Shown here one piece after another: positions 1 through 64,000 of a DNA stretch of 64,000 bases. The notes under the pieces are model-generated. The model did no database searches. It was not told the origin of the DNA and was given only the letters and a program-made list of their open reading frames with translations. Position 1 is the first letter of the stretch. Each line of letters begins with the position of its first letter. This DNA comes from Rhodoferax sp. WC2427 (GTDB lineage Bacteria > Pseudomonadota > Gammaproteobacteria > Burkholderiales > Burkholderiaceae_C), in assembly GCF_040822085.1 (NCBI RefSeq), contig NZ_CP162006.1:2046001-2110000 (forward strand). Reading direction: 5' to 3'. Made by a program: the position numbers and the translations under genes.

Positions 1-617
1 ACACGGGTCTGTCCACCGTCAACCTGGCGGCTCGCCAACGCATGCTGTCGCAGCGCATGGTGCTGCAAACCGTGCTGGCCGCGCAGGGCGACAAGGCCCA
101 GTTGCAGGCGGCAGAACGCACGCTGAGCCTGTTCTGCGAGAGCCAGGCCACGCTTCTGCAGATGCCCAAAAAGCTCGACGAGGCCAGCGCCCGCAAGGTG
201 GAGGCCGTGTACCACGGCGTGCAGGGCGTGGGCGGCAGCATCCAGACCTTCACCAAACTGGTGCGTACGGCACTGGACCACATCGGCCAGCGCGACCTCG
301 GTCAAGCCAGATCGGTCGCCCAGGTGGTGGCGCACACCGACGCGGTATTGGAGGCCCTGAACAAGGTTACCACCGTGTTCGATGACATCAGCAAGACCCA
401 ATCCGACAGCATGAAGCGCGAGCTCAGCGGCATCGTCAGCGATATCCAGAACGTGGCCCGGGAAGCCAAAGTCGTGAGTTTCAACGCCCTGGTCATTGCC
501 GCCCGCGCCGGTCAATTTGGCCGTGAGTTTGCCGTGGTGGCGAACGTGTTGTCGGGGATCACCGGCAAGATTGACGGCCTGTCGCGCGAAGCAATTATGT
601 TGGCCGGGCGCCGATAG
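1..617 (+). CDS. PilJ/MCP-like chemoreceptor, C-terminal part (5' end outside window)
   Basis: The reading frame is open from the first bases, so the true start lies upstream. The visible part begins with STVNLAARQRMLSQRM, which resembles the type IV pili methyl-accepting N-domain (PilJ-N, nitrate/nitrite-sensing type), where a 'GRQRMLSQRM' helix is typical. Near the C-terminus SFNALVIAARAGQFGREFAV resembles the cytoplasmic hairpin tip of methyl-accepting proteins (family form [20 protein letters not shown]). The protein stops only about 25 residues after this tip, so the returning helix of the hairpin and its methylation sites are missing. Normal coupling to CheA/CheW therefore looks doubtful. 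It may be a short receptor variant or a decayed gene. No downstream partner is co-oriented closely enough to suggest an operon. Confidence 0.7.
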   Translation, partial: TGLSTVNLAARQRMLSQRMVLQTVLAAQGDKAQLQAAERTLSLFCESQATLLQMPKKLDEASARKVEAVYHGVQGVGGSIQTFTKLVRTALDHIGQRDLGQARSVAQVVAHTDAVLEALNKVTTVFDDISKTQSDSMKRELSGIVSDIQNVAREAKVVSFNALVIAARAGQFGREFAVVANVLSGITGKIDGLSREAIMLAGRR

Positions 618-688
618 AAGCGGGGTACGGGGCAGGGCAGGGGCGGCAGGATTACACTCGCGGCCCTTTCTTCCTTCCGTGCCATCCG

Positions 689-1768
689 ATGCCTTCTTCC
701 CCGGCCAAGCAGCCCCGCACCCGCAAGTCCCCGGTGGCCGACCCGCAACAGCAACTCAGTCTGTTGTTCAATGAAGCTCCTGAGACGGCGCCAGCTCCCA
801 CACCAGCCCCTGCCGCTGTGCCCGTTGAGCTTGCAACAGCCCAGCCTGCCATCGCGATCACCTCCGATGGGGAGGCCCTGGCGCTGCAACTCGAACAACA
901 CCCTGACTACCGCGTCTTGCGCCGCCTGGTGCCGCAGTTGCACTTCGCCGCGGCCTCCGGCCCGGGCGTGAAGCGCCTGCTGGTGCTGGACACCGAGACC
1001 ACCGGCCTGGAGCACAGCCGCGACAAGATCATCGAGCTGGCCCTGCTGCGCGTCGATATCGACACCGCCACCGGTCTGCCCTGTGGCAGCGTGCAGGTGT
1101 ATGACGGCCTGGAAGACCCCGGCCAGCCCATCCCCGACATCGCCCGCAAGATCACCGGCATCGACGACAGCATGGTGGCGGGCCAGGCGCTGGACGAGGC
1201 CCGCATCACCGAACTGCTCGAAGGCGTGGATTTGGTGGTGGCGCACAACGCCGGGTTTGACCGCCCGTTTGTCGAAGCCCGCCTGCCCGCGTTCGCCGCC
1301 AAGGCCTGGGCCTGCTCGTTTGCCGATATCGACTGGAAGCAAGAAGGCCGCGATTCCGCCAAGCTCACCGCCCTGGCGCTGGACCTGGGCCGGTTTTACG
1401 ACGCACACCGCGCCGAAATGGATTGCCACGCCTTGCTGGCGGTGTTGCAGGCCCCCATGCCGATCGCAGGCCACACCGGCCTGGCGCATCTGTTGGCCGC
1501 CGCCGAGGGCACCCGCTACCGCCTGCAGGCCAATGGCGCACCGTTTGATGCCAAAGACGCACTCAAGGAACGCGGCTACCGCTGGGACGCGGCCAACAAG
1601 GTCTGGCACACCCGGTTGATGGATGAAGCTGCCCTGCAAGGGGAATGCGATTGGCTGGCCGCCGCGGTCTATCGGGGCCGGGCGGCCCGGGTGCAGGTCG
1701 AGGCGCTGGATGCCCGCGTACGCTACGCCAGCCGCGCCGGACTGTTGACTTGGCGCAATATTGGATGA
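689..1768 (+). CDS. DnaQ-fold 3'-5' exonuclease (DEDDh)
   Basis: A 359-residue protein with an Ala/Pro-rich N-terminal tail (about residues 1-80) followed by an exonuclease domain. Exo I is LVLDTETTGLE (Asp and Glu ligands), Exo II is VVAHNAGFDRPF, and Exo III is HRAEMDCHALL, with the His and Asp of the DEDDh subgroup. These features match the proofreading exonuclease fold of DNA polymerase III epsilon and related repair or RNA-processing nucleases. After the domain comes a C-terminal stretch (RYRLQANGAPFDAKDALKER) whose role I do not recognise. Length and tail differ from the replicative DnaQ, so a stand-alone exonuclease is more likely. The ATG at 689 is the first in frame, but no strong ribosome-binding site is seen. 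The stop codon touches a dispersed repeat copy. Confidence 0.75.
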   Translation: MPSSPAKQPRTRKSPVADPQQQLSLLFNEAPETAPAPTPAPAAVPVELATAQPAIAITSDGEALALQLEQHPDYRVLRRLVPQLHFAAASGPGVKRLLVLDTETTGLEHSRDKIIELALLRVDIDTATGLPCGSVQVYDGLEDPGQPIPDIARKITGIDDSMVAGQALDEARITELLEGVDLVVAHNAGFDRPFVEARLPAFAAKAWACSFADIDWKQEGRDSAKLTALALDLGRFYDAHRAEMDCHALLAVLQAPMPIAGHTGLAHLLAAAEGTRYRLQANGAPFDAKDALKERGYRWDAANKVWHTRLMDEAALQGECDWLAAAVYRGRAARVQVEALDARVRYASRAGLLTWRNIG

Positions 1769-1822
1769 AATAGGCCTCCTGTGCTTATACACTGGGCGTG
1801 AGTAGCTATAAAAATAGTAGCT
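1768..1822 (-). repeat. Dispersed AGCTGCT repeat, copy A
   Basis: Read on the minus strand, this copy has the family core TAGCTACTCACGCCCA, then TATAAGCAC and AGGCCTATTT, preceded by the CTATTTTTA arm. It begins at the stop codon of the exonuclease gene. Confidence 0.75.
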
Positions 1823-2033
1823 TTGAAAAAATGTGTTTCTACGGCTGTCAACGGCAAATATAGAAAAGCATCCTCCAAATTGAGGATAAAAACCCCCCAC
1901 TGATGGCGCGGTATACACCGTGGCGCACGGGTAGCCAGTCAATCAAGAGGATAATGCAGCCTTCGATCCGGCCGTGCGCCGAACTATTTCCTTGCCAAAT
2001 TGATGCAATTGGCACCCAACTAAGGCTCTATCC

Positions 2034-2267
2034 ATGGCGAAAGCTGATTCCAAAACTGCCATGCTGGCCGACGGCCTGCGTTACAAGTCCAAAGCCTCCG
2101 GTTCCCCCTTCGCTGCTGCAGCGTCGTTTGGCGGGGCCACCATGTCCTGCTTTTTGTGCGGTAAGCACCGCACCCGTTCCCTGATGGGCACCCGCAAGGT
2201 GCTGGGCAAGTCGCAAGCCGTGTGCGCACCTTCGTGCCAGGCGATGGACGAAGCCGCTGCAGGCTAA
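2034..2267 (+). CDS. Small CXXC-containing protein of unknown function
   Basis: A 77-residue basic, Ala/Ser-rich protein starting MAKADSKTAMLADGLRYKSK. The central CFLCGKHRTR contains a CXXC pair, and a third Cys (CAPSC) sits near the C-terminus, so metal binding is possible. An AAGG sequence lies a short distance before the ATG. The codon use and good spacing support a real gene, but I do not recognise the family. It precedes another small basic ORF on the same strand. Confidence 0.5.
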   Translation: MAKADSKTAMLADGLRYKSKASGSPFAAAASFGGATMSCFLCGKHRTRSLMGTRKVLGKSQAVCAPSCQAMDEAAAG

Positions 2268-2375
2268 ATTCAATTTAAAGCCCCTTTAAACCCCATTTGA
2301 CCGGCTGTGTGGGCAAATCGCCCGCGCGGTTGTGGCCTAATCGCGGGTTGTCACATTTTCTTTGGAGTAAACACA

Positions 2376-2540
2376 ATGGCAAAAGAACCCCGTACCGAAG
2401 CCGAGCGCCTGGCTACCCCCCGTCCCACCCCACTGCCTGGCTACGCCAGCCCGGTCAGCCGCGGCCAAAAGCGCAGCCTGGAGCGCGGTGTCGCTACGCG
2501 TAGCAAGAAGAACCCTGGCAAGCGCGCGCGCCAAGGCTAA
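2376..2540 (+). CDS. Small basic protein of unknown function
   Basis: A 54-residue, Lys/Arg-rich protein (MAKEPRTEAERLATPRP at the start, RSKKNPGKRARQG at the end). I prefer the ATG at 2376 over the upstream in-frame ATG at 2307, because TTGGAG lies about 10 bases before it. The composition suggests nucleic-acid contact, but that is inference only. A GC-rich hairpin follows the stop codon. Confidence 0.45.
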   Translation: MAKEPRTEAERLATPRPTPLPGYASPVSRGQKRSLERGVATRSKKNPGKRARQG

Positions 2541-2560
2541 GCCCTTATTGCACACCTTCG

Positions 2561-2599
2561 CGCCGCGTAGGCGGGCCCTACCGGGCTGCCTACGCGGCG
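2561..2599 (+). terminator. Hairpin downstream of the small basic gene
   Basis: A perfect 12-bp stem (CGCCGCGTAGGC / GCCTACGCGGCG) with a 15-base loop is followed by TTGTCGTTT. The T tract is weak, so this is a probable rather than certain intrinsic terminator. Confidence 0.55.
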
Positions 2600-2630
2600 T
2601 TGTCGTTTCTGCAGGTGACAAAATAGACCT

Positions 2631-2870
2631 ATGTCCAAACACAAATCCGGGCCCAGCGAGTGGGTCACCAAGATGCTGGCGGTGATCCGCACCGGCAACG
2701 CCCAGGCCGCGATTGCCCAGATCAAGGCTGCCCCTAGCGCCAAGGATGTCGCCCAACTGCGGGCCCTGCTGCAGTTGCCCAACGCCCCCGCGCGGCACCC
2801 GAATGTGGATACCGCCATCGACGAGCAGGTGGTGGCCCTGGCCAGCCCGCGCCTGCACCGCGCACCATGA
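2631..2870 (+). CDS. Hypothetical protein, 79 aa
   Basis: A small Ala-rich protein starting MSKHKSGPSEWVTKMLAV; no family recognised. It is probably helical. Its stop codon overlaps the ATG of the next gene (ATGA arrangement at 2867-2870), which suggests translational coupling with the dioxygenase-like gene. Confidence 0.5.
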   Translation: MSKHKSGPSEWVTKMLAVIRTGNAQAAIAQIKAAPSAKDVAQLRALLQLPNAPARHPNVDTAIDEQVVALASPRLHRAP

Positions 2871-3235
2871 ACGACGCACGCATCAAGGGCTTCCATGCCC
2901 ACGTCTACTTTGATGCGGCCACGCAGGAGCAGGGCCGCGCCCTGTGCCTGGAGGCCGCCAGCCGCTTCAAGCTGGCCATGGGGCGGGTCCATCCGGGTCC
3001 GGTGGGTCCGCACCCGGACGGCAGCTGCCAGCTGGCCTTTGCACCCTCGGTGTTTGCCGAACTGGTGCCCTGGCTGGCCATGCACCGGCGCGGCCTGGTG
3101 GTTTTCATCCACCCCATCACCGGCAATGACCTGGTCGACCACCGCGACTTCGCCATGTGGATGGGTGCGGTACGGCCGCTGGACTTGTCGGTGCTGTCCG
3201 GATCGGACACGGTGTATGAGCTTCCCGAAGATTAG
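2867..3235 (+). CDS. DOPA 4,5-dioxygenase family protein
   Basis: A 122-residue protein beginning with IKGFHAHVYFDAATQEQ, the pattern of the DOPA 4,5-dioxygenase family (PF08883). Members are small proteins with conserved His residues: here FHAHVYF, GRVHPGPVGPHPDGS, MHRRGLVVFIHP and DLVDHRDFAMW. In fungi and plants the family extradiol-cleaves DOPA. Bacterial members are largely uncharacterised, so the substrate is not known. The gene starts inside the stop of the preceding small ORF and overlaps the following lipoprotein gene by 20 bases, so a compact operon is likely. Confidence 0.75.
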   Translation: MNDARIKGFHAHVYFDAATQEQGRALCLEAASRFKLAMGRVHPGPVGPHPDGSCQLAFAPSVFAELVPWLAMHRRGLVVFIHPITGNDLVDHRDFAMWMGAVRPLDLSVLSGSDTVYELPED

Positions 3236-3803
3236 CGCTGCGCTGGTGTCCCTGGCTCTGGTGGGCTGTGCCACCCCCATGAAGCCCATCGCCCAGCAAG
3301 AAGAATTCGATTCCTCGGGCAAGTACTCGCGCATGTTCGATGCCAGCCCCAGCGACACCTGCGAGGCCGCACGGCGCGCCTTGCTCAGCCAGGGTTACGT
3401 GATTTCGAATGCCGCCAAAGAGCTGGTGCAGGGACAAAAAAACTTCCAGCCCGAAAACGAAATCCATGTGCAAATGGACATCCGGGTGGTGTGCGCGTCC
3501 GAGAGCCGTGACGGCAAGCTCAGCCTGGGCTTTGTCACTGCGCTGCAGGACCGCTACGCCCTGAAGAAGAGCAACACCTCGGCCAGCCTGGGCGTGGGCG
3601 TGTTGGGCTCGGTGTCGGTGCCGGTCAGCTCCAGCAACGATGCGATGGTCAAGGTGGGCAGTGAAACCGTGTCCAGCGAGCGGTTTTATGACCGCTTCTT
3701 TGCGTTGGTGCAGCACTACCTGGCGCAAGACATGGAAGAGCCGGACGGCGAGGCGCTGGCCCCTCCCGCACCCGACAAGCCGAAAAAACCGCTAGCGCCG
3801 TAA
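3216..3803 (+). CDS. DUF2242 family lipoprotein
   Basis: A 195-residue protein starting MSFPKISAALVSLALVGCAT. The LVGC lipobox predicts cleavage before Cys and lipid anchoring in an envelope membrane. The rest (DTCEAARRALLSQGYVIS, LGVGVLGSVSVPVSSSNDA, RFYDRFFALVQHYL) is the form of DUF2242 proteins, whose function is unknown. The C-terminus is Pro-rich. I chose the ATG at 3216 because it places a normal signal peptide at the N-terminus; the frame is open much further upstream. Its 3' end overlaps the convergent thioredoxin-like gene by 12 bases. Confidence 0.7.
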   Translation: MSFPKISAALVSLALVGCATPMKPIAQQEEFDSSGKYSRMFDASPSDTCEAARRALLSQGYVISNAAKELVQGQKNFQPENEIHVQMDIRVVCASESRDGKLSLGFVTALQDRYALKKSNTSASLGVGVLGSVSVPVSSSNDAMVKVGSETVSSERFYDRFFALVQHYLAQDMEEPDGEALAPPAPDKPKKPLAP

Positions 3804-4154
3804 ACGCTGCGCCAGGGCCGTCACCTCCGGGTCGGCTGGCGCGCCGGGCGCCTCCAGCTGCGCCTGTACCAGCCGCTGCAAAGTCTCCATTTGTGGTGTG
3901 ATGCTGCCAAAGAAGCGCGCCGCGCCGTCCACCACCACCAGTACCGTTGGGAAATTGTCCACCTCGACGGGGTCCACCACGTCGGCCTGGTCTTCAATAT
4001 CCACCCAGACGAACTCGGCCCCGGGAAATGCGCGCCCGACCTGTTCAAACCGCTCCTGGTAGTCGCGGCAGCTCCCACACCAATCGGCGCACAGGCAAGC
4101 CACCCACAGGCGTGGCGCTGGGGGGGCTGGGGGCGTGCTTACTACCAATTCCAT
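3792..4154 (-). CDS. Thioredoxin-family protein
   Basis: A 120-residue protein with a thioredoxin active site ADWCGSCRDYQERF and the later cis-Pro region DNFPTVLVVVDG. The WCGSC pair indicates thiol-disulfide exchange. No signal peptide is seen, so it is probably cytoplasmic. The start region (MELVVSTPP) is encoded within a dispersed repeat copy that fills the whole gap from the upstream LysR gene. A short LysR-Trx transcript is possible, because the gap is only 39 bases. Confidence 0.7.
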   Translation of the reverse strand: MELVVSTPPAPPAPRLWVACLCADWCGSCRDYQERFEQVGRAFPGAEFVWVDIEDQADVVDPVEVDNFPTVLVVVDGAARFFGSITPQMETLQRLVQAQLEAPGAPADPEVTALAQRLRR

Positions 4155-4197
4155 AGCTGTTGGTCTTTATTCGGATGGCGCAGAGGGCTTATTTTAG
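4145..4197 (+). repeat. Dispersed AGCTGCT repeat, copy L
   Basis: The sequence reads CCATAGCTGTTGGTCTTTAT then GATGGCGCAGAGGGCTTATTTT, a diverged family copy. It contains both the start codon of the thioredoxin-like gene and the stop codon of the LysR gene, and so spans their junction. Confidence 0.55.
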
Positions 4198-5132
4198 GGG
4201 GCAAGCTCTGCAGGATCCGCTTGCGCCAGAACCTCCGCTGCGGTGGCTTCCAGCGACTGCCGCAACCAGCGCTGCACCGGGTCGTGCTGGTGCCGCAGGT
4301 GCCACAGCATGTACATCGGCAAGCTGGGGCAGGGTAGGGGCACGGAGCAGCTTTGCAGGCCACGCAGCATGCCCAGCGCCAGCAAGCCGGGCAGGGTGGC
4401 CAGCCAGGGGCCGGCGTGCAAGAACGCCGCAATGCCCGCAAACCCCGGCACGGTGGCCGCCATCCGGCGCTGGATGCCCTGGGCTTGCAGCCATTGGTCG
4501 ATGTCGAGCGTGCGACGGGGCTGGTACACCACGCTGATGTGCTCGCTGGCCAGGTAGTCGGCCAGGCTGCTGGGGGCCGCCCGCTGGCTGGCATCGAAGA
4601 ACACCCGGTAAGGCGTGGCAAACAGGCGCTTTTGCACCACATCGCTGGCATCGGGCGGGCGCGGCGACACCACCAGGTGGCAGCTGCCATCGCGCAGCAT
4701 CTCCGCGGTGGGCACCCCGGACGGAACGATGTGCAAGCTGACCTGGGGGGCCTGTAGCCGCAGCCTTTGCAGCAGGGCCGGTAGCAGCAGATCGCGCTGG
4801 AAGTCGTTGGCCGCAATGGTGAAACAGGTTTGCAACCGCGCCGGGTCAAACGCCTCGGGCGTGGCCAGACGCTGCATGTCTTCCAGTAGCAGGCGTGCGG
4901 GTTGGGCCATGGCTTCGGCCCGGGCGGTGGGCTGGATGCCGCGGCCCGACTTCACAAACAGCGGGTCGCCAGTGATGGCGCGCAGCTTGTCCAGCAAATG
5001 GCTGACCGCCGACTGCGTAACCCCCAGGCGCTGCGCAGCCCGGGTCACCGAGCCTTCTTCCAGCACCGCCAGCAGCAGCTGCAGCAACTGGCCGTCCAGG
5101 TGGGAATGATCGAATTTGCTCATGGGTTTCAT
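4194..5132 (-). CDS. LysR-type regulator, likely for ligAB
   Basis: A LysR-family protein with an N-terminal winged helix (QLLQLLLAVLEEGSVTRAAQ followed by RLGVTQSAVSHLLDKLR) and a C-terminal effector-binding domain. Translation may begin at 5132 (MKPMSKF), 5123 (MSKF) or 5183; the two inner sites give the usual LysR length of about 310 residues. It is transcribed divergently from ligAB with a 72-base gap that contains a matching inverted repeat. Control of protocatechuate ring cleavage is therefore the natural inference. Its stop codon lies in a dispersed repeat. Confidence 0.8.
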   Translation of the reverse strand: MKPMSKFDHSHLDGQLLQLLLAVLEEGSVTRAAQRLGVTQSAVSHLLDKLRAITGDPLFVKSGRGIQPTARAEAMAQPARLLLEDMQRLATPEAFDPARLQTCFTIAANDFQRDLLLPALLQRLRLQAPQVSLHIVPSGVPTAEMLRDGSCHLVVSPRPPDASDVVQKRLFATPYRVFFDASQRAAPSSLADYLASEHISVVYQPRRTLDIDQWLQAQGIQRRMAATVPGFAGIAAFLHAGPWLATLPGLLALGMLRGLQSCSVPLPCPSLPMYMLWHLRHQHDPVQRWLRQSLEATAAEVLAQADPAELAP

Positions 5133-5151
5133 GAAGATTATCGGGTTTATT

Positions 5152-5194
5152 TGTGGAGGTAGTTTGGGAATACTCCGTTTCACCTACTTCCACA
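5152..5194. promoter_or_regulatory. Candidate LysR operator for ligAB
   Basis: An inverted repeat TGTGGAGGTAG (5152-5162) / CTACTTCCACA (5184-5194) matches at 10 of 11 positions. The right arm abuts the AGGAG ribosome-binding site of ligA, so a bound regulator could also hinder ligA expression. No binding data exist. Confidence 0.5.
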
Positions 5195-5204
5195 GGAGAC
5201 AACC

Positions 5205-5546
5205 ATGGCCCAGGCCGAAATTCCCGGCACCACTTTGTTCGACGGTGTGCAAGCCCGCAAAGGCTACGCCCTCAACAAGATGTGCTTTTCCTTCAACGCG
5301 GCGGATGCGCGCGCCGAGTTCCAGCGCGACGAAGAAGCCTATATGCGCAAATTCGGGCTGAATACCGAGCAGGCCGAGGCGATCCGCCAACGCAATGTGC
5401 TGGCCTTGCTGGCAGCGGGCGGCAATGCCTACTACCTGGCCAAGTTCGCCGGTATTTTCGGGCTCGACATGCAGGACATCGGGGCCCAGCAAACGGGTCT
5501 GAGCAAGGCAGAATTTCAGGCCCGTCTGTTGGCCGCAGGAGCATAA
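5205..5546 (+). CDS. ligA: Protocatechuate 4,5-dioxygenase alpha subunit
   Basis: A 113-residue protein with the LigA fold pattern: KGYALNKMCFSFNAADAR, then the helical DEEAYMRKFGLNTEQ and AAGGNAYYLAKFAGIFGLDM. LigA is the small subunit that caps the active site of the extradiol LigAB enzyme, which opens protocatechuate (or a related diphenol such as gallate) between C4 and C5. An AGGAG site lies just before the ATG. ligB starts 2 bases after its stop codon, so both are surely co-transcribed. Confidence 0.88.
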   Translation: MAQAEIPGTTLFDGVQARKGYALNKMCFSFNAADARAEFQRDEEAYMRKFGLNTEQAEAIRQRNVLALLAAGGNAYYLAKFAGIFGLDMQDIGAQQTGLSKAEFQARLLAAGA

Positions 5547-5548
5547 CC

Positions 5549-6394
5549 ATGGCCAAAATCGTTGGTGCCATCACCACTTCCCACGTGCCCGCCATCGGCC
5601 GGGCGATTGCCAAGGATCTGCAAAATGATCCCTACTGGAAGCCCTTTTTTGACGGCTTCCCGCCGGTGCGCCAGTGGCTGGACGAGGTCAAGCCGGATGT
5701 GGCCGTCGTCATCTACAACGACCACGGGCTGAACTTCTTTCTCGACAAGATGCCCACCTTTGCCGTCGGCGCCGCACCGGAGTACCACCATGCCGACGAG
5801 GGTTGGGGCCTGGCCACCGCCGCGCCCTTCCAGGGCAACCAGGACTTGTCGTGGCACCTGATCAACCGCCTGGTGGACGACGGCTTCGACATCACCACCT
5901 GCCAGGAGATGCTGGTGGACCACGCCTTCTGCCTGCCCATGGACCTGCTGTGGCCGCACACCGACCCCCAAGCCGCCTGGCCGGTGACCACCGTGCCCGT
6001 CTGCCTGAACACGGTGCAGTTTCCCTTGCCCACCGCCGCGCGCTGCTTTGCCCTGGGCGAGGCCATTGGCCGGGCCATCACCAGCTGGGAAAGCGACGCC
6101 CGGGTGGTGGTGGTCGGCACCGGTGGCCTCAGCCACCAGCTCGACGGCCAGCGGGCGGGCTTTATCAACAAGGAGTTTGACCTGGAGTTCATGCACAGCC
6201 TGGTCAGCGACCCGGCCTGGGCCACCCGCTTCTCCATCCATGAGCTGGTGGAGAAAGTGGGCACCCAGGGCATCGAGCTGCTGATGTGGCTGACCGCCCG
6301 CGCCGCGCTGCCCGGCCCGGCGCGCCTGCTGCACTCCAACTACCACATCCCGATTTCCAACACCGCCGCCGGCCTGATGCTGATGGCCCCATAA
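5549..6394 (+). CDS. ligB: Protocatechuate 4,5-dioxygenase beta subunit (catalytic)
   Basis: A 281-residue class III extradiol dioxygenase. ITTSHVPAIGRAIAKD carries the first Fe(II)-ligand His, IYNDHGLNFF the second, and GTGGLSHQLDGQRAGFINKE the conserved His-containing segment near the active site. The reaction is Fe(II)-dependent meta cleavage of protocatechuate to 4-carboxy-2-hydroxymuconate semialdehyde. None of the later pathway genes (ligC, ligI, ligJ, ligK) is nearby, so they must lie elsewhere or the enzyme serves another diphenol. AGGAG at the end of ligA serves as the ribosome-binding site. A strong terminator follows. Confidence 0.88.
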   Translation: MAKIVGAITTSHVPAIGRAIAKDLQNDPYWKPFFDGFPPVRQWLDEVKPDVAVVIYNDHGLNFFLDKMPTFAVGAAPEYHHADEGWGLATAAPFQGNQDLSWHLINRLVDDGFDITTCQEMLVDHAFCLPMDLLWPHTDPQAAWPVTTVPVCLNTVQFPLPTAARCFALGEAIGRAITSWESDARVVVVGTGGLSHQLDGQRAGFINKEFDLEFMHSLVSDPAWATRFSIHELVEKVGTQGIELLMWLTARAALPGPARLLHSNYHIPISNTAAGLMLMAP

Positions 6395-6399
6395 AAAAA

Positions 6400-6427
6400 G
6401 CCCCTGCCGGACACATCCGGCAGGGGC
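6400..6427. terminator. Bidirectional terminator between ligB and rpoD
   Basis: An 11-bp perfect stem (GCCCCTGCCGG / CCGGCAGGGGC, loop ACACAT) is preceded by seven A and followed by CTTTT. It can serve both converging transcripts. Confidence 0.85.
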
Positions 6428-6445
6428 CTTTTCAAGGGCTGGTGC

Positions 6446-8812
<2,367 letters not shown>

Positions 8813-9084
8813 AGAACCTCAGGACAACAAAAAAACGAAATAAACCCGGGAGCCAGGGGCTACCGGCGCGGTTGCGTAGGGAGAGAGTGGGTGACTCGTT
8901 GGCAAGATGGGAGGGCGATCATTTGTAAGCCTGTTTCCAGGCCTACAGGCAGTCCTTGCGGTGGGGTGGCCGGTGCGCGCTATGGCGGCTGGGGCCGTAT
9001 CCGGAGGTGTTGCTGTCGCTCTTGCCGAGCAGTTAGCCTTAGATTATAGCCTGCCGGCCGAAATTCAAGCCTTTTTTGAGATTT
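8813..9084. other. rpoD-dnaG spacer without a gene
   Basis: This 272-base gap separates dnaG from rpoD. I see no convincing ORF, strong hairpin or repeat copy in it. It probably carries the rpoD promoter on the minus strand, but I cannot point to clear -35/-10 boxes. Confidence 0.4.
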
Positions 9085-10953
9085 TCAACCGATTTTGATG
9101 GCGGTTAGTTCCAATCGGCGGCGATTCAGTGCGCGGTAACGTTCCAAAGCAGATGGGTCCGACTTGGCCGCTTCCAAGGCCTGGGTTTCTTGCTGCTTGA
9201 GCAGGTCGATCAGCATCAGGTTGAGCAGCGCGCGCAGCTCCTGCAGAGCCTCAGTGTCGATCACGGTCTCGGCAGCTTCGGTGGCATTGCTGGGCACCGG
9301 GCCCGACATCAGCCTCAGCGCCAGGTCTTCAAACGGCTGGCCGCGCACACCGGGGCGCAGCCGCTCCCAGCTTTGCGGGCCGTGCTCGTGCTGCTGGGCC
9401 TCCAGCCAGACGAACAGCGCTGCGTGGGGCTCGGGCAATGCGCACAGCAGGGCGTGGTCTTCGTGGCCCAGGCTGTCCCAGCCGGTGGCGTTGGACAGCA
9501 GCAGGCGGGCCGCGTGGTCGGCGCGGCTGGCGGGTTTGCGGCGGCCGGCGCTGTCGGAGCCGACGGGGGGCGGTTTGGGTTCGTAGCGCTTGCCCGGTGT
9601 GTACGGGGTGCTATATTTTTTGCTGCCTTTGCCCTCAGGGCGGCTGCCGATGGCCTTGCCGCTCCAGACATCGGTGAGTTCGCTGCTGCTGAGCTGCACC
9701 AGGTCGGCGATCTCAATCAGCAACTGGCGTTTGAGTGCACCCTCGGGCAACTGGCTCCACAGCGGCTTGGCGTTGCTGGCCAGCAGGGAGCGGCCTTCGG
9801 CGGTGTGCAGCTCGCAGCCTTCGCGTATGGATTCGATCAGGAAGCGGCTCAGCGGCGTGGCCTCGGACACATAGCGGGCAAACGCGTCGCGGCCATAGGC
9901 TCGGATGAAGCTGTCGGGGTCGTGCTCGGCGGGCAGAAACAAGAATTTACAACTGCGTACATCGGTGGCCAGCGGCAGTGCGCCATCGAGCGCCTTGCGG
10001 GCGGCACGGCGGCCTGCGGCATCCCCATCAAAGCTGAACACCACGGCGTCGGTGAAACGGAACAGCTTGTGCAGGTGATCTGCCGTGCAGGCCGTGCCCA
10101 GGGTGGCCACGGCGTTGGGAAAGCCCAGCTGCGCCAAGGCGACCACGTCCATGTAGCCCTCGGTGACCAGGGCGTAACCGGCGTCGCGCAGGGCGTTGCG
10201 GGCCTCGAACAGGCCGTAGAGCTCGCGGCCCTTGCTGAACACCGGGGTTTCGGGGGAGTTGAGGTATTTGGGCTTGTCGTCGCCCAGCACCCGGCCCCCA
10301 AAGCCGATGCATTCGCCCTTGACGTTGCGGATCGGGAACATCACCCGGTCGCGGAAGCGGTCGTAGCGCTTCTCAGAATCTTCTTCGCTGGTGATGACCA
10401 GGCCGCTCTCGGCCAGCAGCGGGTCGTCGTAATGCGGGAATACCCCGGCCAGGCTGCGCCAACCTTCAGGTGCATAGCCCAGGTCGAATTGCTTGGCGAT
10501 TTCGCCCGACAGGCCACGGCCCTTGAAGTACGCGATGGCGCGGGGCGAGTCGCGCAGGTGCTTCTTGTAGGCGGTGCAGGCCTGCTCCAGCACGTCGGTC
10601 AGGGTGGCCTGCTTTTGCTTTTGCTCGGCGGCGCGGGCGCGGTCCTGGGGCGAGGCATCGTCTTCAGGGATCTGCATGCCGAACTGCTGGGCCAGGTCTT
10701 GCACGGCCTCGATGAAGGTCATGCCCGCGTGGTCCATCAGAAAACGCAGCGCGTCGCCGCTCTTGCCGCAACCAAAGCAGTGGTAGAACTGCTTGGTGGG
10801 GCTGACCGAGAAAGAGGGGGATTTCTCGGCGTGGAACGGGCACAGGCCCATGAAGTTGGCGCCGCCCTTCTTGAGCTGCACGTAGCGGCCCACGATCTCG
10901 ACCACGTCGGCGCGGGCGATGAGTTCCTGGATGAAGGTATGGGGAATGGTCAC
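9085..10953 (-). CDS. dnaG: DNA primase
   Basis: A 622-residue DnaG. The N-terminal CHC2 zinc finger is visible (LCPFHAEKSPSFSV then FYHCFGCGKSGD). The catalytic TOPRIM core follows, with VTEGYMDVVALAQLG (catalytic Glu) and VFSFDGDAAGRRAARKALDG (metal-binding Asp residues). The C-terminal third is the helicase-interacting region that binds DnaB. It makes the RNA primers for both strands at the replication fork. Upstream of rpoD on the same strand, it keeps the primase-sigma order of the classical macromolecular-synthesis operon; rpsU is not adjacent here. Confidence 0.96.
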   Translation of the reverse strand: MTIPHTFIQELIARADVVEIVGRYVQLKKGGANFMGLCPFHAEKSPSFSVSPTKQFYHCFGCGKSGDALRFLMDHAGMTFIEAVQDLAQQFGMQIPEDDASPQDRARAAEQKQKQATLTDVLEQACTAYKKHLRDSPRAIAYFKGRGLSGEIAKQFDLGYAPEGWRSLAGVFPHYDDPLLAESGLVITSEEDSEKRYDRFRDRVMFPIRNVKGECIGFGGRVLGDDKPKYLNSPETPVFSKGRELYGLFEARNALRDAGYALVTEGYMDVVALAQLGFPNAVATLGTACTADHLHKLFRFTDAVVFSFDGDAAGRRAARKALDGALPLATDVRSCKFLFLPAEHDPDSFIRAYGRDAFARYVSEATPLSRFLIESIREGCELHTAEGRSLLASNAKPLWSQLPEGALKRQLLIEIADLVQLSSSELTDVWSGKAIGSRPEGKGSKKYSTPYTPGKRYEPKPPPVGSDSAGRRKPASRADHAARLLLSNATGWDSLGHEDHALLCALPEPHAALFVWLEAQQHEHGPQSWERLRPGVRGQPFEDLALRLMSGPVPSNATEAAETVIDTEALQELRALLNLMLIDLLKQQETQALEAAKSDPSALERYRALNRRRLELTAIKIG

Positions 10954-10996
10954 GGGCCTATTGTCCCAGCATAGTGACGCAATCTAGATTGCAAGG

Positions 10997-11050
10997 AAAA
11001 TCGGCTGCTAGCGCTTATCCTATGAGCGTGAGCAGCTATAAAAATAGTAG
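10997..11050 (-). repeat. Dispersed AGCTGCT repeat, copy B
   Basis: A near-consensus copy read on the minus strand: CTACTATTTTTATAGCTGCT, then CACGCTCATAGGATAAGCGC and TAGCAGCC. It lies between dnaG and the hydrolase gene and ends next to the hydrolase stop codon. Confidence 0.8.
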
Positions 11051-11053
11051 TAA

Positions 11054-12112
11054 TCAGGTTTTGCTCTTGGCCTGCGCGTAGCGGGCGGCGGCAATGACGC
11101 TGAGGATGGCTGTGGTGACGGTGTCGGGCTGGTCCTGGTGGATGTTGTGGCCGCTGTCGCCCACTATTTTGATGCGGCCCAGTCGCGACATTTTGGCCAT
11201 GTTGCGCTGGCTGGCATCCCAGACCTTGCCCAGGCGTTCCGGCCACCGGCTGGCGGAGCGGTCTTGGCTGAGCACAATCAACGGTACGGCGGGGAATTCT
11301 CCGGCCCGGCGGGCTTGGCGCGCAGTGAGCGCGGCGGAGGCAATCTCGGCCCGCATGGCGCTGGGGGCCATGGCAAACAGCAGGGCCGGCGGGTCGTACC
11401 ACATGCGGTGCACGCCAAGCTGCTTGCAGCGCTTGGAAAATTCGGCGTGGCGCGCGTCCACCAGCACCACCCCGGCGACCTCCGTGGGGTAGGTTTTGGC
11501 AAACAGCTTGACGATGGTGCCGCCCAAAGAGTGGCCCACCAGCACATAAGGCGGTTTGATTTCTTCGGTCTGCAGCATGGCACGCAGCTCGCGCAGGATC
11601 TGCAAGCCATCGCGCGGCAGCCGTGAGCGCTCGCTCTGGCCATAGCCCGCCCGGTCGTAGGCGACGGCATGGCCGATGGCGCTGATCTCGTTGAAGATGC
11701 GGCCCCACGCATTTTTGCCATTGCCCAGACCCGCCTCAAACAGTACGGTGGGTCCGCCCGTGCCCGCGCTGACGAAGGCTCTGGCCCCATAGGGCGTGTA
11801 GCTCATGGTGTGCGAAGGCATGGTTTGAGAGCGCATTGCAGGGCCTATGCGGGCGCGCAGGGCGTCTACCGACAGCAGCGGCAGGGGCGCCGCGGGCGGT
11901 GGCGGTGGCGTTTTGGGCGCAGGGGCCACTGTGGTGCGGCTCGACGGCTTCAGGTGCGCGGGCACCGCGTCCTGCGGCATGCGCAGTACCGTGGTGCGCC
12001 GACGAACAGGTGGAAAAGGCGCGGTTTCCGGTGGCTTCAGGTGGTCTATCAAGGGCGTGGTGGGGGCGATCGCCATGTCAATTACGCGGCAAAAAGTCTG
12101 CACTGGCCCCAA
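11054..12112 (-). CDS. Alpha/beta hydrolase
   Basis: The C-terminal 250 residues form an alpha/beta-hydrolase: oxyanion region VLFEAGLGNGKNAW, nucleophile elbow VLVGHSLGGTIVK, and a late His in VGDSGHNIHQDQP, a plausible Ser-Asp-His triad. The first 90 residues are Pro/Ala-rich (PKTPPPPPAAPLP) and look like a disordered linker. The start may be 12112 (MGPVQ) or 12076 (MAIAPTT). No typical signal peptide is seen. The substrate is not predictable. It stands alone, with a dispersed repeat just past its stop codon. Confidence 0.75.
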   Translation of the reverse strand: MGPVQTFCRVIDMAIAPTTPLIDHLKPPETAPFPPVRRRTTVLRMPQDAVPAHLKPSSRTTVAPAPKTPPPPPAAPLPLLSVDALRARIGPAMRSQTMPSHTMSYTPYGARAFVSAGTGGPTVLFEAGLGNGKNAWGRIFNEISAIGHAVAYDRAGYGQSERSRLPRDGLQILRELRAMLQTEEIKPPYVLVGHSLGGTIVKLFAKTYPTEVAGVVLVDARHAEFSKRCKQLGVHRMWYDPPALLFAMAPSAMRAEIASAALTARQARRAGEFPAVPLIVLSQDRSASRWPERLGKVWDASQRNMAKMSRLGRIKIVGDSGHNIHQDQPDTVTTAILSVIAAARYAQAKSKT

Positions 12113-12235
12113 GGATGGTCGGAGCCAGGGCGCGCGAAAACAACATATTCATACACCAATTATCAAACACCCAGCGCGTTGTTTTGTTTCAGGCTGTAAA
12201 TTCCTCGGAAAGTTCGGCGCGGTGCTGCGCAGCTC

Positions 12236-13450
12236 TCAGGCGCTGCGCGCCCGTCCACCCTTCTCTGCCCACGTTCTTGTCCAGCGGACTTGCATGATGC
12301 GCAGCATGAACAGCATCACCACCGCCAGACCGGCGAACAGGATGAAGCCCCACATGTAGCTGCCCGCGTACTGTTTGGACAGGCCCATGGCGTTGGGCAC
12401 CAGGCCGCCGCCGAGGGCGCCGATCTCGCCGATCATGGAGCCGGCTACCGCGGTGGCCAGGGGCCAGCGCAGAGGGACCAGTTGGAACAGCGCGCCATTG
12501 CCCGCACCCAGGGCGGCAAAGCACAGAATCATCAGCAGCGTGGTCAGCACCAGCGAGCCGCCTGCCAGGCCGCAGGCCACCAGGGTGGTGGCCACGGTGA
12601 CCAGTACGATGTTCAGCGTGTTGACACCGCCCCAGCGGTCAGAGATCCAGCCGCCAAAAACCCGCAGCGCCGCGCCCATGAAGGCCGCCAGCATGGTCAG
12701 TTGCCCGGCCTGCACCTTGCTCACGCCAAACTGGTCGTAGTAGTAGGTGGGCAGGAAGGTGATCAGGCCGATGAAGCCGCCGAAGGTCACGGCGTAGATC
12801 AGGCTGAAAGCCCAGCCGTCTTTTTCAAACAGGCAGGCGATGTGCTCTTTGAAGCTGGCGTGCGGGTCCAGATCGGGCGGTTCCTGGGCGAAGACCACCA
12901 TGACCACCATCGGGATGGCAATTGCCGCCGCCGCAAAGCCGTACACGGTGACCCAGCCAAACGCCTGGGCCAGGGGCGGTGCCACCAGCACGCAGACCGC
13001 CGTGCCGACGTTGCCCGCGCCCACCAGGCCCATGGCCAAGCCCTTGTGCTTGGGCGGGAACGAGCCCGAACCCAGCGACAAGGCCACGCCAAAGCTGGCC
13101 CCTGCAATGCCCAGCAGCACGCCCATGGCCAGCAGGTCGTTGAAGCTTTTCACAAAGAAAAAGCCAAACAGCATGGCCACCATGATCATGCCCATCTCGA
13201 CCAGCGTGGCTTTCTTGCGGCCAATGTACTGCGACAGCAGGCCCAGCGGGAAGCGCATCAGCGCCCCGGCCATGATGGGGATGGACAGCATCAAGCCCTT
13301 TTGCGCGGGGCTGAGGCCGAAGGTTTCGGAGATGAAGGGCGCCATGGCCCCGTTGAGCACCCAGATGCAGCAGGAAAACGAAAAATACAAAAACGAAGCG
13401 AAGAGCGTGGGGGAGTGCCCGCTCTTGAGGAAACTGCGGAATCCCGCCAT
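12236..13450 (-). CDS. Nitrate/nitrite transporter, NarK/NNP family (MFS)
   Basis: A 404-residue membrane protein of about 12 helices. It carries the MFS motif LLSQYIGRKKATLVEMG, the Gly-rich GASFGVALSLGSGSFPPKHK and the NNP-like GLVGAGNVGTAVCVL. This points to nitrate uptake or nitrate/nitrite exchange across the inner membrane. I chose the ATG at 13450 (MAGFRSFLKSG) because AAGGAC lies just before it and the upstream frame overlaps the promoter. A sigma-54-type promoter and an NtrC-like site lie upstream, which suggests induction under nitrogen limitation. No nitrate reductase gene is in the window. Confidence 0.82.
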   Translation of the reverse strand: MAGFRSFLKSGHSPTLFASFLYFSFSCCIWVLNGAMAPFISETFGLSPAQKGLMLSIPIMAGALMRFPLGLLSQYIGRKKATLVEMGMIMVAMLFGFFFVKSFNDLLAMGVLLGIAGASFGVALSLGSGSFPPKHKGLAMGLVGAGNVGTAVCVLVAPPLAQAFGWVTVYGFAAAAIAIPMVVMVVFAQEPPDLDPHASFKEHIACLFEKDGWAFSLIYAVTFGGFIGLITFLPTYYYDQFGVSKVQAGQLTMLAAFMGAALRVFGGWISDRWGGVNTLNIVLVTVATTLVACGLAGGSLVLTTLLMILCFAALGAGNGALFQLVPLRWPLATAVAGSMIGEIGALGGGLVPNAMGLSKQYAGSYMWGFILFAGLAVVMLFMLRIMQVRWTRTWAEKGGRARSA

Positions 13451-13488
13451 GGTGCATGTCCTTAAGGTTCTGTAGATCCATGCACCAA

Positions 13489-13505
13489 AGCGAAACTCGT
13501 GCCAG
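13489..13505 (-). promoter_or_regulatory. Sigma-54 (-24/-12) promoter of the NarK-like gene
   Basis: The minus strand reads CTGGCACGAGTTTCGCT, against the RpoN consensus YTGGCACGRNNNTTGCW. The -24 GG and -12 GC are present with correct spacing and there is one mismatch in the -12 box. The predicted start leaves a leader of about 28 bases. Confidence 0.6.
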
Positions 13506-13584
13506 CCGGAAATCGCCATAAAACTGCCAGTATTCGGCATGCCTCCCCACATACGCTAGTTTTTGGTGCGGTACACCGATTTTG

Positions 13585-13601
13585 TGCGCTATTTTGGTGG
13601 T
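13585..13601. promoter_or_regulatory. NtrC-like enhancer site
   Basis: TGCGCTATTTTGGTGGT matches the 17-base NtrC dyad TGCACC-N5-GGTGCA at 8 of 12 defined positions. It sits roughly 80-110 bases upstream of the sigma-54 promoter, a usual distance. A weaker GGTGC half-site lies nearby at about 13564. Confidence 0.4.
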
Positions 13602-13631
13602 CAGAAGTGGTGCACCGCTGCGGTCAACTGG

Positions 13632-16600
13632 CTACGCGGGGACAGGCTCGGCGATCGGCTGCCCCAGGCTGCGCAGCACGTCGCGCACCATTTGCGCACG
13701 GGCTTTGGGCTCGGGTAGCTCGCGCTCGATCCGCAGCTTCTCGTTGCCGGCCAGCTTGATGTGGCGGTTTTTCTGGATCAGCTCGATGATGCGCATCGGT
13801 TCGATGGGAGGGTTGGCCCTGAAGGTGATGTTGATCACGCCGGGCGCTGCATCCACCTTGACCACGCCGTAGGGCCGCGCCAGCACGCGCAGGCGGTGGC
13901 CGTCGATGAGGGTTTGCGCCTGGGTGGGCAGCTTGCCGAAGCGGTCGACGATTTCTTCCAGCAACGCGTCGATCTGGTCGGTGGTCTTGGCGGTGGCCAG
14001 TTTCTTGTAGAACGACAGGCGCAGATGCACGTCGCCGCAGTAGTCGTCGGGCAGTAGGGCCGGGGCGTGCAGGTTGATCTCGGTGGTCACGTTCATCGGG
14101 CTCATCAGGTCGGGCTCGATGCCCGCCTTCAGGCAGCGCACCGCCTCGTTCAGCATCTCGTTGTAGAGCTGGAAACCCACCTCCAGCATGTTGCCGCTCT
14201 GGTTTTCGCCCAGCACCTCGCCCGCGCCGCGGATTTCCAGGTCGTGCATGGCCAGGTAGAAGCCGGAGCCCAGTTCTTCCATCTTCTGGATCGCGTCCAG
14301 GCGCTGGCTGGCCTGCTTGGTCAGGCCTTCCAGGTCGGGCACCATCAGGTAGGCATAGGCCTGGTGGTGGCTGCGACCCACGCGGCCCCGCAACTGGTGC
14401 AATTGGGCCAGGCCGAACTTGTCGGCGCGGCTCATCACGATGGTGTTGGCGCTGGGCACGTCGATGCCGGTTTCAATGATGGTGGAGCACAGCAGCACAT
14501 TGAAGCGCTGGGCCACGAAGTCGCGCATCACGGCTTCCAGCTGGCGTTCGGGCATCTGGCCGTGGGCCACGGCGATGCGGGCCTCGGGCAGTAGCTCTTC
14601 CAGTTTCTGGCGGCGGTTTTCGATGGTTTCGACTTCGTTGTGCAAAAAGTACACCTGGCCGCCGCGCTTGAGTTCGCGCAGCACGGCCTCGCGGATCACG
14701 CCGTTGCCTTCGGTACGCACAAAGGTCTTGATGGCCAGGCGGCGCTGCGGCGCGGTGGCGATCACACTCAGGTCCCGCAGGCCTTCCAGCGCCATCCCTA
14801 AGGTGCGTGGGATGGGCGTGGCGGTCAGCGTGAGCACATCGACCTCGGCGCGCAGCGACTTCATCTGCTCCTTGTGGCGCACGCCAAAGCGGTGCTCTTC
14901 GTCAATGATCAGAAGGCCCAGGTTGGCAAACTTGGTCGATTCGCTGAGAAGCTTGTGCGTGCCCACCACAATATCCACGCCACCTTCGGCGATGCCTTTC
15001 AGCGCGGCGGTGATTTCCTTGCCCGAGCGGAAGCGCGACACCTCGGCCACCTTGACCGGCCACTTGGCGAAGCGGTCCACCAGGGTCTGGTAGTGCTGCT
15101 CGGCCAGCAGCGTGGTGGGGGCCAGCAGGGCTACCTGTTTGCCGCCGGTGATGGCGATGAAGGCGGCGCGCAAGGCCACCTCGGTCTTGCCAAAGCCCAC
15201 ATCACCGCAGACCAGGCGGTCCATGGGGCGTGGGCTGATCATGTCCTGGATCACCGCGTGGATGGCGGCGGCCTGGTCGGGCGTCTCTTCAAAGCCAAAG
15301 TCGTTGGCAAACACCTCGTAGTCGTTGGGCGAGTAGCGGAAGGCATGGCCTTCGCGGGCGGCGCGGCGGGCGTAGATATTGAGCAGCTCGGCGGCCGAGT
15401 CGCGCACCTGCTCGGCGGCGCGGCGTTTGGCTTTTTCCCACTGGCCCGAGCCCAGGCGGTGCAGCGGGGCTTCGTCGGCGCTCACGCCGGTGTAGCGGCT
15501 GATGTGCTGCAGCTGGCTCACCGGCACGTACAGCGTGGCCTTGTCGGCGTATTCCAAGAATAGGAATTCTTGCAGCAGCGGTGAGCCGTCGGCGTTCTTG
15601 CCCTGGCCCAGATCCAGGTGCACCAGGCCCTTGTAGCGGCCAATGCCGTGGGCGGAGTGGACGACCGGGTCGCCCAGCGAGAGTTCGCTCAGGTCCTTGA
15701 TCAGCGCCTCCACATCGCTGACCTGTTCCTGCTTCTTGCGGCGGCGGGTGGTGGGCCCGGCGGCAAACAGCTCGGTTTCGGTAACAAAGTCGATGCCCTC
15801 GGCCATCCAGCTGAAACCGCTGTTCAGCGCGGCGGTGGCGATGCCGACCTTTTCGGTGCTGGTCTGGAAGTCTTCCAGCGAGTCGAAGGCGGGCGGGTTG
15901 ACCTGGCTGGCGCGCAGCAGGTCCAGCAGGCTTTCGCGGCGGCCATCGCTTTCGGCCAGCAACAGCACCCGGTGCGGCGTGCGCTGGATGTGCATTTTCA
16001 GCTGGGTCAGCGGGTCTTCGGCACCGCGCGCCACCGACAGCAACGGCAGGGGCTCAAAGCCGGTGTCGGTGGTCACGTCCACATTGCCGATATTTCGCAG
16101 GGCCAGCTGCGCATGCTGGTTGGTCAGGGCGTAGAACTGCTCGGTTCCCAGAAACAGCGACTCGGGCGGCAGGGCGGGGCGGTCCAGGTCGCCCTGCACC
16201 AGGCGGTAGCGCTCCTTGGTGTCTTGCCAAAAGCGCTGCAGCGAGGGCTCCAGGTCGCCGTGCAGCACCACCGTGGCGTCGGCACCGATGTAGTCGAACA
16301 CGGTGGCGGTGTCTTCAAAGAACAGCGGCAGGTAGTACTCGATACCGGCCGTGGCCACGCCGTTGCCCATGTCTTTGTAGATGCGGCTCTTGGTCGGGTC
16401 GCCCTCTAACAGTTCGCGCCAGCGGCTGCGGAACTTGGCGCGGGCCTCGTCGTCCATGGGGAATTCGCGCCCGGGCAGCAGGCGCACTTCGGGCACGGGG
16501 TACAGGCTGCGCTGGGTGTCGGGGTCGAAGGTGCGGATGCTGTCGATCTCGTCGTCGAACAAATCCACCCGGTACGGTACCGCGCTGCCCATGGGGAACA

Positions 16601-17120
16601 GGTCGATCAGGCCGCCGCGCACCGCGTATTCACCGGGGCTGACCACCTGGGTGACGTGGCTGTAGCCCGCCAGTGTGAGCTGGGCCTTGAGCTTGGCCTC
16701 GTTGAGCTTTTGCTTGGTCTTGAACTGGAAGGTGTAGCCCGCCATGAAGCTGGGCGGGGCCAGGCGGTACAGCGCGGTGGTCGCGGGCACGATCACCACG
16801 TCGGCCCCAGTGGTCTTGTCGCGCTGGCTGATGCGCCACAGCGTGGCCAGGCGTTCGCTGATCAGGTCCTGGTGCGGCGAAAACGTGTCGTACGGCAGGG
16901 TTTCCCAGTCGGGAAACAGGGCGCAGCGCAGGCTGGGTGCAAAAAAGGCAATTTCGTCCATCAGCCGCTGGGCATCCGCCGCATCGGATGTGACGATGGC
17001 CGTCAGCGACCCCCGGGCCTTGTCCCGCAGCGCCAGTTGCGCCAGCAACACTGCGTCGGCCGAGCCTTGGGGGCGGGGCAGGGTGAAGCGTTTGCCGGGG
17101 GTGAGTTTGGGGAGGTCCAT
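13632..17120 (-). CDS. mfd: Transcription-repair coupling factor
   Basis: A 1162-residue Mfd of normal length. The N-terminus holds the UvrB-like module (FPDWETLPYDTFSPHQDLIS) that recruits UvrA. A CarD-like RNA-polymerase-interaction domain follows (GDPVVHSAHGIGRYKGL). The RecG-like translocase has Walker A GDVGFGKTEVALRAAF, DEEHRFGVRHKEQ and the TRG-type HQLRGRVGRSHHQAYAYL. The C-terminal TRCF domain closes the protein. Mfd removes stalled RNA polymerase from lesions and hands the site to nucleotide excision repair. It is divergent from ispD, and a hairpin with a T tract lies directly upstream of its start. Confidence 0.97.
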   Translation of the reverse strand: MDLPKLTPGKRFTLPRPQGSADAVLLAQLALRDKARGSLTAIVTSDAADAQRLMDEIAFFAPSLRCALFPDWETLPYDTFSPHQDLISERLATLWRISQRDKTTGADVVIVPATTALYRLAPPSFMAGYTFQFKTKQKLNEAKLKAQLTLAGYSHVTQVVSPGEYAVRGGLIDLFPMGSAVPYRVDLFDDEIDSIRTFDPDTQRSLYPVPEVRLLPGREFPMDDEARAKFRSRWRELLEGDPTKSRIYKDMGNGVATAGIEYYLPLFFEDTATVFDYIGADATVVLHGDLEPSLQRFWQDTKERYRLVQGDLDRPALPPESLFLGTEQFYALTNQHAQLALRNIGNVDVTTDTGFEPLPLLSVARGAEDPLTQLKMHIQRTPHRVLLLAESDGRRESLLDLLRASQVNPPAFDSLEDFQTSTEKVGIATAALNSGFSWMAEGIDFVTETELFAAGPTTRRRKKQEQVSDVEALIKDLSELSLGDPVVHSAHGIGRYKGLVHLDLGQGKNADGSPLLQEFLFLEYADKATLYVPVSQLQHISRYTGVSADEAPLHRLGSGQWEKAKRRAAEQVRDSAAELLNIYARRAAREGHAFRYSPNDYEVFANDFGFEETPDQAAAIHAVIQDMISPRPMDRLVCGDVGFGKTEVALRAAFIAITGGKQVALLAPTTLLAEQHYQTLVDRFAKWPVKVAEVSRFRSGKEITAALKGIAEGGVDIVVGTHKLLSESTKFANLGLLIIDEEHRFGVRHKEQMKSLRAEVDVLTLTATPIPRTLGMALEGLRDLSVIATAPQRRLAIKTFVRTEGNGVIREAVLRELKRGGQVYFLHNEVETIENRRQKLEELLPEARIAVAHGQMPERQLEAVMRDFVAQRFNVLLCSTIIETGIDVPSANTIVMSRADKFGLAQLHQLRGRVGRSHHQAYAYLMVPDLEGLTKQASQRLDAIQKMEELGSGFYLAMHDLEIRGAGEVLGENQSGNMLEVGFQLYNEMLNEAVRCLKAGIEPDLMSPMNVTTEINLHAPALLPDDYCGDVHLRLSFYKKLATAKTTDQIDALLEEIVDRFGKLPTQAQTLIDGHRLRVLARPYGVVKVDAAPGVINITFRANPPIEPMRIIELIQKNRHIKLAGNEKLRIERELPEPKARAQMVRDVLRSLGQPIAEPVPA

Positions 17121-17146
17121 GGGCGGTGTTTTTGGATATCAGGAAT

Positions 17147-17181
17147 ACAAAAACACCCCCCGGCACAAGGGCGGGGGGTGT
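17147..17181 (-). terminator. Terminator-like hairpin upstream of mfd
   Basis: On the minus strand ACACCCCCCG pairs with CGGGGGGTGT around a 9-base loop and is followed directly by TTTTTG. This is the form of an intrinsic terminator reading into mfd, only about 26 bases before its ATG. It could insulate mfd from antisense ispD transcription or act as a leader attenuator. Confidence 0.5.
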
Positions 17182-17200
17182 GGATGGCACTGATTTTAGA

Positions 17201-17935
17201 ATGCGCACCATGTCTACCGCCTCCGTGTCCCCGATACCCCGCTTTTTTGCCCTGATTCCCTGTGCCGGTGTGGGCAGCCGCGCCATCGCTGCGGGCAGCC
17301 CCGATGCCCCCAAGCAGTACCAAACCGTGGCGGGCCAGCCCATGGTGATGCACACCCTGGCCGCTTTCGCCAGCGTGCCGCGCATTGCCGATGTGCTGGT
17401 GGTGGTGGCGGTGGGCGATGATTTTTTTGAGCGGCATAGCGCCACGTGTGGGGTGTCCGACTGCGGTGGCAGCAGCCGGGCCGCGTCGGTGGCCAACGGC
17501 CTGCACGACCTGTTCGAGCAGGGGGCCCGTGCCGACGACTGGGTGCTGGTGCACGACGCCGCCCGTTGCCTGGTCACCCCGGCGCAGATCAACGCATTGA
17601 TCGATGCCTGCCAGGAGGACCCCGTCGGCGGCCTGCTGGCCCACAGGCTGGCAGACACCCTGAAGGCCGAGGTGCAGGGCCGGGTGGCGGCCACCGTGCC
17701 GCGGGCCGACAAGTGGCTGGCGCAGACGCCGCAGATGTTCCGCATCGGCATGTTGTCCAGAGCGCTGGCATCGGCCGGGGCCGAGGTGACCGACGAATCC
17801 AGTGCCATCGAAGCCCTGGGCCTGCAACCTCGGTTGGTGCCGGGCAGCGCCCAAAATTTCAAAGTAACCTACCCTGAAGACTTCGCACTCGCCGAAGCCA
17901 TTTTGCAAAGCCGTTTCACACCAAGGACAGATTGA
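17201..17935 (+). CDS. ispD: 2-C-methyl-D-erythritol 4-phosphate cytidylyltransferase
   Basis: A protein of about 240 residues with the nucleotidyltransferase loop [20 protein letters not shown] then [13 protein letters not shown], followed by [16 protein letters not shown] and [13 protein letters not shown]. IspD makes CDP-methylerythritol from MEP and CTP in isoprenoid synthesis. The first motif reads IPCAG where IPAAG is commoner. The ATG at 17201 or at 17210 (MSTASVSP) may be the start. Its stop overlaps the ispF ATG by one base (TGATG), so the two are translationally coupled. Confidence 0.93.
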
Positions 17936-18414
17936 TGCCGTTTCGTATCGGAGAAGGTTGGGATGTGCACGCCCTGGTGGCGGGCCGCAAGCTGATTTTG
18001 GGGGGCGTGGAGATTCCGCACCCCCTGGGCCTGCTGGGCCATTCGGATGCCGATGCGCTGCTGCACGCCATCACCGATGCCCTGCTGGGGGCGGCCGCGC
18101 TGGGCGATATCGGCACGCATTTCTCAGACACCGACCCGCAGTTCAAGGGCGCGGATTCCATGGTGCTGTTGGCCGAAGCCCTGCGCCGGGTGGCCGCCCA
18201 GGGTTACCAGATTGGCAATATCGACAGCACCATCATCGCCCAGGCCCCCAAAATGATGCCGCATATCCCGGCCATGCGCGCGCGCATCGCCCATGGCTTG
18301 GGCCTGGCGCTGGAGCAAATCAACATCAAGGCCAAGACGGCGGAGAAGATGGGCCCGGTCGGGCTGGGCCAGAGCATCGAGGCGCGGGCGGTGGTTTTGC
18401 TATATAAAAAGTAG
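17935..18414 (+). CDS. ispF: 2-C-methyl-D-erythritol 2,4-cyclodiphosphate synthase
   Basis: A 159-residue IspF of usual size. Metal-binding Asp and His appear in [10 protein letters not shown] and the second His in [26 protein letters not shown] and [12 protein letters not shown] are the other family signatures. It cyclises CDP-ME 2-phosphate to MEcPP in the MEP pathway, two steps after IspD (the intervening kinase IspE is elsewhere). The last residues LLYKK and the stop codon are encoded by a dispersed repeat copy. Confidence 0.96.
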
Positions 18415-18452
18415 CTGCTCACGCTGATGCATCAAGCGCTAGCGGCCTATTT
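18399..18452 (+). repeat. Dispersed AGCTGCT repeat, copy C
   Basis: A near-consensus copy: GCTATATAAAAAGTAGCTGC, TCACGCTGATG, then CAAGCGCTAGCGGCCTATTT. It overlaps the last 16 bases of ispF and provides its final codons and TAG stop. Confidence 0.85.
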
Positions 18453-18463
18453 CATGCCTTATT

Positions 18464-19912
18464 TCATTCCTTGGGCGCGCGCTGCAGCTTGATATGCGCT
18501 GCCAGCCCGCCCGAAGCGGTGTTGGTCAGCTCGAATTCTCCGCCCATGCGCTGGATGGCCTTGTCCACGATGGACAGGCCCAGGCCTGCGCCGGTGGCTT
18601 CGGTGCGGGCCGTGTCGCCCCGGAAGAAGGGCTTCGACAGGCTGCTGAGCTGCTCGGGGTTGACCCCCTGGCCGTGGTCGCGCACCTTCAGCAGCACCCA
18701 GTCGTCATGCGCCTTGGCCACGATGTCCACATTGGCGATGCCGGTGTCGGGCGACTTGCCGTAGCGGCGGGCGTTTTCCAGCAGGTTGGCGATCACCCGG
18801 CCCAGCTCCACCTCGTCGGCCAGCACCATCAGCGATTCTTCGACATTGCGCTGGATGCGCATGTCTTCGTACTCCAGCACGGCATACAGGCTGGATTCGA
18901 GCACCTGGTTGAGCGACACGGAGTTGAGCTTGGCATGCCCAGGGCGGGCGTAGTCGAGAAATTTGTCGATGATGGCATCGAGCTGTTCGATATCGGCCAC
19001 CATGTGGTCGCGGGCATCGTCGTCGGCCACGCTCATCTCGGTTTCCAGCCGCAACCGGGCCAGCGGGGTGCGCAGGTCGTGCGAGATACCGGCCAGCATG
19101 ACGACCCGGTCCTGCTCGATCTTGGCCAGTTTTTGCGCCATGCGGTTGAAGCCGATGTTGACCTCGCGCACCTCGCCGGTCACGCCGCGTTCGTCCAGGT
19201 GGCTGGCATCGAAGTCGCCCTCGCGCACCCGGCTGGTGGCAAACGACAGTTGCTTGAGCGGGCGGTTGATCAGCCGCGCAATCAGCGCCGCCCCGGTGAG
19301 CGACAGGCCGCCGATGGTCAACAGCCAGATCAGCCAGGTCTTGTTGCTGCCGGGGTTGAAGCGCTCGCGGTCCAGCTGAAGCCAGTTGGCATCGCCGTTG
19401 ATGTCAAAACCCACCCACAGGCCGTTGGTGCCGTTGACGCTGCGCGCCACGACCGTGGCCGAGCCCAGGATACTTTTCAGTTCCTGGGCGACGCGTTCAC
19501 TCAGGGCATCGCTGTCGAAGGGCAAAAACTGGTCTTTGGGCTCGCGCGGCACGATGCGCACGCCCTCGGTGTCCGCCATGGTCTTGATCAGGGACACCCG
19601 GGCAATGGCATCCACGTGCATCAGGGCCGCGCGGCTGAGGTTGACCTGGGAGGCGATTTGCTGTGCCGTCTGCACGGCGCGTGGCGTGAAATCCAGCGCC
19701 CGCAAAGTGGCCAGCCACGCCAGCATGCTGCCCATGAGCAGGGCTGCCAGCAGAAAGAAGGTGCGCCAGAACAGGCTGACCACCACCATCTGGCGGGACA
19801 GGTGCGACTTGCCCGGCAGCATCTCCAGCGGCGCGGGGCTGGTGCCATCGGCGAGGTCTGCCGCGTCTTTCAGCCGGTAGTCGGACTGGCGGCGAGAGGG
19901 GGATTTACTCAA
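18464..19912 (-). CDS. envZ: EnvZ-like sensor histidine kinase
   Basis: A 482-residue kinase. Transmembrane helices lie near residues 45-68 (VVSLFWRTFFLLAALLMGSM) and 193-213 (TWLIWLLTIGGLSLTGAAL) and flank a periplasmic sensor domain of about 120 residues. A HAMP linker follows, then the phospho-acceptor box MLAGISHDLRTPLARLRLE and the ATPase motifs NLLENARRYGK, VRDHGQGV and TGAGLGLSIVDKAI. It lies 6 bases downstream of the OmpR-like regulator gene and is co-transcribed with it. EnvZ naming rests on this architecture and partner; the stimulus is not known here. Confidence 0.85.
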   Translation of the reverse strand: MSKSPSRRQSDYRLKDAADLADGTSPAPLEMLPGKSHLSRQMVVVSLFWRTFFLLAALLMGSMLAWLATLRALDFTPRAVQTAQQIASQVNLSRAALMHVDAIARVSLIKTMADTEGVRIVPREPKDQFLPFDSDALSERVAQELKSILGSATVVARSVNGTNGLWVGFDINGDANWLQLDRERFNPGSNKTWLIWLLTIGGLSLTGAALIARLINRPLKQLSFATSRVREGDFDASHLDERGVTGEVREVNIGFNRMAQKLAKIEQDRVVMLAGISHDLRTPLARLRLETEMSVADDDARDHMVADIEQLDAIIDKFLDYARPGHAKLNSVSLNQVLESSLYAVLEYEDMRIQRNVEESLMVLADEVELGRVIANLLENARRYGKSPDTGIANVDIVAKAHDDWVLLKVRDHGQGVNPEQLSSLSKPFFRGDTARTEATGAGLGLSIVDKAIQRMGGEFELTNTASGGLAAHIKLQRAPKE

Positions 19913-19918
19913 AAGGGA

Positions 19919-20650
19919 TCAACCTGCACCGTCCGGTACAAACACATAGCCCACGCCCCAGACGGTCTGGATGAAGCGCGGCGCGGCCGCGTCCACCTCG
20001 ACCAGCTTGCGCAGGCGCGAGACCTGCACATCCAGGCTGCGGTCGAAGGGCTCGAACTCGCGGCCCCGGGCCAGCAAGGCCAGTTTTTCACGCGACAGCG
20101 GCTGTCGCGGGTGGCGTACCAGGGCTTTCAGCATGGCAAATTCGCCGGTGGTCAGCGGCAATTCTTCGCCGTTGCGGTTCAGGGTGCGCGAGCCGAGGTC
20201 GAACGAGAACGGCCCGAAGGTGATGATTTCGTTGTCGATGGACGGCGCGCCGGGGGCCTCCTTGACCGGGCGGCGGCGCAGCACGGCGTGGATGCGGGCC
20301 AGCAGTTCGCGCGGGTTGAAGGGCTTGCCCAGGTAGTCGTCGGCACCGACTTCGAGGCCGACAATGCGGTCGATATCTTCGCCCTTGGCCGTGAGCATGA
20401 TGATGGGCGTGCGGTCGTTGGCGGCGCGCAGGCGGCGGCAGATGGAGAGGCCGTCTTCGCCGGGCATCATCAGGTCCAGCACGATCAGGTCGGCGGTGTC
20501 GCGCAGCATGATGCGGCTGAGTGCTTTGCCGTCTTCGGCCAGCATCACTTCAAAGCCTTCTTGCATCAAATAACGGCGCAGCAGATCGCGGATGCGGGAG
20601 TCGTCATCGACCACCAAAATCTTGTCGGGGCGGTTGGCAGTCTGGTTCAT
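19919..20650 (-). CDS. ompR: OmpR-family response regulator
   Basis: A 243-residue regulator. The receiver has the acidic pair ILVVDDDSRIRDLL, the phospho-acceptor Asp in LIVLDLMMPGEDGLS, and the conserved Lys in DDYLGKPFNPREL. The C-terminal winged helix covers TTGEFAMLKALVRHPRQPLS to VQVSRLRKLVE and WGVGYVFVP. It is the first gene of the ompR-envZ pair. The 227-base upstream gap to the SIMPL gene carries its promoter; no clear OmpR box was recognised. Confidence 0.88.
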   Translation of the reverse strand: MNQTANRPDKILVVDDDSRIRDLLRRYLMQEGFEVMLAEDGKALSRIMLRDTADLIVLDLMMPGEDGLSICRRLRAANDRTPIIMLTAKGEDIDRIVGLEVGADDYLGKPFNPRELLARIHAVLRRRPVKEAPGAPSIDNEIITFGPFSFDLGSRTLNRNGEELPLTTGEFAMLKALVRHPRQPLSREKLALLARGREFEPFDRSLDVQVSRLRKLVEVDAAAPRFIQTVWGVGYVFVPDGAG

Positions 20651-20877
20651 AGTCTGTGTACCGGTAATATGTAACAGGGGGATTTTGCAGTGTGTAACTG
20701 CTAAAAACCGACGTTAAGACCTCATTTTGACAGTATGTTACAAATTTTGCATACGGTCCAGTGTGCTTTTGAATAAGGTTTTTTACGGTAAATACTGTTT
20801 TTGTCAGAGGAGCGGGTCTGCGCAATCCTTCCCGCACCCGTTACGTTTGTTGACCCTTTACTTTTTGAAAGTTACGT

Positions 20878-21603
20878 ATGTCCATGGTTTTGAATGTTGC
20901 TATTAAATGTGTAGCTGCCAGCGCTTTATTGGTGGGCGCAGGTGGTGTTTTTTCGCAAGAAAACAGTCCCGCCCAGGCGCCCCGCAACGTGGTCCAGCTG
21001 TCGGCCAGCGGTGCTGTGGAGGTGCAGCAGGATCTGCTGACCATGGTTCTAAGCACCAGCCGCGACGGCACCGACGCTGGCGTGGTGCAGACCCAGCTGA
21101 AAGCTGCACTCGACGTGGCCCTCACCGAAGCCAAAAAAGCCGTGCAACCCGGCCAGCTGGATGTGCGCACCGGCAACTTCAGCCTGTTCCCGCGTTACGG
21201 CAAAGACAGCAAAATTGTGGGCTGGCAGGGCAGTACCGAGCTGGTCCTGGAGGGCCGCGACTTTGCCCGTATCGCCAGCACCGCGGGCAAGATCGGTACG
21301 CTGACCATGGGCAATGTCAGCTTTGGCCTGAGTCGCAGCCAGCGCGCCCAGGTGGAAGGCCAGGCGCAGGCCATGGCGATCGAGCAGTTCAAGGCCAAGG
21401 CCGGTGAAATTGCCAAGGGCTTTGGCTTTGCGGGCTACAGCCTGCGCGAGGTTTCGGTCAACGCCTCCGACACGGGCGGCATGCCGCGTCCACGCATGAT
21501 GGCCATGGAGGCCAAAATGGCATCCAGCGACATGGCCGTGCCGGTGGAGGCTGGCAAAAGCACGGTGCAGGTCACGGTGTCTGGCGCAGTGCAGCTCCAG
21601 TGA
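20878..21603 (+). CDS. SIMPL-domain (DUF541) periplasmic protein
   Basis: A 241-residue exported protein. Residues 1-26 form a signal peptide (MSMVLNVAIKCVAASALLVG). The remainder is the SIMPL/DUF541 fold: VVQLSASGAVEVQQDLLTMV, GWQGSTELVLEGRDFARIAS, ending with STVQVTVSGAVQLQ. Family members are periplasmic or outer-membrane-linked, and their roles are mostly unknown. The hydrophobic core of the signal peptide (residues 8-24) lies in a dispersed repeat copy. Its stop overlaps the GTG start of arfB by 4 bases. Confidence 0.8.
   Translation: MSMVLNVAIKCVAASALLVGAGGVFSQENSPAQAPRNVVQLSASGAVEVQQDLLTMVLSTSRDGTDAGVVQTQLKAALDVALTEAKKAVQPGQLDVRTGNFSLFPRYGKDSKIVGWQGSTELVLEGRDFARIASTAGKIGTLTMGNVSFGLSRSQRAQVEGQAQAMAIEQFKAKAGEIAKGFGFAGYSLREVSVNASDTGGMPRPRMMAMEAKMASSDMAVPVEAGKSTVQVTVSGAVQLQ
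20899..20950 (+). repeat. Dispersed AGCTGCT repeat, copy N (in the SIMPL coding region)
   Basis: Reads GCTATTAAATGTGTAGCTGC, CAGCGCTTTATTGGTGGGCG, CAGGTGGTGTTTT. It keeps the family core and spacing but is diverged. It lies in frame and codes the signal-peptide core AIKCVAASALLVGAGG. Confidence 0.6.
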
Positions 21604-22010
21604 TCTACTTTCGCCCGCTGCACATCGACCCGGCAGAGGTTGAGATGACGGCCATCCGTGCGCAAGGCGCGGGCGGGCAAAACGTCAACAAGGTGTCCAG
21701 CGCGGTGCATTTGCGCTATGACATCGGCGCGTCCAGCCTGCCACCGGATGTAAAAGAGCGCCTGCTGGCCCTGCGCGACGGCCGCATCACCCAGCTTGGG
21801 GTGGTGGTGCTCAAGGCCCAGCAACACCGCAGCCAGGAGCAAAACCGGGCCGACGCACTGCAGCGGCTGGAGGCGCTGGTCAACAGCGTCGCCCAGGCTC
21901 CGCTGGTGCGCCGCGCCACCAAGCCCACCTACGGCTCCAAGCAGCGCCGCCTGGAAGGCAAGAGCCAGCGCGCCAATACCAAGGCGCTGCGCGCTAGGGT
22001 TAACGAGTAG
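21600..22010 (+). CDS. arfB: Alternative ribosome-rescue factor ArfB (YaeJ-type peptidyl-tRNA hydrolase)
   Basis: A 136-residue protein with the release-factor-like GGQ motif in IRAQGAGGQNVNKVSSAVHL, and a basic C-terminal tail (KPTYGSKQRRLEGKSQR) that would enter the empty mRNA channel. ArfB releases nascent chains from ribosomes stalled without a stop codon. Length and tail fit the family. The start is GTG at 21600, overlapping the stop of the SIMPL gene, so translation is likely coupled. Confidence 0.9.
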   Translation: MIYFRPLHIDPAEVEMTAIRAQGAGGQNVNKVSSAVHLRYDIGASSLPPDVKERLLALRDGRITQLGVVVLKAQQHRSQEQNRADALQRLEALVNSVAQAPLVRRATKPTYGSKQRRLEGKSQRANTKALRARVNE

Positions 22011-22271
22011 GTCCGAGGCTCTTGGGCGGCTAGCCGCAACGTGGCGTGAGCCTCTCGATGCGGATTCGTGAGCCTGTCTTTGCAGGTTTCTCTTGCAGGA
22101 AACGCATATTCATACTAGTGTTCACAACTTGAAATGCATCATGTTGGGTACATGAATGTATCTGCATATTTTATTGCATACAAATAAATTTGAAAAACAA
22201 ACTTGTTTCATGATTCAATCACGCCCAGATTAGCCCATTAGTTACATAAAAATAGAGCATGAGGACAAGGT

Positions 22272-23177
22272 ATGGATCGAATTTCCGCCATGCGCGTATT
22301 TAGCGAGGTCGTCACACGTGGCAGCTTTACCGCGGCCGCAGAGACGCTGGGCATGTCCCGGGCGATGGTGACGCGGCACATTGCCGAGTTGGAACGTTGG
22401 CTGGGCACCCGCTTGCTGCAGCGCTCGACCCGCCGCCTTTCGCTGACGGAAGCGGGTGAAGCCTGTGTTGCCCGCAGCCGCCAATTGTTAGAACTGGTAA
22501 ATGATGTAGAGCAGGTGGTGGGCCAGCGCGACACCGAACCGCATGGCCCTATCCGGGTCATGTCCAGCGTGGCCCTGGGCCAGACCCATCTGGCCCCGGC
22601 GCTGGTGGCGTACCTGGCCCGATACCCGCGCACCCGGGTGGATTTGCAGCTCGGCGACCAGACCCTGAACCTGGTTGAAGAGCGGATCGACCTGGCGGTA
22701 CGCATCACCAATGAGATCGACCCCGCATTGATAGCCCATAAGCTGTCGGTGTGCCGGGCAGTGGTGTGTGCGGCCCCCGACTACCTGGTCCGTGAGGGTA
22801 CGCCCAAAACCCTGGACGACCTGGCCGGGCACAACTGCCTGACCTATTCGCGCTATACCAAAAGCCAGTGGAACCTGGGCCGCGATGGGGAGGAAACCGC
22901 CGTGCAAGTCAGCGGCAACCTCAGTGCCAACGAGGCTTCGACGCTGCTGCAGGCGGTGCTGGCGGGCGGCGGTGTGTCGATGCTGCCGACCTTCATGGTG
23001 GCCCCCATGCTACGCAGCGGCGCGTTGGTGTCGGTACTGCCAGACTGGCAACCGGCCGCGCTGGGCATTTATGGTGTGTATGTCTCGCGCCGCCACCAAC
23101 CGGCCACCTTACGCACGCTGCTGAACTTTCTGGCGGCCCAATGGGGTCCTCAGCCTGCGTGGGACTATGCTATATAA
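22272..23177 (+). CDS. LysR-type transcriptional regulator
   Basis: A 301-residue LysR protein: N-terminal helix-turn-helix SFTAAAETLGMSRAMVTRHI (about residues 18-37), then a substrate-binding domain with IRVMSSVALGQTHLAPALVA and VLAGGGVSMLPTFMVAPMLR. No divergent target gene lies immediately upstream, so its regulon cannot be named. The 261-base upstream gap is notably AT-rich (around 22080-22230) for this genome and should hold its promoter. The last residue and TAA stop come from a dispersed repeat. Confidence 0.82.
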   Translation: MDRISAMRVFSEVVTRGSFTAAAETLGMSRAMVTRHIAELERWLGTRLLQRSTRRLSLTEAGEACVARSRQLLELVNDVEQVVGQRDTEPHGPIRVMSSVALGQTHLAPALVAYLARYPRTRVDLQLGDQTLNLVEERIDLAVRITNEIDPALIAHKLSVCRAVVCAAPDYLVREGTPKTLDDLAGHNCLTYSRYTKSQWNLGRDGEETAVQVSGNLSANEASTLLQAVLAGGGVSMLPTFMVAPMLRSGALVSVLPDWQPAALGIYGVYVSRRHQPATLRTLLNFLAAQWGPQPAWDYAI

Positions 23178-23223
23178 ATAAGAGCTGCCTACGCTGATTG
23201 GATAAGCGCAAGAGTCGTATTTG
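23169..23223 (+). repeat. Dispersed AGCTGCT repeat, copy D
   Basis: Reads GCTATATAAATAAGAGCTGC, CTACGCTGATTGGATAAGCG, CAAGAGTCGTATTT, close to consensus. It contains the stop codon of the LysR gene and ends just short of lpxH. Confidence 0.85.
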
Positions 23224-23227
23224 GTGC

Positions 23228-24016
23228 TTAAGCTTGCAGGGCGTCCAGGGCCTTGCGCTGCACACCGTCAGCCGACAGGGTCAGCCATTCGCCGCGGGCT
23301 GGCTGCGCGCTGGCATCCCAGTCGGTCAGCACCCAGCGTTGCAGGCCGTGGCCCAGATCGTGCTGGGCCGGGCGGTGGGTATGGCCGTGGACCAGGGTGG
23401 TGGCGTGGGCGGCTTGCAGCCAGGCTACAGCGGCAGCAGTGTCCACATCGGCATAGACAGCGCCGCTGCGTTTGCGGCTTTCGCTCTGGCTGCGGATGCC
23501 CCGGGCGATGTGCTGGCGCTCGGCCAGGGGCTTGGCCAGAAAATCCTGTTGCCACTGCGGGCTGCGCACCACAGCGCGAAACTGCAGGTAGTCCACATCG
23601 TCCAGGCACAGCGCGTCGCCATGGCTCAGCAGCCAGCGTTGCCCGGCGAATTGCAGCGCCAAAGGGTCGTCCAGCAGGGTGACACCGCAGGCATCCAGGC
23701 AGGCGCGGCCGACTAGAAAGTCACGGTTGCCGGGCATGAAGTACACCGGGCGCTGGCGTGCGGTGTCGCGCAGCACCTGCACGCAGGCGGCATCGAAACC
23801 GGCGGGATCGGTATCCAGTATGTCGTCGCCGACCCAGACTTCAAACAGATCGCCCAGGATGAACACCGCATCTGCCGTCGTGCTTGCCATGCTGCGCTGC
23901 CAGGCATCGAATGTGGCGGGCTCGCTGGCCTGCAGATGCAGGTCTGAAATGCAAGCGACCGTGCGCCAGTGGGAGGGAGCGATCAGCTCCGCCACCGGGG
24001 GCACGGTCGGGGTCAT
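23228..24016 (-). CDS. lpxH: UDP-2,3-diacylglucosamine diphosphatase
   Basis: A 262-residue calcineurin-like phosphoesterase. All family motifs are visible: CISDLHLQ, ILGDLFEVWVGDD, MPGNRDFLVG, LLSHGDALCLDD and LVHGHTHRPAQHD. LpxH removes UMP from UDP-2,3-diacylglucosamine to give lipid X, an early lipid A step at the inner membrane. It is the last gene of a three-gene minus-strand run behind ppiA and ppiB, with 12 bases to ppiB, an order common in related bacteria. Confidence 0.93.
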   Translation of the reverse strand: MTPTVPPVAELIAPSHWRTVACISDLHLQASEPATFDAWQRSMASTTADAVFILGDLFEVWVGDDILDTDPAGFDAACVQVLRDTARQRPVYFMPGNRDFLVGRACLDACGVTLLDDPLALQFAGQRWLLSHGDALCLDDVDYLQFRAVVRSPQWQQDFLAKPLAERQHIARGIRSQSESRKRSGAVYADVDTAAAVAWLQAAHATTLVHGHTHRPAQHDLGHGLQRWVLTDWDASAQPARGEWLTLSADGVQRKALDALQA

Positions 24017-24028
24017 GGTGAGGTCCGT

Positions 24029-24535
24029 TTAGATCGCGACGGCTTTTTCGATGATCACGTCTTCGACAGGCACGTCACCGTGGCCGCCCTTGTTGCCGGT
24101 CTTGACGGCTTTGATGCCATCGACCACTTCGGTGCCCGACACGACTTTGCCGAACACGGCATAGCCCCAGCCCGACGAAGAAATCGCGGTGTGGTTCAGG
24201 AAGCCGTTGTTGGCCACGTTGATAAAGAACTGCGCGGTAGCCGAGTGCGGGTCGTTGGTGCGGGCCATGGCGACGGTGTAGTTGTCGTTCTTCAGGCCAT
24301 TGTTGGCTTCGTTGTCGATGGGCTTGTCGCTGCTCTTTTGCTTCATGCCGGGCTCAAAACCGCCGCCCTGGATCATGAAGCCGGGGATGACGCGGTGGAA
24401 CACGGTGTTGTCGTAATGGCCCTTGGCCACGTAGGCCAGGAAGTTGGCGACCGACTTAGGGGCTTTTTCAGCGTCCAGTTCCAGGGTGATCACGCCGCGG
24501 TTGGCAATGTGGAGTTCGACTTTAGGGTTGCTCAT
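24029..24535 (-). CDS. ppiB: Cytoplasmic peptidyl-prolyl cis-trans isomerase (cyclophilin)
   Basis: A 168-residue cyclophilin without signal peptide. Typical motifs are [38 protein letters not shown] and [17 protein letters not shown]. It speeds proline isomerisation during protein folding. It is the cytoplasmic partner of the exported paralogue located 16 bases upstream on the same strand; the two probably arose by duplication. Confidence 0.93.
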
Positions 24536-24551
24536 GGCAAGGATTCCTTTT

Positions 24552-25124
24552 TTATTTAACGAGGGTGACGGATTGGATGCTGACCGGGGTCAGCGGGACG
24601 TTCTGGAACGGGCCTTTGTTGCCGGTAGGTACCGTGCGGATCTTGTCCACCACGTCCATGCCGCTGACGACTTTGCCAAACACGGTATAGCCGTAGCCAT
24701 CGGGCAAGGGCGCGTTCAGGTTGGCGTTGTCCTTCACGTTGATGAAGAACTGCGCGGTGGCCGAATTCGGGTTGCCGGTACGTGCCATGGCGATGGTGCC
24801 ACGGTCGTTTTTCAGGCCGTTATTGGCTTCCAAAGGCACCGGCGGTCGGGTGGTCTTTTCCTTCATGTCGGCGGAAAACCCGCCACCTTGCACCATGAAG
24901 CCGTAGATCACGCGGTGGAACACCGTGCCTTCATAGTGCTTGTCTTTGGCGTATTGCACAAAATTCTCTACCGTCTTGGGTGCTTTTTCGGGGTTGAGTT
25001 CAACCACGAAGTCACCCAGCGAAGTGGCGAACTTGAACTGCGGCGCATCGGCGGCAAAGGCGCCATGGGATACCCACAGGGCGCAGGCCAGCAGTAGAGT
25101 GCGTTTGGAGTTGGAAAAGGTCAT
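24552..25124 (-). CDS. ppiA: Periplasmic peptidyl-prolyl cis-trans isomerase (cyclophilin)
   Basis: A 190-residue cyclophilin with a cleavable signal peptide ([20 protein letters not shown]). Core motifs [20 protein letters not shown] and [20 protein letters not shown] match the family. It acts on proline bonds of envelope proteins. It lies first in the ppiA-ppiB-lpxH run, behind a terminator that separates it from the TPR gene. Confidence 0.9.
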
Positions 25125-25149
25125 GGGAGGGGCTGTTTTAAGGCAAAAA

Positions 25150-25170
25150 GGGCAGCGCGTTGCGCTGCCC
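25150..25170 (-). terminator. Terminator of the TPR gene
   Basis: On the minus strand GGGCAGCGC and GCGCTGCCC form a 9-bp stem with a 3-base loop, followed by TTTTTGCC. It separates the TPR gene from ppiA. Confidence 0.85.
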
Positions 25171-25191
25171 TGGGGAGTAGGCTACGCGGCC

Positions 25192-25752
25192 TTACTTGGA
25201 TTTGGCCGGTGCAGCGGGCGCAGCCGGTGTCGCAGGCGTCAGCACGGTCTTCAACAGCGCTATTTTTTGGGAAGCCTGGGGGTTGGTGGCGTTGAGTTGC
25301 AGCGATTTGCTGTAGGACTGGCTGGCCAGCTTGGCGTACACGTCGCCCAGGTTTTCATAAGCGGTGGCGTAGCCCGGGTTGATACGCACGGCCATTTCCA
25401 GCGCGGTGCGGGCTTTGTCAAACTGGTTCTGGCTGGCGTACAACACGGCGAGGTTGTTGTAGGGCTCGGGCAACTCGGGGAATTCCTGGGTCAGCGCGGT
25501 CAGCGTGGTGATGGCATCGGCAGGCTGGCCCGCGGCCGACTGCACCGCCGACTTCAGAAAGCGCATTTGCGGGTCTTTGGGCTTGACGGTGAGGTACAGG
25601 TCGACCTTGGCCTGGGCTTCGGCGAGTTTGCCCGTCTTGAGCAACTGGCTGACATCGCCATAGTCGTCTGCGTGAACCGTCGCCGAAGCCACCAGGACTG
25701 ACGCAGCGAGCAGGCGCAGAACAACCGACAAACGTGGCAAGGAATGTGACAT
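25192..25752 (-). CDS. Exported tetratricopeptide-repeat protein
   Basis: A 186-residue protein from the chosen start at 25752 (MSHSLPRLSVVLRLLAASVL), which gives a clear signal peptide ending near VHADD. TPR units follow: KLAEAQAKVDLYLTVKPKDP, ELPEPYNNLAVLYASQNQFD and INPGYATAYENLGDVYAKLA. The C-terminus is Ala/Pro-rich. TPR arrays mediate protein contacts; its partner is unknown. It is monocistronic, bounded by a terminator and a divergent cysS. Confidence 0.75.
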   Translation of the reverse strand: MSHSLPRLSVVLRLLAASVLVASATVHADDYGDVSQLLKTGKLAEAQAKVDLYLTVKPKDPQMRFLKSAVQSAAGQPADAITTLTALTQEFPELPEPYNNLAVLYASQNQFDKARTALEMAVRINPGYATAYENLGDVYAKLASQSYSKSLQLNATNPQASQKIALLKTVLTPATPAAPAAPAKSK

Positions 25753-25953
25753 AAAGCCTCTACAACAGGGTGCAAACAGGGTGGATCCCATGCCCAAACG
25801 CGGGGCGATATACTGCTTGGGATTGTAGCCGAGGGGTCTGATGCCGCTTTTCACGCCCCGGTTTTGCATCCGGTTCCCGCTCTCCGCCCGCCAATACCAC
25901 CCACCGACACCGCCCGTTGAACCCTACGGCGTTCTGCGGCACTATTAGATTCC

Positions 25954-27330
25954 ATGAGTTTGCGCATTTACAACACGCTATCGCGTGCCACCGAAGAGTT
26001 TTCCCCTATCGAGCCCGGCCATGTGCGCATGTACGTGTGCGGCATGACGATCTACGACCTGTGCCACATCGGCCACGCCCGCATGATGATGGCGTTTGAC
26101 GTGGTGCAGCGCTGGCTCAAGGTCAGCGGCCTGCGCGTGACCTATGTGCGCAACATCACCGACATTGACGACAAGATCATTGCCCGCGCGGTGCAGCGCG
26201 GCATCACCATCCGCGCGCTGACCGACGAGATGACCCTGGCCATGCACCAGGACATCGGCCTGCTCGGCATCCAGCCGCCGACGATCGAGCCCCGGGCCAC
26301 CGAATACGTGGCGCAGATGCTGAACCTGATTGGCACGCTGGAGCACAAGGGCCTGGCCTACCGCACGCCGCAGGGCGATGTGAACTTTGCCGTGCGCAAA
26401 TTTCCCGGCTATGGCCAGCTCTCGGGTAAGTCGCTGGACGAGTTGCACGCTGGTGAGCGCGTGGCGGTGCTGGACGGCAAGGACGACCCGCTGGACTTTG
26501 TGCTGTGGAAAGCCGCCAAACCCACCGAGCCCGCCGATGCCATCTGGCCCAGCGACTTTGGCCCCGGCCGCCCCGGCTGGCACATCGAGTGCTCGGCCAT
26601 GTCCTGCCAGACCCTGGGCGAGAGCTTTGACATCCACGGTGGCGGCGCCGACCTGCAGTTTCCGCACCACGAGAACGAAATCGCCCAGAGCGAGGGCGCG
26701 TCCGGCAAGCCTTTGGCGCGCTTCTGGGTGCACAACGGCTTTGTGCGGGTAGACAACGAAAAGATGTCCAAGAGCCTTGGCAACTTCTTCACCATCCGCG
26801 ACGTGCTGCAGAAATATGACGCGGAAACCCTGCGCTTCTTCCTGGTGCGCACCCACTACCGCAGCCCGCTGAACTACAGCGACGCGCATCTGGACGATGC
26901 CCGCACCGCCTTGAAGCGTCTGTACACGGCATTGAGCCTGGTCGAACCCGCCGTGCCCGCCGCTATCGACTGGACCCAGCCCTTCGCCGCCCGCTTTCAG
27001 GCCGCCATGGACGAAGACTTTGGCACGCCCGAAGCCTTGGCCGTGTTGTTTGACCTGGCCACCGAGGTCAACCGCACCCAATCCGCCGCGATGGCCGGAC
27101 TGCTGCAGGCCCTGGGCGGCACGCTGGGTTTGCTGCAAGGCAGCGCCAAGGCATTTCTGCAAGCGGGTGCCGGGCTCGACGATGCGGCCATACTGGCCCT
27201 GATCGGCCAGCGCGCCGAGGCCAAGGCCGCCCGCAACTTCGCCGAGGCCGACCGTATCCGCCAGCACCTGCTGGCCCAGGGCATCGCCCTCAAGGACGCA
27301 GCCAGCGGTACGACCTGGGAAGCGGCATGA
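25954..27330 (+). CDS. cysS: Cysteinyl-tRNA synthetase
   Basis: A 458-residue class I synthetase. The HIGH motif appears as [11 protein letters not shown], the KMSKS loop as [12 protein letters not shown], and the zinc ligands sit in [14 protein letters not shown] and [12 protein letters not shown]. It charges tRNA-Cys with cysteine in the cytoplasm. Length is normal for the family. A dispersed repeat begins 15 bases past the stop. Confidence 0.96.
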
Positions 27331-27345
27331 TGGGCGGTATAGATG

Positions 27346-27399
27346 GTTTAGGGTCTCTGTGCTTATGGAATAAGCAGTGGTAGCTCCTAAAGTTATAGC
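27346..27399 (-). repeat. Dispersed AGCTGCT repeat, copy E
   Basis: Minus strand: GCTATAACTTTAGGAGCTAC, CACTGCTTATTCCATAAGCA, CAGAGACC. It overlaps the GTG at 27377 that opens the glycosylase frame and may supply its first eight codons. Confidence 0.7.
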
Positions 27400-28054
27400 A
27401 ACTGCCGCGGCAGGCAATGCGGCAGTGTTCACCCCGGCCTATTGGACCGAGGCGCGCAAACACCTGGTCAAAAAAGACCGGGTGATGAAGCGCCTGATCC
27501 CGCAGTTCGGCGACGTATGTCTGGAGACCCGTGGCGACGCGTTCACCACGCTGGCGCGCAGCGTGGTGGGCCAGCAGATTTCGGTCAAGGCTGCGCAAAC
27601 CGTCTGGGGCAAGTTTGTGAAACTGCCCGAGCAGATGGCGCCGCAAAACGTGCTCAAGCTCAAGGTGGACGACATGCGCGCCGCAGGCCTGAGCGCCCGC
27701 AAGGTCGAATACCTGGTCGATCTGGCCCTGCACTTTGACGCGGGCAAGCTGCACGTGCAGGCCTGGGAAGAGATGGACGACGAGGCCATCATTGCCGAGC
27801 TGGTGGCGATCCGCGGCATTGGCCGCTGGACGGCCGAGATGTTTTTGATCTTCCACATGATGCGGCCCAATGTGCTGCCGCTGGACGACGTGGGCCTGAT
27901 CAACGGCATCAGTCAGAACTACTTTTCCGGCGATCCGGTCAGCCGCAGCGAGGCGCGCGAAGTGGCGGCTGCCTGGGCGCCGTTTTGCAGCGTGGCAACT
28001 TGGTATATTTGGCGGTCTTTGGCACCCGTGCCTGCGCCGGATGTACCGAAATAA
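27377..28054 (+). CDS. AlkA-type DNA-3-methyladenine glycosylase (HhH-GPD)
   Basis: A protein of at most 225 residues in the HhH-GPD superfamily. The helix-hairpin-helix is [20 protein letters not shown], followed by [11 protein letters not shown] with the catalytic Asp. [18 protein letters not shown] is the usual first helix region. It should excise alkylated purines, starting base-excision repair. It lacks the extra N-terminal domain of E. coli AlkA (282 residues), as many compact homologues do. The start is uncertain: GTG at 27377 lies in a repeat copy, and GTG at 27425 is a plausible later start. accA follows 14 bases downstream. Confidence 0.85.
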
Positions 28055-28068
28055 TTAGGAGTAAAGCC

Positions 28069-29046
28069 TTGGCTAAAAGAACATTTCTCGACTTCGAACA
28101 GCCCATCTCGGACCTGGAAACCAAAATCGAAGAGCTGCGCTACGTGCAGACCGAGTCGGCCGTCGATATCTCCGAAGAAATCGACCAGCTGAGCAAAAAG
28201 AGCCAGCAGCTCACCAAAGACATCTACAGCGTGCTCACGCCCTGGCAGATCACCAAGATCGCCCGCCACGCCGAACGCCCCTATACGCTGGATTACGTGA
28301 ATGAAATATTCACCGATTTTGTCGAGTTGCACGGCGACCGCCATTTCTCCGACGACCTGAGCATCGTGGGCGGCTTGGCCCGTTTCAACGGCACCGCCTG
28401 CATGGTGCTGGGCCACCAAAAAGGCCGCGACACCAAAGAACGCGGCCTGCGCAACTTCGGCATGACCAAGCCCGAGGGCTACCGCAAGGCCCTGCGCCTG
28501 ATGAAAACCGCCGAGAAATTCGGTCTGCCAGTGTTTACCTTTGTGGATACGCCCGGTGCCTACCCCGGCATCGACGCCGAAGAGCGTGGCCAGTCCGAAG
28601 CCATTGGCCGCAACATCTTCGAGATGGCGCAGCTGGAAGTGCCCATCATCACCACCATCATCGGCGAAGGCGGCTCCGGCGGCGCGTTGGCGATCTCGGT
28701 AGCCGACCAGGTGGTGATGCTGCAATATTCGATTTATTCCGTCATCAGCCCCGAAGGCTGTGCCTCGATTCTGTGGAAAACCTCGGACAAGGCCTCTGAG
28801 GCCGCCGAAGCCCTGGGCATCACCGCCCACCGCCTCAAGGCCCTGGGTGTGATCGACAAGATCGTGAACGAGCCCGTGGGCGGCGCCCACCGGGACCACA
28901 AGCAGATGGCCGCTTTCTTGAAGCGTGCCCTGAACGATGCCTACCGCCAGGTCAGCGACCTGAAGACCAAGGAACTGCTGGACCGCCGCTACGACCGCCT
29001 GCAGAGCTACGGTCGCTTCACCGATACCAAGGCCGAGAGCAAATAA
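28069..29046 (+). CDS. accA: Acetyl-CoA carboxylase carboxyltransferase subunit alpha
   Basis: A 325-residue AccA. The N-terminal helical part [20 protein letters not shown] is followed by the carboxyltransferase core, with [20 protein letters not shown] and [18 protein letters not shown]. With AccD it transfers CO2 from carboxybiotin to acetyl-CoA to make malonyl-CoA for fatty-acid synthesis. The start is probably TTG at 28069, eight bases behind AGGAG; an open frame upstream is noncoding overlap with the glycosylase gene. A strong hairpin terminator follows. Confidence 0.95.
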
Positions 29047-29059
29047 TTTAACGGCAAAC

Positions 29060-29104
29060 AACTTTCATGGCTCGGGGTGCTTTGCGCCCGAGTCCATGAA
29101 AGTT
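29060..29104. terminator. Large hairpin between accA and the convergent ferredoxin reductase
   Basis: An 11-bp perfect outer stem (AACTTTCATGG / CCATGAAAGTT) encloses a second GC-rich stem (CTCGGG / CCCGAG). It has no long T tract on the plus strand but lies exactly between converging genes, so bidirectional termination is likely. Confidence 0.65.
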
Positions 29105-30131
29105 AGCCGGGTGTCTCCACCCCTAGCAGCTTGTGCAGCCGAGGGGAGGTGGTGGTGTACTGGAACGGAATCTTCTTTTCCGGAAACACCCGCGGTGCCG
29201 CCGCATACGCCGCCAAGGTGGCTTCGTGGAAGCCACACACAATCAGCTTTTGCTTGCCCGGGTAGGTATTGATATCGCCCACGGCAAAGATGCCGGGCAC
29301 GCTGGTTTCAAACCGGGCTGTATCCACCTGCAACTGCTTGCGCTCCATCGCCAAGCCCCAGTCTGCCACCGGGCCCAACTTGGGCGACAGGCCCAGGAAG
29401 ACGCTCAGGGCGTCCACCGGCAACTGGTGTAACGCCGCATCCACGTCGCTGACTTCCAGGCGGGCCAGGCGGCCTTCTGCCATGCCAAAGCCCGTGATCT
29501 GCCCCACCATGAAACGCATGCGCCCAGCCGCCACCAGCATCTGCATCTCGGCAATATCGGCCATGGGAGCTTGCAGCACGTCGCGGCGGTGCAGCAGGGT
29601 GACACTTTTGGCATCCAGGTCGGCCAGTTGCAGGGCGCAGTGCAGGGCCGCCTCGTCGCCGCCGTTCACCACCACGTCCTGCCCGGTCACCGTGGCGGGT
29701 GCTGCGTGGTAGCGCAGTTGCCCGCCTTCAAATCTCTCGATGCCCTCGAGTTTCAAGCGCCGGGGCTGGAATGCACCCACACCGGCGGCGATGATCACCA
29801 CCGGCGCTAGGAACTGTGCACCCTGGTCGGTCTGGACCAGAAAACGGCCATCGGCCTGCTTTTCAATGCGGCTGACCTGCTGGCCAAGGTGGAAAGGCGT
29901 GTGGAACGGCTGGATTTGCTGGAGCAGCGAAGCCGCCAGCGCCCGCCCGGAGGTGGCGGGCGTGCCGGGGATGTCGTAAATGGGCTTGTCGGGGTACAGT
30001 TCCATGCACTGGCCGCCCGCATGGGGCAGCGCGTCGATCACCTGCACGGGAACTTCCAGCAGGCCGAGCTGGAACACTTGAAACAGGCCAACCGGGCCCG
30101 CGCCGATGACGACGGCCCCGGTCTCTACCAA
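29103..30131 (-). CDS. Ferredoxin--NADP reductase (thioredoxin-reductase-like type)
   Basis: A 342-residue flavoprotein. The FAD-binding loop is VVIGAGPVGLFQVFQ, the NADP-domain loop VVVNGGDEAALHCALQ, and the second FAD motif PGIFAVGDINTYPGKQKLIV. The lack of a CxxC active site and the PYDIPG-like YDIPGTPATSG stretch match the TrxR-like FNR class. It would reduce ferredoxin with NADPH or the reverse. It begins with TTG directly after the fdxA stop codon (TAATTG), so it is translationally coupled to the ferredoxin that is its natural partner. Confidence 0.85.
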   Translation of the reverse strand: MVETGAVVIGAGPVGLFQVFQLGLLEVPVQVIDALPHAGGQCMELYPDKPIYDIPGTPATSGRALAASLLQQIQPFHTPFHLGQQVSRIEKQADGRFLVQTDQGAQFLAPVVIIAAGVGAFQPRRLKLEGIERFEGGQLRYHAAPATVTGQDVVVNGGDEAALHCALQLADLDAKSVTLLHRRDVLQAPMADIAEMQMLVAAGRMRFMVGQITGFGMAEGRLARLEVSDVDAALHQLPVDALSVFLGLSPKLGPVADWGLAMERKQLQVDTARFETSVPGIFAVGDINTYPGKQKLIVCGFHEATLAAYAAAPRVFPEKKIPFQYTTTSPRLHKLLGVETPG

Positions 30132-30461
30132 TTAACGCTCCAGCAACTGGATTTTGGGCATCACGTCTTTCCAGTCGTCGGCGTCGGCCAGCGCGGGTTT
30201 GCGTTTGGTGATGCTCTTCCAGCCCTGGGCGCGGGCCAGCTCGACGTTGAGCTGGATGAAGGCCAGCTGGTCGGCAGGCATGTCTTCTTCGGCATAGATG
30301 GCGTTGGCCGGGCACTCGGGGATGCAGACTGCGCAGTCGATGCATTCATCGGGGTCGATGACCAGCATGTTCGGGCCTTCGCGGAAGCAGTCCACGGGGC
30401 ACACGTCCACACAATCGGTGTATTTGCATTTGATGCAGGCTTCAGAGACAACGTGGGTCAT
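30132..30461 (-). CDS. fdxA: 7Fe-8S ferredoxin
   Basis: A 109-residue ferredoxin of the FdxA type. Nine Cys residues are visible: [17 protein letters not shown] at the N-terminus and [13 protein letters not shown] at residues 39-51, consistent with one [3Fe-4S] and one [4Fe-4S] cluster. The long C-terminal helix region ([20 protein letters not shown]) is typical of this class. It is a low-potential electron carrier. Position between cysN and the reductase suggests service to the sulfite reductase encoded upstream, as an inference. Confidence 0.93.
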
Positions 30462-30485
30462 ATCGGTATTTTCATGTGCGAGGGG

Positions 30486-30507
30486 TAACCCTCAATTTTA
30501 AGGGTTA
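30486..30507 (-). terminator. Weak hairpin over the cysN stop codon
   Basis: TAACCCT / AGGGTTA form a 7-bp stem with an 8-base AT loop that includes the cysN TAA. There is no T tract, so read-through into fdxA is likely. Confidence 0.35.
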
Positions 30508-31818
30508 GCGAACCAGCACGGCGGCCGAGGTTTTGTGGCTCGCCGTATCGACCAGCACCAGCGCGCCCAGCGAGCGCGATTGGGTGTAGGGCCGGGTGGC
30601 AATCGCCTCTTGCAGCGCCAGCTCGACGTGGCCGATGGCGTTGGGTGGCAACTCGGTGGCGTCTTCTTCGGCCAGGGTGTTGATGTCCAGCTTGTGGACG
30701 ATGCGCTTGACCTTGGCTTTCACCCAGCGGTGGCCGTGCAGCGCCCAGTAGACGCGGCCTGCCACCAGGGGTTCGTCGTCCATCCAGGCCACGGTGGCCG
30801 AGATCTCGCGGCTGGCTTCGAACTGGCCAGGGGCCAGCAGCCAGTCGCCGCGCGACACATCGACTTCGCGGTCCAGCGTGATCCCGGCGCTGTTGCCTGC
30901 CAACACGTTCTTGGGGTTGCGGGCGTGGTCCAGCACCTGGGCCACGGTGGCGGTCTGGCCACTGGGCAAAATGCGGATTTCCTGGCCTACAGCCACCTGG
31001 CCGGTGGCCACGCGGCCCCAGAACACGCGGCGACCCTGGCTGGTGTCGCTGCTGGCCGAGAACTTTTCCACCCACTGCACCGGAAAGGCGAAGGGCTGCT
31101 CCACTTCTGCGGGTGTGCTGGGCAGTTGCTCCAGAATCTGTAGCAAGGTAGGGCCGGTGTAATTGCACCAGTCGGGGTTTTCGCTATGACCGGCTTCGAC
31201 CACGTTCCAGCCCTTGAGGGCCGAAATCGGCACGATGGCCTTGACGGGAATTTCGGCGGCGGCGGCAAAGCTGTTCAGCGCGGCGCTGATGTGGGCAAAC
31301 GCCAGGCAGGAGTCTTCCACCGCGTCCAGTTTGTTGATGGCAAACACGATGCTGGGCACGCGCAGCAAATGGCACAGCAGCGAGTGGCGGCGGGTTTGCG
31401 GCAGCAGCTCCAGGGCGGCGTTTTTCCAGTCCAGCTTGGTGGCATCGACCAGCACCACGGCGGCATCGGCGCTGCTGGCGGCGGTGACCATGTTGCGGGT
31501 GTACTGCTCGTGGCCGGGCGCGTCGCCGATGATGAACTTGCGGTCTTCGGTGTTGAAGTAGCGGTAGGCCACGTCGATGGTGATGCCTTGCTCGCGCTCG
31601 GCGCTCAGGCCGTCGGTCAGCAGCGCCAGATCGGTTTCGCCCTGGCGTTGCACGCCCGCCAGGTGGTCTTGCAGCACGGCCTTGGTGTCCACCAGCAGGC
31701 GGCCAATCAGGGTGCTCTTGCCGTCATCGACGCTGCCGCAGGTGATAAATTTCAAGGCAGAAAGTGCCGTAGCGCCCGTGGATAGGGCGGTAGCAGCTAT
31801 GGAAGTAGTAGCGTTCAT
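30505..31818 (-). CDS. cysN: Sulfate adenylyltransferase subunit 1 (GTPase)
   Basis: A 437-residue EF-Tu-like GTPase. G1 is CGSVDDGKSTLIGRLL, G3 IIGDAPGHEQYTRNM, G4 INKLDAVED. With CysD it makes adenylyl sulfate (APS) from ATP and sulfate, using GTP hydrolysis to drive the step. There is no C-terminal APS-kinase (CysC) fusion. Residues 3-20 (ATTSIAATALSTGATALS) precede the family core and are coded by a dispersed repeat copy. The ATG overlaps the cysD stop by one base (TAATG). The frame stays open upstream within cysD, but that is not translated as part of CysN. Confidence 0.94.
   Translation of the reverse strand: MNATTSIAATALSTGATALSALKFITCGSVDDGKSTLIGRLLVDTKAVLQDHLAGVQRQGETDLALLTDGLSAEREQGITIDVAYRYFNTEDRKFIIGDAPGHEQYTRNMVTAASSADAAVVLVDATKLDWKNAALELLPQTRRHSLLCHLLRVPSIVFAINKLDAVEDSCLAFAHISAALNSFAAAAEIPVKAIVPISALKGWNVVEAGHSENPDWCNYTGPTLLQILEQLPSTPAEVEQPFAFPVQWVEKFSASSDTSQGRRVFWGRVATGQVAVGQEIRILPSGQTATVAQVLDHARNPKNVLAGNSAGITLDREVDVSRGDWLLAPGQFEASREISATVAWMDDEPLVAGRVYWALHGHRWVKAKVKRIVHKLDINTLAEEDATELPPNAIGHVELALQEAIATRPYTQSRSLGALVLVDTASHKTSAAVLVR
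31761..31812 (-). repeat. Dispersed AGCTGCT repeat, copy M (in cysN)
   Basis: Minus strand: GCTACTACTTCCATAGCTGC, TACCGCCCTATCCACGGGCG, CTACGGCACTTTC. It is a recognisable but diverged copy read in frame as the N-terminal tail of CysN. Confidence 0.65.
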
Positions 31819-32762
31819 TAGAAGTATCCGTCTTTCTTGCGCTTCTCCATCGAAGCCTCTGATGTCTTGTCGTCCATGCGGGTGGCGCCACGTTCGCTCA
31901 CGTCGGCGGCCAAGGTTTCGATCACGATGTCGGCGGCGGTGGCGGCAAAGCTGTCCACCGGGCAGGTACAGGTGATGTCGCCCACGGTGCGGAAGCGCAC
32001 GTCGCGCAGCTCGGCGGTTTCGCCGGCCTTGAGCGGGGTCAGCTCGGTCACTGGCACCAGCAGGCCTTTGCGCTCCACCACTTCGCGTTTGTGCGTGTAG
32101 TAGAGCGAGGGCAGGGCGATTTTTTCGCGTTCGATGTACTGCCACACGTCGAGTTCGGTCCAGTTGCTGATGGGGAACACGCGGAAGTGTTCGCCGGGCT
32201 GCAAGCGGGTGTTGAACAGGGTCCACAGCTCGGGGCGCTGGGCCTTGGGCTGCCACTGGCCGAAGCTGTCGCGGTGCGAAAAGATGCGTTCCTTGGCGCG
32301 GGCCTTTTCCTCGTCGCGGCGGGCGCCACCGATGAGGGCGTCGAAGCGGAATTCTTCGATGGCCTCCAGCAGCGTGACCGACTGGTGCACGTTGCGCGAT
32401 TCGCCGGGGTGGGCCAGGCGCACGGTGCCGCGCTTCATCGAGTCTTCGACGTTGCGCACGATCAGCTCGGCACCCAGCTCCTGGGCGCGGAAGTCGCGGA
32501 AGTCGGTGACCTCATGGAAGTTGTGGCCGGTGTCGATCATCAGCAGCGGGTAGGGGATGCCGCCGCTGCCGGTGGCAACGTTCTTGGCGCCAAAGGCCTT
32601 TTCGGCGCATTTCAGCAGGACCAGCGAGTCTTTGCCGCCTGAAAACAGCAGGGTGGGGCGTTCAAACACGGCGGCCACTTCGCGCAGGATGAAGATGGTT
32701 TCTTCTTCCAGCGCGTCGAGGTGGGTGTTGCTCAGATGGTGTGGGTTAGCTTGGGAGTTCAT
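31818..32762 (-). CDS. cysD: Sulfate adenylyltransferase subunit 2
   Basis: A 314-residue PP-loop ATP pyrophosphatase: PTLLFSGGKDSLVLLKCAEK is the ATP-binding loop, and LIGGARRDEEKARAKERIFS and FPISNWTELDVWQYIEREKI are family signatures. It adenylates sulfate together with CysN. I chose the ATG at 32762 (MNSQANPHHL) over one 12 codons earlier that would overlap the cysH stop. It sits 11 bases after cysH. Confidence 0.95.
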   Translation of the reverse strand: MNSQANPHHLSNTHLDALEEETIFILREVAAVFERPTLLFSGGKDSLVLLKCAEKAFGAKNVATGSGGIPYPLLMIDTGHNFHEVTDFRDFRAQELGAELIVRNVEDSMKRGTVRLAHPGESRNVHQSVTLLEAIEEFRFDALIGGARRDEEKARAKERIFSHRDSFGQWQPKAQRPELWTLFNTRLQPGEHFRVFPISNWTELDVWQYIEREKIALPSLYYTHKREVVERKGLLVPVTELTPLKAGETAELRDVRFRTVGDITCTCPVDSFAATAADIVIETLAADVSERGATRMDDKTSEASMEKRKKDGYF

Positions 32763-32773
32763 GGGGGCAGGTT

Positions 32774-33409
32774 TCAGTGGGCAAGGTGCAAGCCGCACTC
32801 GCGGTTGTCGTCGCCCTTGGTGGGGTCCACGTAGTCGAAGTTGTTGGGCAGGCCGTGGGTTTCGCAGTACTGGTAGAGCTCTTTGGACGACCAGTGCAGC
32901 AGGGGTGCGACCTTGATCAGGCCGTCAGGGTTGATGCTCACCGGGTCCATCTGGGCGCGCACGGCGGTGTCGGTGGCGCGCAGGGCGGTGAACCAGACCT
33001 TGGGTGCCGTCTCGCGCAGGGCGCGGGCAAAAGGCTCCAGCTTCACTTCCTCAGTGAAGGCCGCGTGGCGCGGGTCGTCCAGTGCGGGCGTGGGGCCGTC
33101 CACGGCCTCGCGGTGCGCCCGAGAGCGGCGTGGCAGGTAGATGTGCAGGTTCAGCTTGAGCCGCTCGGTCACTTCGTCGACGAAGCGGTAGGTGGCCTCG
33201 GTGTTGTAGCCGTTGTCCATCCAGACCACGGGCACATCAGGATTGACGCGGGTGACCATGTGCAGGATGACTGCTTCGAAGGGGCGGAAGTTGGTGGTGA
33301 CGATGGCGGGCTGGCCCAAGGCCAGGGCCCATTCCACCAGCGCGGGTGCGTTGCGGCCGAGATCGGTGTTGATCTTTGCGAGGTCAAGGTTGAGGTTGGG
33401 GGTGCTCAT
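32774..33409 (-). CDS. cysH: PAPS/APS reductase family protein
   Basis: A 211-residue member of the CysH family. The sulfate-binding loop region is VEWALALGQPAIVTTNFRPF, the mid-motif VVWMDNGYNTEATYRFVDEV, and the C-terminal catalytic Cys lies in NRECGLHLAH. It reduces activated sulfate to sulfite with thioredoxin. The paired CC...CC ligands of the [4Fe-4S] APS reductases are absent: the corresponding stretch reads DPRHAAFTEEVKLEP. The protein is therefore of the cluster-free form normally linked to PAPS, though no APS kinase gene is in the cluster. It lies between DUF934 and cysD in a tight operon. Confidence 0.85.
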   Translation of the reverse strand: MSTPNLNLDLAKINTDLGRNAPALVEWALALGQPAIVTTNFRPFEAVILHMVTRVNPDVPVVWMDNGYNTEATYRFVDEVTERLKLNLHIYLPRRSRAHREAVDGPTPALDDPRHAAFTEEVKLEPFARALRETAPKVWFTALRATDTAVRAQMDPVSINPDGLIKVAPLLHWSSKELYQYCETHGLPNNFDYVDPTKGDDNRECGLHLAH

Positions 33410-33423
33410 GGTGTTGGCTCCAA

Positions 33424-33852
33424 TCAGTACGAGTCCTGGCGGGCCAGCTCTGCGGCGTAGGCTGCCGCGTTTTCGGTTTCCGCGAAGTGCGGCTCTACGT
33501 GGACGGCATCGCCCTGGTAGAAGCCTTCAAAGCGGTCAAATTGGCGCTGGGCGGCGCTGGCATCCACGCCTTCGCGCAGCACGGCCACGCTGAAGCCGCT
33601 GCGCTGCATCTGCACCAGTTGGTCGATCAGCACGTCGCCGGTAGCACGGATTTCTCCGGTGTAGCCCAGGCGGCGGCGCAGCAGGAAAGCCTGGCTGTAG
33701 GCGCGGCCATCGGTGAACTTGGGAAAGTGCAGGTCGATGCGGGTGATGCCCGCGAGGTCCAGCGTGCGCGGGTCGGCATCGTTGGCCAGGAATACCTGGT
33801 CTTTTTGGCCTTCTACGCAGGCGGTGTGGGCGGTAGCAGCTATTATTTTCAT
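33424..33852 (-). CDS. DUF934 family protein, sulfite-reduction accessory
   Basis: A 142-residue protein matching DUF934 (IDLHFPKFTDGRAYSQAFLL, then RRRLGYTGEIRATGDVLIDQ). DUF934 genes are regularly placed next to nitrite/sulfite reductase and cysH in proteobacteria, and an accessory role in sulfite reduction is assumed. It is 12 bases downstream of cysI. Its first 16 residues (MKIIAATAHTACVEGQ) are encoded by a dispersed repeat copy. Confidence 0.82.
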   Translation of the reverse strand: MKIIAATAHTACVEGQKDQVFLANDADPRTLDLAGITRIDLHFPKFTDGRAYSQAFLLRRRLGYTGEIRATGDVLIDQLVQMQRSGFSVAVLREGVDASAAQRQFDRFEGFYQGDAVHVEPHFAETENAAAYAAELARQDSY

Positions 33853-33856
33853 AGTA
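33803..33856 (-). repeat. Dispersed AGCTGCT repeat, copy O (in the DUF934 gene)
   Basis: Minus strand: ACTATGAAAATAATAGCTGC, TACCGCCCACACCGCC, TGCGTAGAAGGCC. Both ends of the family pattern are kept; the middle is diverged. It contains the start codon of the DUF934 gene. Confidence 0.5.
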
Positions 33857-33864
33857 TTGGCCTT

Positions 33865-35643
33865 TTACGCTTCGGCGGCGGCCTTGGGGGCGCGGGCGGT
33901 GCTGGTGCGGGCGGCGTTGGCAGCCAGCTTGAACGGGTCCTGGCCGACGCGGCGCAGGGTGTCGATGAAGGCCTCACCGCTGGTGCGGGTGGCGCGGTAG
34001 GTGTCCAGCACGGCTTCGATCACATCGGGCACCTCGGCGGCGCTGAACGACGGGCCGACGACCTTGCCGATAGAGGCGGGACCGCTGAGGTTGGAGCCGT
34101 CCGAGCCGGCCAGCGTCACTTGGTACCACTCCTGGCCGTCCTTGTCCACGCCCAGAATGCCGATGTGGGCGCTGTGGTGGTGGCCGCAGGAGTTGATGCA
34201 GCCGCTCATGTGCACGTCGATTTCGCCCAGATCGTGCAGCTCGTCCATGTCCTGGTAGCGCTGGCTGATGGCTTCGGAAATCGGCAGCGAGCGGGCGTTG
34301 GCCAGCGCGCAGAAGTCGCCACCGGGGCAGACGATCATGTCGGTCAGCAGGCGGATGTTGGCGCGGGCCAGGCCGGCGGCCTTGGCTTCCGCGTAGAGCG
34401 CGGGCAGTTCGTCGGCGCGCACCCAGGGCAGCACCAGGTTCTGGTCGTGGGTGACGCGGGTTTCACCGGCGCTGTAACGGTCGGCCAGGTCGGCCGACAG
34501 GTCCAACTGGTCGCCTGTGGCATCACCCGGCGAGTAGCCCAGGCGTTTGAACGACAGTGTGACCGAGCGCAGCAGCGGGTTTTTGTGCGCGGCCACGTTT
34601 TGCTTCAGCCAGCGGGTGTAGTCCTTGTCATCCACCGGAGCGGCGACCGGGTTGTTGAGTGCGGGCAGGGTGCCAACGCGGCTGGCCGGGGGCACAAAGC
34701 AGGCGGTCACGCGGTCCAGCTCGGCCTGGGCGATGGTGTGCGGTGCACCGTCCACCGTCAGGATCTGCTGGTACTCGGCTTCTACCTCGTCGATATAGCG
34801 CTGGCCTTCGGCCTTGACCAAGATCTTGATGCGCGCCTTGTAGATGTTGTCGCGGCGGCCCCAGCGGTTGTACACGCGCACCACGGCTTCCAGGTAGTTG
34901 AGGATCTGGTTCCAGGGCAGAAAGCTGCGGATGACCGTGCCCAGCACCGGGGTGCGGCCCATGCCGCCGCCTACCATCACGCGCAGGCCGACCTCACCGG
35001 CTTCGTTTTTCAGCACGTGCAGGCCCACATCGTGCCAGGCGGTGGCGGCGCGGTCGTCGGTGGCACCCACGATGGCGATCTTGAACTTGCGCGGCAAAAA
35101 GGCGAATTCGGGGTGCAGCGTGCTCCACTGGCGGATGATTTCGGCCAGGGGGCGCGGGTCGGCGATCTCGTCGGCGGCAATACCGGCGCGCTCGTCGCTG
35201 GTGGTGTTGCGGATGCAGTTGCCGCTGGTCTGGATGCCATGCAGGTGCACGCTGGCCAGCAGGTCCATCACGTCGGCGCTCTTGTCCAGCGGAATCCAGT
35301 TGAACTGGACGTTCTGGCGGGTGGTGAAGTGGGCGCAGGCACTGGGCAGGCTGTGCAGGTCGCTCAGGCCCGGGTTGGCCTTGGTGAGGTCGTGCGCGTC
35401 TTTTTTGTCATAGTCGCGGGCGATGGTGGCCAGCACGCGCAGCTGGGCGCTGGACAGCTCGCCGTAGGGGACGGCCACGCGCAACATGGGCGCAAAGCGC
35501 TGGACGTACCAGCCGTTTTGCAGGCGCAGCGGGCGGAACTCGTCTTCGGCCAGCGTGCCGCCTTGCCAGCGTTCCAGCTGGTCGCGGAATTGGGCAGCGC
35601 GCAGTTTGACGAACTGTTTGTCGAATTCGGTGTATTGGTACAT
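33865..35643 (-). CDS. cysI: Nitrite/sulfite reductase, hemoprotein component
   Basis: A 592-residue siroheme/[4Fe-4S] reductase. CPGGDFCALANARS supplies the first Cys pair and MSGCINSCGHHHSAHIG the second, together binding the coupled cluster and siroheme. HFTTRQNVQFNWIPL and LHGIQTSGNCIRN are conserved ferredoxin-like half-domain motifs. It reduces sulfite to sulfide by six electrons. No NADPH flavoprotein (CysJ) is nearby, so electrons probably come from a ferredoxin. It follows the TauE-like transporter by 36 bases. Confidence 0.92.
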   Translation of the reverse strand: MYQYTEFDKQFVKLRAAQFRDQLERWQGGTLAEDEFRPLRLQNGWYVQRFAPMLRVAVPYGELSSAQLRVLATIARDYDKKDAHDLTKANPGLSDLHSLPSACAHFTTRQNVQFNWIPLDKSADVMDLLASVHLHGIQTSGNCIRNTTSDERAGIAADEIADPRPLAEIIRQWSTLHPEFAFLPRKFKIAIVGATDDRAATAWHDVGLHVLKNEAGEVGLRVMVGGGMGRTPVLGTVIRSFLPWNQILNYLEAVVRVYNRWGRRDNIYKARIKILVKAEGQRYIDEVEAEYQQILTVDGAPHTIAQAELDRVTACFVPPASRVGTLPALNNPVAAPVDDKDYTRWLKQNVAAHKNPLLRSVTLSFKRLGYSPGDATGDQLDLSADLADRYSAGETRVTHDQNLVLPWVRADELPALYAEAKAAGLARANIRLLTDMIVCPGGDFCALANARSLPISEAISQRYQDMDELHDLGEIDVHMSGCINSCGHHHSAHIGILGVDKDGQEWYQVTLAGSDGSNLSGPASIGKVVGPSFSAAEVPDVIEAVLDTYRATRTSGEAFIDTLRRVGQDPFKLAANAARTSTARAPKAAAEA

Positions 35644-35679
35644 TTTGTTTACGGTCGTGGGGCAGGGCAGCCTGCGATT

Positions 35680-36471
35680 TTAAAGTGCGAGTAACTTGGT
35701 GCCTGCATACGCGAGCAGCAGGGACAGCAGGCCGCGGATGACGCGGTCCGAGGTTTTGAGCATCAGGTGCGAACCGAGCCAGATGCCGGGCAGCGAACCT
35801 GCCAGCAGCTTGGCCAGCAGCGGCCAATCCACCGAGCCCAGCCCGGCATGGCCCAGGCCAGCCACCAGGGTCAAGGGTACGGCGTAGGCGATGTCAGCGG
35901 CCACAATGCGTTGCAGCGGAAGCAAGGGATACAGCAGCATCAGTACGGTCACACCAATGGCCCCGGCACCGACCGAGGTCAGGGTGACCAGTGCGCCAAT
36001 GAACGCGCCGAACAACAACGGCAGGCTCCAATGGCGCGGGCGTTCGGCCTGGGCCATATGGCCTGCCTTGACGCTGCGGGGGGCAGACTTACCACGGACA
36101 CTTTTGTAGAGGGTGGCTGCAGCGGTCAGCAGCAAGGCCCCGCCCAGGGTGGTGGTCATGGCTTTTTGAACCTGGGCATCGGCCGGGCCGAGGGTGTGCA
36201 GGATCCACAGCGTGAACAGCGAAGCCGGAATGCTGCCGGCACACAGCGTGGCGACGATGCGCCAGTTGACCATGCCGGAGCGGGCCATCTTCAGTGTGCC
36301 ACCGGCTTTGGTGAAACAGGCGAACAGCAGGTCGGTGCCAATGGCCAGGTACGGCTTCATGCCGAAGAAGAAAATCAGGATGGGGGTCATGAGCGAGCCG
36401 CCGCCCACCCCGGTCAAACCCACCACGAAGCCGACAAAAAAACCGGCAAAAACAAACGCTAAATCTTGCAT
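35680..36471 (-). CDS. TauE/SafE family membrane transporter
   Basis: A 263-residue membrane protein of about eight helices in two halves. Each half carries the family Gly-rich signature: GFVVGLTGVGGGSLMTPILI and GALVTLTSVGAGAIGVTVLM. The family moves sulfite, sulfonates or related anions. As the first gene of the cys operon it most likely imports a sulfur oxyanion or exports excess sulfite. The promoter region upstream holds nested inverted repeats. Confidence 0.82.
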   Translation of the reverse strand: MQDLAFVFAGFFVGFVVGLTGVGGGSLMTPILIFFFGMKPYLAIGTDLLFACFTKAGGTLKMARSGMVNWRIVATLCAGSIPASLFTLWILHTLGPADAQVQKAMTTTLGGALLLTAAATLYKSVRGKSAPRSVKAGHMAQAERPRHWSLPLLFGAFIGALVTLTSVGAGAIGVTVLMLLYPLLPLQRIVAADIAYAVPLTLVAGLGHAGLGSVDWPLLAKLLAGSLPGIWLGSHLMLKTSDRVIRGLLSLLLAYAGTKLLAL

Positions 36472-36502
36472 AGGGCGCGACTATAAAAGCCCGCCGCCCT
36501 AT

Positions 36503-36551
36503 TCCAAACTACTTTATTGTTCTACCAATATGCCGTTTAGCATATTTGGAA
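36503..36551. promoter_or_regulatory. Candidate operator upstream of the cys operon
   Basis: TTCCAAA (36503) and TTTGGAA (36545) form an outer inverted repeat around an inner ATATGC / GCATAT dyad (36528-36545) in an AT-rich patch. This is the style of a LysR-type (CysB-like) site controlling the sulfur operon. No regulator gene is adjacent. Confidence 0.4.
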
Positions 36552-36568
36552 ATAACAAAACTGGCTGT

Positions 36569-37318
36569 TCAGTCCTTCGGCTGGGCGTAAGCCGCATTCA
36601 GCTGGGCGTTGATGGTGTGCCACAACGGACGCACCATGAGGCGCAACCCTTGGTAGACCTCGTCCACCCGCAGCATCGATGGCACGCGCTGGCCCCGGTG
36701 CTCCACCGGGCCGCCAATCGGGATGATGTTGACCCCGAGTTTGCCAAAGTGCTCGGCCAGTCGGGGTTCTGTAAGGGTGAACAAGGTGTCGATGCCATGG
36801 CGTTGGGCCATCAAAACGGCACCGATGTACAGGCTGACGGGAAGGTAAGGGAAGCGGGGCTGCTTCTGGTCGCCAAAATCCTGGTCCGAGATACTTGCTT
36901 CGCTTTGTTGTTCGCCCTTGCGTCGGCGAAATTCAGACATCACCGCCAGCCGGGACACCTCGGCAATGCGACCGCGCGGCTGCAGGGCGGGGTCGATGAT
37001 GCTGCGGTCCAGCGTGTTTTTGCAGGTCAGCTCGAACGGCAGTGGCGCCGCGGGGTGGGCTGGGTCCGCGAGTACCAGCCGTGCGCAGCCTGCCAGGCGG
37101 GTGCCATCGGCGCTACGCACCAGGCAGTGCTGGGAGCGGTAGTCGTATTTGTCGGTTTCATGCTGGTCCTCGCGCACCGGCTCAAAGCCGAGCTCGCGGG
37201 CGTAGACGTCATGCCGGATAAAAAACACGTCGTTGACGCGGCTGGGCTCCAATGCGGGCGCAATTTCAAAGTACTGTTTGTAGCCGTCGCCCAGGTTGAG
37301 GCGGGGAGTGTCTGACAT
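36569..37318 (-). CDS. PEP-CTERM/exosortase-associated acyltransferase
   Basis: A 249-residue protein resembling the acyltransferase group found with PEP-CTERM/exosortase systems and the N-acyl amino acid synthases: FFIRHDVYARELGFEPVRED, RLAGCARLVLAD, RGRIAEVSRLAVMSEFRRRK and LGVNIIPIGGPVEHRGQRVP. These use acyl carriers to acylate small amines. No exosortase, PEP-CTERM protein or surface polysaccharide cluster is visible nearby, so it is a lone copy here. The start at 37318 (MSDTPRLNLG) is preferred over an upstream extension that overlaps ppx. Confidence 0.75.
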   Translation of the reverse strand: MSDTPRLNLGDGYKQYFEIAPALEPSRVNDVFFIRHDVYARELGFEPVREDQHETDKYDYRSQHCLVRSADGTRLAGCARLVLADPAHPAAPLPFELTCKNTLDRSIIDPALQPRGRIAEVSRLAVMSEFRRRKGEQQSEASISDQDFGDQKQPRFPYLPVSLYIGAVLMAQRHGIDTLFTLTEPRLAEHFGKLGVNIIPIGGPVEHRGQRVPSMLRVDEVYQGLRLMVRPLWHTINAQLNAAYAQPKD

Positions 37319-37430
37319 ACGGGCCTTGCGGGGTGTTAGCGGTGTTGCGGGATGTAACCGTACACACTTTGCACTGGCTTTACATAGGTTTCTTGAAATA
37401 TTTATTGCAATTTGCAACTGTAAATCACAT

Positions 37431-38936
37431 TTACGCCTCGGAAATTTGCAGAGACCAAGGCGTTTTTTGCCAGGCTTGTGCTTCTTCGCGCAGCAAATGC
37501 GCCGACTGGGGGAAGGCTTGCGCCCAGCCGGGACGGGTCGACAGTACAAATTGGCTGTCCAGTTCGGGGTCCATTCGGAGTTCCAAGCCGGCAGTGTCGG
37601 GGTCTCTGCGGGCGTGGCACAGCATGGTGGCCAGCCGCAAGCACAGCAATTGCTGCATGAAGGCCGCGTCGTCAAAGTCCAGTTCCAGCTTGCGCAGCTT
37701 GCCGCGGTGGCCTAGCACCATCTGGCTCAGGCGGTGCAGCTCCAACAGGGCAAAACCGGGTGCGTCCGCGTGTTCCAGAACATAGGCACCATGTTTGTGG
37801 TGGTCTTGGTGTGAGATTTGGCAGCCAATTTCATGCAATTGGCCAGCCCAGTTGAGTTTGCGCTGCTGGCGGGTCACTTCGCTGGCGGCGACATCGCTGC
37901 CGGTTTGCAACTGCCCGTACAGCGTGCAGGCCAGTTTGGCCACACGCTGGGCCTGCTGGGTGTCCACACCAAAGCGGCTGGCCATACGCTGCACCGAGAC
38001 GGCCCGCAGGTCGGTTTCTTCCTGGCCGCGTGCTACCAGGTCGTACAGCACGCCGTGCCGCAGGGCGCCGTCGGCGGCATGCATTTCGTCGATGCCCAGC
38101 AGGTCAAACACGGCGCGCAGCACGCTGATGCCGCCGCCAATGACCAGTTTGCGGTCGTCCTTCATGCCCTCGATACGCAGTTTCTCGACGCTCTGGGCTT
38201 TGAGCAGACGGTCGCTGATCCAGTCCAGGCCCTCGCGGGTGATGAGGTTCAGCGGCCAGCCTGCGGCATGCAGAATGTCGCCCACCGCGCCGACGGTGCC
38301 AGAGGAGCCATAGGCCACGTCCCAGGTGTCGCGGCGGTAGGCGTTCAGGGCTTCGTCCAATACCGCCTTGGCGGCGATTTCGGCAATGCGGAAGGCATCG
38401 CGGGTGAACTGGCCGTTGGGGAAGTACTTCATCGACCAGGCTACGCTGCCCACCCGGAAGGATTCCATCACCGTGGCGTCATAGGCCTGGCCCAGGATCA
38501 TTTCGGTGGAGCGCCCGCCGATATCCACCACCAGACGCCGCTCGTCCGACTGAGGCAGCAGCCGGGCCACGCCCTGGTAGATCAACCGGGCTTCTTCACG
38601 GCCCGGAATCACGTCGATAGGAAATCCCAGCACCTCGTGCGCCTTGGCCAGGAATTCGTCGCGGTTACGGGCCTCGCGCAGGGTCTGGGTGGCGACGGCG
38701 CGCACCTGGTGGCGCTCGAACCCGGCCAGGCGTTCGCCAAAGCGGGCCAGGCAATCCCAGCCGCGCTGCATGGCTTCCTGGCTGAGATTGCGGTTTTCGT
38801 CCAGGCCGTTGCCTTGGCGGACGGTTTCCTTCAGGTATTCGGTGCGGTGGATTTGCCCGTGGTCCAAGCGGCCTATTTCGAGGCGAAAGCTGTTGGAGCC
38901 CAGGTCCAGGGCGGCGATGAGAGTTCCGTTTTGCAT
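37431..38936 (-). CDS. ppx: Exopolyphosphatase
   Basis: A 501-residue Ppx/GppA-type phosphatase. The phosphate-1 loop is AALDLGSNSFRLEIGRL; VVDIGGRSTEMILG and YGSSGTVGAVGDIL are the further ASKHA motifs. The C-terminal helical HD-like domain contains GQLHEIGCQISHQDHHKHG. It removes terminal phosphate from polyphosphate. The start at 38936 (MQNGTLIAAL) fits the family. It is divergent from pstS, with a Pho box between them, so co-regulation with the phosphate regulon is likely. Confidence 0.93.
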   Translation of the reverse strand: MQNGTLIAALDLGSNSFRLEIGRLDHGQIHRTEYLKETVRQGNGLDENRNLSQEAMQRGWDCLARFGERLAGFERHQVRAVATQTLREARNRDEFLAKAHEVLGFPIDVIPGREEARLIYQGVARLLPQSDERRLVVDIGGRSTEMILGQAYDATVMESFRVGSVAWSMKYFPNGQFTRDAFRIAEIAAKAVLDEALNAYRRDTWDVAYGSSGTVGAVGDILHAAGWPLNLITREGLDWISDRLLKAQSVEKLRIEGMKDDRKLVIGGGISVLRAVFDLLGIDEMHAADGALRHGVLYDLVARGQEETDLRAVSVQRMASRFGVDTQQAQRVAKLACTLYGQLQTGSDVAASEVTRQQRKLNWAGQLHEIGCQISHQDHHKHGAYVLEHADAPGFALLELHRLSQMVLGHRGKLRKLELDFDDAAFMQQLLCLRLATMLCHARRDPDTAGLELRMDPELDSQFVLSTRPGWAQAFPQSAHLLREEAQAWQKTPWSLQISEA

Positions 38937-39000
38937 GGTGTGGCCGCTTTTTTCGTGGGCGCAGCATAGCACCCACGGCGGCGGCACCATGGCGTTATTT

Positions 39001-39018
39001 TTGTCACATAGATGTCAC
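39001..39018 (+). promoter_or_regulatory. Pho box (PhoB site)
   Basis: TTGTCAC-ATAG-ATGTCAC reproduces the 7-4-7 direct-repeat layout of a Pho box (CTGTCAT-N4-CTGTCAT). It lies 97 bases before pstS and 65 bases from ppx, so it can serve either gene. Confidence 0.8.
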
Positions 39019-39114
39019 ATAACCTTCTTAAAGTACGGCCATCGCCAGGGTTTGCCCATCCGGTAAACCACGGCACCATTTCGACATGTTTCCACTTACC
39101 CAAAGGGTTTTCTG

Positions 39115-40158
39115 ATGCAAGTACGTTTCAAAATCGCCATGGTCAGCTTGGCTGGTTCGGCTGCCTTGTCTTTTGCCGGTTTCGCCAGTGCCCAAGAAAT
39201 TACCGGTGCCGGTGCCACATTCCCCGCACCCGTGTACTCCAAATGGGCGGCTGAGTACAACAAGGCCACCGGTGTCAAAATCAACTACCAGTCCGTAGGC
39301 TCCGGCGCCGGCATCAAGCAGATCGACTCCAAGACGGTGGACTTCGGTGCGTCCGACATGCCCCAAACCGACGATGTGCTCAAGGCCAAGGGCCAGATGC
39401 AGTTTCCCGCCGTCATCGGCGGCACGGTACCCGTGGTCAACATCAAGGGCATTGCGCCTGGCCAACTCAAGCTGACGGGCGCCGTGCTGGGCGACATCTT
39501 CCTGGGCAAGATCACCAAGTGGAACGACGCAGCGCTGGTGGCGTTGAACCCCGGCGTGGCCTTGCCCGACGCTGCCATCACCACGGTGCACCGCGCCGAT
39601 GGTTCGGGCACCACTTTCAACTTCACCAACTACCTGAGCCGCGTCCACCCCGAGTGGAAAGAAAAAGTGGGCGAGGGCACAGCCGTGAACTGGCCGTCCG
39701 GTTCGGGCGGCAAGGGCAATGAAGGCGTGGCCACGTTCGTGAACCGCCTGCCCAATTCCATTGGCTACGTGGAATACGCGTACGTCAAGCAAAGCAAGAT
39801 GACCTATGCCTTGCTGAAGAACCGCGATGGCGTGTTTGTGGCGCCCAGCGACACCGCTTTCGCCGCTGCCGCTGCCGGTGCAGACTGGAATAAATCGTTC
39901 TACCAGCTGATCACCGACCAGCCTGGCAAGGAAGCCTGGCCTATCTCTACCGCCACCTTCATCTTGATGCACACCAAGCAGGAAAAGCCAGCGAACGCCA
40001 CCGAAGTGTTCAAGTTCTTCAACTGGGCCTACAAAAACGGCGCCAAGATTGCCGACGATCTGGACTATGTGCCTTTGCCCGCACCCGTGGTGGCGGTGAT
40101 TGAAAAGGCCTGGAGCCAGGTGACCGATACCGCTGGCAAACCCGTCGCCATCAAGTAA
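39115..40158 (+). CDS. pstS: Phosphate ABC transporter substrate-binding protein
   Basis: A 347-residue periplasmic protein with signal peptide ([20 protein letters not shown]). The phosphate-binding segments [40 protein letters not shown] and [16 protein letters not shown] match PstS. It delivers inorganic phosphate to PstCA. It is the first gene of the pst operon, downstream of the Pho box. Confidence 0.96.
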
Positions 40159-40189
40159 GCCCCGATACCTTAGGACCAAGGAGCAAAAC

Positions 40190-41221
40190 GTGTCATCTAC
40201 ACTTCCGGCGACCGAGCACCTGTTAAATCCATCTGGTAAGTCTTCCGGACACGCGATGACCACTCCTCCCCGCCCCAAAGCGGCCCGCTCCGGGCCGGTT
40301 TTCGACCGTATCTTTGCCTGGCTGGCCAAGGGTTCGGCCATCTTCACCCTGGTCATGCTGGTCGCCATCCTGGCGTCGCTCACCATCAGTGCCTGGCCCG
40401 CGATTGCCAAGTACGGGCTGGGATTTTTGACCAGCACCACCTGGGACCCGGTCAAGGAAGACTTTGGCGGCCTGGTGATGATCTACGGCACGGTGATGAC
40501 CTCGTTCATCGCCTTGCTGATTGCGGTACCGGTGAGTTTCGGCATCGCGCTGTTCCTGACCGAGCTGTCGCCCGCCTGGCTGAAGCGCCCGCTGGGCACC
40601 GCCATTGAATTGCTGGCTGCGGTGCCCTCCATCGTCTATGGCATGTGGGGTTTGCTGGTGTTCAGCCCGGTGCTGTCCACCTATGTGCAGCAGCCTTTGC
40701 AAGCGGCGTTTGGCGATGTGCCTTTCCTGGGCACGCTGTTTTCCGGTGCACCGGTAGGCATCGGCATTTTGTCGGCCGGCATCATCCTGGCGATCATGAT
40801 CATCCCGTTCATCGCCGCGGTGATGCGCGATGTGTTTGAAGTCACTCCCACGCTGCTGAAGGAATCGGCCTACGGCCTGGGTGCCACCACCTGGGAAGTG
40901 GTGTCCAAGGTCGTGCTGCCCTATACCAAGTCGGGTGTAGTGGGCGGCATCATGCTGGGCTTGGGTCGGGCCATTGGTGAAACCATGGCGGTGACCTTTG
41001 TGATTGGCAACTTCAACCAATTGGATTCGCTCAGCCTGTTCCAGGCGGCCAATAGCATTACCTCGGCGCTGGCCAACGAGTTTGCCGAGGCGGGCGAAGG
41101 CCTGCACCAAGGCGCTCTGATGTATCTGGGCCTGGTGCTGTTCTTTATCACTTTCGTCATTCTTTCCCTGTCCAAATTGCTGCTGTCGCAGCTGCGGAAA
41201 AATGAAGGAGCCAAATCATGA
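40190..41221 (+). CDS. pstC: Phosphate ABC transporter permease PstC
   Basis: A 343-residue inner-membrane permease with about six helices. The permease EAA-like loop is [20 protein letters not shown], followed by [16 protein letters not shown]. It starts with GTG 6 bases after an AAGGAG site. Its end overlaps the pstA ATG by 4 bases. Confidence 0.94.
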
Positions 41222-42105
41222 CCACGGGCGAAATGTTGCTCAAAGCGGCCGCGCTGGAACACACGCGCAGCGTCAAATACGCCAAACGCAAACGCGTCAA
41301 CCAGATTGCCCTGGTGCTGGCCCTGGGAGCCATGGCTTTCGGCTTGTTCTGGCTCTTCTGGATCTTGTTTGAAACCGTGCGCCTGGGCATTGAAGGCCTG
41401 ACCATGGCCACCCTGACCCAGATGACCCCGCCGCCTAACGACGAAGGCGGCCTGGCCAACGCCATCTACGGCTCATTTCTGATGGTGACGCTGGCCACCT
41501 GCGTGGGCGCACCCATCGGCATCATGGCCGGTATCTACCTGGCCGAGTACGACACCAAGAGCTGGCTGGCCTCGACCACCCGGTTTGTGAACGACATTTT
41601 GCTGTCGGCTCCCTCCATCGTAATCGGCCTGTTCGTCTACGCCGTAGTGGTGTCGCGCTTCAAGTCGTTTTCCGGCTGGGCCGGGGTGGTGGCCTTGGCG
41701 CTGATCGTGATTCCGGTGGTCATCCGCACTACCGAGAACATGCTGCAACTGGTGCCGCCCGGCCTGCGGGAAGCGGCTTACGCCCTGGGTGCGCCCAAGT
41801 GGAAGGTGATTCTGAGCATCACCCTGAAGGCCGCCCGGGCCGGTGTGATTACCGGTGTGATGCTGGCCGTGGCCCGTATCGCCGGAGAAACCGCGCCGCT
41901 GCTGTTCACCGCTCTAAGCAACCAGTTCTGGACTTCCAGCCTGAGCCAGCCCATGGCCAGCCTGCCGGTCACGATCTTCAAATTTGCGATGAGTCCGTAT
42001 GAAAACTGGCAAAAGCTGGCTTGGGCCGGGGTCTTTTTGATCACCATGGCCGTGCTGGGTCTGAATATTTTGGCCCGTCTGTGGGCTGGTTCCAACAAGA
42101 ATTAA
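41218..42105 (+). CDS. pstA: Phosphate ABC transporter permease PstA
   Basis: A 295-residue permease. The cytoplasmic loop [20 protein letters not shown] and [20 protein letters not shown] are PstA signatures. It pairs with PstC to form the phosphate channel. It is translationally coupled to pstC (ATGA) and 14 bases before pstB. Confidence 0.94.
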
Positions 42106-42119
42106 TCTGAGTCCTCACC

Positions 42120-42893
42120 ATGCAAACCACTGTTGCAAGCCCCTCGAAAATCTCGGTCAAAGACCTGAATTTCTTCTACGGAAAGTTCCATGCGCTCAAG
42201 GGCATCAACATGGAAATCCCGGAAAAGAAGGTCACCGCCTTCATCGGCCCTTCAGGCTGCGGTAAATCCACGCTGCTGCGCATCTTCAACCGCATGTTCG
42301 AGCTCTATCCCGAGCAGCGCGCCGAAGGCCAGATTCTGCTGGACGGCGAGAACCTGTTGACCAGCAAGAAAGACGTGGCCCTGCTGCGCGCCAAGGTCGG
42401 CATGGTGTTTCAGAAGCCCACGCCGTTCCCGATGTCGATCTACGACAACATCACCTTTGGTGTGAAGCTGTTTGAAGACCTCAACACCACCGACATGGAA
42501 GAGCGCGTCGAATGGGCGCTGCGCAAGGCTGCTCTCTGGAACGAAGTGAAGGACAAGCTCAACCAGAGCGGCTCCAGCCTGTCCGGCGGCCAGCAGCAGC
42601 GCCTGTGCATTGCCCGCGGCATTGCCATCAAGCCCGAAGTGCTGTTGCTCGACGAGCCCTGCTCGGCCCTGGATCCCATCTCTACCTCCAAGGTCGAAGA
42701 GCTGATCACCGAGCTGAAGAATGACTACACCGTGGTCATCGTGACCCACAACATGCAGCAGGCCGCGCGGTGCAGCGACTACACCGCCTACATGTACCTG
42801 GGCGACCTGATGGAGTTTGGTGCCACCGAAGACATCTTCTTCAAGCCCAAGCGCAAAGAGACTGAAGACTACATCACTGGACGCTTCGGCTAA
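42120..42893 (+). CDS. pstB: Phosphate ABC transporter ATP-binding protein
   Basis: A 257-residue ATPase of the phosphate importer. Walker A is [15 protein letters not shown], the signature [15 protein letters not shown], Walker [14 protein letters not shown] and the H-loop [10 protein letters not shown]. It powers PstSCA and takes part in the signal to PhoR through PhoU. Confidence 0.97.
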
Positions 42894-42944
42894 AAGTTGA
42901 CGAACACCCCCCAGCGTAGTCAACCCTTTTGAATTGGAGACCTC

Positions 42945-43646
42945 ATGCCCGATAAACATCTTTCCAGCCAGTTCGACAGCGAACTCAATGGCGTTTCCAG
43001 CCGCGTGATGGAGCTGGGCGGCCTGGTGGAATCGCAGATCCGCCAGGCGGTCTACGCGCTGTCGCAATTCAGCGTCGAAGTGGCCGACCAGGTCGCCGAA
43101 ACCGAAATCCGTGTGAATGGCATGGAAATCGAAATCGACCGCGAACTCTCCAGCATCATCGCCCGCCGCCAGCCCACGGCGCGGGATTTGCGCCTGCTGA
43201 TCGCCATCTCCAAAACCACCGCCAACCTGGAGCGCGTGGGCGACGAGGCCAACAAGATCGCCCGCATGGCCAAATCCATCGCCCGGAGCAGCTCACCCCG
43301 CTCCTTGCCCACGCTGGACCTGCGCGTGTCGGCCGATATGGCCTCCGGCCTGCTGCGCAAGGCCCTGGACGCATTTGCCCGGTTGGACACCGCCGCGGCG
43401 CTGGACATTCTGAAAGAAGACGACCTCATCGACCAGGAGTTCGACGGCTTTGTGCGCAAGCTCATCACCTACATGATGGAAGACCCGCGCACCATTACCG
43501 CCAGCCTGGACCTGCTGTTCATCGCCAAAGCCATCGAGCGTATCGGTGACCACGCCAAGAACATTGCCGAGTTCATCATCTACATTGTGAAGGGCGAAGA
43601 CGTGCGCCACGCCACCGTCGCTCAGGTGGAGTCGGCACTGCAATGA
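42945..43646 (+). CDS. phoU: Phosphate signalling regulator PhoU
   Basis: A 233-residue, two-repeat helical protein. The metal-binding repeats are TTANLERVGDEANKIARMAK and AKAIERIGDHAKNIAEFIIY. PhoU links PstB state to PhoR and represses the regulon when phosphate is plentiful. The phoB ATG overlaps its stop codon by 4 bases. Confidence 0.95.
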   Translation: MPDKHLSSQFDSELNGVSSRVMELGGLVESQIRQAVYALSQFSVEVADQVAETEIRVNGMEIEIDRELSSIIARRQPTARDLRLLIAISKTTANLERVGDEANKIARMAKSIARSSSPRSLPTLDLRVSADMASGLLRKALDAFARLDTAAALDILKEDDLIDQEFDGFVRKLITYMMEDPRTITASLDLLFIAKAIERIGDHAKNIAEFIIYIVKGEDVRHATVAQVESALQ

Positions 43647-44371
43647 AAACCATGCCCCGGGTCTTGATCGTCGAAGACGAGCCCGCGATTGCCGAGCTGA
43701 TTGCGGTGAATCTACGCCACAGTGGCTTCCAGCCGACCTGGGCGATGGACAGCGTCACGGCGCAGTGCGAGCTTGATGCCATGCTGCCCGATGTGATCTT
43801 GCTGGACTGGATGCTGCCCGGCGAAAGTGGCCTGTCACTGGCCAAAAAATGGCGTGCCAATCCGCGCACCAAGGCCGTGCCCATCATTTTGCTGACCGCC
43901 CGCAGCGACGAAAATGACCGCGTGGCCGGTCTGGATGCCGGGGCCGACGATTACATCTCCAAGCCGTTTTCCACCAAGGAAATGCTGGCCCGGATCCGCG
44001 CGGTGCTGCGCCGCCGTGCGCCCGAGCAAGAGAGTGGTACGTTGCGCATCGGCGCCCTGGCGCTGGATGCCGCTACCTACCGGGTCACCTTCCAGGACCA
44101 GGCCGTGAAGATCGGCCCGACCGAGTTCAAGCTGCTGCAGTACCTGATGAAGAATGCCGAGCGCGTGCACTCACGCTCGCAGTTGCTCGACCGGGTCTGG
44201 GGTGACCATGTGTTTATTGAAGAACGCACAGTGGATGTGCACGTCAAACGCCTGCGCGAATCCCTGGGTGCCGGCGGGACCATGGTGGAAACGGTACGTG
44301 GCGCAGGCTACCGCATCACGGCGCAGCCCATCGCCGCCGCAACCACTTCCCCGGCGGTTTCCGCTGCCTGA
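43643..44371 (+). CDS. phoB: Phosphate regulon response regulator PhoB
   Basis: A 242-residue OmpR-type regulator. The receiver Asp lies in VILLDWMLPGESGLSLAKKW, and the winged helix includes IGPTEFKLLQYLMKNAERVH and RTVDVHVKRLRESLG. It binds Pho boxes such as the one before pstS. The order phoU-phoB-phoR is standard for this group. Confidence 0.95.
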   Translation: MKTMPRVLIVEDEPAIAELIAVNLRHSGFQPTWAMDSVTAQCELDAMLPDVILLDWMLPGESGLSLAKKWRANPRTKAVPIILLTARSDENDRVAGLDAGADDYISKPFSTKEMLARIRAVLRRRAPEQESGTLRIGALALDAATYRVTFQDQAVKIGPTEFKLLQYLMKNAERVHSRSQLLDRVWGDHVFIEERTVDVHVKRLRESLGAGGTMVETVRGAGYRITAQPIAAATTSPAVSAA

Positions 44372-44413
44372 TTTCCCGGGTGGTGCGTACACCATCCTTA
44401 TCCAATTCTCCCT

Positions 44414-45772
44414 ATGTGGTTTCGATTCTTGAGCTTTTTGGGCCTGCAACTGGGCGCGGGCCTGCTGGGCTGGGAGTGGGCTGCCTACCCCGGCGCGCTG
44501 GCCGGTGTGGTGCTGGCAGGCATTTTCTGGATGCTGCTGGATGCCGTGCGGGGCCTGCGCGTGATGCGCTGGCTACGCACTGGCGAGGCCGCCCAGGCCC
44601 CGCACATGCAGGGCTGGTGGGGTGAGATCACCGACCGCACCCGCCGCTGGCTGCGCCAGACGCAGCAAAAAATGTTGGATGCCGAGACCCGCCTGCAGGA
44701 GTTTCTGGCCGCTATCCAGGCTTCGCCCAACGGCGTGGTGCTGCTGGATGCCCAGGGCCGCATCGAGTGGTGCAACCACATCGCAGCCGAACATTTCGGC
44801 TTCGATGCCCAGCGCGATCTGCAGCAGCTCATTGGCAATCTGGTGCGTGACCCGGCCTTTGCCGCCTATTACGCCGAGCCCGATCCGTCGCGCGGCACCT
44901 TTATGCACGGCAGAGGGGGCACCGCCAGCCGGCCGGTGCGCCTGTCGGTGCATCTGCACCCTTATGGCGATGGCCGTCGGCTGCTGCTGTCGCGTGACGT
45001 GACGGCCGTGGAGCAGGCCGAGGCCATGCGCCGTGACTTTGTGGCCAATGTGTCGCACGAGATCCGCACGCCGTTGACTGTGATGTCGGGCTTCGTCGAA
45101 ACCATGCAGAGCCTGCCGCTGGACGAAGGCCAGCGCGAGCGTTACCTGGGTTTCATGGCCCAGCAGGCCCAGCGCATGCAGACCCTGGTGAGCGACCTGC
45201 TGACCTTGTCCAGCATCGAAGGCAGCCCGGCCCCCAGCACCAGCGAATGGATCGTACTGCGCGACCTGCTGGCCCAATGCGCCCGCGAGGCCGAGGCTTT
45301 GTCGGGCATGGTGACCGCCGGGAATAACAAGGTGCATGCCCTGCGCTTTGGTCCCATGCCCGAAGGCTCCATCGCCGGGGCGTCGAGTGAATTGCTTAGT
45401 GCCTTGTCGAATCTGGTCAGCAACGCCGTGCGCTACACGCCTGCCGGGGGGCGTATCGACGTGCGCTGGCAGCCTTTGCCCGATGGCCGGGCCGAATTTT
45501 CGGTGAAAGACACCGGGCCGGGTATCGCCGCCGAACACTTGCCACGCCTGACCGAGCGCTTCTACCGCGTGGACCCGAGCCGGTCGCGTGAAACCGGCGG
45601 CACCGGCCTGGGCCTGGCCATCGTCAAGCACGTGGTGCAGCGCCACGGCGCCGAGTTGCGCATCGAGAGCATCCAGGGCCAGGGTTCGCGGTTTGCCATT
45701 GTTTTTCCGGCCAGCCGCTTGCGTGGCAGTGTGCTGCAGGTGGCCAGCATCTCGGAACGAAATACTATCTAA
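44414..45772 (+). CDS. phoR: Phosphate regulon sensor kinase PhoR
   Basis: A 452-residue kinase. Two N-terminal membrane helices (LSFLGLQLGAGLLGWEWAAY, ALAGVVLAGIFWMLLDAV) lack a large periplasmic domain, as usual for PhoR. A PAS domain (ASPNGVVLLDAQGRIEWCN) precedes the H-box VANVSHEIRTPLTVMSGFVE and the ATPase motifs, ending GGTGLGLAIVKHVVQRHG. The final codons and stop (ACT ATC TAA) come from a dispersed repeat. Confidence 0.95.
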   Translation: MWFRFLSFLGLQLGAGLLGWEWAAYPGALAGVVLAGIFWMLLDAVRGLRVMRWLRTGEAAQAPHMQGWWGEITDRTRRWLRQTQQKMLDAETRLQEFLAAIQASPNGVVLLDAQGRIEWCNHIAAEHFGFDAQRDLQQLIGNLVRDPAFAAYYAEPDPSRGTFMHGRGGTASRPVRLSVHLHPYGDGRRLLLSRDVTAVEQAEAMRRDFVANVSHEIRTPLTVMSGFVETMQSLPLDEGQRERYLGFMAQQAQRMQTLVSDLLTLSSIEGSPAPSTSEWIVLRDLLAQCAREAEALSGMVTAGNNKVHALRFGPMPEGSIAGASSELLSALSNLVSNAVRYTPAGGRIDVRWQPLPDGRAEFSVKDTGPGIAAEHLPRLTERFYRVDPSRSRETGGTGLGLAIVKHVVQRHGAELRIESIQGQGSRFAIVFPASRLRGSVLQVASISERNTI

Positions 45773-45820
45773 TTGATAGCTGCTTGTGCCGATGGAATGG
45801 GCGTTGGCAGCCAAAAAAGC
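45764..45820 (+). repeat. Dispersed AGCTGCT repeat, copy F
   Basis: Reads ACTATCTAATTGATAGCTGC, TTGTGCCGATGGAATGGGCG, TTGGCAGCC. It contains the phoR stop codon and extends almost to the convergent membrane-protein gene. Confidence 0.75.
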
Positions 45821-45827
45821 TTACAAA

Positions 45828-47591
45828 TTATGGTGGGATGCGTTGGTAGAGCTGAATCGCTTCGCCATTGTCGGCACGCCGCCGCACACCCAGCTTGAGG
45901 GCCCAGGTGTTCTTGTCCACCGCTTGTTGCAAGGGGCGCGACGTGGTGGCGTCGACCAGTAGCCAGGGGCACTGGGTGGCACCCCGGGCGGGCTTGAGTA
46001 CCAGGCGGCCGTGGAACTGGAATGCCGCAATCTGGCCGCGGTTCAGGTTGTCGAACTCGACGCAGTTGGGCAGGGCACGACCGGGAGTTTGGGCGCGGAT
46101 GGTCCGGTCCACACTGTGCACCAAGGGAAGGTAACTGCGGCCAAAGTCCACTGCGGGCAGACCCAATGTCATCAGCAGCAACCAGCACAGGGCGGTGCCG
46201 CCCGCAGGCAGTACCAGGCTCTTCCAGATGGCCGAGCGGTGGCGGCCCACCCGCCATTTCACCAGCCAGACCCAGACCAGCGAGGCCCCCAGTGCCACGG
46301 CGAACGGCAACCATTCAAAACTGGGCATGAAGCCGGGCAGCAGGCGCGCCAGGTTGGCGGCCGGTTGTTTGGGTACGCCGGTTTGTGCCGCGACCCAAAT
46401 CACCCAGATGATCAGCGCAAAGATGGTGAAAAACAGCAGCGTGAACCAGTCCACCAGCGCGCTGACGGTACGGCTCAGGGTGGGCAGAGCGAAGGCCGCC
46501 AGCGTGGCCATGGCGGGCAAGGCCAGCATCAGCGATCGGTCGGCGGCATCGGTGCTCAGCGTGGCCGCCAGGGCCACCGCCACAAACCACAACGGCAAGG
46601 CCAGGTGGCGGCCAAAATTGCCGCTGGTGAGCTGCCTGCGCCAGCGCCACAGCGTCCACACCGCCAGCGGCCATACGGGCCAGGTAAACCACAGCAGCAG
46701 CCGGGCCAGGCCGCGCAGACTGGCCCAGTTGGTCTCGGGCAGGTCGATGCGCCAGCGCCATTGGTCCAAAGCCCAGGCCAGCGCGGCCACTGCCAGCGTG
46801 ACCAGCAGCACCGCCAGGCTCCAGCGCAGGCTGCGCGGCGCATTGCAGGGCTCACCGGGGTCTTGGGCGTTGCGGTCCAGAAAACACACCAGGGCGCCAC
46901 CCAGACCGAGCAGCACCGCCATGGTCGGCGCGCCCGACAGCGCCAATCCGGCCAGGCCCAGCACGACCCCCAAAGCCGGTATCCAGGTGCGGTAGGGCAT
47001 GGCCGCCAGTGCGAAATAGGCCAGGGCGGTAAACGCCAGCTGTGCCAGCGCCGGGGTGGTCTCGTGCGACAGCTGCGCCATGCCCAGGCAGGCAATCATG
47101 GCCAGCAGGCCGCCATCGGCCATGGCCCGGGCGTAGTCGGCTGGTTTGGCCTCGCCGCCAAAAGCAAACGCTACCGGCTGGGCGCGCGGACTGCGGGCCA
47201 GGTAGTACACCGCGTACCAGGTGCTGGCCAGCGCCATCGCCAGCAGCAGCATGAACGGTATGCGGGCCACGAAATCGGCGGCCCAGCTCTGGGGGGCGAG
47301 TTGCACCGCCCAGGCTCCCAGCCAGTAGGGCAGCAAGGCTTCAATGGCGGGCGGTTGGCCTTGCAGAGTGGGCTGCAGCCAGGCGGTCTGGCCCCGCGCC
47401 AGCTCGACGATATAGCCAAACGTGGTCATGTCGTTGTTGCGCCAGGGCGCACGGCCGACGAAGCCGGGCAGCACATAGGCCAGACACAGCAGCCACAGCG
47501 CCACGCGCGGAAGACGGCGAACGGCGCTTTGCGCGACGATGGCGGGGGTGGGTTGGTTCACAGAGGGGGAATGGTACGGCCAATAATGCAC
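45828..47591 (-). CDS. Large integral membrane protein, GT39/ArnT-like
   Basis: A protein of up to 587 residues with about ten or more membrane helices and a C-terminal periplasmic domain of roughly 110 residues. The early loop APWRNNDMTTFGYIVELARG, with WLQPTLQGQPPAIEALLPYW after the first helix, resembles GT-C glycosyltransferases of the PMT/ArnT group, which use lipid-linked sugars. The usual acidic pair of that group is not clear (ND in place of DE), so a glycosyltransferase role is tentative. The start codon is GTG at 47591 or the in-frame GTG at 47561; neither has a strong ribosome-binding site. Confidence 0.6.
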   Translation of the reverse strand: MHYWPYHSPSVNQPTPAIVAQSAVRRLPRVALWLLCLAYVLPGFVGRAPWRNNDMTTFGYIVELARGQTAWLQPTLQGQPPAIEALLPYWLGAWAVQLAPQSWAADFVARIPFMLLLAMALASTWYAVYYLARSPRAQPVAFAFGGEAKPADYARAMADGGLLAMIACLGMAQLSHETTPALAQLAFTALAYFALAAMPYRTWIPALGVVLGLAGLALSGAPTMAVLLGLGGALVCFLDRNAQDPGEPCNAPRSLRWSLAVLLVTLAVAALAWALDQWRWRIDLPETNWASLRGLARLLLWFTWPVWPLAVWTLWRWRRQLTSGNFGRHLALPLWFVAVALAATLSTDAADRSLMLALPAMATLAAFALPTLSRTVSALVDWFTLLFFTIFALIIWVIWVAAQTGVPKQPAANLARLLPGFMPSFEWLPFAVALGASLVWVWLVKWRVGRHRSAIWKSLVLPAGGTALCWLLLMTLGLPAVDFGRSYLPLVHSVDRTIRAQTPGRALPNCVEFDNLNRGQIAAFQFHGRLVLKPARGATQCPWLLVDATTSRPLQQAVDKNTWALKLGVRRRADNGEAIQLYQRIPP

Positions 47592-47614
47592 AGGACTTAC
47601 GCTGCGTAAGTCCT
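47592..47614. repeat. Perfect 11-bp inverted repeat
   Basis: AGGACTTACGC-T-GCGTAAGTCCT is a perfect dyad with a one-base centre, immediately upstream of the membrane-protein start. It could be an operator, a short mobile-repeat remnant or part of a terminator. Confidence 0.6.
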
Positions 47615-47618
47615 AACG

Positions 47619-47650
47619 AAAAAAAGGCAGCGCGGATAAACCGGGCTGCC
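47619..47650 (-). terminator. Terminator of rpmE2
   Basis: On the minus strand GGCAGCCCGG and CCGCGCTGCC form a 10-bp stem with one mismatch and loop TTTAT, followed by TTTTTTT. Confidence 0.85.
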
Positions 47651-47671
47651 CCTTTGAAGGTGCGGAAAAAC

Positions 47672-47962
47672 TTATTCTGCGGCGGCGGCGACTGGAGCAG
47701 CAGCGACTGCAGCGGTGGTTTTGCCGAAACGGTTGCGGAAGCGCTCCACGCGGCCACCCATGTTGTCCACGGATTTTTGCGTACCGGTGTAGAAAGGATG
47801 GGATTCGCTGGAGGTGTCCAGCTTGTACAGCGGCAGTTCGCGGCCGTCTTCCATCTTGATCATTTCCTTGGCGTTAACGCACGAACGGGTCACGAACTTG
47901 AAGTTGTTCGACAGGTCCATGAAGCACACGTCACGGTAGTTGGGGTGAATGCCAGCTTTCAT
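47672..47962 (-). CDS. rpmE2: 50S ribosomal protein L31 type B
   Basis: A 96-residue L31: MKAGIHPNYRDVCFMDLSNN, then SSESHPFYTGTQKSVDNMGG and RVERFRNRFG. The zinc-binding Cys pairs of type A are missing, so this is the zinc-independent type B, with an Ala-rich tail. The ATG at 47962 follows AAGGAAG. It is placed after rho, a common order in this group. Confidence 0.9.
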   Translation of the reverse strand: MKAGIHPNYRDVCFMDLSNNFKFVTRSCVNAKEMIKMEDGRELPLYKLDTSSESHPFYTGTQKSVDNMGGRVERFRNRFGKTTAAVAAAPVAAAAE

Positions 47963-48056
47963 TATTTCTTCCTTGTTCAATTGCGTTAGCCGCCCGGTGC
48001 CTTGGGAAATTTTTTGCCCAATTTAAAAGCCCGGTACTTTTCGCGATTAGCCTTCG

Positions 48057-48062
48057 ATTATA
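48057..48062 (-). promoter_or_regulatory. Candidate -10 box of rpmE2
   Basis: A perfect TATAAT on the minus strand lies about 95 bases before the rpmE2 ATG. A convincing -35 hexamer was not found. Confidence 0.35.
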
Positions 48063-48065
48063 TCC

Positions 48066-48088
48066 CGAAAATCAAAGCCTCTGGCTTT
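48066..48088 (-). terminator. Terminator of rho
   Basis: AAAGCC-AGA-GGCTTT, starting at the rho stop codon and followed by GATTTT, forms a short 6-bp stem with a weak T tract. Confidence 0.45.
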
Positions 48089-49349
48089 AGCCACCGCGGC
48101 GCATCATGTCGAAGAACTCGACATTGTTCTTGGTGGACTTCATGTTTTTCAACATCAGTTCCATCGACTCGATCTCGTCCATGTTGTACATGAACTGGCG
48201 CAGAATGCGGCTCTTTTGCAGGATTTCGGGCGACAGCAGCAGCTCTTCGCGGCGGGTGCCGCTGCGGTTGAGCTGGATCGACGGGAACACGCGCTTCTCG
48301 TAGAGGCGGCGGTCCAGGTGGATTTCGCAGTTGCCGGTGCCCTTGAATTCTTCAAAGATCACTTCGTCCATGCGGCTGCCGGTGTCGATCAGCGCGGTGG
48401 CGATGATGGTCAGCGAGCCGCCTTCTTCCACGTTGCGGGCGGCACCCAGGAAGCGCTTGGGGCGCTGCAGGGCGTTGGAATCGACACCGCCGGTCAGCAC
48501 CTTGCCGGAGGAGGGCACAACGTTGTTGTAGGCGCGGGCCAGGCGGGTGATCGAGTCCAGCAGGATCACCACGTCTTTTTTCAGCTCGACCAGGCGCTTG
48601 GCACGCTCGATCACCATTTCGGCCACGTGCACGTGGCGGGCGGCGGGCTCGTCGAAGGTGGAGGCAATCACCTCGCCCTTGACGGAGCGCTGCATTTCGG
48701 TCACTTCTTCGGGTCGCTCGTCGACCAGCAGCACCATCATGTGGCTGTTCGGGTAGTTGGCGGCAATGGCATGGGCCATGTGCTGCATCATCACCGTCTT
48801 GCCGCTCTTGGGCGGGGCGACCAGCAGGGCGCGCTGGCCCTTGCCGATGGGGGCCACGATGTCGATGATGCGGCCGGTGATGTTCTCGTCGCCCTTGATG
48901 TCGCGTTCCAGCTTCATCTGCTCTTTGGGGAACAGCGGCGTCAAGTTTTCAAACATGACCTTGTGCTTGTTTTCTTCGGGGCCGCCGCCATTGACCTTGT
49001 CGAGCTTGTTCAGCGCAAAGTAGCGTTCGCCGTCTTTGGGTGTGCGCACTTCGCCTTCGATCATGTCGCCGGTGTGCAGGTTGAAGCGGCGCACCTGGCT
49101 GGGGCTGATGTAGATGTCGTCGGTGCTGGCGGTGTAGCTGGTGTCGGGGCTGCGCAAAAAGCCGAAGCCGTCGGGCAAGATTTCCAGCACGCCATCGGCA
49201 ATGATCTGCTCGCCGGTGCGGGCGCGCTTTTTGATGATGGCAAACATCAGCTCTTGCTTGCGCATACGGCCGGTGTTCTCAATTTCAAGTTCTTCGGCTT
49301 GTTTGAGGACTTCAGACACGTGCAGTGCCTTGAGTTCGTTTAAGTGCAT
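48087..49349 (-). CDS. rho: Transcription termination factor Rho
   Basis: A 420-residue Rho of standard length. The N-terminal cold-shock-like RNA-binding domain has [20 protein letters not shown]. The ATPase has Walker [16 protein letters not shown], Walker [17 protein letters not shown] and the RNA-contacting Q/R loops. It forms the hexameric helicase ending untranslated transcripts. A T-rich leader separates it from trxA upstream. Confidence 0.97.
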
Positions 49350-49494
49350 GGATTGACTCCTGGGCGGAGTTCTGAGAGGAAAAAAGGGGGGAGGTTTTGA
49401 GGAGGCTAGAGGGGCCTCACAAACCAGGAACTCGAACCGACTTGCTCGGGGGCAAATGGGTGATTACGCAGATTATGACAGGAATAATGGCCAG

Positions 49495-49522
49495 AAAAAA
49501 CGAAGCCACCGCGAGGGTGGCT
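49495..49522 (-). terminator. Terminator of trxA
   Basis: On the minus strand AGCCACC-CTCGC-GGTGGCT, then TCG and TTTTTT, makes a clear intrinsic terminator. Confidence 0.85.
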
Positions 49523-49536
49523 GGGTGCGAAAAGGC

Positions 49537-49869
49537 TTAGGCCAGTTGCTGGTCGATAAATGCGGTCAATTGCGACTTGCTCATGGCGCCCACTTTGGTG
49601 GCTGCCAGCTCGCCGCCCTTGAAGATCATCAAGGTGGGAATGCCGCGAATGCCGAACTTGGCGGGGATGTCGCGGTTTTCGTCCACGTTCATCTTGGCGA
49701 TTTGCAGCTTGCCTGCGTAGCCGGTGGCCACTTCGTCCAAAATGGGGGCAATCATTTTGCAAGGACCGCACCACTCGGCCCAGTAGTCGACCAGCACCGG
49801 GGTGGCGGCCTGTAAAACGTCCGCGTCGAAGCTTGCGTCCGAGACATGTTTGATGAGTTCGTTGGCCAT
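49537..49869 (-). CDS. trxA: Thioredoxin
   Basis: A 110-residue thioredoxin with [20 protein letters not shown] and the cis-Pro loop [14 protein letters not shown]. It is the general cytoplasmic disulfide reductase and the likely electron donor for CysH. The ATG at 49869 ([10 protein letters not shown]) is chosen over an upstream frame extension. The trxA-rho order is conserved in related bacteria. Confidence 0.95.
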
Positions 49870-50008
49870 GGGGGTTTCCTTAAAACAGAGTGCCGGTACG
49901 ACTAAAGTTGCGGCATTGTGACAGAAACCAAGAGCTCCTGTCGGCTGCCAACCTGCTATCACAGGCATAGCGAAAACCCATTGTTCCATCTGCGCCACTG
50001 CTTCAAAT

Positions 50009-52543
50009 ATGTCCAACGCTTTCGACCCCCTCTGGTTTGCCCCTGGCACCGGCCTGTTGGCCCAGATACAGCAGGCCATGGCGCAGCGCCAGGCCCATCC
50101 CGCGCGCACCGTGGTTCTGCTGCCCTACGCGCAGCTGATGCCGCTGGCCCAGCGGTTTTGGGCGCAGGCCCGGCCCGATGGCTTTGCTCCGCGTTTCGAG
50201 TCCACGTTGAACTGGTCGCACGGCCTGGGCGGCACGGCCCAGGGGCCGCACGATCTGCGCTTTGATACCGCCATGGACATGCTGCAGGCCCCCGACCTGC
50301 TGGAGCGTGCCGGGCTGGGCGCGCAGCGCGAGGCCTTGTCGGCACGTCTGGTCGAGGCCGCCCAGCAGCTGGCCCCGCTGGTGGCCGCCGTGCCGCCGCC
50401 GCAGCGCGCCGAGTGGGCCGTCCAGGCCCGCGAGGCGGTGGGCCTGGGCATGGAAGCCCCGGTGCTGGCGCTGGAATGCGTGGTGGCCCGCATCGCGCTG
50501 GAATGGGCCGCCGCCTCCAGCTACGCCACCGACGTGCTGTGGAACGACAGCGTGCCCGCGGCGCTGGAGTGCATCGTCGTGCTCGATGGTTTTCAGACCG
50601 ATCCGCTGGTCCACGCCCTGTGCGCCGCCTGGGGTGACAAGGTCACGCGCCTGGTGTGCCCCACGCCGCCGCCGCCACCCATGCCCGCGTTGCACCCGGC
50701 CAGCGATTCCGAAGACGAGGCCCAGCGCGCTGCGGCCTGCGTGCTGCGCCACATCGAGGCCGGGCGCACGCCGGTCGCCCTGGTGGCCACCGACCGCCTG
50801 CTGACCCGGCGCATCCGCGCCATGCTGGCCGCGCAGCAGGTGCGCATCCGCGACGAGACCGGCTGGAAGCTGTCCACCACGCGGGCTGCCGCGCAACTGG
50901 TGGTCACACTGCGGGCGGCCCGCTGGGACGCCAGCAGCGACGCGGTGCTGGACTGGCTGAAGAACGCCCCCGCGTTCCGCCCCCGCACCGTGCAGTCGCT
51001 GGAGAAGGCGCTGCGCAAGGCGTCGGTGCAAAGCTGGTCTGCCTGGAGTCCCGAGGCCACGCCGAAACAACCCGCCGTCTCCGATGCCGTGCGCCTGGCC
51101 AACAGCCTGCGCGCCAGCCTGCAAGCCGCCCGTCCGCTGGCCGCCTGGCTGGCCGCCGTGCGTGGCTTGTTGCAGGCCAGCGGACAGTGGGCTGCGCTGG
51201 AGGCCGATGCCGCCGGGGCCAAGCTGCTCTCGGCCCTGCGCCTGACCGAGGGGGCAGAGGCCGAATTTGCCGACTTGCCCCAGGCCGCCCGCCGCCTGCG
51301 CCTGGCCGAATTCAGCACCTGGGTGGGCGATGCGCTGGAGGCCGCCAGTTTTGTGCCCGACCACCCGCAGGACGAGCAAGTGGTGGTGCTGCCCCTGAGC
51401 CAGCTGCTGGCCCGCCCGTTTGCCGCCCTGGTGCTGCCCGGCTGCGACGAGGTGCGCCTGGCCGCCTCGCCCGAGCCGCCCGGGGCCTGGACCGCCGCGC
51501 AGCGCGAAGCCCTGGGCCTGCCGTCCCGCGCCGTGCTGGAAGCCGCCGCCCGCGCCGCCTGGGCCAACGCCCTGCAAACGCCGTGCACCGACGTGCTGTG
51601 GCGGCAAAGCGATGCCTCGGGCGAAACCCTGCTGGCCAGCCCGCTGGTGCAGGCGCTGCAGGTGGCGGGCAAAGTCCCGGATGCCGCCGACCCGCGCATC
51701 CCCCGCAGCCTGACACCGCTGCCCAGCGAACGGCCCTTGCCCGTGGGTGCCGCGCTGCCCGTCGCCCGCCTGTCGGCCAGCGCCTACGAGGATTTGCGCC
51801 GCTGCCCGTACCGTTTTTTCGGCCTGCGCCAACTGGGCCTGCAGGAGTCGCAAGAGCTCACCGGCGAGGTGGACAAGCGCGACTTCGGTACCTGGCTGCA
51901 TGCCGTTCTCAGGCATTTTCATGAGGCATTAAAAGTGGCTCCCACGCCCATTCCATCAGCACGGGTAGCTATGATGAATGTAGCGGCCGAGCAGATCACG
52001 CAAGACATGCACCTGGAGCCGGGCGAGTTCCTGCCCTTTGCCTCGGCCTGGCCCCGGGTGCGCGACGGCTACCTGGCCTGGCTGGCCCCGCACGAAGCCG
52101 CGGGCGGCCAGTTCGAGCAGGCCGAAAGCGCGCTCGAACTCCCGCTGGGCACCATCACGCTGGTCGGCACCATCGACCGGGTCGACCAGGTGCACGCCGA
52201 CGGCCACACCACCGCGCTGGTCATCGACTACAAGACCGAAAACGCCCAGGCCACCGGCAAACGCATCCAGCAGCCGCTGGAAGACACCCAGCTGGCCTTC
52301 TACGCCGCGCTGCTGCCGCATGACACCTTGCGCGCCGCCTACCTCAATGTGGGCGAAAAAGACGGCAGCCAGCTGTTCGAGCAGGCCGAGGTGGTCGAGG
52401 CCCGCGACGCATTGGTCCACGGCATCCTCGACGACATGCAGCGCATTGCCGCTGGCGCCACCCTCGCGGCGCTGGGCGAGGGCGCGGCCTGTACTTTTTG
52501 TGCCGCGAGAGGCCTGTGCCGCAAGGACTGGTGGACGGCGTAA
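50009..52543 (+). CDS. AddB-like PD-(D/E)XK nuclease (probable DNA repair protein)
   Basis: An 844-residue protein of the AddB-related repair family. The N-terminal inactivated helicase-like part lacks a Walker A GKT ([12 protein letters not shown]). The C-terminal nuclease has [36 protein letters not shown] (the D-x-K active site) and a terminal Cys set [10 protein letters not shown] that, with the earlier RRCP Cys, resembles the AddB iron-sulfur clamp. With the AddA-like helicase it would resect double-strand breaks. Residues about 641-659 ([17 protein letters not shown]) match a dispersed repeat read in frame. The AddA-like gene is 3 kb downstream, not adjacent. Confidence 0.8.
51931..51984 (-). 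repeat. Dispersed AGCTGCT repeat, copy I (in the addB-like gene)
   Basis: Minus strand: GCTACATTCATCATAGCTAC, CCGTGCTGATGGAATGGGCG, TGGGAGCC. It matches copy F well, including GATGGAATGGGCGT. It lies in frame between the first nuclease helix and the rest of the domain. Confidence 0.75.
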
Positions 52544-52553
52544 AAGCTCTGTT

Positions 52554-52610
52554 GCTACACAAAAAATAGCTGCTTACGCCTATGGAATAAGCACAGAAGC
52601 CCTAAAAAGC
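52554..52610 (+). repeat. Dispersed AGCTGCT repeat, copy G
   Basis: Reads GCTACACAAAAAATAGCTGC, TTACGCCTATGGAATAAGCA, CAGAAGCCC. It lies past the addB-like stop and supplies the stop codon of the convergent LysR gene. Confidence 0.85.
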
Positions 52611-53552
52611 TTGCAAACTCCCGTGGCGCTCCAGCCAGGCGCAAAACGCCACCGCGTGCGGGTTGTGCGTGGCCTGCGGGGCCATGATCCAGTAGTTGGT
52701 GCGGTCGCACAGGGTCAGGGCGGGGAAGGGCGTGTGCAGTAGGCCGCTGGCCAGTTCTTCGCGCAGTTGCAGCGGGTTGCCCAGGGCGATGCCCATGCCC
52801 TGCACGGCGGCCTGCACGGCCAGGTGGGCGTGGTCGAAGGTGACCAGGTGGCGCGGCTGTTGTGCGGCCAGCCCGGCCAGGGCCAGCCAGTCCTGCCAGA
52901 CCATCGGGGTGGAGCGGCTGTGCAGCAGGGTGCGCGACAGCACATCGGCCGGGTCGGCCAGGGGCGGCTGGGCGGCCAGCACCTGCGGGCTGCACACGGG
53001 GGTCAGGGTGTTGGGCAAAAAGGCCCCCAGCACCACGTCGCGCCAGGGGGCGCGCTGGCGCAGGGCGGCCAGCTCGCTGTCGGTAAAGCAGCGGATCGAC
53101 ACGTCGTAGGCCGCCGGGTCGAAGCCGGTGGCGCTGAGGGTGGTGGCCAGTTGCACGTCCACGCCCGGCACTTCGGCGCAAAACCCGGCCAGCTGCGGAA
53201 TCAGCCACTGCGCCGACAGCGAGGCCATGGAATTGACCGACAAGGTCTTGCCGCGCAGCGGGCGCTGCACCCGGGCGGTGGCGCTGGCCATCTGGTCGAA
53301 GGCGCTGCGCAGGCCGGGCAGGTAGGCCGCGCCCTCGGCCGTGAGCCCCAGGCCCCGGCCACTGCGCTGCACCAGTGGAACGCCCAGCCATGTTTCCAGT
53401 GCCTTGATCTGGTGGCTGACCGCACTTTGGGTCACATGCAGCTCCTGCGCGGCCAGGGTCACGCTCTCCAGCCGGGCGGCGGCCTCGAAAGCGCGCAGCA
53501 TGTTCAGGGGCGGCAGGCGGCGGGCGGTGGTTTTGGCATGAGCTGAGTTCAT
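52602..53552 (-). CDS. LysR-type regulator, GcvA-like
   Basis: A 316-residue LysR protein. The N-terminal helix-turn-helix VTLAAQELHVTQSAVSHQIK and PPLNMLRAFEAAARLESV are typical of the GcvA-type subgroup. The effector domain includes VQGMGIALGNPLQLREELAS. It is divergent from the HAD/MFS pair, so it may control them; a specific site was not identified. It is part of the three-gene block between the AddB-like and AddA-like genes. Confidence 0.8.
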   Translation of the reverse strand: MNSAHAKTTARRLPPLNMLRAFEAAARLESVTLAAQELHVTQSAVSHQIKALETWLGVPLVQRSGRGLGLTAEGAAYLPGLRSAFDQMASATARVQRPLRGKTLSVNSMASLSAQWLIPQLAGFCAEVPGVDVQLATTLSATGFDPAAYDVSIRCFTDSELAALRQRAPWRDVVLGAFLPNTLTPVCSPQVLAAQPPLADPADVLSRTLLHSRSTPMVWQDWLALAGLAAQQPRHLVTFDHAHLAVQAAVQGMGIALGNPLQLREELASGLLHTPFPALTLCDRTNYWIMAPQATHNPHAVAFCAWLERHGSLQAF

Positions 53553-53747
53553 GGTTGGGGTGGAATTTCTCGATGGTGGTGCGGCGCAATTGCCACTAGC
53601 ATAGCGCCACTGTGTGCATCGCCCAGCCAGTAATTCAGCTCATCATCCGTTGGCTGCGGGTGGCGGCTTGCGGGGGCCTGAAACCTGCAAACCGTGAGAA
53701 CTCACAAATGCTTTACCCTAGCTGTCTGCCCGATAAGGAATTTTCCC

Positions 53748-54389
53748 TTGCTCTCCAAATCCCCCTCCAAAACAGTTGTATTTGATCTGGGTGCCGTGCT
53801 GCTGCACTGGCAGCCCGCCGACATCGTCCGGCACGAGCTGCCCGGGCACGCGCCCACCGCCGCGGCGGCGCAAGCGCTGTGCGAGCGCATCTTCCAGGGC
53901 CTGCATCCGGGGGCCACCTGGGCGGATTTCGACCGGGGTTCGGTCGAGCCCGCGCCCCTGGCCGCCTTGCTGGCAGCGCAAAGCGGGGTGGCAGCGCACG
54001 ACCTGCTGCGCTTCATCCACGCCATTCCCGACCACCTGCACACCAAGCAAGACACCGCCGCGCTGTTGCCCCGCCTGCAGGCGCAGGGGCACCGGCTGGT
54101 GTACCTGTCGAACATGCCCACGCCGTATGCCGACCGCCTGCTGGAGCGCGATTTCTTTGGCCACTTTGAAGACGGCATCTTCTCGGCCCGGGTGGGCCTG
54201 ATCAAACCCGAGCACGCCATCTACGCGCTGGCCGAAACCCGGTTTGGCCTGACCCCTGCCGACACCGTGTTCATCGACGACAACGCCCACAACGTGGCCA
54301 CGGCGCGCGCCCGGGGTTGGCAGGCGATCCAGTTCCTGGACGCGGCGCAGTGCGAGCGCGATCTGGCGCAAACCGGGTGGCTGGCATGA
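53748..54389 (+). CDS. HAD-family hydrolase (class IA)
   Basis: A 213-residue HAD enzyme. Motif I TVVFDLGAVLLHWQ has Asp as nucleophile but lacks the second Asp of DxD (DLG). Motif II is VYLSNMPTPYADRL, motif III has Lys in LIKPEHAIYALA, motif IV is VFIDDNAHNVATA. The variant resembles the YihX/epoxide-hydrolase-N-terminal HAD group. The substrate is unknown. I chose TTG at 53748 because AAGGAA precedes it by 7 bases; GTG at 53694 is an alternative. Its stop overlaps the MFS start. Confidence 0.78.
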   Translation: MLSKSPSKTVVFDLGAVLLHWQPADIVRHELPGHAPTAAAAQALCERIFQGLHPGATWADFDRGSVEPAPLAALLAAQSGVAAHDLLRFIHAIPDHLHTKQDTAALLPRLQAQGHRLVYLSNMPTPYADRLLERDFFGHFEDGIFSARVGLIKPEHAIYALAETRFGLTPADTVFIDDNAHNVATARARGWQAIQFLDAAQCERDLAQTGWLA

Positions 54390-55579
54390 AAACCGGTGCA
54401 AGCCTGTTCCCCACAACGATCGACACCGCCCCCCGCTTCGGCCTGCACCTGTCGGCCGAATGGCGGGTGTTTGCGGCCTTCTTCCTGTACTCGTTTGGCC
54501 TGGGCGGCATCTTCCCCCGGCTGGGCGAAATCCAGCGCGGCATGGGCGTGGGCGAGGGCGCTTTGGGCCTGGCGCTGATCGGCACCGCAGCGGGCACCCT
54601 GGTGTCGCTGACCCTGGCCAGCCGCCTGCTGGAGCGCATTGGCTACCGCCGGGCGCTGCTGCTGCTCACGCCCATGATTGCGCTGTTTTTTGCCATTGCC
54701 AGCTGGGCCAGCGGGCCGCTGGTGCTGTTTTTGTGCCTGGTGCCTGCGGGCCTGTGCATCGGCGTGGTGGAGGTGGTGGTGAACGTGGAGGCCGACCGGG
54801 TCGAGCACCAGCTGGGCCGCCGCATCATGAACCGCGCCCATGCCTTCTGGAGCTTTGGCTTTTTTGCTGCCGGGCTGGCGGGCGCGGGCATTGCGCAACT
54901 GGGCATCAGCCCGCAGCTGCACCTGGCGCTGATGGTGCCGGTGTCGCTGGCCGCCACGCTGCTGCTGCTGGGCCGCTTCAGCCCCGCGCCGCTGCGCGAA
55001 GCCACCACCGAGGAAGCCCCGCACTTCGCCCGGCCCACCTGGGCCATCATGGCGCTGGTGTGCGTCACGCTGTCGGCCATGCTGCTCGAAGGCGCGGGCG
55101 CCGACTGGTCGGCCATCTACATGCGCGACGTGTTTGCCGCCTCGCCGCTGGTCTGCGGGCTGGCGGTGGCGGCGGGCGCGTTCACCCAGGCGGTGATGCG
55201 GTTTTTTGCCGACGGCCTGGTCGAGCGCTTCAGCCCGGTGGTGTTTGCCCGCTGCCTGCTGGTGGTGCTGGGCTGCGGCGCGCTGCTGGTGGTGCTGGCC
55301 CCCTTGCCCGCGTTGGCGCTGCTGGGCCTGGGGCTGATGGGCGTGGGCACCAGCGGCATTTTTCCGCTGGCCATGTCGGCGGCCGCGCAGCGGGTGGACC
55401 GGCCCGCCGCCGTCAACGTGGCGGCGCTGGCGCAAATCTCTTTCGTGGTGTTTCTGCTGGGCCCGCCCTTGCTGGGCCAGGTGGCCGAGCACTTCGGCAT
55501 CCGCAACCTGTACGCTGCCTGCCTGCCGTTTGTGCTGCTGAGCCTGGTGGCCGTTGGGGCCCTGGGTAAGAAGCAATGA
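54386..55579 (+). CDS. MFS transporter
   Basis: A 397-residue protein with about 12 membrane helices. LASRLLERIGYRRALLLLTP is the MFS loop 2-3 motif, and NRAHAFWSFGFFAAGLAGAG resembles the YbjJ/fucose-permease-like group. The direction of transport and substrate are not predictable. It is coupled to the HAD gene (ATGA) and its stop overlaps the AddA-like ATG, so all three may be co-transcribed. Confidence 0.8.
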   Translation: MKTGASLFPTTIDTAPRFGLHLSAEWRVFAAFFLYSFGLGGIFPRLGEIQRGMGVGEGALGLALIGTAAGTLVSLTLASRLLERIGYRRALLLLTPMIALFFAIASWASGPLVLFLCLVPAGLCIGVVEVVVNVEADRVEHQLGRRIMNRAHAFWSFGFFAAGLAGAGIAQLGISPQLHLALMVPVSLAATLLLLGRFSPAPLREATTEEAPHFARPTWAIMALVCVTLSAMLLEGAGADWSAIYMRDVFAASPLVCGLAVAAGAFTQAVMRFFADGLVERFSPVVFARCLLVVLGCGALLVVLAPLPALALLGLGLMGVGTSGIFPLAMSAAAQRVDRPAAVNVAALAQISFVVFLLGPPLLGQVAEHFGIRNLYAACLPFVLLSLVAVGALGKKQ

Positions 55580-58500
55580 CCCTCGCCGCCTACGAACACA
55601 ACGGCCACCCGGTCGAGCGCGCCGCCTTCTACGCCATCGCCTGCGACCCCCGGCGCAGCATCGCGGTCGAGGCCTGCGCGGGCGCGGGCAAAACCTGGAT
55701 GCTGGTGTCGCGTATCCTGCGGGCGCTGCTGGAGGGCAGTCTGGCCAAGGATGGCCATGGCACCGCCGCCCACGAGATCCTGGCCATCACCTTCACCAAA
55801 AAAGCCGCCGGTGAAATGCGCCAGCGCCTCAACGAATGGCTGGTCGAGTTCGCCCAGGCAACACCCGAGAAGCTTGCCGAGGAACTCCTGGCCCGCGGCG
55901 TGCCGCCCGCGCAGATCGCCCTGCAGGCCCCGGCCCTGAAAAACCTTTACCCCCAGCTGCTGGCCAGTGCCCGCCCGGTGCAGATCCGCACCTTCCATAG
56001 CTGGTTTGCCGCCCTGTTGCGCACTGCGCCGCTGGCCGTTTTGCAGGACCTGGGCCTGCCCGCCCACTACAGCCTGCTGGAAGACGACGTGGAGGCCGTC
56101 ACCGCCGTGTGGCCGCGCTTTTACGCCACCGTGGTCGACAGCCCCGGCGCCCGCGCCGACTTTGAAGCCCTGGTGGCCGTGCAGGGCCGCTTCCAGGCAC
56201 ACAAAGCGTTGACCGCCGCGTTGAACAAGCGGGTCGAGTTTGTGCTGGCCGACGCGCAGGGCGTGGTGGATGCGTCGGTGCCGCCGTTCGACGTGCAGTT
56301 TCCCGCCTTCACCGGGCTGGCCGCACCCGAGGATTTGCTCTGGGCCCAGCGCCCGTTGCTGCAAGAGGCCGCTGGCCACCTGGGCCGGGCGAGCGCCGTG
56401 ACCTTCTCCGCCGCAGGCAGCGCGCTGGAGCAGGCGCTAACGGCCCAGGATGCAGATGCGGTGCTGGCCGCCTTGCTCACCCAAAAAGGCACGGCCCGCA
56501 AGTTTGGCGAAAAGATTGTCGGCATCGCCACCGTGCGCGCCGCGCAAGACCTGGTGCTGCAGGTGGCCCAGGCCCAATTGCAGCACGCCGCCTGGGCGCA
56601 CCAGCAGCGCATGGCGCGCCTCACCCGCGTGCTGATCGCCGAGCTGGCCGCCCTGAAATACGAGCGCGGCTGGGTCGATATGAACGACGTGGAACGCGCC
56701 GCGTCCGTCATGCTGTCTGACCCCGTGCTCAGCGGCTGGGTGCAGGAGCGGCTGGATGCCAAGGTCAAGCACCTGCTGATCGACGAATTCCAGGACACCA
56801 GCCCGCTGCAGTGGCAGGCCCTGCACGCCTGGCTCAGCGGCTATGCCGGTGCATCCGGCGCGCCCAGCGTCTTCATCGTGGGCGACCCCAAGCAAAGCAT
56901 CTACCGCTTCCGCCGCGCCGAGCCGCAGGTGTTCCGCGCCGCCCAGGCCTTTGTGGTGGACGGGCTGGGCGGCGACCTGCTCAGCTGCGACCACACCCGC
57001 CGCAACGCCCCCCCGGTAATGGCCGCCGTCAACGCCGTCATGTCGGCCGCGCAGGCTGCCGGTGCCTACGACGGTTTCCGCGAGCACACCACCGAATCCA
57101 CCGCCCTGGGGGCCTTGCGCTACCTGCCCGCCATTCCCCGCGATGCCAATGCCTCCGCCATCCAGGCCGCACAGGATGGCTGGCGCGACAGCCTGGGCAC
57201 GCCCCGCGAAGAGCCCGAAGACACCTTGCGCACCCTGGAATGCCGCCAGGCCGCCCAGTGGCTGGCCGGGCAACTGGCCGACGGCTTGGCACCCAAGGAC
57301 GTGATGGTGCTGTCGCGCCGCCGCGAGCGCCTGGGCCACATGCGCGATGCCCTGCGCGCCCTGCACATCCCCACCCAGCAGCCCGAAAAAGCCGACCTGG
57401 CCGACGCGCCCGAGGTGCAAGACATCGCAGCCCTGCTGGACGCGCTGGTGTCCACCCACCACGACCTGTCGCTGGCGCAGGCGCTGAAATCTCCGCTGTT
57501 TGGCGTGGCCGACGCGGACCTGGTGCACCTGGCCCAGCTGCAGCGCGCCGCCCGCGCCACTGTCCCTGAATTAGCTCCCTCGCCCCTCCGGGGAGAGGGC
57601 GGGGGTGAGGGGGTTTCCCCGGTTGCCCATGACAGCAGCTGGTGGAGCCTGCTACACAATTCAGAGCTGCTTACGCCCACGCTATCAGCGCTGGCCCCGG
57701 TTTTGGTGCAATGGAAACAGTGGCTGGACGCATTGCCCCCGCACGACGCGCTGGACGCCATCTACGCCCACGGCGACGTGCTGGCCCGCTTCGCCGCCGC
57801 CGCGCCCGCCGCCTTGCGCACGTCCGTGCTGGCCAATCTGCGTGCCGTGCTGGGCACGGCCCTGCAGCTCAACGAAGGCCGTTTCGCCACCCCCTACGCC
57901 CTGGTGCGCGCCCTCAAGGCCGGTGGTGTCAAAGCCCCGGTCACCAGCGCCCCCGATGCCGTGCGCCTGCTCACCGTGCACGGTGCCAAGGGCCTGGAGG
58001 CTGCGCTGGTGCTGCTGCTCGACACCGACTCCCCGCCCGGCAAGGCCGAAACCATGGGCGTGCTGGTGGACTGGCCGGGCGAGGCCGAGTACCCCGTGCG
58101 CCTGGTCTTTTTGGCCAGTGAATCGAATCCGCCCGCCTGCGTGGTCGACGTGCTGGCCATCGAGCAGGCCGCCCGCCAGCGCGAAGAACTCAACGGCCTG
58201 TACGTCGCCATGACCCGCGCCCGCAGCCAGCTGGTGCTGTCGTCCGTGGTGCCGCACAAGGCGGTGGATGGCTCGTGGTGGCAGCGCTTGCAGCCCCTGG
58301 GTGAAAGGATCGGAGCGCTGGCCGCCGCCGACCCACTGCAGGCCGCCGCAGCCGATGCCGATTTCACCCTGCTGGTGGTGCCCGATATTGGCCTGCAGGT
58401 CGCACCAAAGCGGCCCGAAGTGAACGCCGCCGAGTCGCTGGAGTCCCGCGTGGGCCAGGCCATGCACCGGCTGCTGGAGTGGGGCGTGACCGACCCCGCC

Positions 58501-58881
58501 CGGCAGCAGGCCGTGGCCCGCGAGTTCAGCCTGGACGCCGCGCAGTCGCAAAAAGCCGCCACCATGGCCGCCGCCATCCGTGCGGGCGAAGGGGCTTGGG
58601 CCTGGGATGCGGAGGTGGTGGATTGGGCGGGCAACGAGGTGGCCCTGAACTACCAGGGCCAGACTTTGCGGCTAGACCGCCTGGTACGCCGCAAGGACAC
58701 GGGTGCCTGGTGGGTGCTGGACCACAAATCCAAAGCCCAGCCGCAGCGGGATGCGGGGTTGGTGCAGCAGTTGGAGACTTACCGGGCGGCGTTGCGGGTG
58801 TTGTATCCGGGGGCGGCGGTGGAGGCGGCGTTTTTGACGGCGGGCGGAGGGCTGGTGGTGGTTGAAACGGCATCAATTTGA
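55576..58881 (+). CDS. AddA-like UvrD-type helicase-nuclease
   Basis: An 1101-residue superfamily 1A helicase. Walker A is AVEACAGAGKTWMLVSRIL; motif Ia AITFTKKAAGEMRQRL; motif II LLIDEFQDTSPLQWQ; motif III VGDPKQSIYRFRRAEP; the later motifs include RLLTVHGAKGLEAALVLLL and LYVAMTRARSQLVLS. A C-terminal RecB-type nuclease has WWVLDHKSKAQPQ. It should unwind and cut DNA ends with the AddB-like protein. Residues about 666-710 are encoded by two different repeats placed back to back. The gene is separated from addB-like by LysR-HAD-MFS. Confidence 0.88.
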   Translation: MTLAAYEHNGHPVERAAFYAIACDPRRSIAVEACAGAGKTWMLVSRILRALLEGSLAKDGHGTAAHEILAITFTKKAAGEMRQRLNEWLVEFAQATPEKLAEELLARGVPPAQIALQAPALKNLYPQLLASARPVQIRTFHSWFAALLRTAPLAVLQDLGLPAHYSLLEDDVEAVTAVWPRFYATVVDSPGARADFEALVAVQGRFQAHKALTAALNKRVEFVLADAQGVVDASVPPFDVQFPAFTGLAAPEDLLWAQRPLLQEAAGHLGRASAVTFSAAGSALEQALTAQDADAVLAALLTQKGTARKFGEKIVGIATVRAAQDLVLQVAQAQLQHAAWAHQQRMARLTRVLIAELAALKYERGWVDMNDVERAASVMLSDPVLSGWVQERLDAKVKHLLIDEFQDTSPLQWQALHAWLSGYAGASGAPSVFIVGDPKQSIYRFRRAEPQVFRAAQAFVVDGLGGDLLSCDHTRRNAPPVMAAVNAVMSAAQAAGAYDGFREHTTESTALGALRYLPAIPRDANASAIQAAQDGWRDSLGTPREEPEDTLRTLECRQAAQWLAGQLADGLAPKDVMVLSRRRERLGHMRDALRALHIPTQQPEKADLADAPEVQDIAALLDALVSTHHDLSLAQALKSPLFGVADADLVHLAQLQRAARATVPELAPSPLRGEGGGEGVSPVAHDSSWWSLLHNSELLTPTLSALAPVLVQWKQWLDALPPHDALDAIYAHGDVLARFAAAAPAALRTSVLANLRAVLGTALQLNEGRFATPYALVRALKAGGVKAPVTSAPDAVRLLTVHGAKGLEAALVLLLDTDSPPGKAETMGVLVDWPGEAEYPVRLVFLASESNPPACVVDVLAIEQAARQREELNGLYVAMTRARSQLVLSSVVPHKAVDGSWWQRLQPLGERIGALAAADPLQAAAADADFTLLVVPDIGLQVAPKRPEVNAAESLESRVGQAMHRLLEWGVTDPARQQAVAREFSLDAAQSQKAATMAAAIRAGEGAWAWDAEVVDWAGNEVALNYQGQTLRLDRLVRRKDTGAWWVLDHKSKAQPQRDAGLVQQLETYRAALRVLYPGAAVEAAFLTAGGGLVVVETASI
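57571..57620 (+). repeat. GC-rich GGGGAGAGGG-type repeat in the addA-like gene
   Basis: The stretch CCCCTCCGGGGAGAGGGC then GGGGGTGAGGG aligns with the centre of the large palindrome at about 60181-60212. It is translated in frame as LAPSPLRGEGGGEG, a peptide commonly seen when this repeat class enters a protein. Confidence 0.75.
57651..57705 (+). repeat. Dispersed AGCTGCT repeat, copy H (in the addA-like gene)
   Basis: Reads GCTACACAATTCAGAGCTGC, TTACGCCCACGCTATCAGCG, CTGGCCCCGG. Its start matches copy G (GCTACACAA). It is translated in frame as LHNSELLTPTLSALAPV. Confidence 0.75.
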
Positions 58882-58920
58882 GATGCAGTCTTCCCTTGAA
58901 TACTCGCTTTCATTGAGACC

Positions 58921-59568
58921 TTAATCAGGGCCAATTTTTAAGGACTTTATTTGATCTACGATGGTTACCGCCCTCTCGGCGTATAGCTCATAAGTCTGTG
59001 TCAGATTCTCGGTTACAAGTTGAAAATTGTTTCCCTCAAGCTTGGTGAAGGTCATGTCAAAGTACTTGCGTGAGCGATCAACTACGTCGTCCAAAATAGC
59101 AACGTTTCTGCGAATCTCAAGCAACTGTCGCTGAAATGATGTCTCAAAAGACCAGAGCGCCGAGACGCGAGCATCAAGCAGAGGGACCGGATAGTGCTGA
59201 AGCACTGTGCCCTTCCCATCGGTTGCTGTCATCTGCTCCACTACAGCGCGAAGTTGATCGTCAGTCCAAGTAAGCTGGGTACGAATGCGGGGGATGAATT
59301 CTTGAAGTTTGGGCGTGGTTGCGTACTGCTCTAAGGTGATCTTTAGCCACTCAAGGAACTTTCTGTCGGTGGTTCCGAGGTGCATACGGGCTCCGTATGC
59401 TGCAGTAGAAAGTATTCCGGCCAATTCGGTCAACTCGTTCAGGATTGCGGCTCTGCCGAGGTTGTTCTCGCGCCTGCGCTTGATGCTATCTACGATGACT
59501 GGTCCTAGCAGGCCTAGTAGCCAGCCGAGGGCTAGAAACGCAAGCTTCTCGATAGTGGCATCGGACAT
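58921..59568 (-). CDS. Membrane-anchored protein of unknown function
   Basis: A 215-residue protein: one N-terminal membrane helix (LAFLALGWLLGLLGPVIV), a basic stop (SIKRRREN), then a long, mostly helical soluble region. No family recognised. Its base composition is less GC-rich than that of flanking genes and codon use is less biased, which suggests recent acquisition. It sits between the addA-like gene and the repeat/IS stretch. It could be part of an anti-phage or envelope function, but nothing in the sequence decides that. Confidence 0.55.
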   Translation of the reverse strand: MSDATIEKLAFLALGWLLGLLGPVIVDSIKRRRENNLGRAAILNELTELAGILSTAAYGARMHLGTTDRKFLEWLKITLEQYATTPKLQEFIPRIRTQLTWTDDQLRAVVEQMTATDGKGTVLQHYPVPLLDARVSALWSFETSFQRQLLEIRRNVAILDDVVDRSRKYFDMTFTKLEGNNFQLVTENLTQTYELYAERAVTIVDQIKSLKIGPD

Positions 59569-59819
59569 AAGTTGTGTAAGGCCTCAATATGGAGAGATAC
59601 TTTCGAGTCTCCTTGGCATCTCATCTGTCGCCCTAGCATGGGTGACAAGTTATTCTTGAAATCCGACCTGACTTGGATTTTTTCGGTTTGCGGTGCGCCC
59701 TAGAAGGCAATAACAATTTCAGAAAAATAGCAGAGGGACGCTGCACTATATCCCGGCAATCTCTTGCAGCTTGCATTGCGACTGCTCTCGTTTTTGAAGC
59801 TGTGCATGCCGCCAACGCC
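59569..59819. other. Gene-free, less GC-rich stretch
   Basis: Contains the upstream region of the membrane protein and several short, unconvincing ORFs. Base composition matches the adjacent orphan gene. No hairpin or repeat of note was seen before the palindrome begins. Confidence 0.4.
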
Positions 59820-60441
59820 GCTGGCCGGGATGTGCCCCCGGCAGGGCAGTAACTTGTCTTTTGCGTGGCCAAAAGAAAGTCACCAAAGAAAAGGCCACCC
59901 CCACTACCTGCGCCCCGTCGCTATCGCGTCGGGGAGCCTGCGGTGCTCGCTTCAGGTGGGGTCTGGCTAAACTCGCTTCGCTCAAACAACGCCAGCCCTG
60001 GTCCACCTGAAGCTGCGCTCCTCGGCGCATCTAGAGGGGGCCCCTGGGATCGCAATCGGGGGCGCGCAGCGCCCCATCGTGCCTAGGGCACGAGTGCCCC
60101 CATCCCAACCTTCCCCCGGCGGGGGAAGGGGCAAGGCAGTGAACGCCCGTACGCACCGTGGTGTTTACCGGTATTTCTCCCTCCCCCACCGGGGGAGGGC
60201 CGGGGTGGGGGCACATCGCGACCGGCGCGATGCCCGGCGTAGCCGGGCCGATCCCGGCCCCGGGGTCCCCATCTGTATGCGCCGAGGAGCACAGCTTTGG
60301 GCGGATCAGGGTTGGCGTTGTTTGAGCGCCAGCGAGTTTAGCCAGACCCCGCCCAAAGCGCGCACCGCAGGTTCCCGTAGCGCCAGCGGAGGGCGCAGAC
60401 AGTTGGGGCGCCTTTCTTTTGGTGTCTTTTCTTTTGCGTAA

Positions 60442-61731
60442 TGTATGGACCGGGGACATGCGAAACAGGTGTGCAGGGACATAGTAAACACAATGGTCCT
60501 TCAGGCAGCGGCCTGCAAAGCCTTCAAGTCCACCTGCATGAAGCGCTGATGGCAGAAGAACACGTTGTAGTAACCCACCTGCTCGGGGTCTTCTCGGAAG
60601 GCAATCGGTAGCTAGAGCAGCGCGCTCGATACCCGCAGCTTGAACCCCTTGAAACGGACTTCTCCATTCCAGTTGACCACGGCCACCGTGTCCTCTTGGG
60701 GGTACTCGATCGGTGCCAGCGTGGCGGAGTAACTTCTCGGGCTGCTCTGGTAGCGCTGGGCCGGGGTCTGTAGCTCCAACGCATCGTGGGGCCGCTCGTG
60801 GTTGTAGATGCCGCGCCAGTGCTCGAAAGCCAATTGCGCTTGCGCCAAGCCTGCAAAGCTGCGCCTTGCCAGTACCTCGGCTTTGAGCGAGCGGTGGAAG
60901 CGCTCGATCTTGCCGTTGGTTTGCGGGTGGTACGGCGCACTGTGGCTGACCCGGATACCCAGGCGGATCAACCAGATACTGAGCTCGCTCAAGGTCTGCC
61001 CGGGCTGGCGAGGGCTGCCCCAAGGGGCTCCGTTGTCGGCATTCACACGCAGCGGCAGGCCATAGCGTTGGAATACCTGGGCCAGGTGGGGCTGCACACT
61101 GGTGGTGGCCACATTGGGGCAGGCCTGCAGCACCAGGTTGAAGCGCGAATGGTCGTCCAGCAAGGTCAGCGGATAGCAGCGCCCTTGCAAGGTATCGAAG
61201 TCGCCCTTGAAGTCGATTTGCCATAGCGCATTGGCTTGCTCGTGTTCGAAGCGCTGCCAGTGCTGGGCGGCCACGCTGGCCTGGGGCGTGATCAGGCCGT
61301 GGCGGTGCAGGATGGCCGTGACAGTGCTGGGCGGAGGCACATCGGCATGGCCCAGCTCGGCCAAGCGGCGGGCAATCTTGCGTCCACCCCATGCAGGGTG
61401 CTGTACGCGCAGTTGCGTGACGGCAAGCTCCAGAGTGGGCGAGGTGCGTGCAGGGCTGTGCAAGGGCTTGCGGGAGCGGGGGGCATAGGCAGCTACCCCT
61501 TCCTGGGCGTAACGGGCCAGCAGCGCATAGCCGGTCTTGGGGCTGATGCCAAAGCGGCGACACAGCTCGCGCCGGTTGGCTCCCTCTTTGCAGGCCAGTT
61601 CCACGAATTCTTGCTTCATGTCCATAAGGTCTTTCGGTGTCCAAGGCATGCTGGTCTCCCTGCGCTGAATGCGCACAGGAGGTGTTTACTATGTCTTCGC
61701 ACACCTGTTTCCTATGTCTCCGGTCCATACA
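60442..61731 (-). mobile_element. IS481-like insertion sequence
   Basis: A 1290-bp element with terminal inverted repeats of about 50 bases (TGTATGGACCGG-GACAT...GAAACAGGTGTGC...GACATAGTAAACAC at both ends, a few mismatches). It is flanked by a 6-bp direct duplication GCGTAA (60436-60441 and 61732-61737), so both ends are intact and insertion was recent. It carries one transposase frame on the minus strand, broken by a stop codon near its end. Confidence 0.9.
60501..61649 (-). pseudogene. IS481-family transposase with premature stop
   Basis: Starts MPWTPKDLMDMKQEFVELAC at 61649. An N-terminal helix-turn-helix (NRRELCRRFGISPKTGYALL) precedes an integrase core with the DDE triad: WQIDFKGDF, NADNGAPWG and GKIERFHRSLKAE. 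The frame meets a TAG at 60612-60614 after VSSALL, but then continues in frame for 36 codons (LPIAFREDPEQVGYYNVFFC and on) to a TGA at 60501. The DDE core is complete, so partial activity of the shortened protein is possible. Confidence 0.8.
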
Positions 61732-61817
61732 GCGTAAAAGAAAAGATACTGCGCCGCCGGGCGCACATCCCGGCCAACGATCGCAGTAGAAACCAACCCG
61801 CCGTCAACGCCAACCCG

Positions 61818-61903
61818 CCAATAGGGGTCGGAGCCCAAATGCGGGATGCAGCCCTCTCGCACCGCCAGCAAGCTGCGCGCAATTGGGCTCCGACCCCCAT
61901 TGG
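61818..61903. repeat. REP-like inverted repeat
   Basis: GGGGTCGGAGCCCAA (61824-61838) and TTGGGCTCCGACCCC (61883-61897) are perfect inverted copies. CCAAT and ATTGG flank them. The loop is 44 bases. It looks like a bacterial interspersed palindrome. Confidence 0.8.
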
Positions 61904-61930
61904 CTGCCGCCCGCGCAGCCCACACAATCC

Positions 61931-61997
61931 GCTTCTATTTTGATAGTCAAAAATAGGAGCTGCTCGTGCTTTTCTGGTCAGCACAAGCAGGGTATTT
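61931..61997 (+). repeat. Dispersed AGCTGCT repeat, copy J
   Basis: Reads CTATTTTGATAGTCAAAAATAG (a small AT hairpin; shown here to its full 22-base extent only as positions 61935-61956), then AGCTGCTCGTGCTTTTC and CAGCACAAGCAGGGTATTT. It belongs to a longer subtype shared with copy K. Confidence 0.65.
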
Positions 61998-62129
61998 AAT
62001 GCTCTAAAAAATGGGCCAAAATCCACAAAGCGTTAGCGTACCCGCTCCCCCGCCAGCGCGGCGCTTTTTGACGGGTGGCGGGGCTCAATGCCCACGCCCA
62101 CCAGCGGGCCAACATAAGCCATCTGCGGG
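61998..62129. other. Spacer without a gene
   Basis: Together with the repeats before it this makes a gap of about 390 bases between the IS and the next gene. No ORF or regulatory site was recognised in it. Confidence 0.4.
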
Positions 62130-62687
62130 TCAGCGCGCGCGCCGGTAGTGCATGGCGACCGCGCCGTTGCGCAACGGCTGCGCCGATACCAACGCCAGCC
62201 GTCGCGTGCGGGCCAGCCCGCCCTCAAACAGCGTCGGGCCGTGGCCCGCGATCCTGGGGTGGACGAGCAACTGGTATTCGTCGATCAGATCCAGCCGGTC
62301 CAGCACGGTCGCGAGCTTGCCGCTGCCGAGGAGTACGCCGTCCGGAGTCGCGTCCTTGAGCTTTTGCACGCCCGTGTGCAGCTCGCCGCCGATGTGGTGG
62401 CTGTGGGTCCAGGGAAAGTCCTTTCGCGTCGAGGACACTACGTACTTGGGCTTGGCCTCCAGCTTGACCGCCCACGCGCGCATCGCCGGTGGCGCCTGCG
62501 TGTCGCCGCGGGCGACCGCGGGCCAGTAGCTCTCCATCATCTCGTAGGTGACGCGGCCCCACAGCATCGCGCCGCTCTGGTCCATGAGGCGGGTGAAGAA
62601 GGCGTGTGTCTCGTCGTCGGCGATGCCTTCCTGGTGGTCGACGCAGCCGTCCAGCGTGATGTTGATGCTGAAGGTCAAGAGTCCCAT
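62130..62687 (-). CDS. RibD C-terminal/dihydrofolate-reductase-like protein 1
   Basis: A 185-residue protein of the RibD_C/DHFR-like fold. MGLLTFSINITLDGCVDHQE is the usual first strand and LDG motif, GAMLWGRVTYEMMESYWPAV the second, and GVLLGSGKLATVLDRLDLID the nucleotide-binding Gly loop. Family members are NADPH-dependent reductases of unknown substrate and are rarely true folate enzymes. The ATG at 62687 follows AAGGAC. It lies 25 bases after a paralogue, as a tandem pair. Confidence 0.8.
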   Translation of the reverse strand: MGLLTFSINITLDGCVDHQEGIADDETHAFFTRLMDQSGAMLWGRVTYEMMESYWPAVARGDTQAPPAMRAWAVKLEAKPKYVVSSTRKDFPWTHSHHIGGELHTGVQKLKDATPDGVLLGSGKLATVLDRLDLIDEYQLLVHPRIAGHGPTLFEGGLARTRRLALVSAQPLRNGAVAMHYRRAR

Positions 62688-62712
62688 GGTGTCCTTCTGG
62701 AGTTCTCTTGCT

Positions 62713-63285
62713 TCAGGCTGCACCGTTGCCCTGGCTGTTTGGCACCGCGTAGCGGAGTTCGGCGAAGCCGCTGCCGATCTGCTGGGCGGAGGTCAGGCTC
62801 AGGGGTGGGGAGGTCAGGCGGCGGGGGAATAGCGGCTTGCCTTGGCCCAGGGTCACGGAGCCGACTTGCACGATGAGTTCATCGAGCAGGCCAGCATCGA
62901 AGAACTGGCCTGCCAGGTCGCCACCGCCCACGATCCAGATATTTTTGCCGCTGGCAGCGCGTCGCATCGCTGCGTGGACAGGCCGGACATCGCCGCTGAC
63001 AAAGCGCAGGTCGACCCCGGGCACGCGCGGCAGCGCCCGGCTGGAGAAGACCCAGGTGGGCTGCGTGTAGGGCCAGGCGCTGCCCATCTGGTCCTGCACG
63101 GTCACCGCGTGGCGCAGCATCCAGGCGTAGGTCGCCGAACCCATGGCCAGGGCACCCACGTCGGCGATGAACGACGGGTAGCTGGTGTCATTCACATCGC
63201 CCAGAGGGAAAAGCCACTCCAGGGAGTCGTCTTCGGTGGCAATGAAGCCATCCAGGCTGCTTGCGGTGTAGTACTGGGTTTTCAT
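62713..63285 (-). CDS. RibD C-terminal/dihydrofolate-reductase-like protein 2
   Basis: A 190-residue protein with MKTQYYTASSLDGFIATEDD, then LAMGSATYAWMLRH and the dinucleotide-binding NIWIVGGGDLAGQFFDAGLL. It is the upstream member of the tandem pair. The LDG and GGGxLA features match the RibD_C family. I chose the ATG at 63285, where homology begins; an upstream ATG would add 15 unrelated residues. Substrate unknown. Confidence 0.8.
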   Translation of the reverse strand: MKTQYYTASSLDGFIATEDDSLEWLFPLGDVNDTSYPSFIADVGALAMGSATYAWMLRHAVTVQDQMGSAWPYTQPTWVFSSRALPRVPGVDLRFVSGDVRPVHAAMRRAASGKNIWIVGGGDLAGQFFDAGLLDELIVQVGSVTLGQGKPLFPRRLTSPPLSLTSAQQIGSGFAELRYAVPNSQGNGAA

Positions 63286-63471
63286 GGAAGGCGCGGTTGT
63301 GTGGTGCTGTGCAGCCAGGGCCCAGGCCATGGGCGTATTTTCGGATTTTGTGGCTTATTTTCAAGTTCCTACACCGCCGCCCACGCCAACCCGCAAAGTG
63401 TTGGAGCACGCATGCGGGTCCACGGGCGATGCAGAACCCAGTTTTCCTATTTTCAGGCCCATTTTGCCCCC
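63286..63471. other. Divergent promoter region without a gene
   Basis: First part of a 327-base gap between the DHFR-like gene and the divergent flavoprotein. No clear ORF or hairpin; a dispersed repeat occupies the next 70 bases. Confidence 0.4.
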
Positions 63472-63540
63472 TGAAAAATGCCGCTATCGCCCATTCCATC
63501 AGCGTGAGTAGCTCCTGTTTTCAACATCAAAAACAGGAGC
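63472..63540 (-). repeat. Dispersed AGCTGCT repeat, copy K
   Basis: Minus strand: CCTGTTTTTGATGTTGAAAA then CAGGAGCTACTCACGCTGAT and GGAATGGGCGATAGCGGC. It has the extra AT-rich hairpin seen in copy J and ends about 70 bases before the flavoprotein start. Confidence 0.75.
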
Positions 63541-63612
63541 ACCCCTGCAGAGCCCACCGCAACCCCTGTATCCTCGCCCCCTCACACAACACCCGTCATC
63601 CTGAAAGAAGCC

Positions 63613-64000
63613 ATGCAAAAAGAACAAAAGCCCACGGGCACCACCGCGCTGGTGATTGGCGGGGGGCCTGCGGGCTTGATGGCGGCGGAGGTGTTGGCCC
63701 AGGCGGGGGTGGCGGTGCAGTTGTGCGATGCCATGCCTTCGGTGGGGCGCAAATTTTTGTTGGCGGGCAAGGGGGGGCTGAACCTGACGCACTCCGAGCC
63801 GTCTGAGCTCTTCGCTACCCGCTATGGCACGCGCCAGGCGCAGGTGGCTCCCTGGCTGCAAGACCTGGGGGCGGCGCAATTGCGCGACTGGGCCAAGGCG
63901 CTGGGGGTGGATACCTTTGTGGGCAGCTCGGGCCGGGTGTTTCCGACCGACATGAAATCCGCACCGCTGCTGCGTGCCTGGCTGCACCGCCTGCGCGTGG
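63613..64000 (+). CDS. BaiN/RdsA-family flavoprotein (3' end outside window)
   Basis: The first 129 residues of an NAD(P)/FAD-dependent oxidoreductase. TTALVIGGGPAGLMAAEVLA is the FAD-binding loop, and VGRKFLLAGKGGLNLTHSEP is the family hallmark (HI0933-like, BaiN). SSGRVFPTDMKSAPLLRAWL follows, as expected. The gene runs off the window. The ATG at 63613 follows GAAAGAAG. The substrate in most species is unknown. Confidence 0.85.
   Translation, partial: MQKEQKPTGTTALVIGGGPAGLMAAEVLAQAGVAVQLCDAMPSVGRKFLLAGKGGLNLTHSEPSELFATRYGTRQAQVAPWLQDLGAAQLRDWAKALGVDTFVGSSGRVFPTDMKSAPLLRAWLHRLRV

Follow-up and report, generated by a model that had tools for sequence, protein, structure and literature searches.

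Scattered through the window, by which we mean the whole 64-kb stretch of Rhodoferax sp. WC2427 DNA analyzed here, lie 14 copies of a palindromic repeat, each given below with its strand and its E value against a profile of 76 copies. Between convergent genes stand the copies at 18394..18457 (+, E 3.6e-17; genes 17965-18414 (+) and 18464-19912 (-)), which is also found in genomes G007 and G002, at 23166..23232 (+, E 3.2e-15; genes 22272-23177 and 23228-24016), at 45760..45827 (+, E 1.7e-14; genes 44414-45772 and 45828-47504), and at 52548..52617 (+, E 4.8e-15; genes 50009-52543 and 52602-53552). The copy at 1761..1821 (-, E 1.9e-12) overlaps the stop codon of gene 689-1768 (+), that at 10988..11058 (-, E 9.7e-18), common to G007, lies past the stop of gene 11054-11980 (-), and that at 27339..27407 (-, E 1.9e-8) sits between cysS (25954-27330) and the next gene, whose N-terminus it overlaps if the start is the GTG at 27377; similar sequence occupies the same site in G017 and in Acidovorax Leaf78. 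Weak copies cover what is probably the N-terminal start of the coding sequence of a SIMPL/DUF541 gene (20894..20942, +, E 1e-4; length equal in G007 and G002), the boundary between gene 31818-32762 (-) and the gene for a GTPase of EF-Tu type (31767..31818, -, E 2.1e-5), and the N-terminus of a DUF934 gene (33802..33857, -, E 1.1e-5; length equal within 1 nt across G001-G005). Within coding sequence, copies are found at 51926..51989 (-, E 2.2e-9), in the gene for an 844-aa PD-(D/E)XK nuclease (50009-52543), and at 57644..57711 (+, E 8.1e-12), in that for a 1101-aa UvrD-type helicase (55576-58881); comparison with nearer homologues reveals no insertion in the former or, at the motif, in the latter. 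The remaining copies lie at 61949..62002 (+, E 1.2e-6), outside an IS481-type element, and at 63473..63521 (-, E 3.1e-9), the latter of the CAGGAGCTACT type and common to G007.

The dispersed family in both orientations that an earlier note had reported from the letters of the window is real: 14 of its 15 listed copies are recovered (E 1e-4 to 1e-17) by the 76-copy profile, which was built from copies outside the window region, themselves retrieved by a profile started from window copies, and ten dinucleotide shuffles of the window in 2-kb blocks gave the seed profile no match below E 0.1. The exception is 4145, whose membership is without support (a 25-nt match to the 76-copy profile, E 0.015); the copy placed at 61931 belongs to the family but actually lies at about 61949-62002, and the layout was correctly drawn but its size, put at 50-55 bp, is too short for a conserved unit of 55-65 bp with an inner core palindrome of about 34 bp and a GC content of 46%. 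The 644 kb sampled contain 131 copies, from which we estimate about 970 per genome, and the density of the window, 14 copies per 64 kb, is near the 0.20 per kb of the genome sample. Copies are single, the smallest of 167 inter-copy distances being 253 bp, and thus form no close pairs or clusters. An Rfam search of the window returned no match at the gathering score and, in E-value mode, four weak matches, none of them at a family copy; the consensus matched nothing among plasmids and phages by blastn, although this search has little power with a repeat as divergent as this one.

Family matches occur in 30 of the 141 genera sampled across the bacterial family. The sequence of the element differs by species, forming what we call dialects, and within one genus copies range from about 1000 to a few, with 13 matches in Rhodoferax koreense. 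The earlier note knew of no established name for the repeat. The inner stem had already been printed: among its unnamed and unexplained "potential novel motifs", PMC5217627 (2017) gives the pairs GCTTAT(N)5AAGCG for Acidovorax ebreus and ATAGCT(N)22CAAAAG for Polaromonas naphthalenivorans, the former of which fits the inner stem of the element and is exact in 28 of the 131 copies, while the latter is found in none of them. The same source counts 114 copies of the A. ebreus pair, 107 of them intergenic and close to genes (44 convergent, 4 divergent, 59 co-oriented), and reports for Rhodoferax ferrireducens the most motif pairs among the genomes studied there, 140; its passages on these motifs present spaced pentamers only, and describe neither a complete element nor its structure, function or comparative evolution. 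The Beta-proteobacterial repeat element (BRE) of PMC3110155 differs in its described features: it too is a dispersed repeat of Comamonadaceae and Bordetella, usually intergenic and sometimes in-gene, but it measures about 90 bp, has 69% GC in Bordetella and is tandem at some loci, whereas the present element is shorter, lower in GC and single, with spacings of at least 253 bp.

Within the genome sample, convergent gaps of 30-200 bp comprise 94 gene ends, 72 of which bear a copy, and in tandem gaps copies start a median of 10 nt past the upstream stop; no orientation bias relative to genes is seen (39/85 tandem copies), and 17 of the 131 copies lie inside called genes. Over all ends, canonical terminators are equally frequent with and without a copy (21/129 vs. 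28/155, p 0.75). They are rarer beside copies in convergent gaps of 30-100 bp (10/62 ends with a copy vs. 9/18 without, p 0.009), a contrast obtained for a range picked after viewing the table and in which the two ends of one gap are not independent, and the relation is reversed in convergent gaps above 100 bp (4/14 with a copy vs. 0/12 without). Of the 85 tandem copies, 36% have at least five T among the 8 nt past the hairpin on the mRNA strand and 34% on the other strand, and a strand-specific terminator with an oriented T-tract was dropped because the A/T tail is independent of gene orientation. Hairpins at 3' ends show no significant gain in strength over in-gene ones.

DNA uptake signals of the DUS/USS kind are words of 9-12 bp that occur also as singles. 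A signal of this type, which recombination and biased uptake would maintain, which gene ends would tolerate and which would serve as a terminator as well, would agree with the species dialects, the lack of orientation bias, the in-gene copies without length change and the gene-end palindromes, and dialects, gene-end palindromes and in-gene copies are indeed described for DUS/USS (PMC3630211, PMC2397512). We nevertheless consider it very unlikely here: the 7-mer AGCTGCT is frequent outside copies (245/331), but the longer motif words tested are nearly confined to whole copies, with 3 of 50 occurrences of ATAGCTGCT, 1 of 27 of AGCGCTTAT and 2 of 37 of AATAAGCGC falling outside; intermediate copies are few (122 matches below E 1e-6, 142 below E 5); and DNA that the two species compared below do not have in common shows no consistent drop in density (0.13 and 0.28 per kb vs. 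0.22 and 0.21).

The arms of individual copies match one another. Hairpin energies are better with own than with swapped arms in both G000 (-12.5 vs. -11.6; sd of 60 shuffles 0.25) and G007 (-12.2 vs. -11.1; sd 0.35), on both strands and with the real value reached by no shuffle in either genome, and mononucleotide shuffles give -7.0 vs. -12.5. Of the 14 pairs, taken singly, G000 and G007 each show excess Watson-Crick pairing (p < 0.05) at two and G017 at none, and covariation in the 13-copy window alignment is not above shuffles. A structured, dispersed palindrome family, as the earlier note had it, is supported, and its suggestion of an RNA-level element fits the gene-end placement together with the matched arms. 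Orthologous copies further show just 12 changes in 630 cells at 15 fixed positions; near-invariant bases (CTA, AT, TAGC, GC, GC, WW) are spread over about 50 bp, the W positions retaining A or T at each locus, which suggests that a sequence-specific factor may also read the element. The repeat might instead be a duplex site for a nucleoid- or chromosome-organizing protein, found at gene ends since promoters and coding sequence exclude it, as the length of the near-invariant stretch, the per-locus constancy of the W positions and the lack of clustering would allow; better folding of own arms is, however, not required for duplex binding alone, and the strong excess in convergent gaps also counts against such a site, which we hold to be decidedly unlikely. 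An apparently hypervariable hairpin was also considered, since positions 49, 54, 58, 61 and 70 differ at 0.38-0.48 of the 42 loci and the pooled four-fold rate is 0.18; hypermutation was dropped once base-specific four-fold rates were applied, under which the variable positions 49-75 show 279 changes vs. 373.5 expected. Directed shifts persist: C54>T in 14/33 (four-fold 0.049), G70>A in 14/34 (0.040) and G49>T in 9/31 (0.015).

Against a congener at 91% identity, a comparison could be made at 42 of 55 sites but not at the other 13; 40 of the 42 carry the element, 2 have diverged sequence of equal length and none is empty, nor is any of the 41 comparable sites in the reverse comparison (16 of 57 not comparable), such that the filled and empty sites between close relatives expected of a MITE-like element are absent. 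The three in-gene copies compared show no insertion relative to nearer homologues. The matching transposase that the earlier note had proposed to seek, a RAYT, is represented by a single RAYT-type gene in the genome, with one family copy past its stop but flanked by different inverted repeats, and among genomes of the bacterial family, 12 of the 13 that have matches and 4 of the 5 that have none contain a RAYT; RAYT mobilization was rejected on these grounds, and the suggested non-autonomous mobile palindrome finds no support as a present activity. Older events may differ. The 52548 interval is 53 nt shorter in G003 and 71 nt shorter in G005, both without a copy, the 31767 interval, also without a copy, is 36 nt shorter in G001, the distant orthologous interval at one site lacks a copy and is 39 nt shorter in G004, and of the 19 named loci that lack the motif at the cysS site, 14 are shorter by 32-65 nt; with several distant gaps that lack a copy thus 32-71 nt shorter, an older spread of intergenic copies by insertion may have occurred. 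Recombination hot spots were also considered and rejected: copies coincide with 10 of 54 breakpoints, where random placement between genes predicts 7.3 (p 0.17).

These shorter intervals would suit a REP-type hairpin that a RAYT or some other transposase had spread in the past and that is now largely immobile. As portrayed in PMC3733652, the REP GTAG superfamily is alike in being palindromic, high in copy number and placed past stops, between convergent genes and sometimes in genes, and in having complementary stem variants; the core and estimated copy number of our family match the 20-40 bp, high-copy palindromes of REP, and its tag position is mainly RTAG or RGAG (ATAG 70, GTAG 33, AGAG 13, GGAG 12 and others 3 among 131 copies). 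Exact GTAG is, however, found in only those 33 copies, whereas the same source gives a terminal GTAG for over 90% of members of most REP families. The unit is also longer, with a GCTAY box, and lacks close pairs, its sites are kept between two species, and the lone RAYT-type gene is neither flanked by the repeat nor part of a presence pattern that tracks its abundance, although RAYTs with unrelated inverted repeats are also described (PMC3733652). Together with the absence of empty sites and of in-gene insertions, these features lead us to regard a REP-type origin as unlikely.

Our preferred reading, tentative and held at just under an even chance, is that the family constitutes a sequence-constrained, palindromic and bidirectional gene-end hairpin of a terminator-like kind. 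The core would fold in transcripts of either strand, with A/T tracts beside it, and because copies stand a few bases past stops and between most convergent genes of the sample with wide enough gaps, its most likely role is to stop or trim transcripts arriving from either side; both this role in termination or in the formation of 3' ends and the factor proposed above are inferred. Counted for the gene-end reading were the occupied convergent ends (72/94), the short distance of tandem copies from the upstream stop and their lack of orientation bias, the own-arm fit, the fixed positions (12/630), the sites kept (40/42) and the terminator contrast in gaps of 30-100 bp. Counted against it were the failure of that contrast elsewhere, the in-gene copies (17/131), where a terminator would harm, the nearly equal T content past the hairpin on the two strands, the lack of significantly stronger hairpins at 3' ends, the sparse excess pairing and absent covariation, and the general tolerance of gene 3' ends. 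The reversal of the terminator contrast in wider gaps and the shorter cysS loci led us to weight the gene-end reading, with its broader version below, slightly down and past insertion up.

A more far-reaching version, which we find doubtful, would make the family a sequence-specific gene-end code shared across the bacterial family: about 1000 sites per genome would be read by a candidate factor whose hairpin preference drifts between species, with compensatory changes at the sites, new sites arising by substitution and not transposition even in genes, and decay upon loss of the factor, perhaps as in Rhodoferax koreense. If true, the element would be a main gene-end signal of a large environmental bacterial group, the Comamonadaceae, and would set spread by transposition apart from per-site maintenance by selection, which are usually treated as one idea for REP-like repeats. 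Since copy number falls from about 1000 to a few within one genus, the reading factor could be sought by comparison of gene content.

As a separate observation, G000 and G007 differ in gene content at several places that adjoin copies of the element, and in one of six that were inspected a single copy resembles a hybrid of two direct copies.

The earlier note had listed 15 window copies of a dispersed palindromic family, and 14 of these are recovered here, the one at 4145 remaining unsupported (E 0.015). The same 14 window copies emerged with two profiles, one built from 13 reported copies and the other from 76 copies outside the window region, and shuffled windows returned no match below E 0.1. 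The window (G000:C1:2046001-2110000) belongs to a single-contig genome of 4.78 Mb with at least 150 profile matches scoring no less than 48 bits. At E 1e-3, 96 copies were counted in the window together with 20 regularly spaced stretches of 20 kb each, and those stretches (400 kb in all) account for 82 of the 96; the 131 copies found at E 1e-4 in 644 kb (0.20 per kb) extrapolate from that sample to ~970 per genome.

With the A of AGCTGCT taken as position 45, the conserved block spans positions ~29 to 93 and consists, in order, of TGCTAY, an A/T-rich spacer, RTAGCTGCTYACGC, TYAT-N3-ATRA, GCGCTAGNGGCC, TWWWW and an A-rich tail. Positions 54-60 pair with 64-70 in an inner stem and ~46-51 with 73-78 in an outer one, and a short hairpin between GCTAY and RTAGC is a possible alternative. 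The element has a GC content of 46%, and its core folds at a mean of -12.5 kcal/mol vs. -7.0 in mononucleotide shuffles. On either strand the hairpin becomes weaker when arms are exchanged among copies, both in the source genome (G000) and in its congener G007: sense-strand values with own and swapped arms are -12.50 vs. -11.61 (sd 0.25) and -12.21 vs. -11.09 (sd 0.35), respectively, the real value being reached by none of 60 shuffles each. Same-locus chimeras between the two species also fold more weakly (p 0.075 sense, 0.016 antisense). Pair by pair the signal is less clear than in the whole-arm swap, with pairs above shuffles at p<0.05 numbering 2 of 14 in G000 (49-75, 57-67), 2 of 14 in G007 (49-75, 54-70) and 0 of 14 in a further genome, G017. 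Paired changes are seen at the consensus level: 57-67 goes from T-A to A-T in G002 and G003 (10 and 12 copies) and 59-65 from A-T to G-C in G017 (20 copies, the pair forming in 8 only), while a CGCTTG...CAAGCG form occurs in G138, G090 and G034. Shifts between G000 and G007 run in one direction (C54>T 14 vs. 2 reverse; G70>A 14 vs. 1 reverse).

The two genomes share ~91% identity across 264 and 260 kb, and G007 counterparts were located by synteny rather than by profile. An alignable site exists for 42 of 55 G000 copies (13 are not comparable); in G007, 40 of these sites score with the profile as same-orientation copies, and at the other two the sequence has diverged at equal length. In the reverse comparison 41 of 57 G007 copies are common to G000 and 16 are not comparable. 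At the comparable loci of this pair no empty site was seen. Across the 42 pairs, positions 32-34, 39, 40, 44-47, 55, 56, 68, 69, 82 and 83 carry 12 changes in 630 cells, against divergence yardsticks of 0.179 at four-fold sites and 0.132 in other aligned intergenic DNA. Positions 39, 40, 44, 82 and 83 vary from locus to locus, between A and T or between T and G, yet show 3 changes in 210 cells, which is what a requirement for A/T (or T/G) would produce.

Some orthologous intervals show signs of insertion or deletion. At 52548 the interval lacking a copy is 53 nt shorter in G003 and 71 nt in G005, at 31767 it is 36 nt shorter in G001, and at one further site 39 nt shorter in G004, a same-genus genome that is probably Rhodoferax koreense; at the cysS site (27339..27407), 19 named loci lack the motif, of which 14 are shorter by 32-65 nt and five are within 8 nt or longer. 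Judged from these shorter orthologous intervals, intergenic copies may have been gained or lost as whole units over longer times. In G007 a 4.8-kb segment (L162, 9394-14233) lies between two direct copies where G000 has a single one (L153, 6131), the left part of which matches the left G007 copy and the right part the right copy. The earlier note had suggested looking for a matching transposase, for example a RAYT. G000 has a single PF01797 gene, flanked by other repeats, and presence of such genes does not track the palindrome (12 of 13 genomes with matches in the host's bacterial family, 4 of 5 without). The RAYT-type gene (PF01797, L151, 1405-2276) is bracketed by inverted repeats of AGGGGTCAGA type, each 29 nt long, and one palindrome copy follows its stop, ahead of the right-hand repeat. 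At the G004 site orthologous to window 18394 (L140), the gap holds TTCGACAGGCTCAGCACGAACGG-type repeats and not the palindrome family.

In the window's PD-(D/E)XK and UvrD-type helicase genes the motif region aligns gaplessly with nearer homologues, including ones with no profile-detected motif (G001, G004, G009, G010 and G017 for the former, G001 and G013 for the latter), small gaps appearing below ~45% identity; at the pepN copy (L114), compared at protein level, the 35 homologues listed show no gap in 34 cases and the loss of 1 residue in the other. Given this gapless alignment, the three in-gene copies most likely arose in place. The codons at the in-gene motif are AT-rich by eye, and a fourth copy, in pepA, occupies a variable tail and is uninformative. 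The helicase gene also carries, in G000 alone, a separate insertion just before the motif; at ~57560-57640, ~54 nt (CTCCCTCGCCCCTCCGGGGAGAGGGCGGGGGTGAGGG) within it are missing from G007, G002, G003 and G005 and are an in-frame insertion of a different repeat.

Gene context rests on calls from an in-house finder based on hexamers, which placed 444 genes in 464 kb (87.5% coding). The 131 G000 copies comprise 59 tandem, 42 convergent, 17 intragenic, 12 divergent and 1 edge placements, and the 57 G007 copies 26, 20, 5, 6 and 0. In tandem cases (n=85) the core starts a median of 10 nt past the upstream stop, its distance to the next start being scattered; no orientation bias is seen among them (39 of 85), nor does the A or T tail relate to orientation. 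In convergent gaps of 30-200 bp a copy is present at 72 of 94 gene ends. Canonical terminators were scored with a rough detector that is also positive in 19 of 400 coding windows; in convergent gaps of 30-100 bp they mark 10 of 62 copy-bearing ends vs. 9 of 18 without a copy (p 0.009, for a gap range picked afterwards and gene ends that are not independent). The corresponding counts for convergent gaps over 100 bp are 4 of 14 vs. 0 of 12, for 60-200 bp tandem gaps 4 of 38 vs. 20 of 98, and for all ends 21 of 129 vs. 28 of 155; replacement of canonical terminators by palindrome copies is thus only hinted at. We infer that copies may terminate transcription and that a factor may read them.

Matches occur in 13 of 30 genomes (own included), all from the host's bacterial family, which named loci suggest is the Comamonadaceae; 12 genomes that represent 12 other families in this order have none. 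With stricter filters and a model fitted to G000, 33 of 160 genomes and 30 of 141 genera of the host's family match. In four further genera the density per 100 kb is 15, 18, 25 and 8 copies, of which 5, 6, 3 and 2 lie inside called genes; within the genus, G004 has 13 matches and the 73% complete G001 none.

No name for the family was found in the open-licence literature searched, nor were the full element, its conservation, dialects or in-place origin. In PMC5217627, an unexplained motif in Acidovorax ebreus fits the inner stem, and the motif has thus been glimpsed in print. BRE, described in PMC3110155, has a length, GC content and arrangement unlike those of this family. GTAG REPs, described in PMC3733652, share gene-end placement and in-gene copies; the main text of the latter names none of six Comamonadaceae genera looked for. 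The family behaves like a REP or like a terminator at gene ends; two of the REP features tested are absent from it, and we file it among dispersed gene-end palindromes as a new variant.

Other repeats share the window. A second, unrelated near-perfect hairpin (CAACTTTCATGG...CCATGAAAGTT, ~-35 kcal/mol) lies between gene ends at 29049-29110; the orthologous G007 site has 6 nt vs. 61, copies 86-93% identical occur elsewhere in G000, G007 and G002, and the repeat looks mobile. An insertion sequence with nested inverted repeats spans 59819-61779 and encodes an IS481-type integrase-core transposase (60612-61676, minus strand), and two adjacent minus-strand genes at 24029-25124 form a tandem duplication, their DNA stretches being 76-79% identical.
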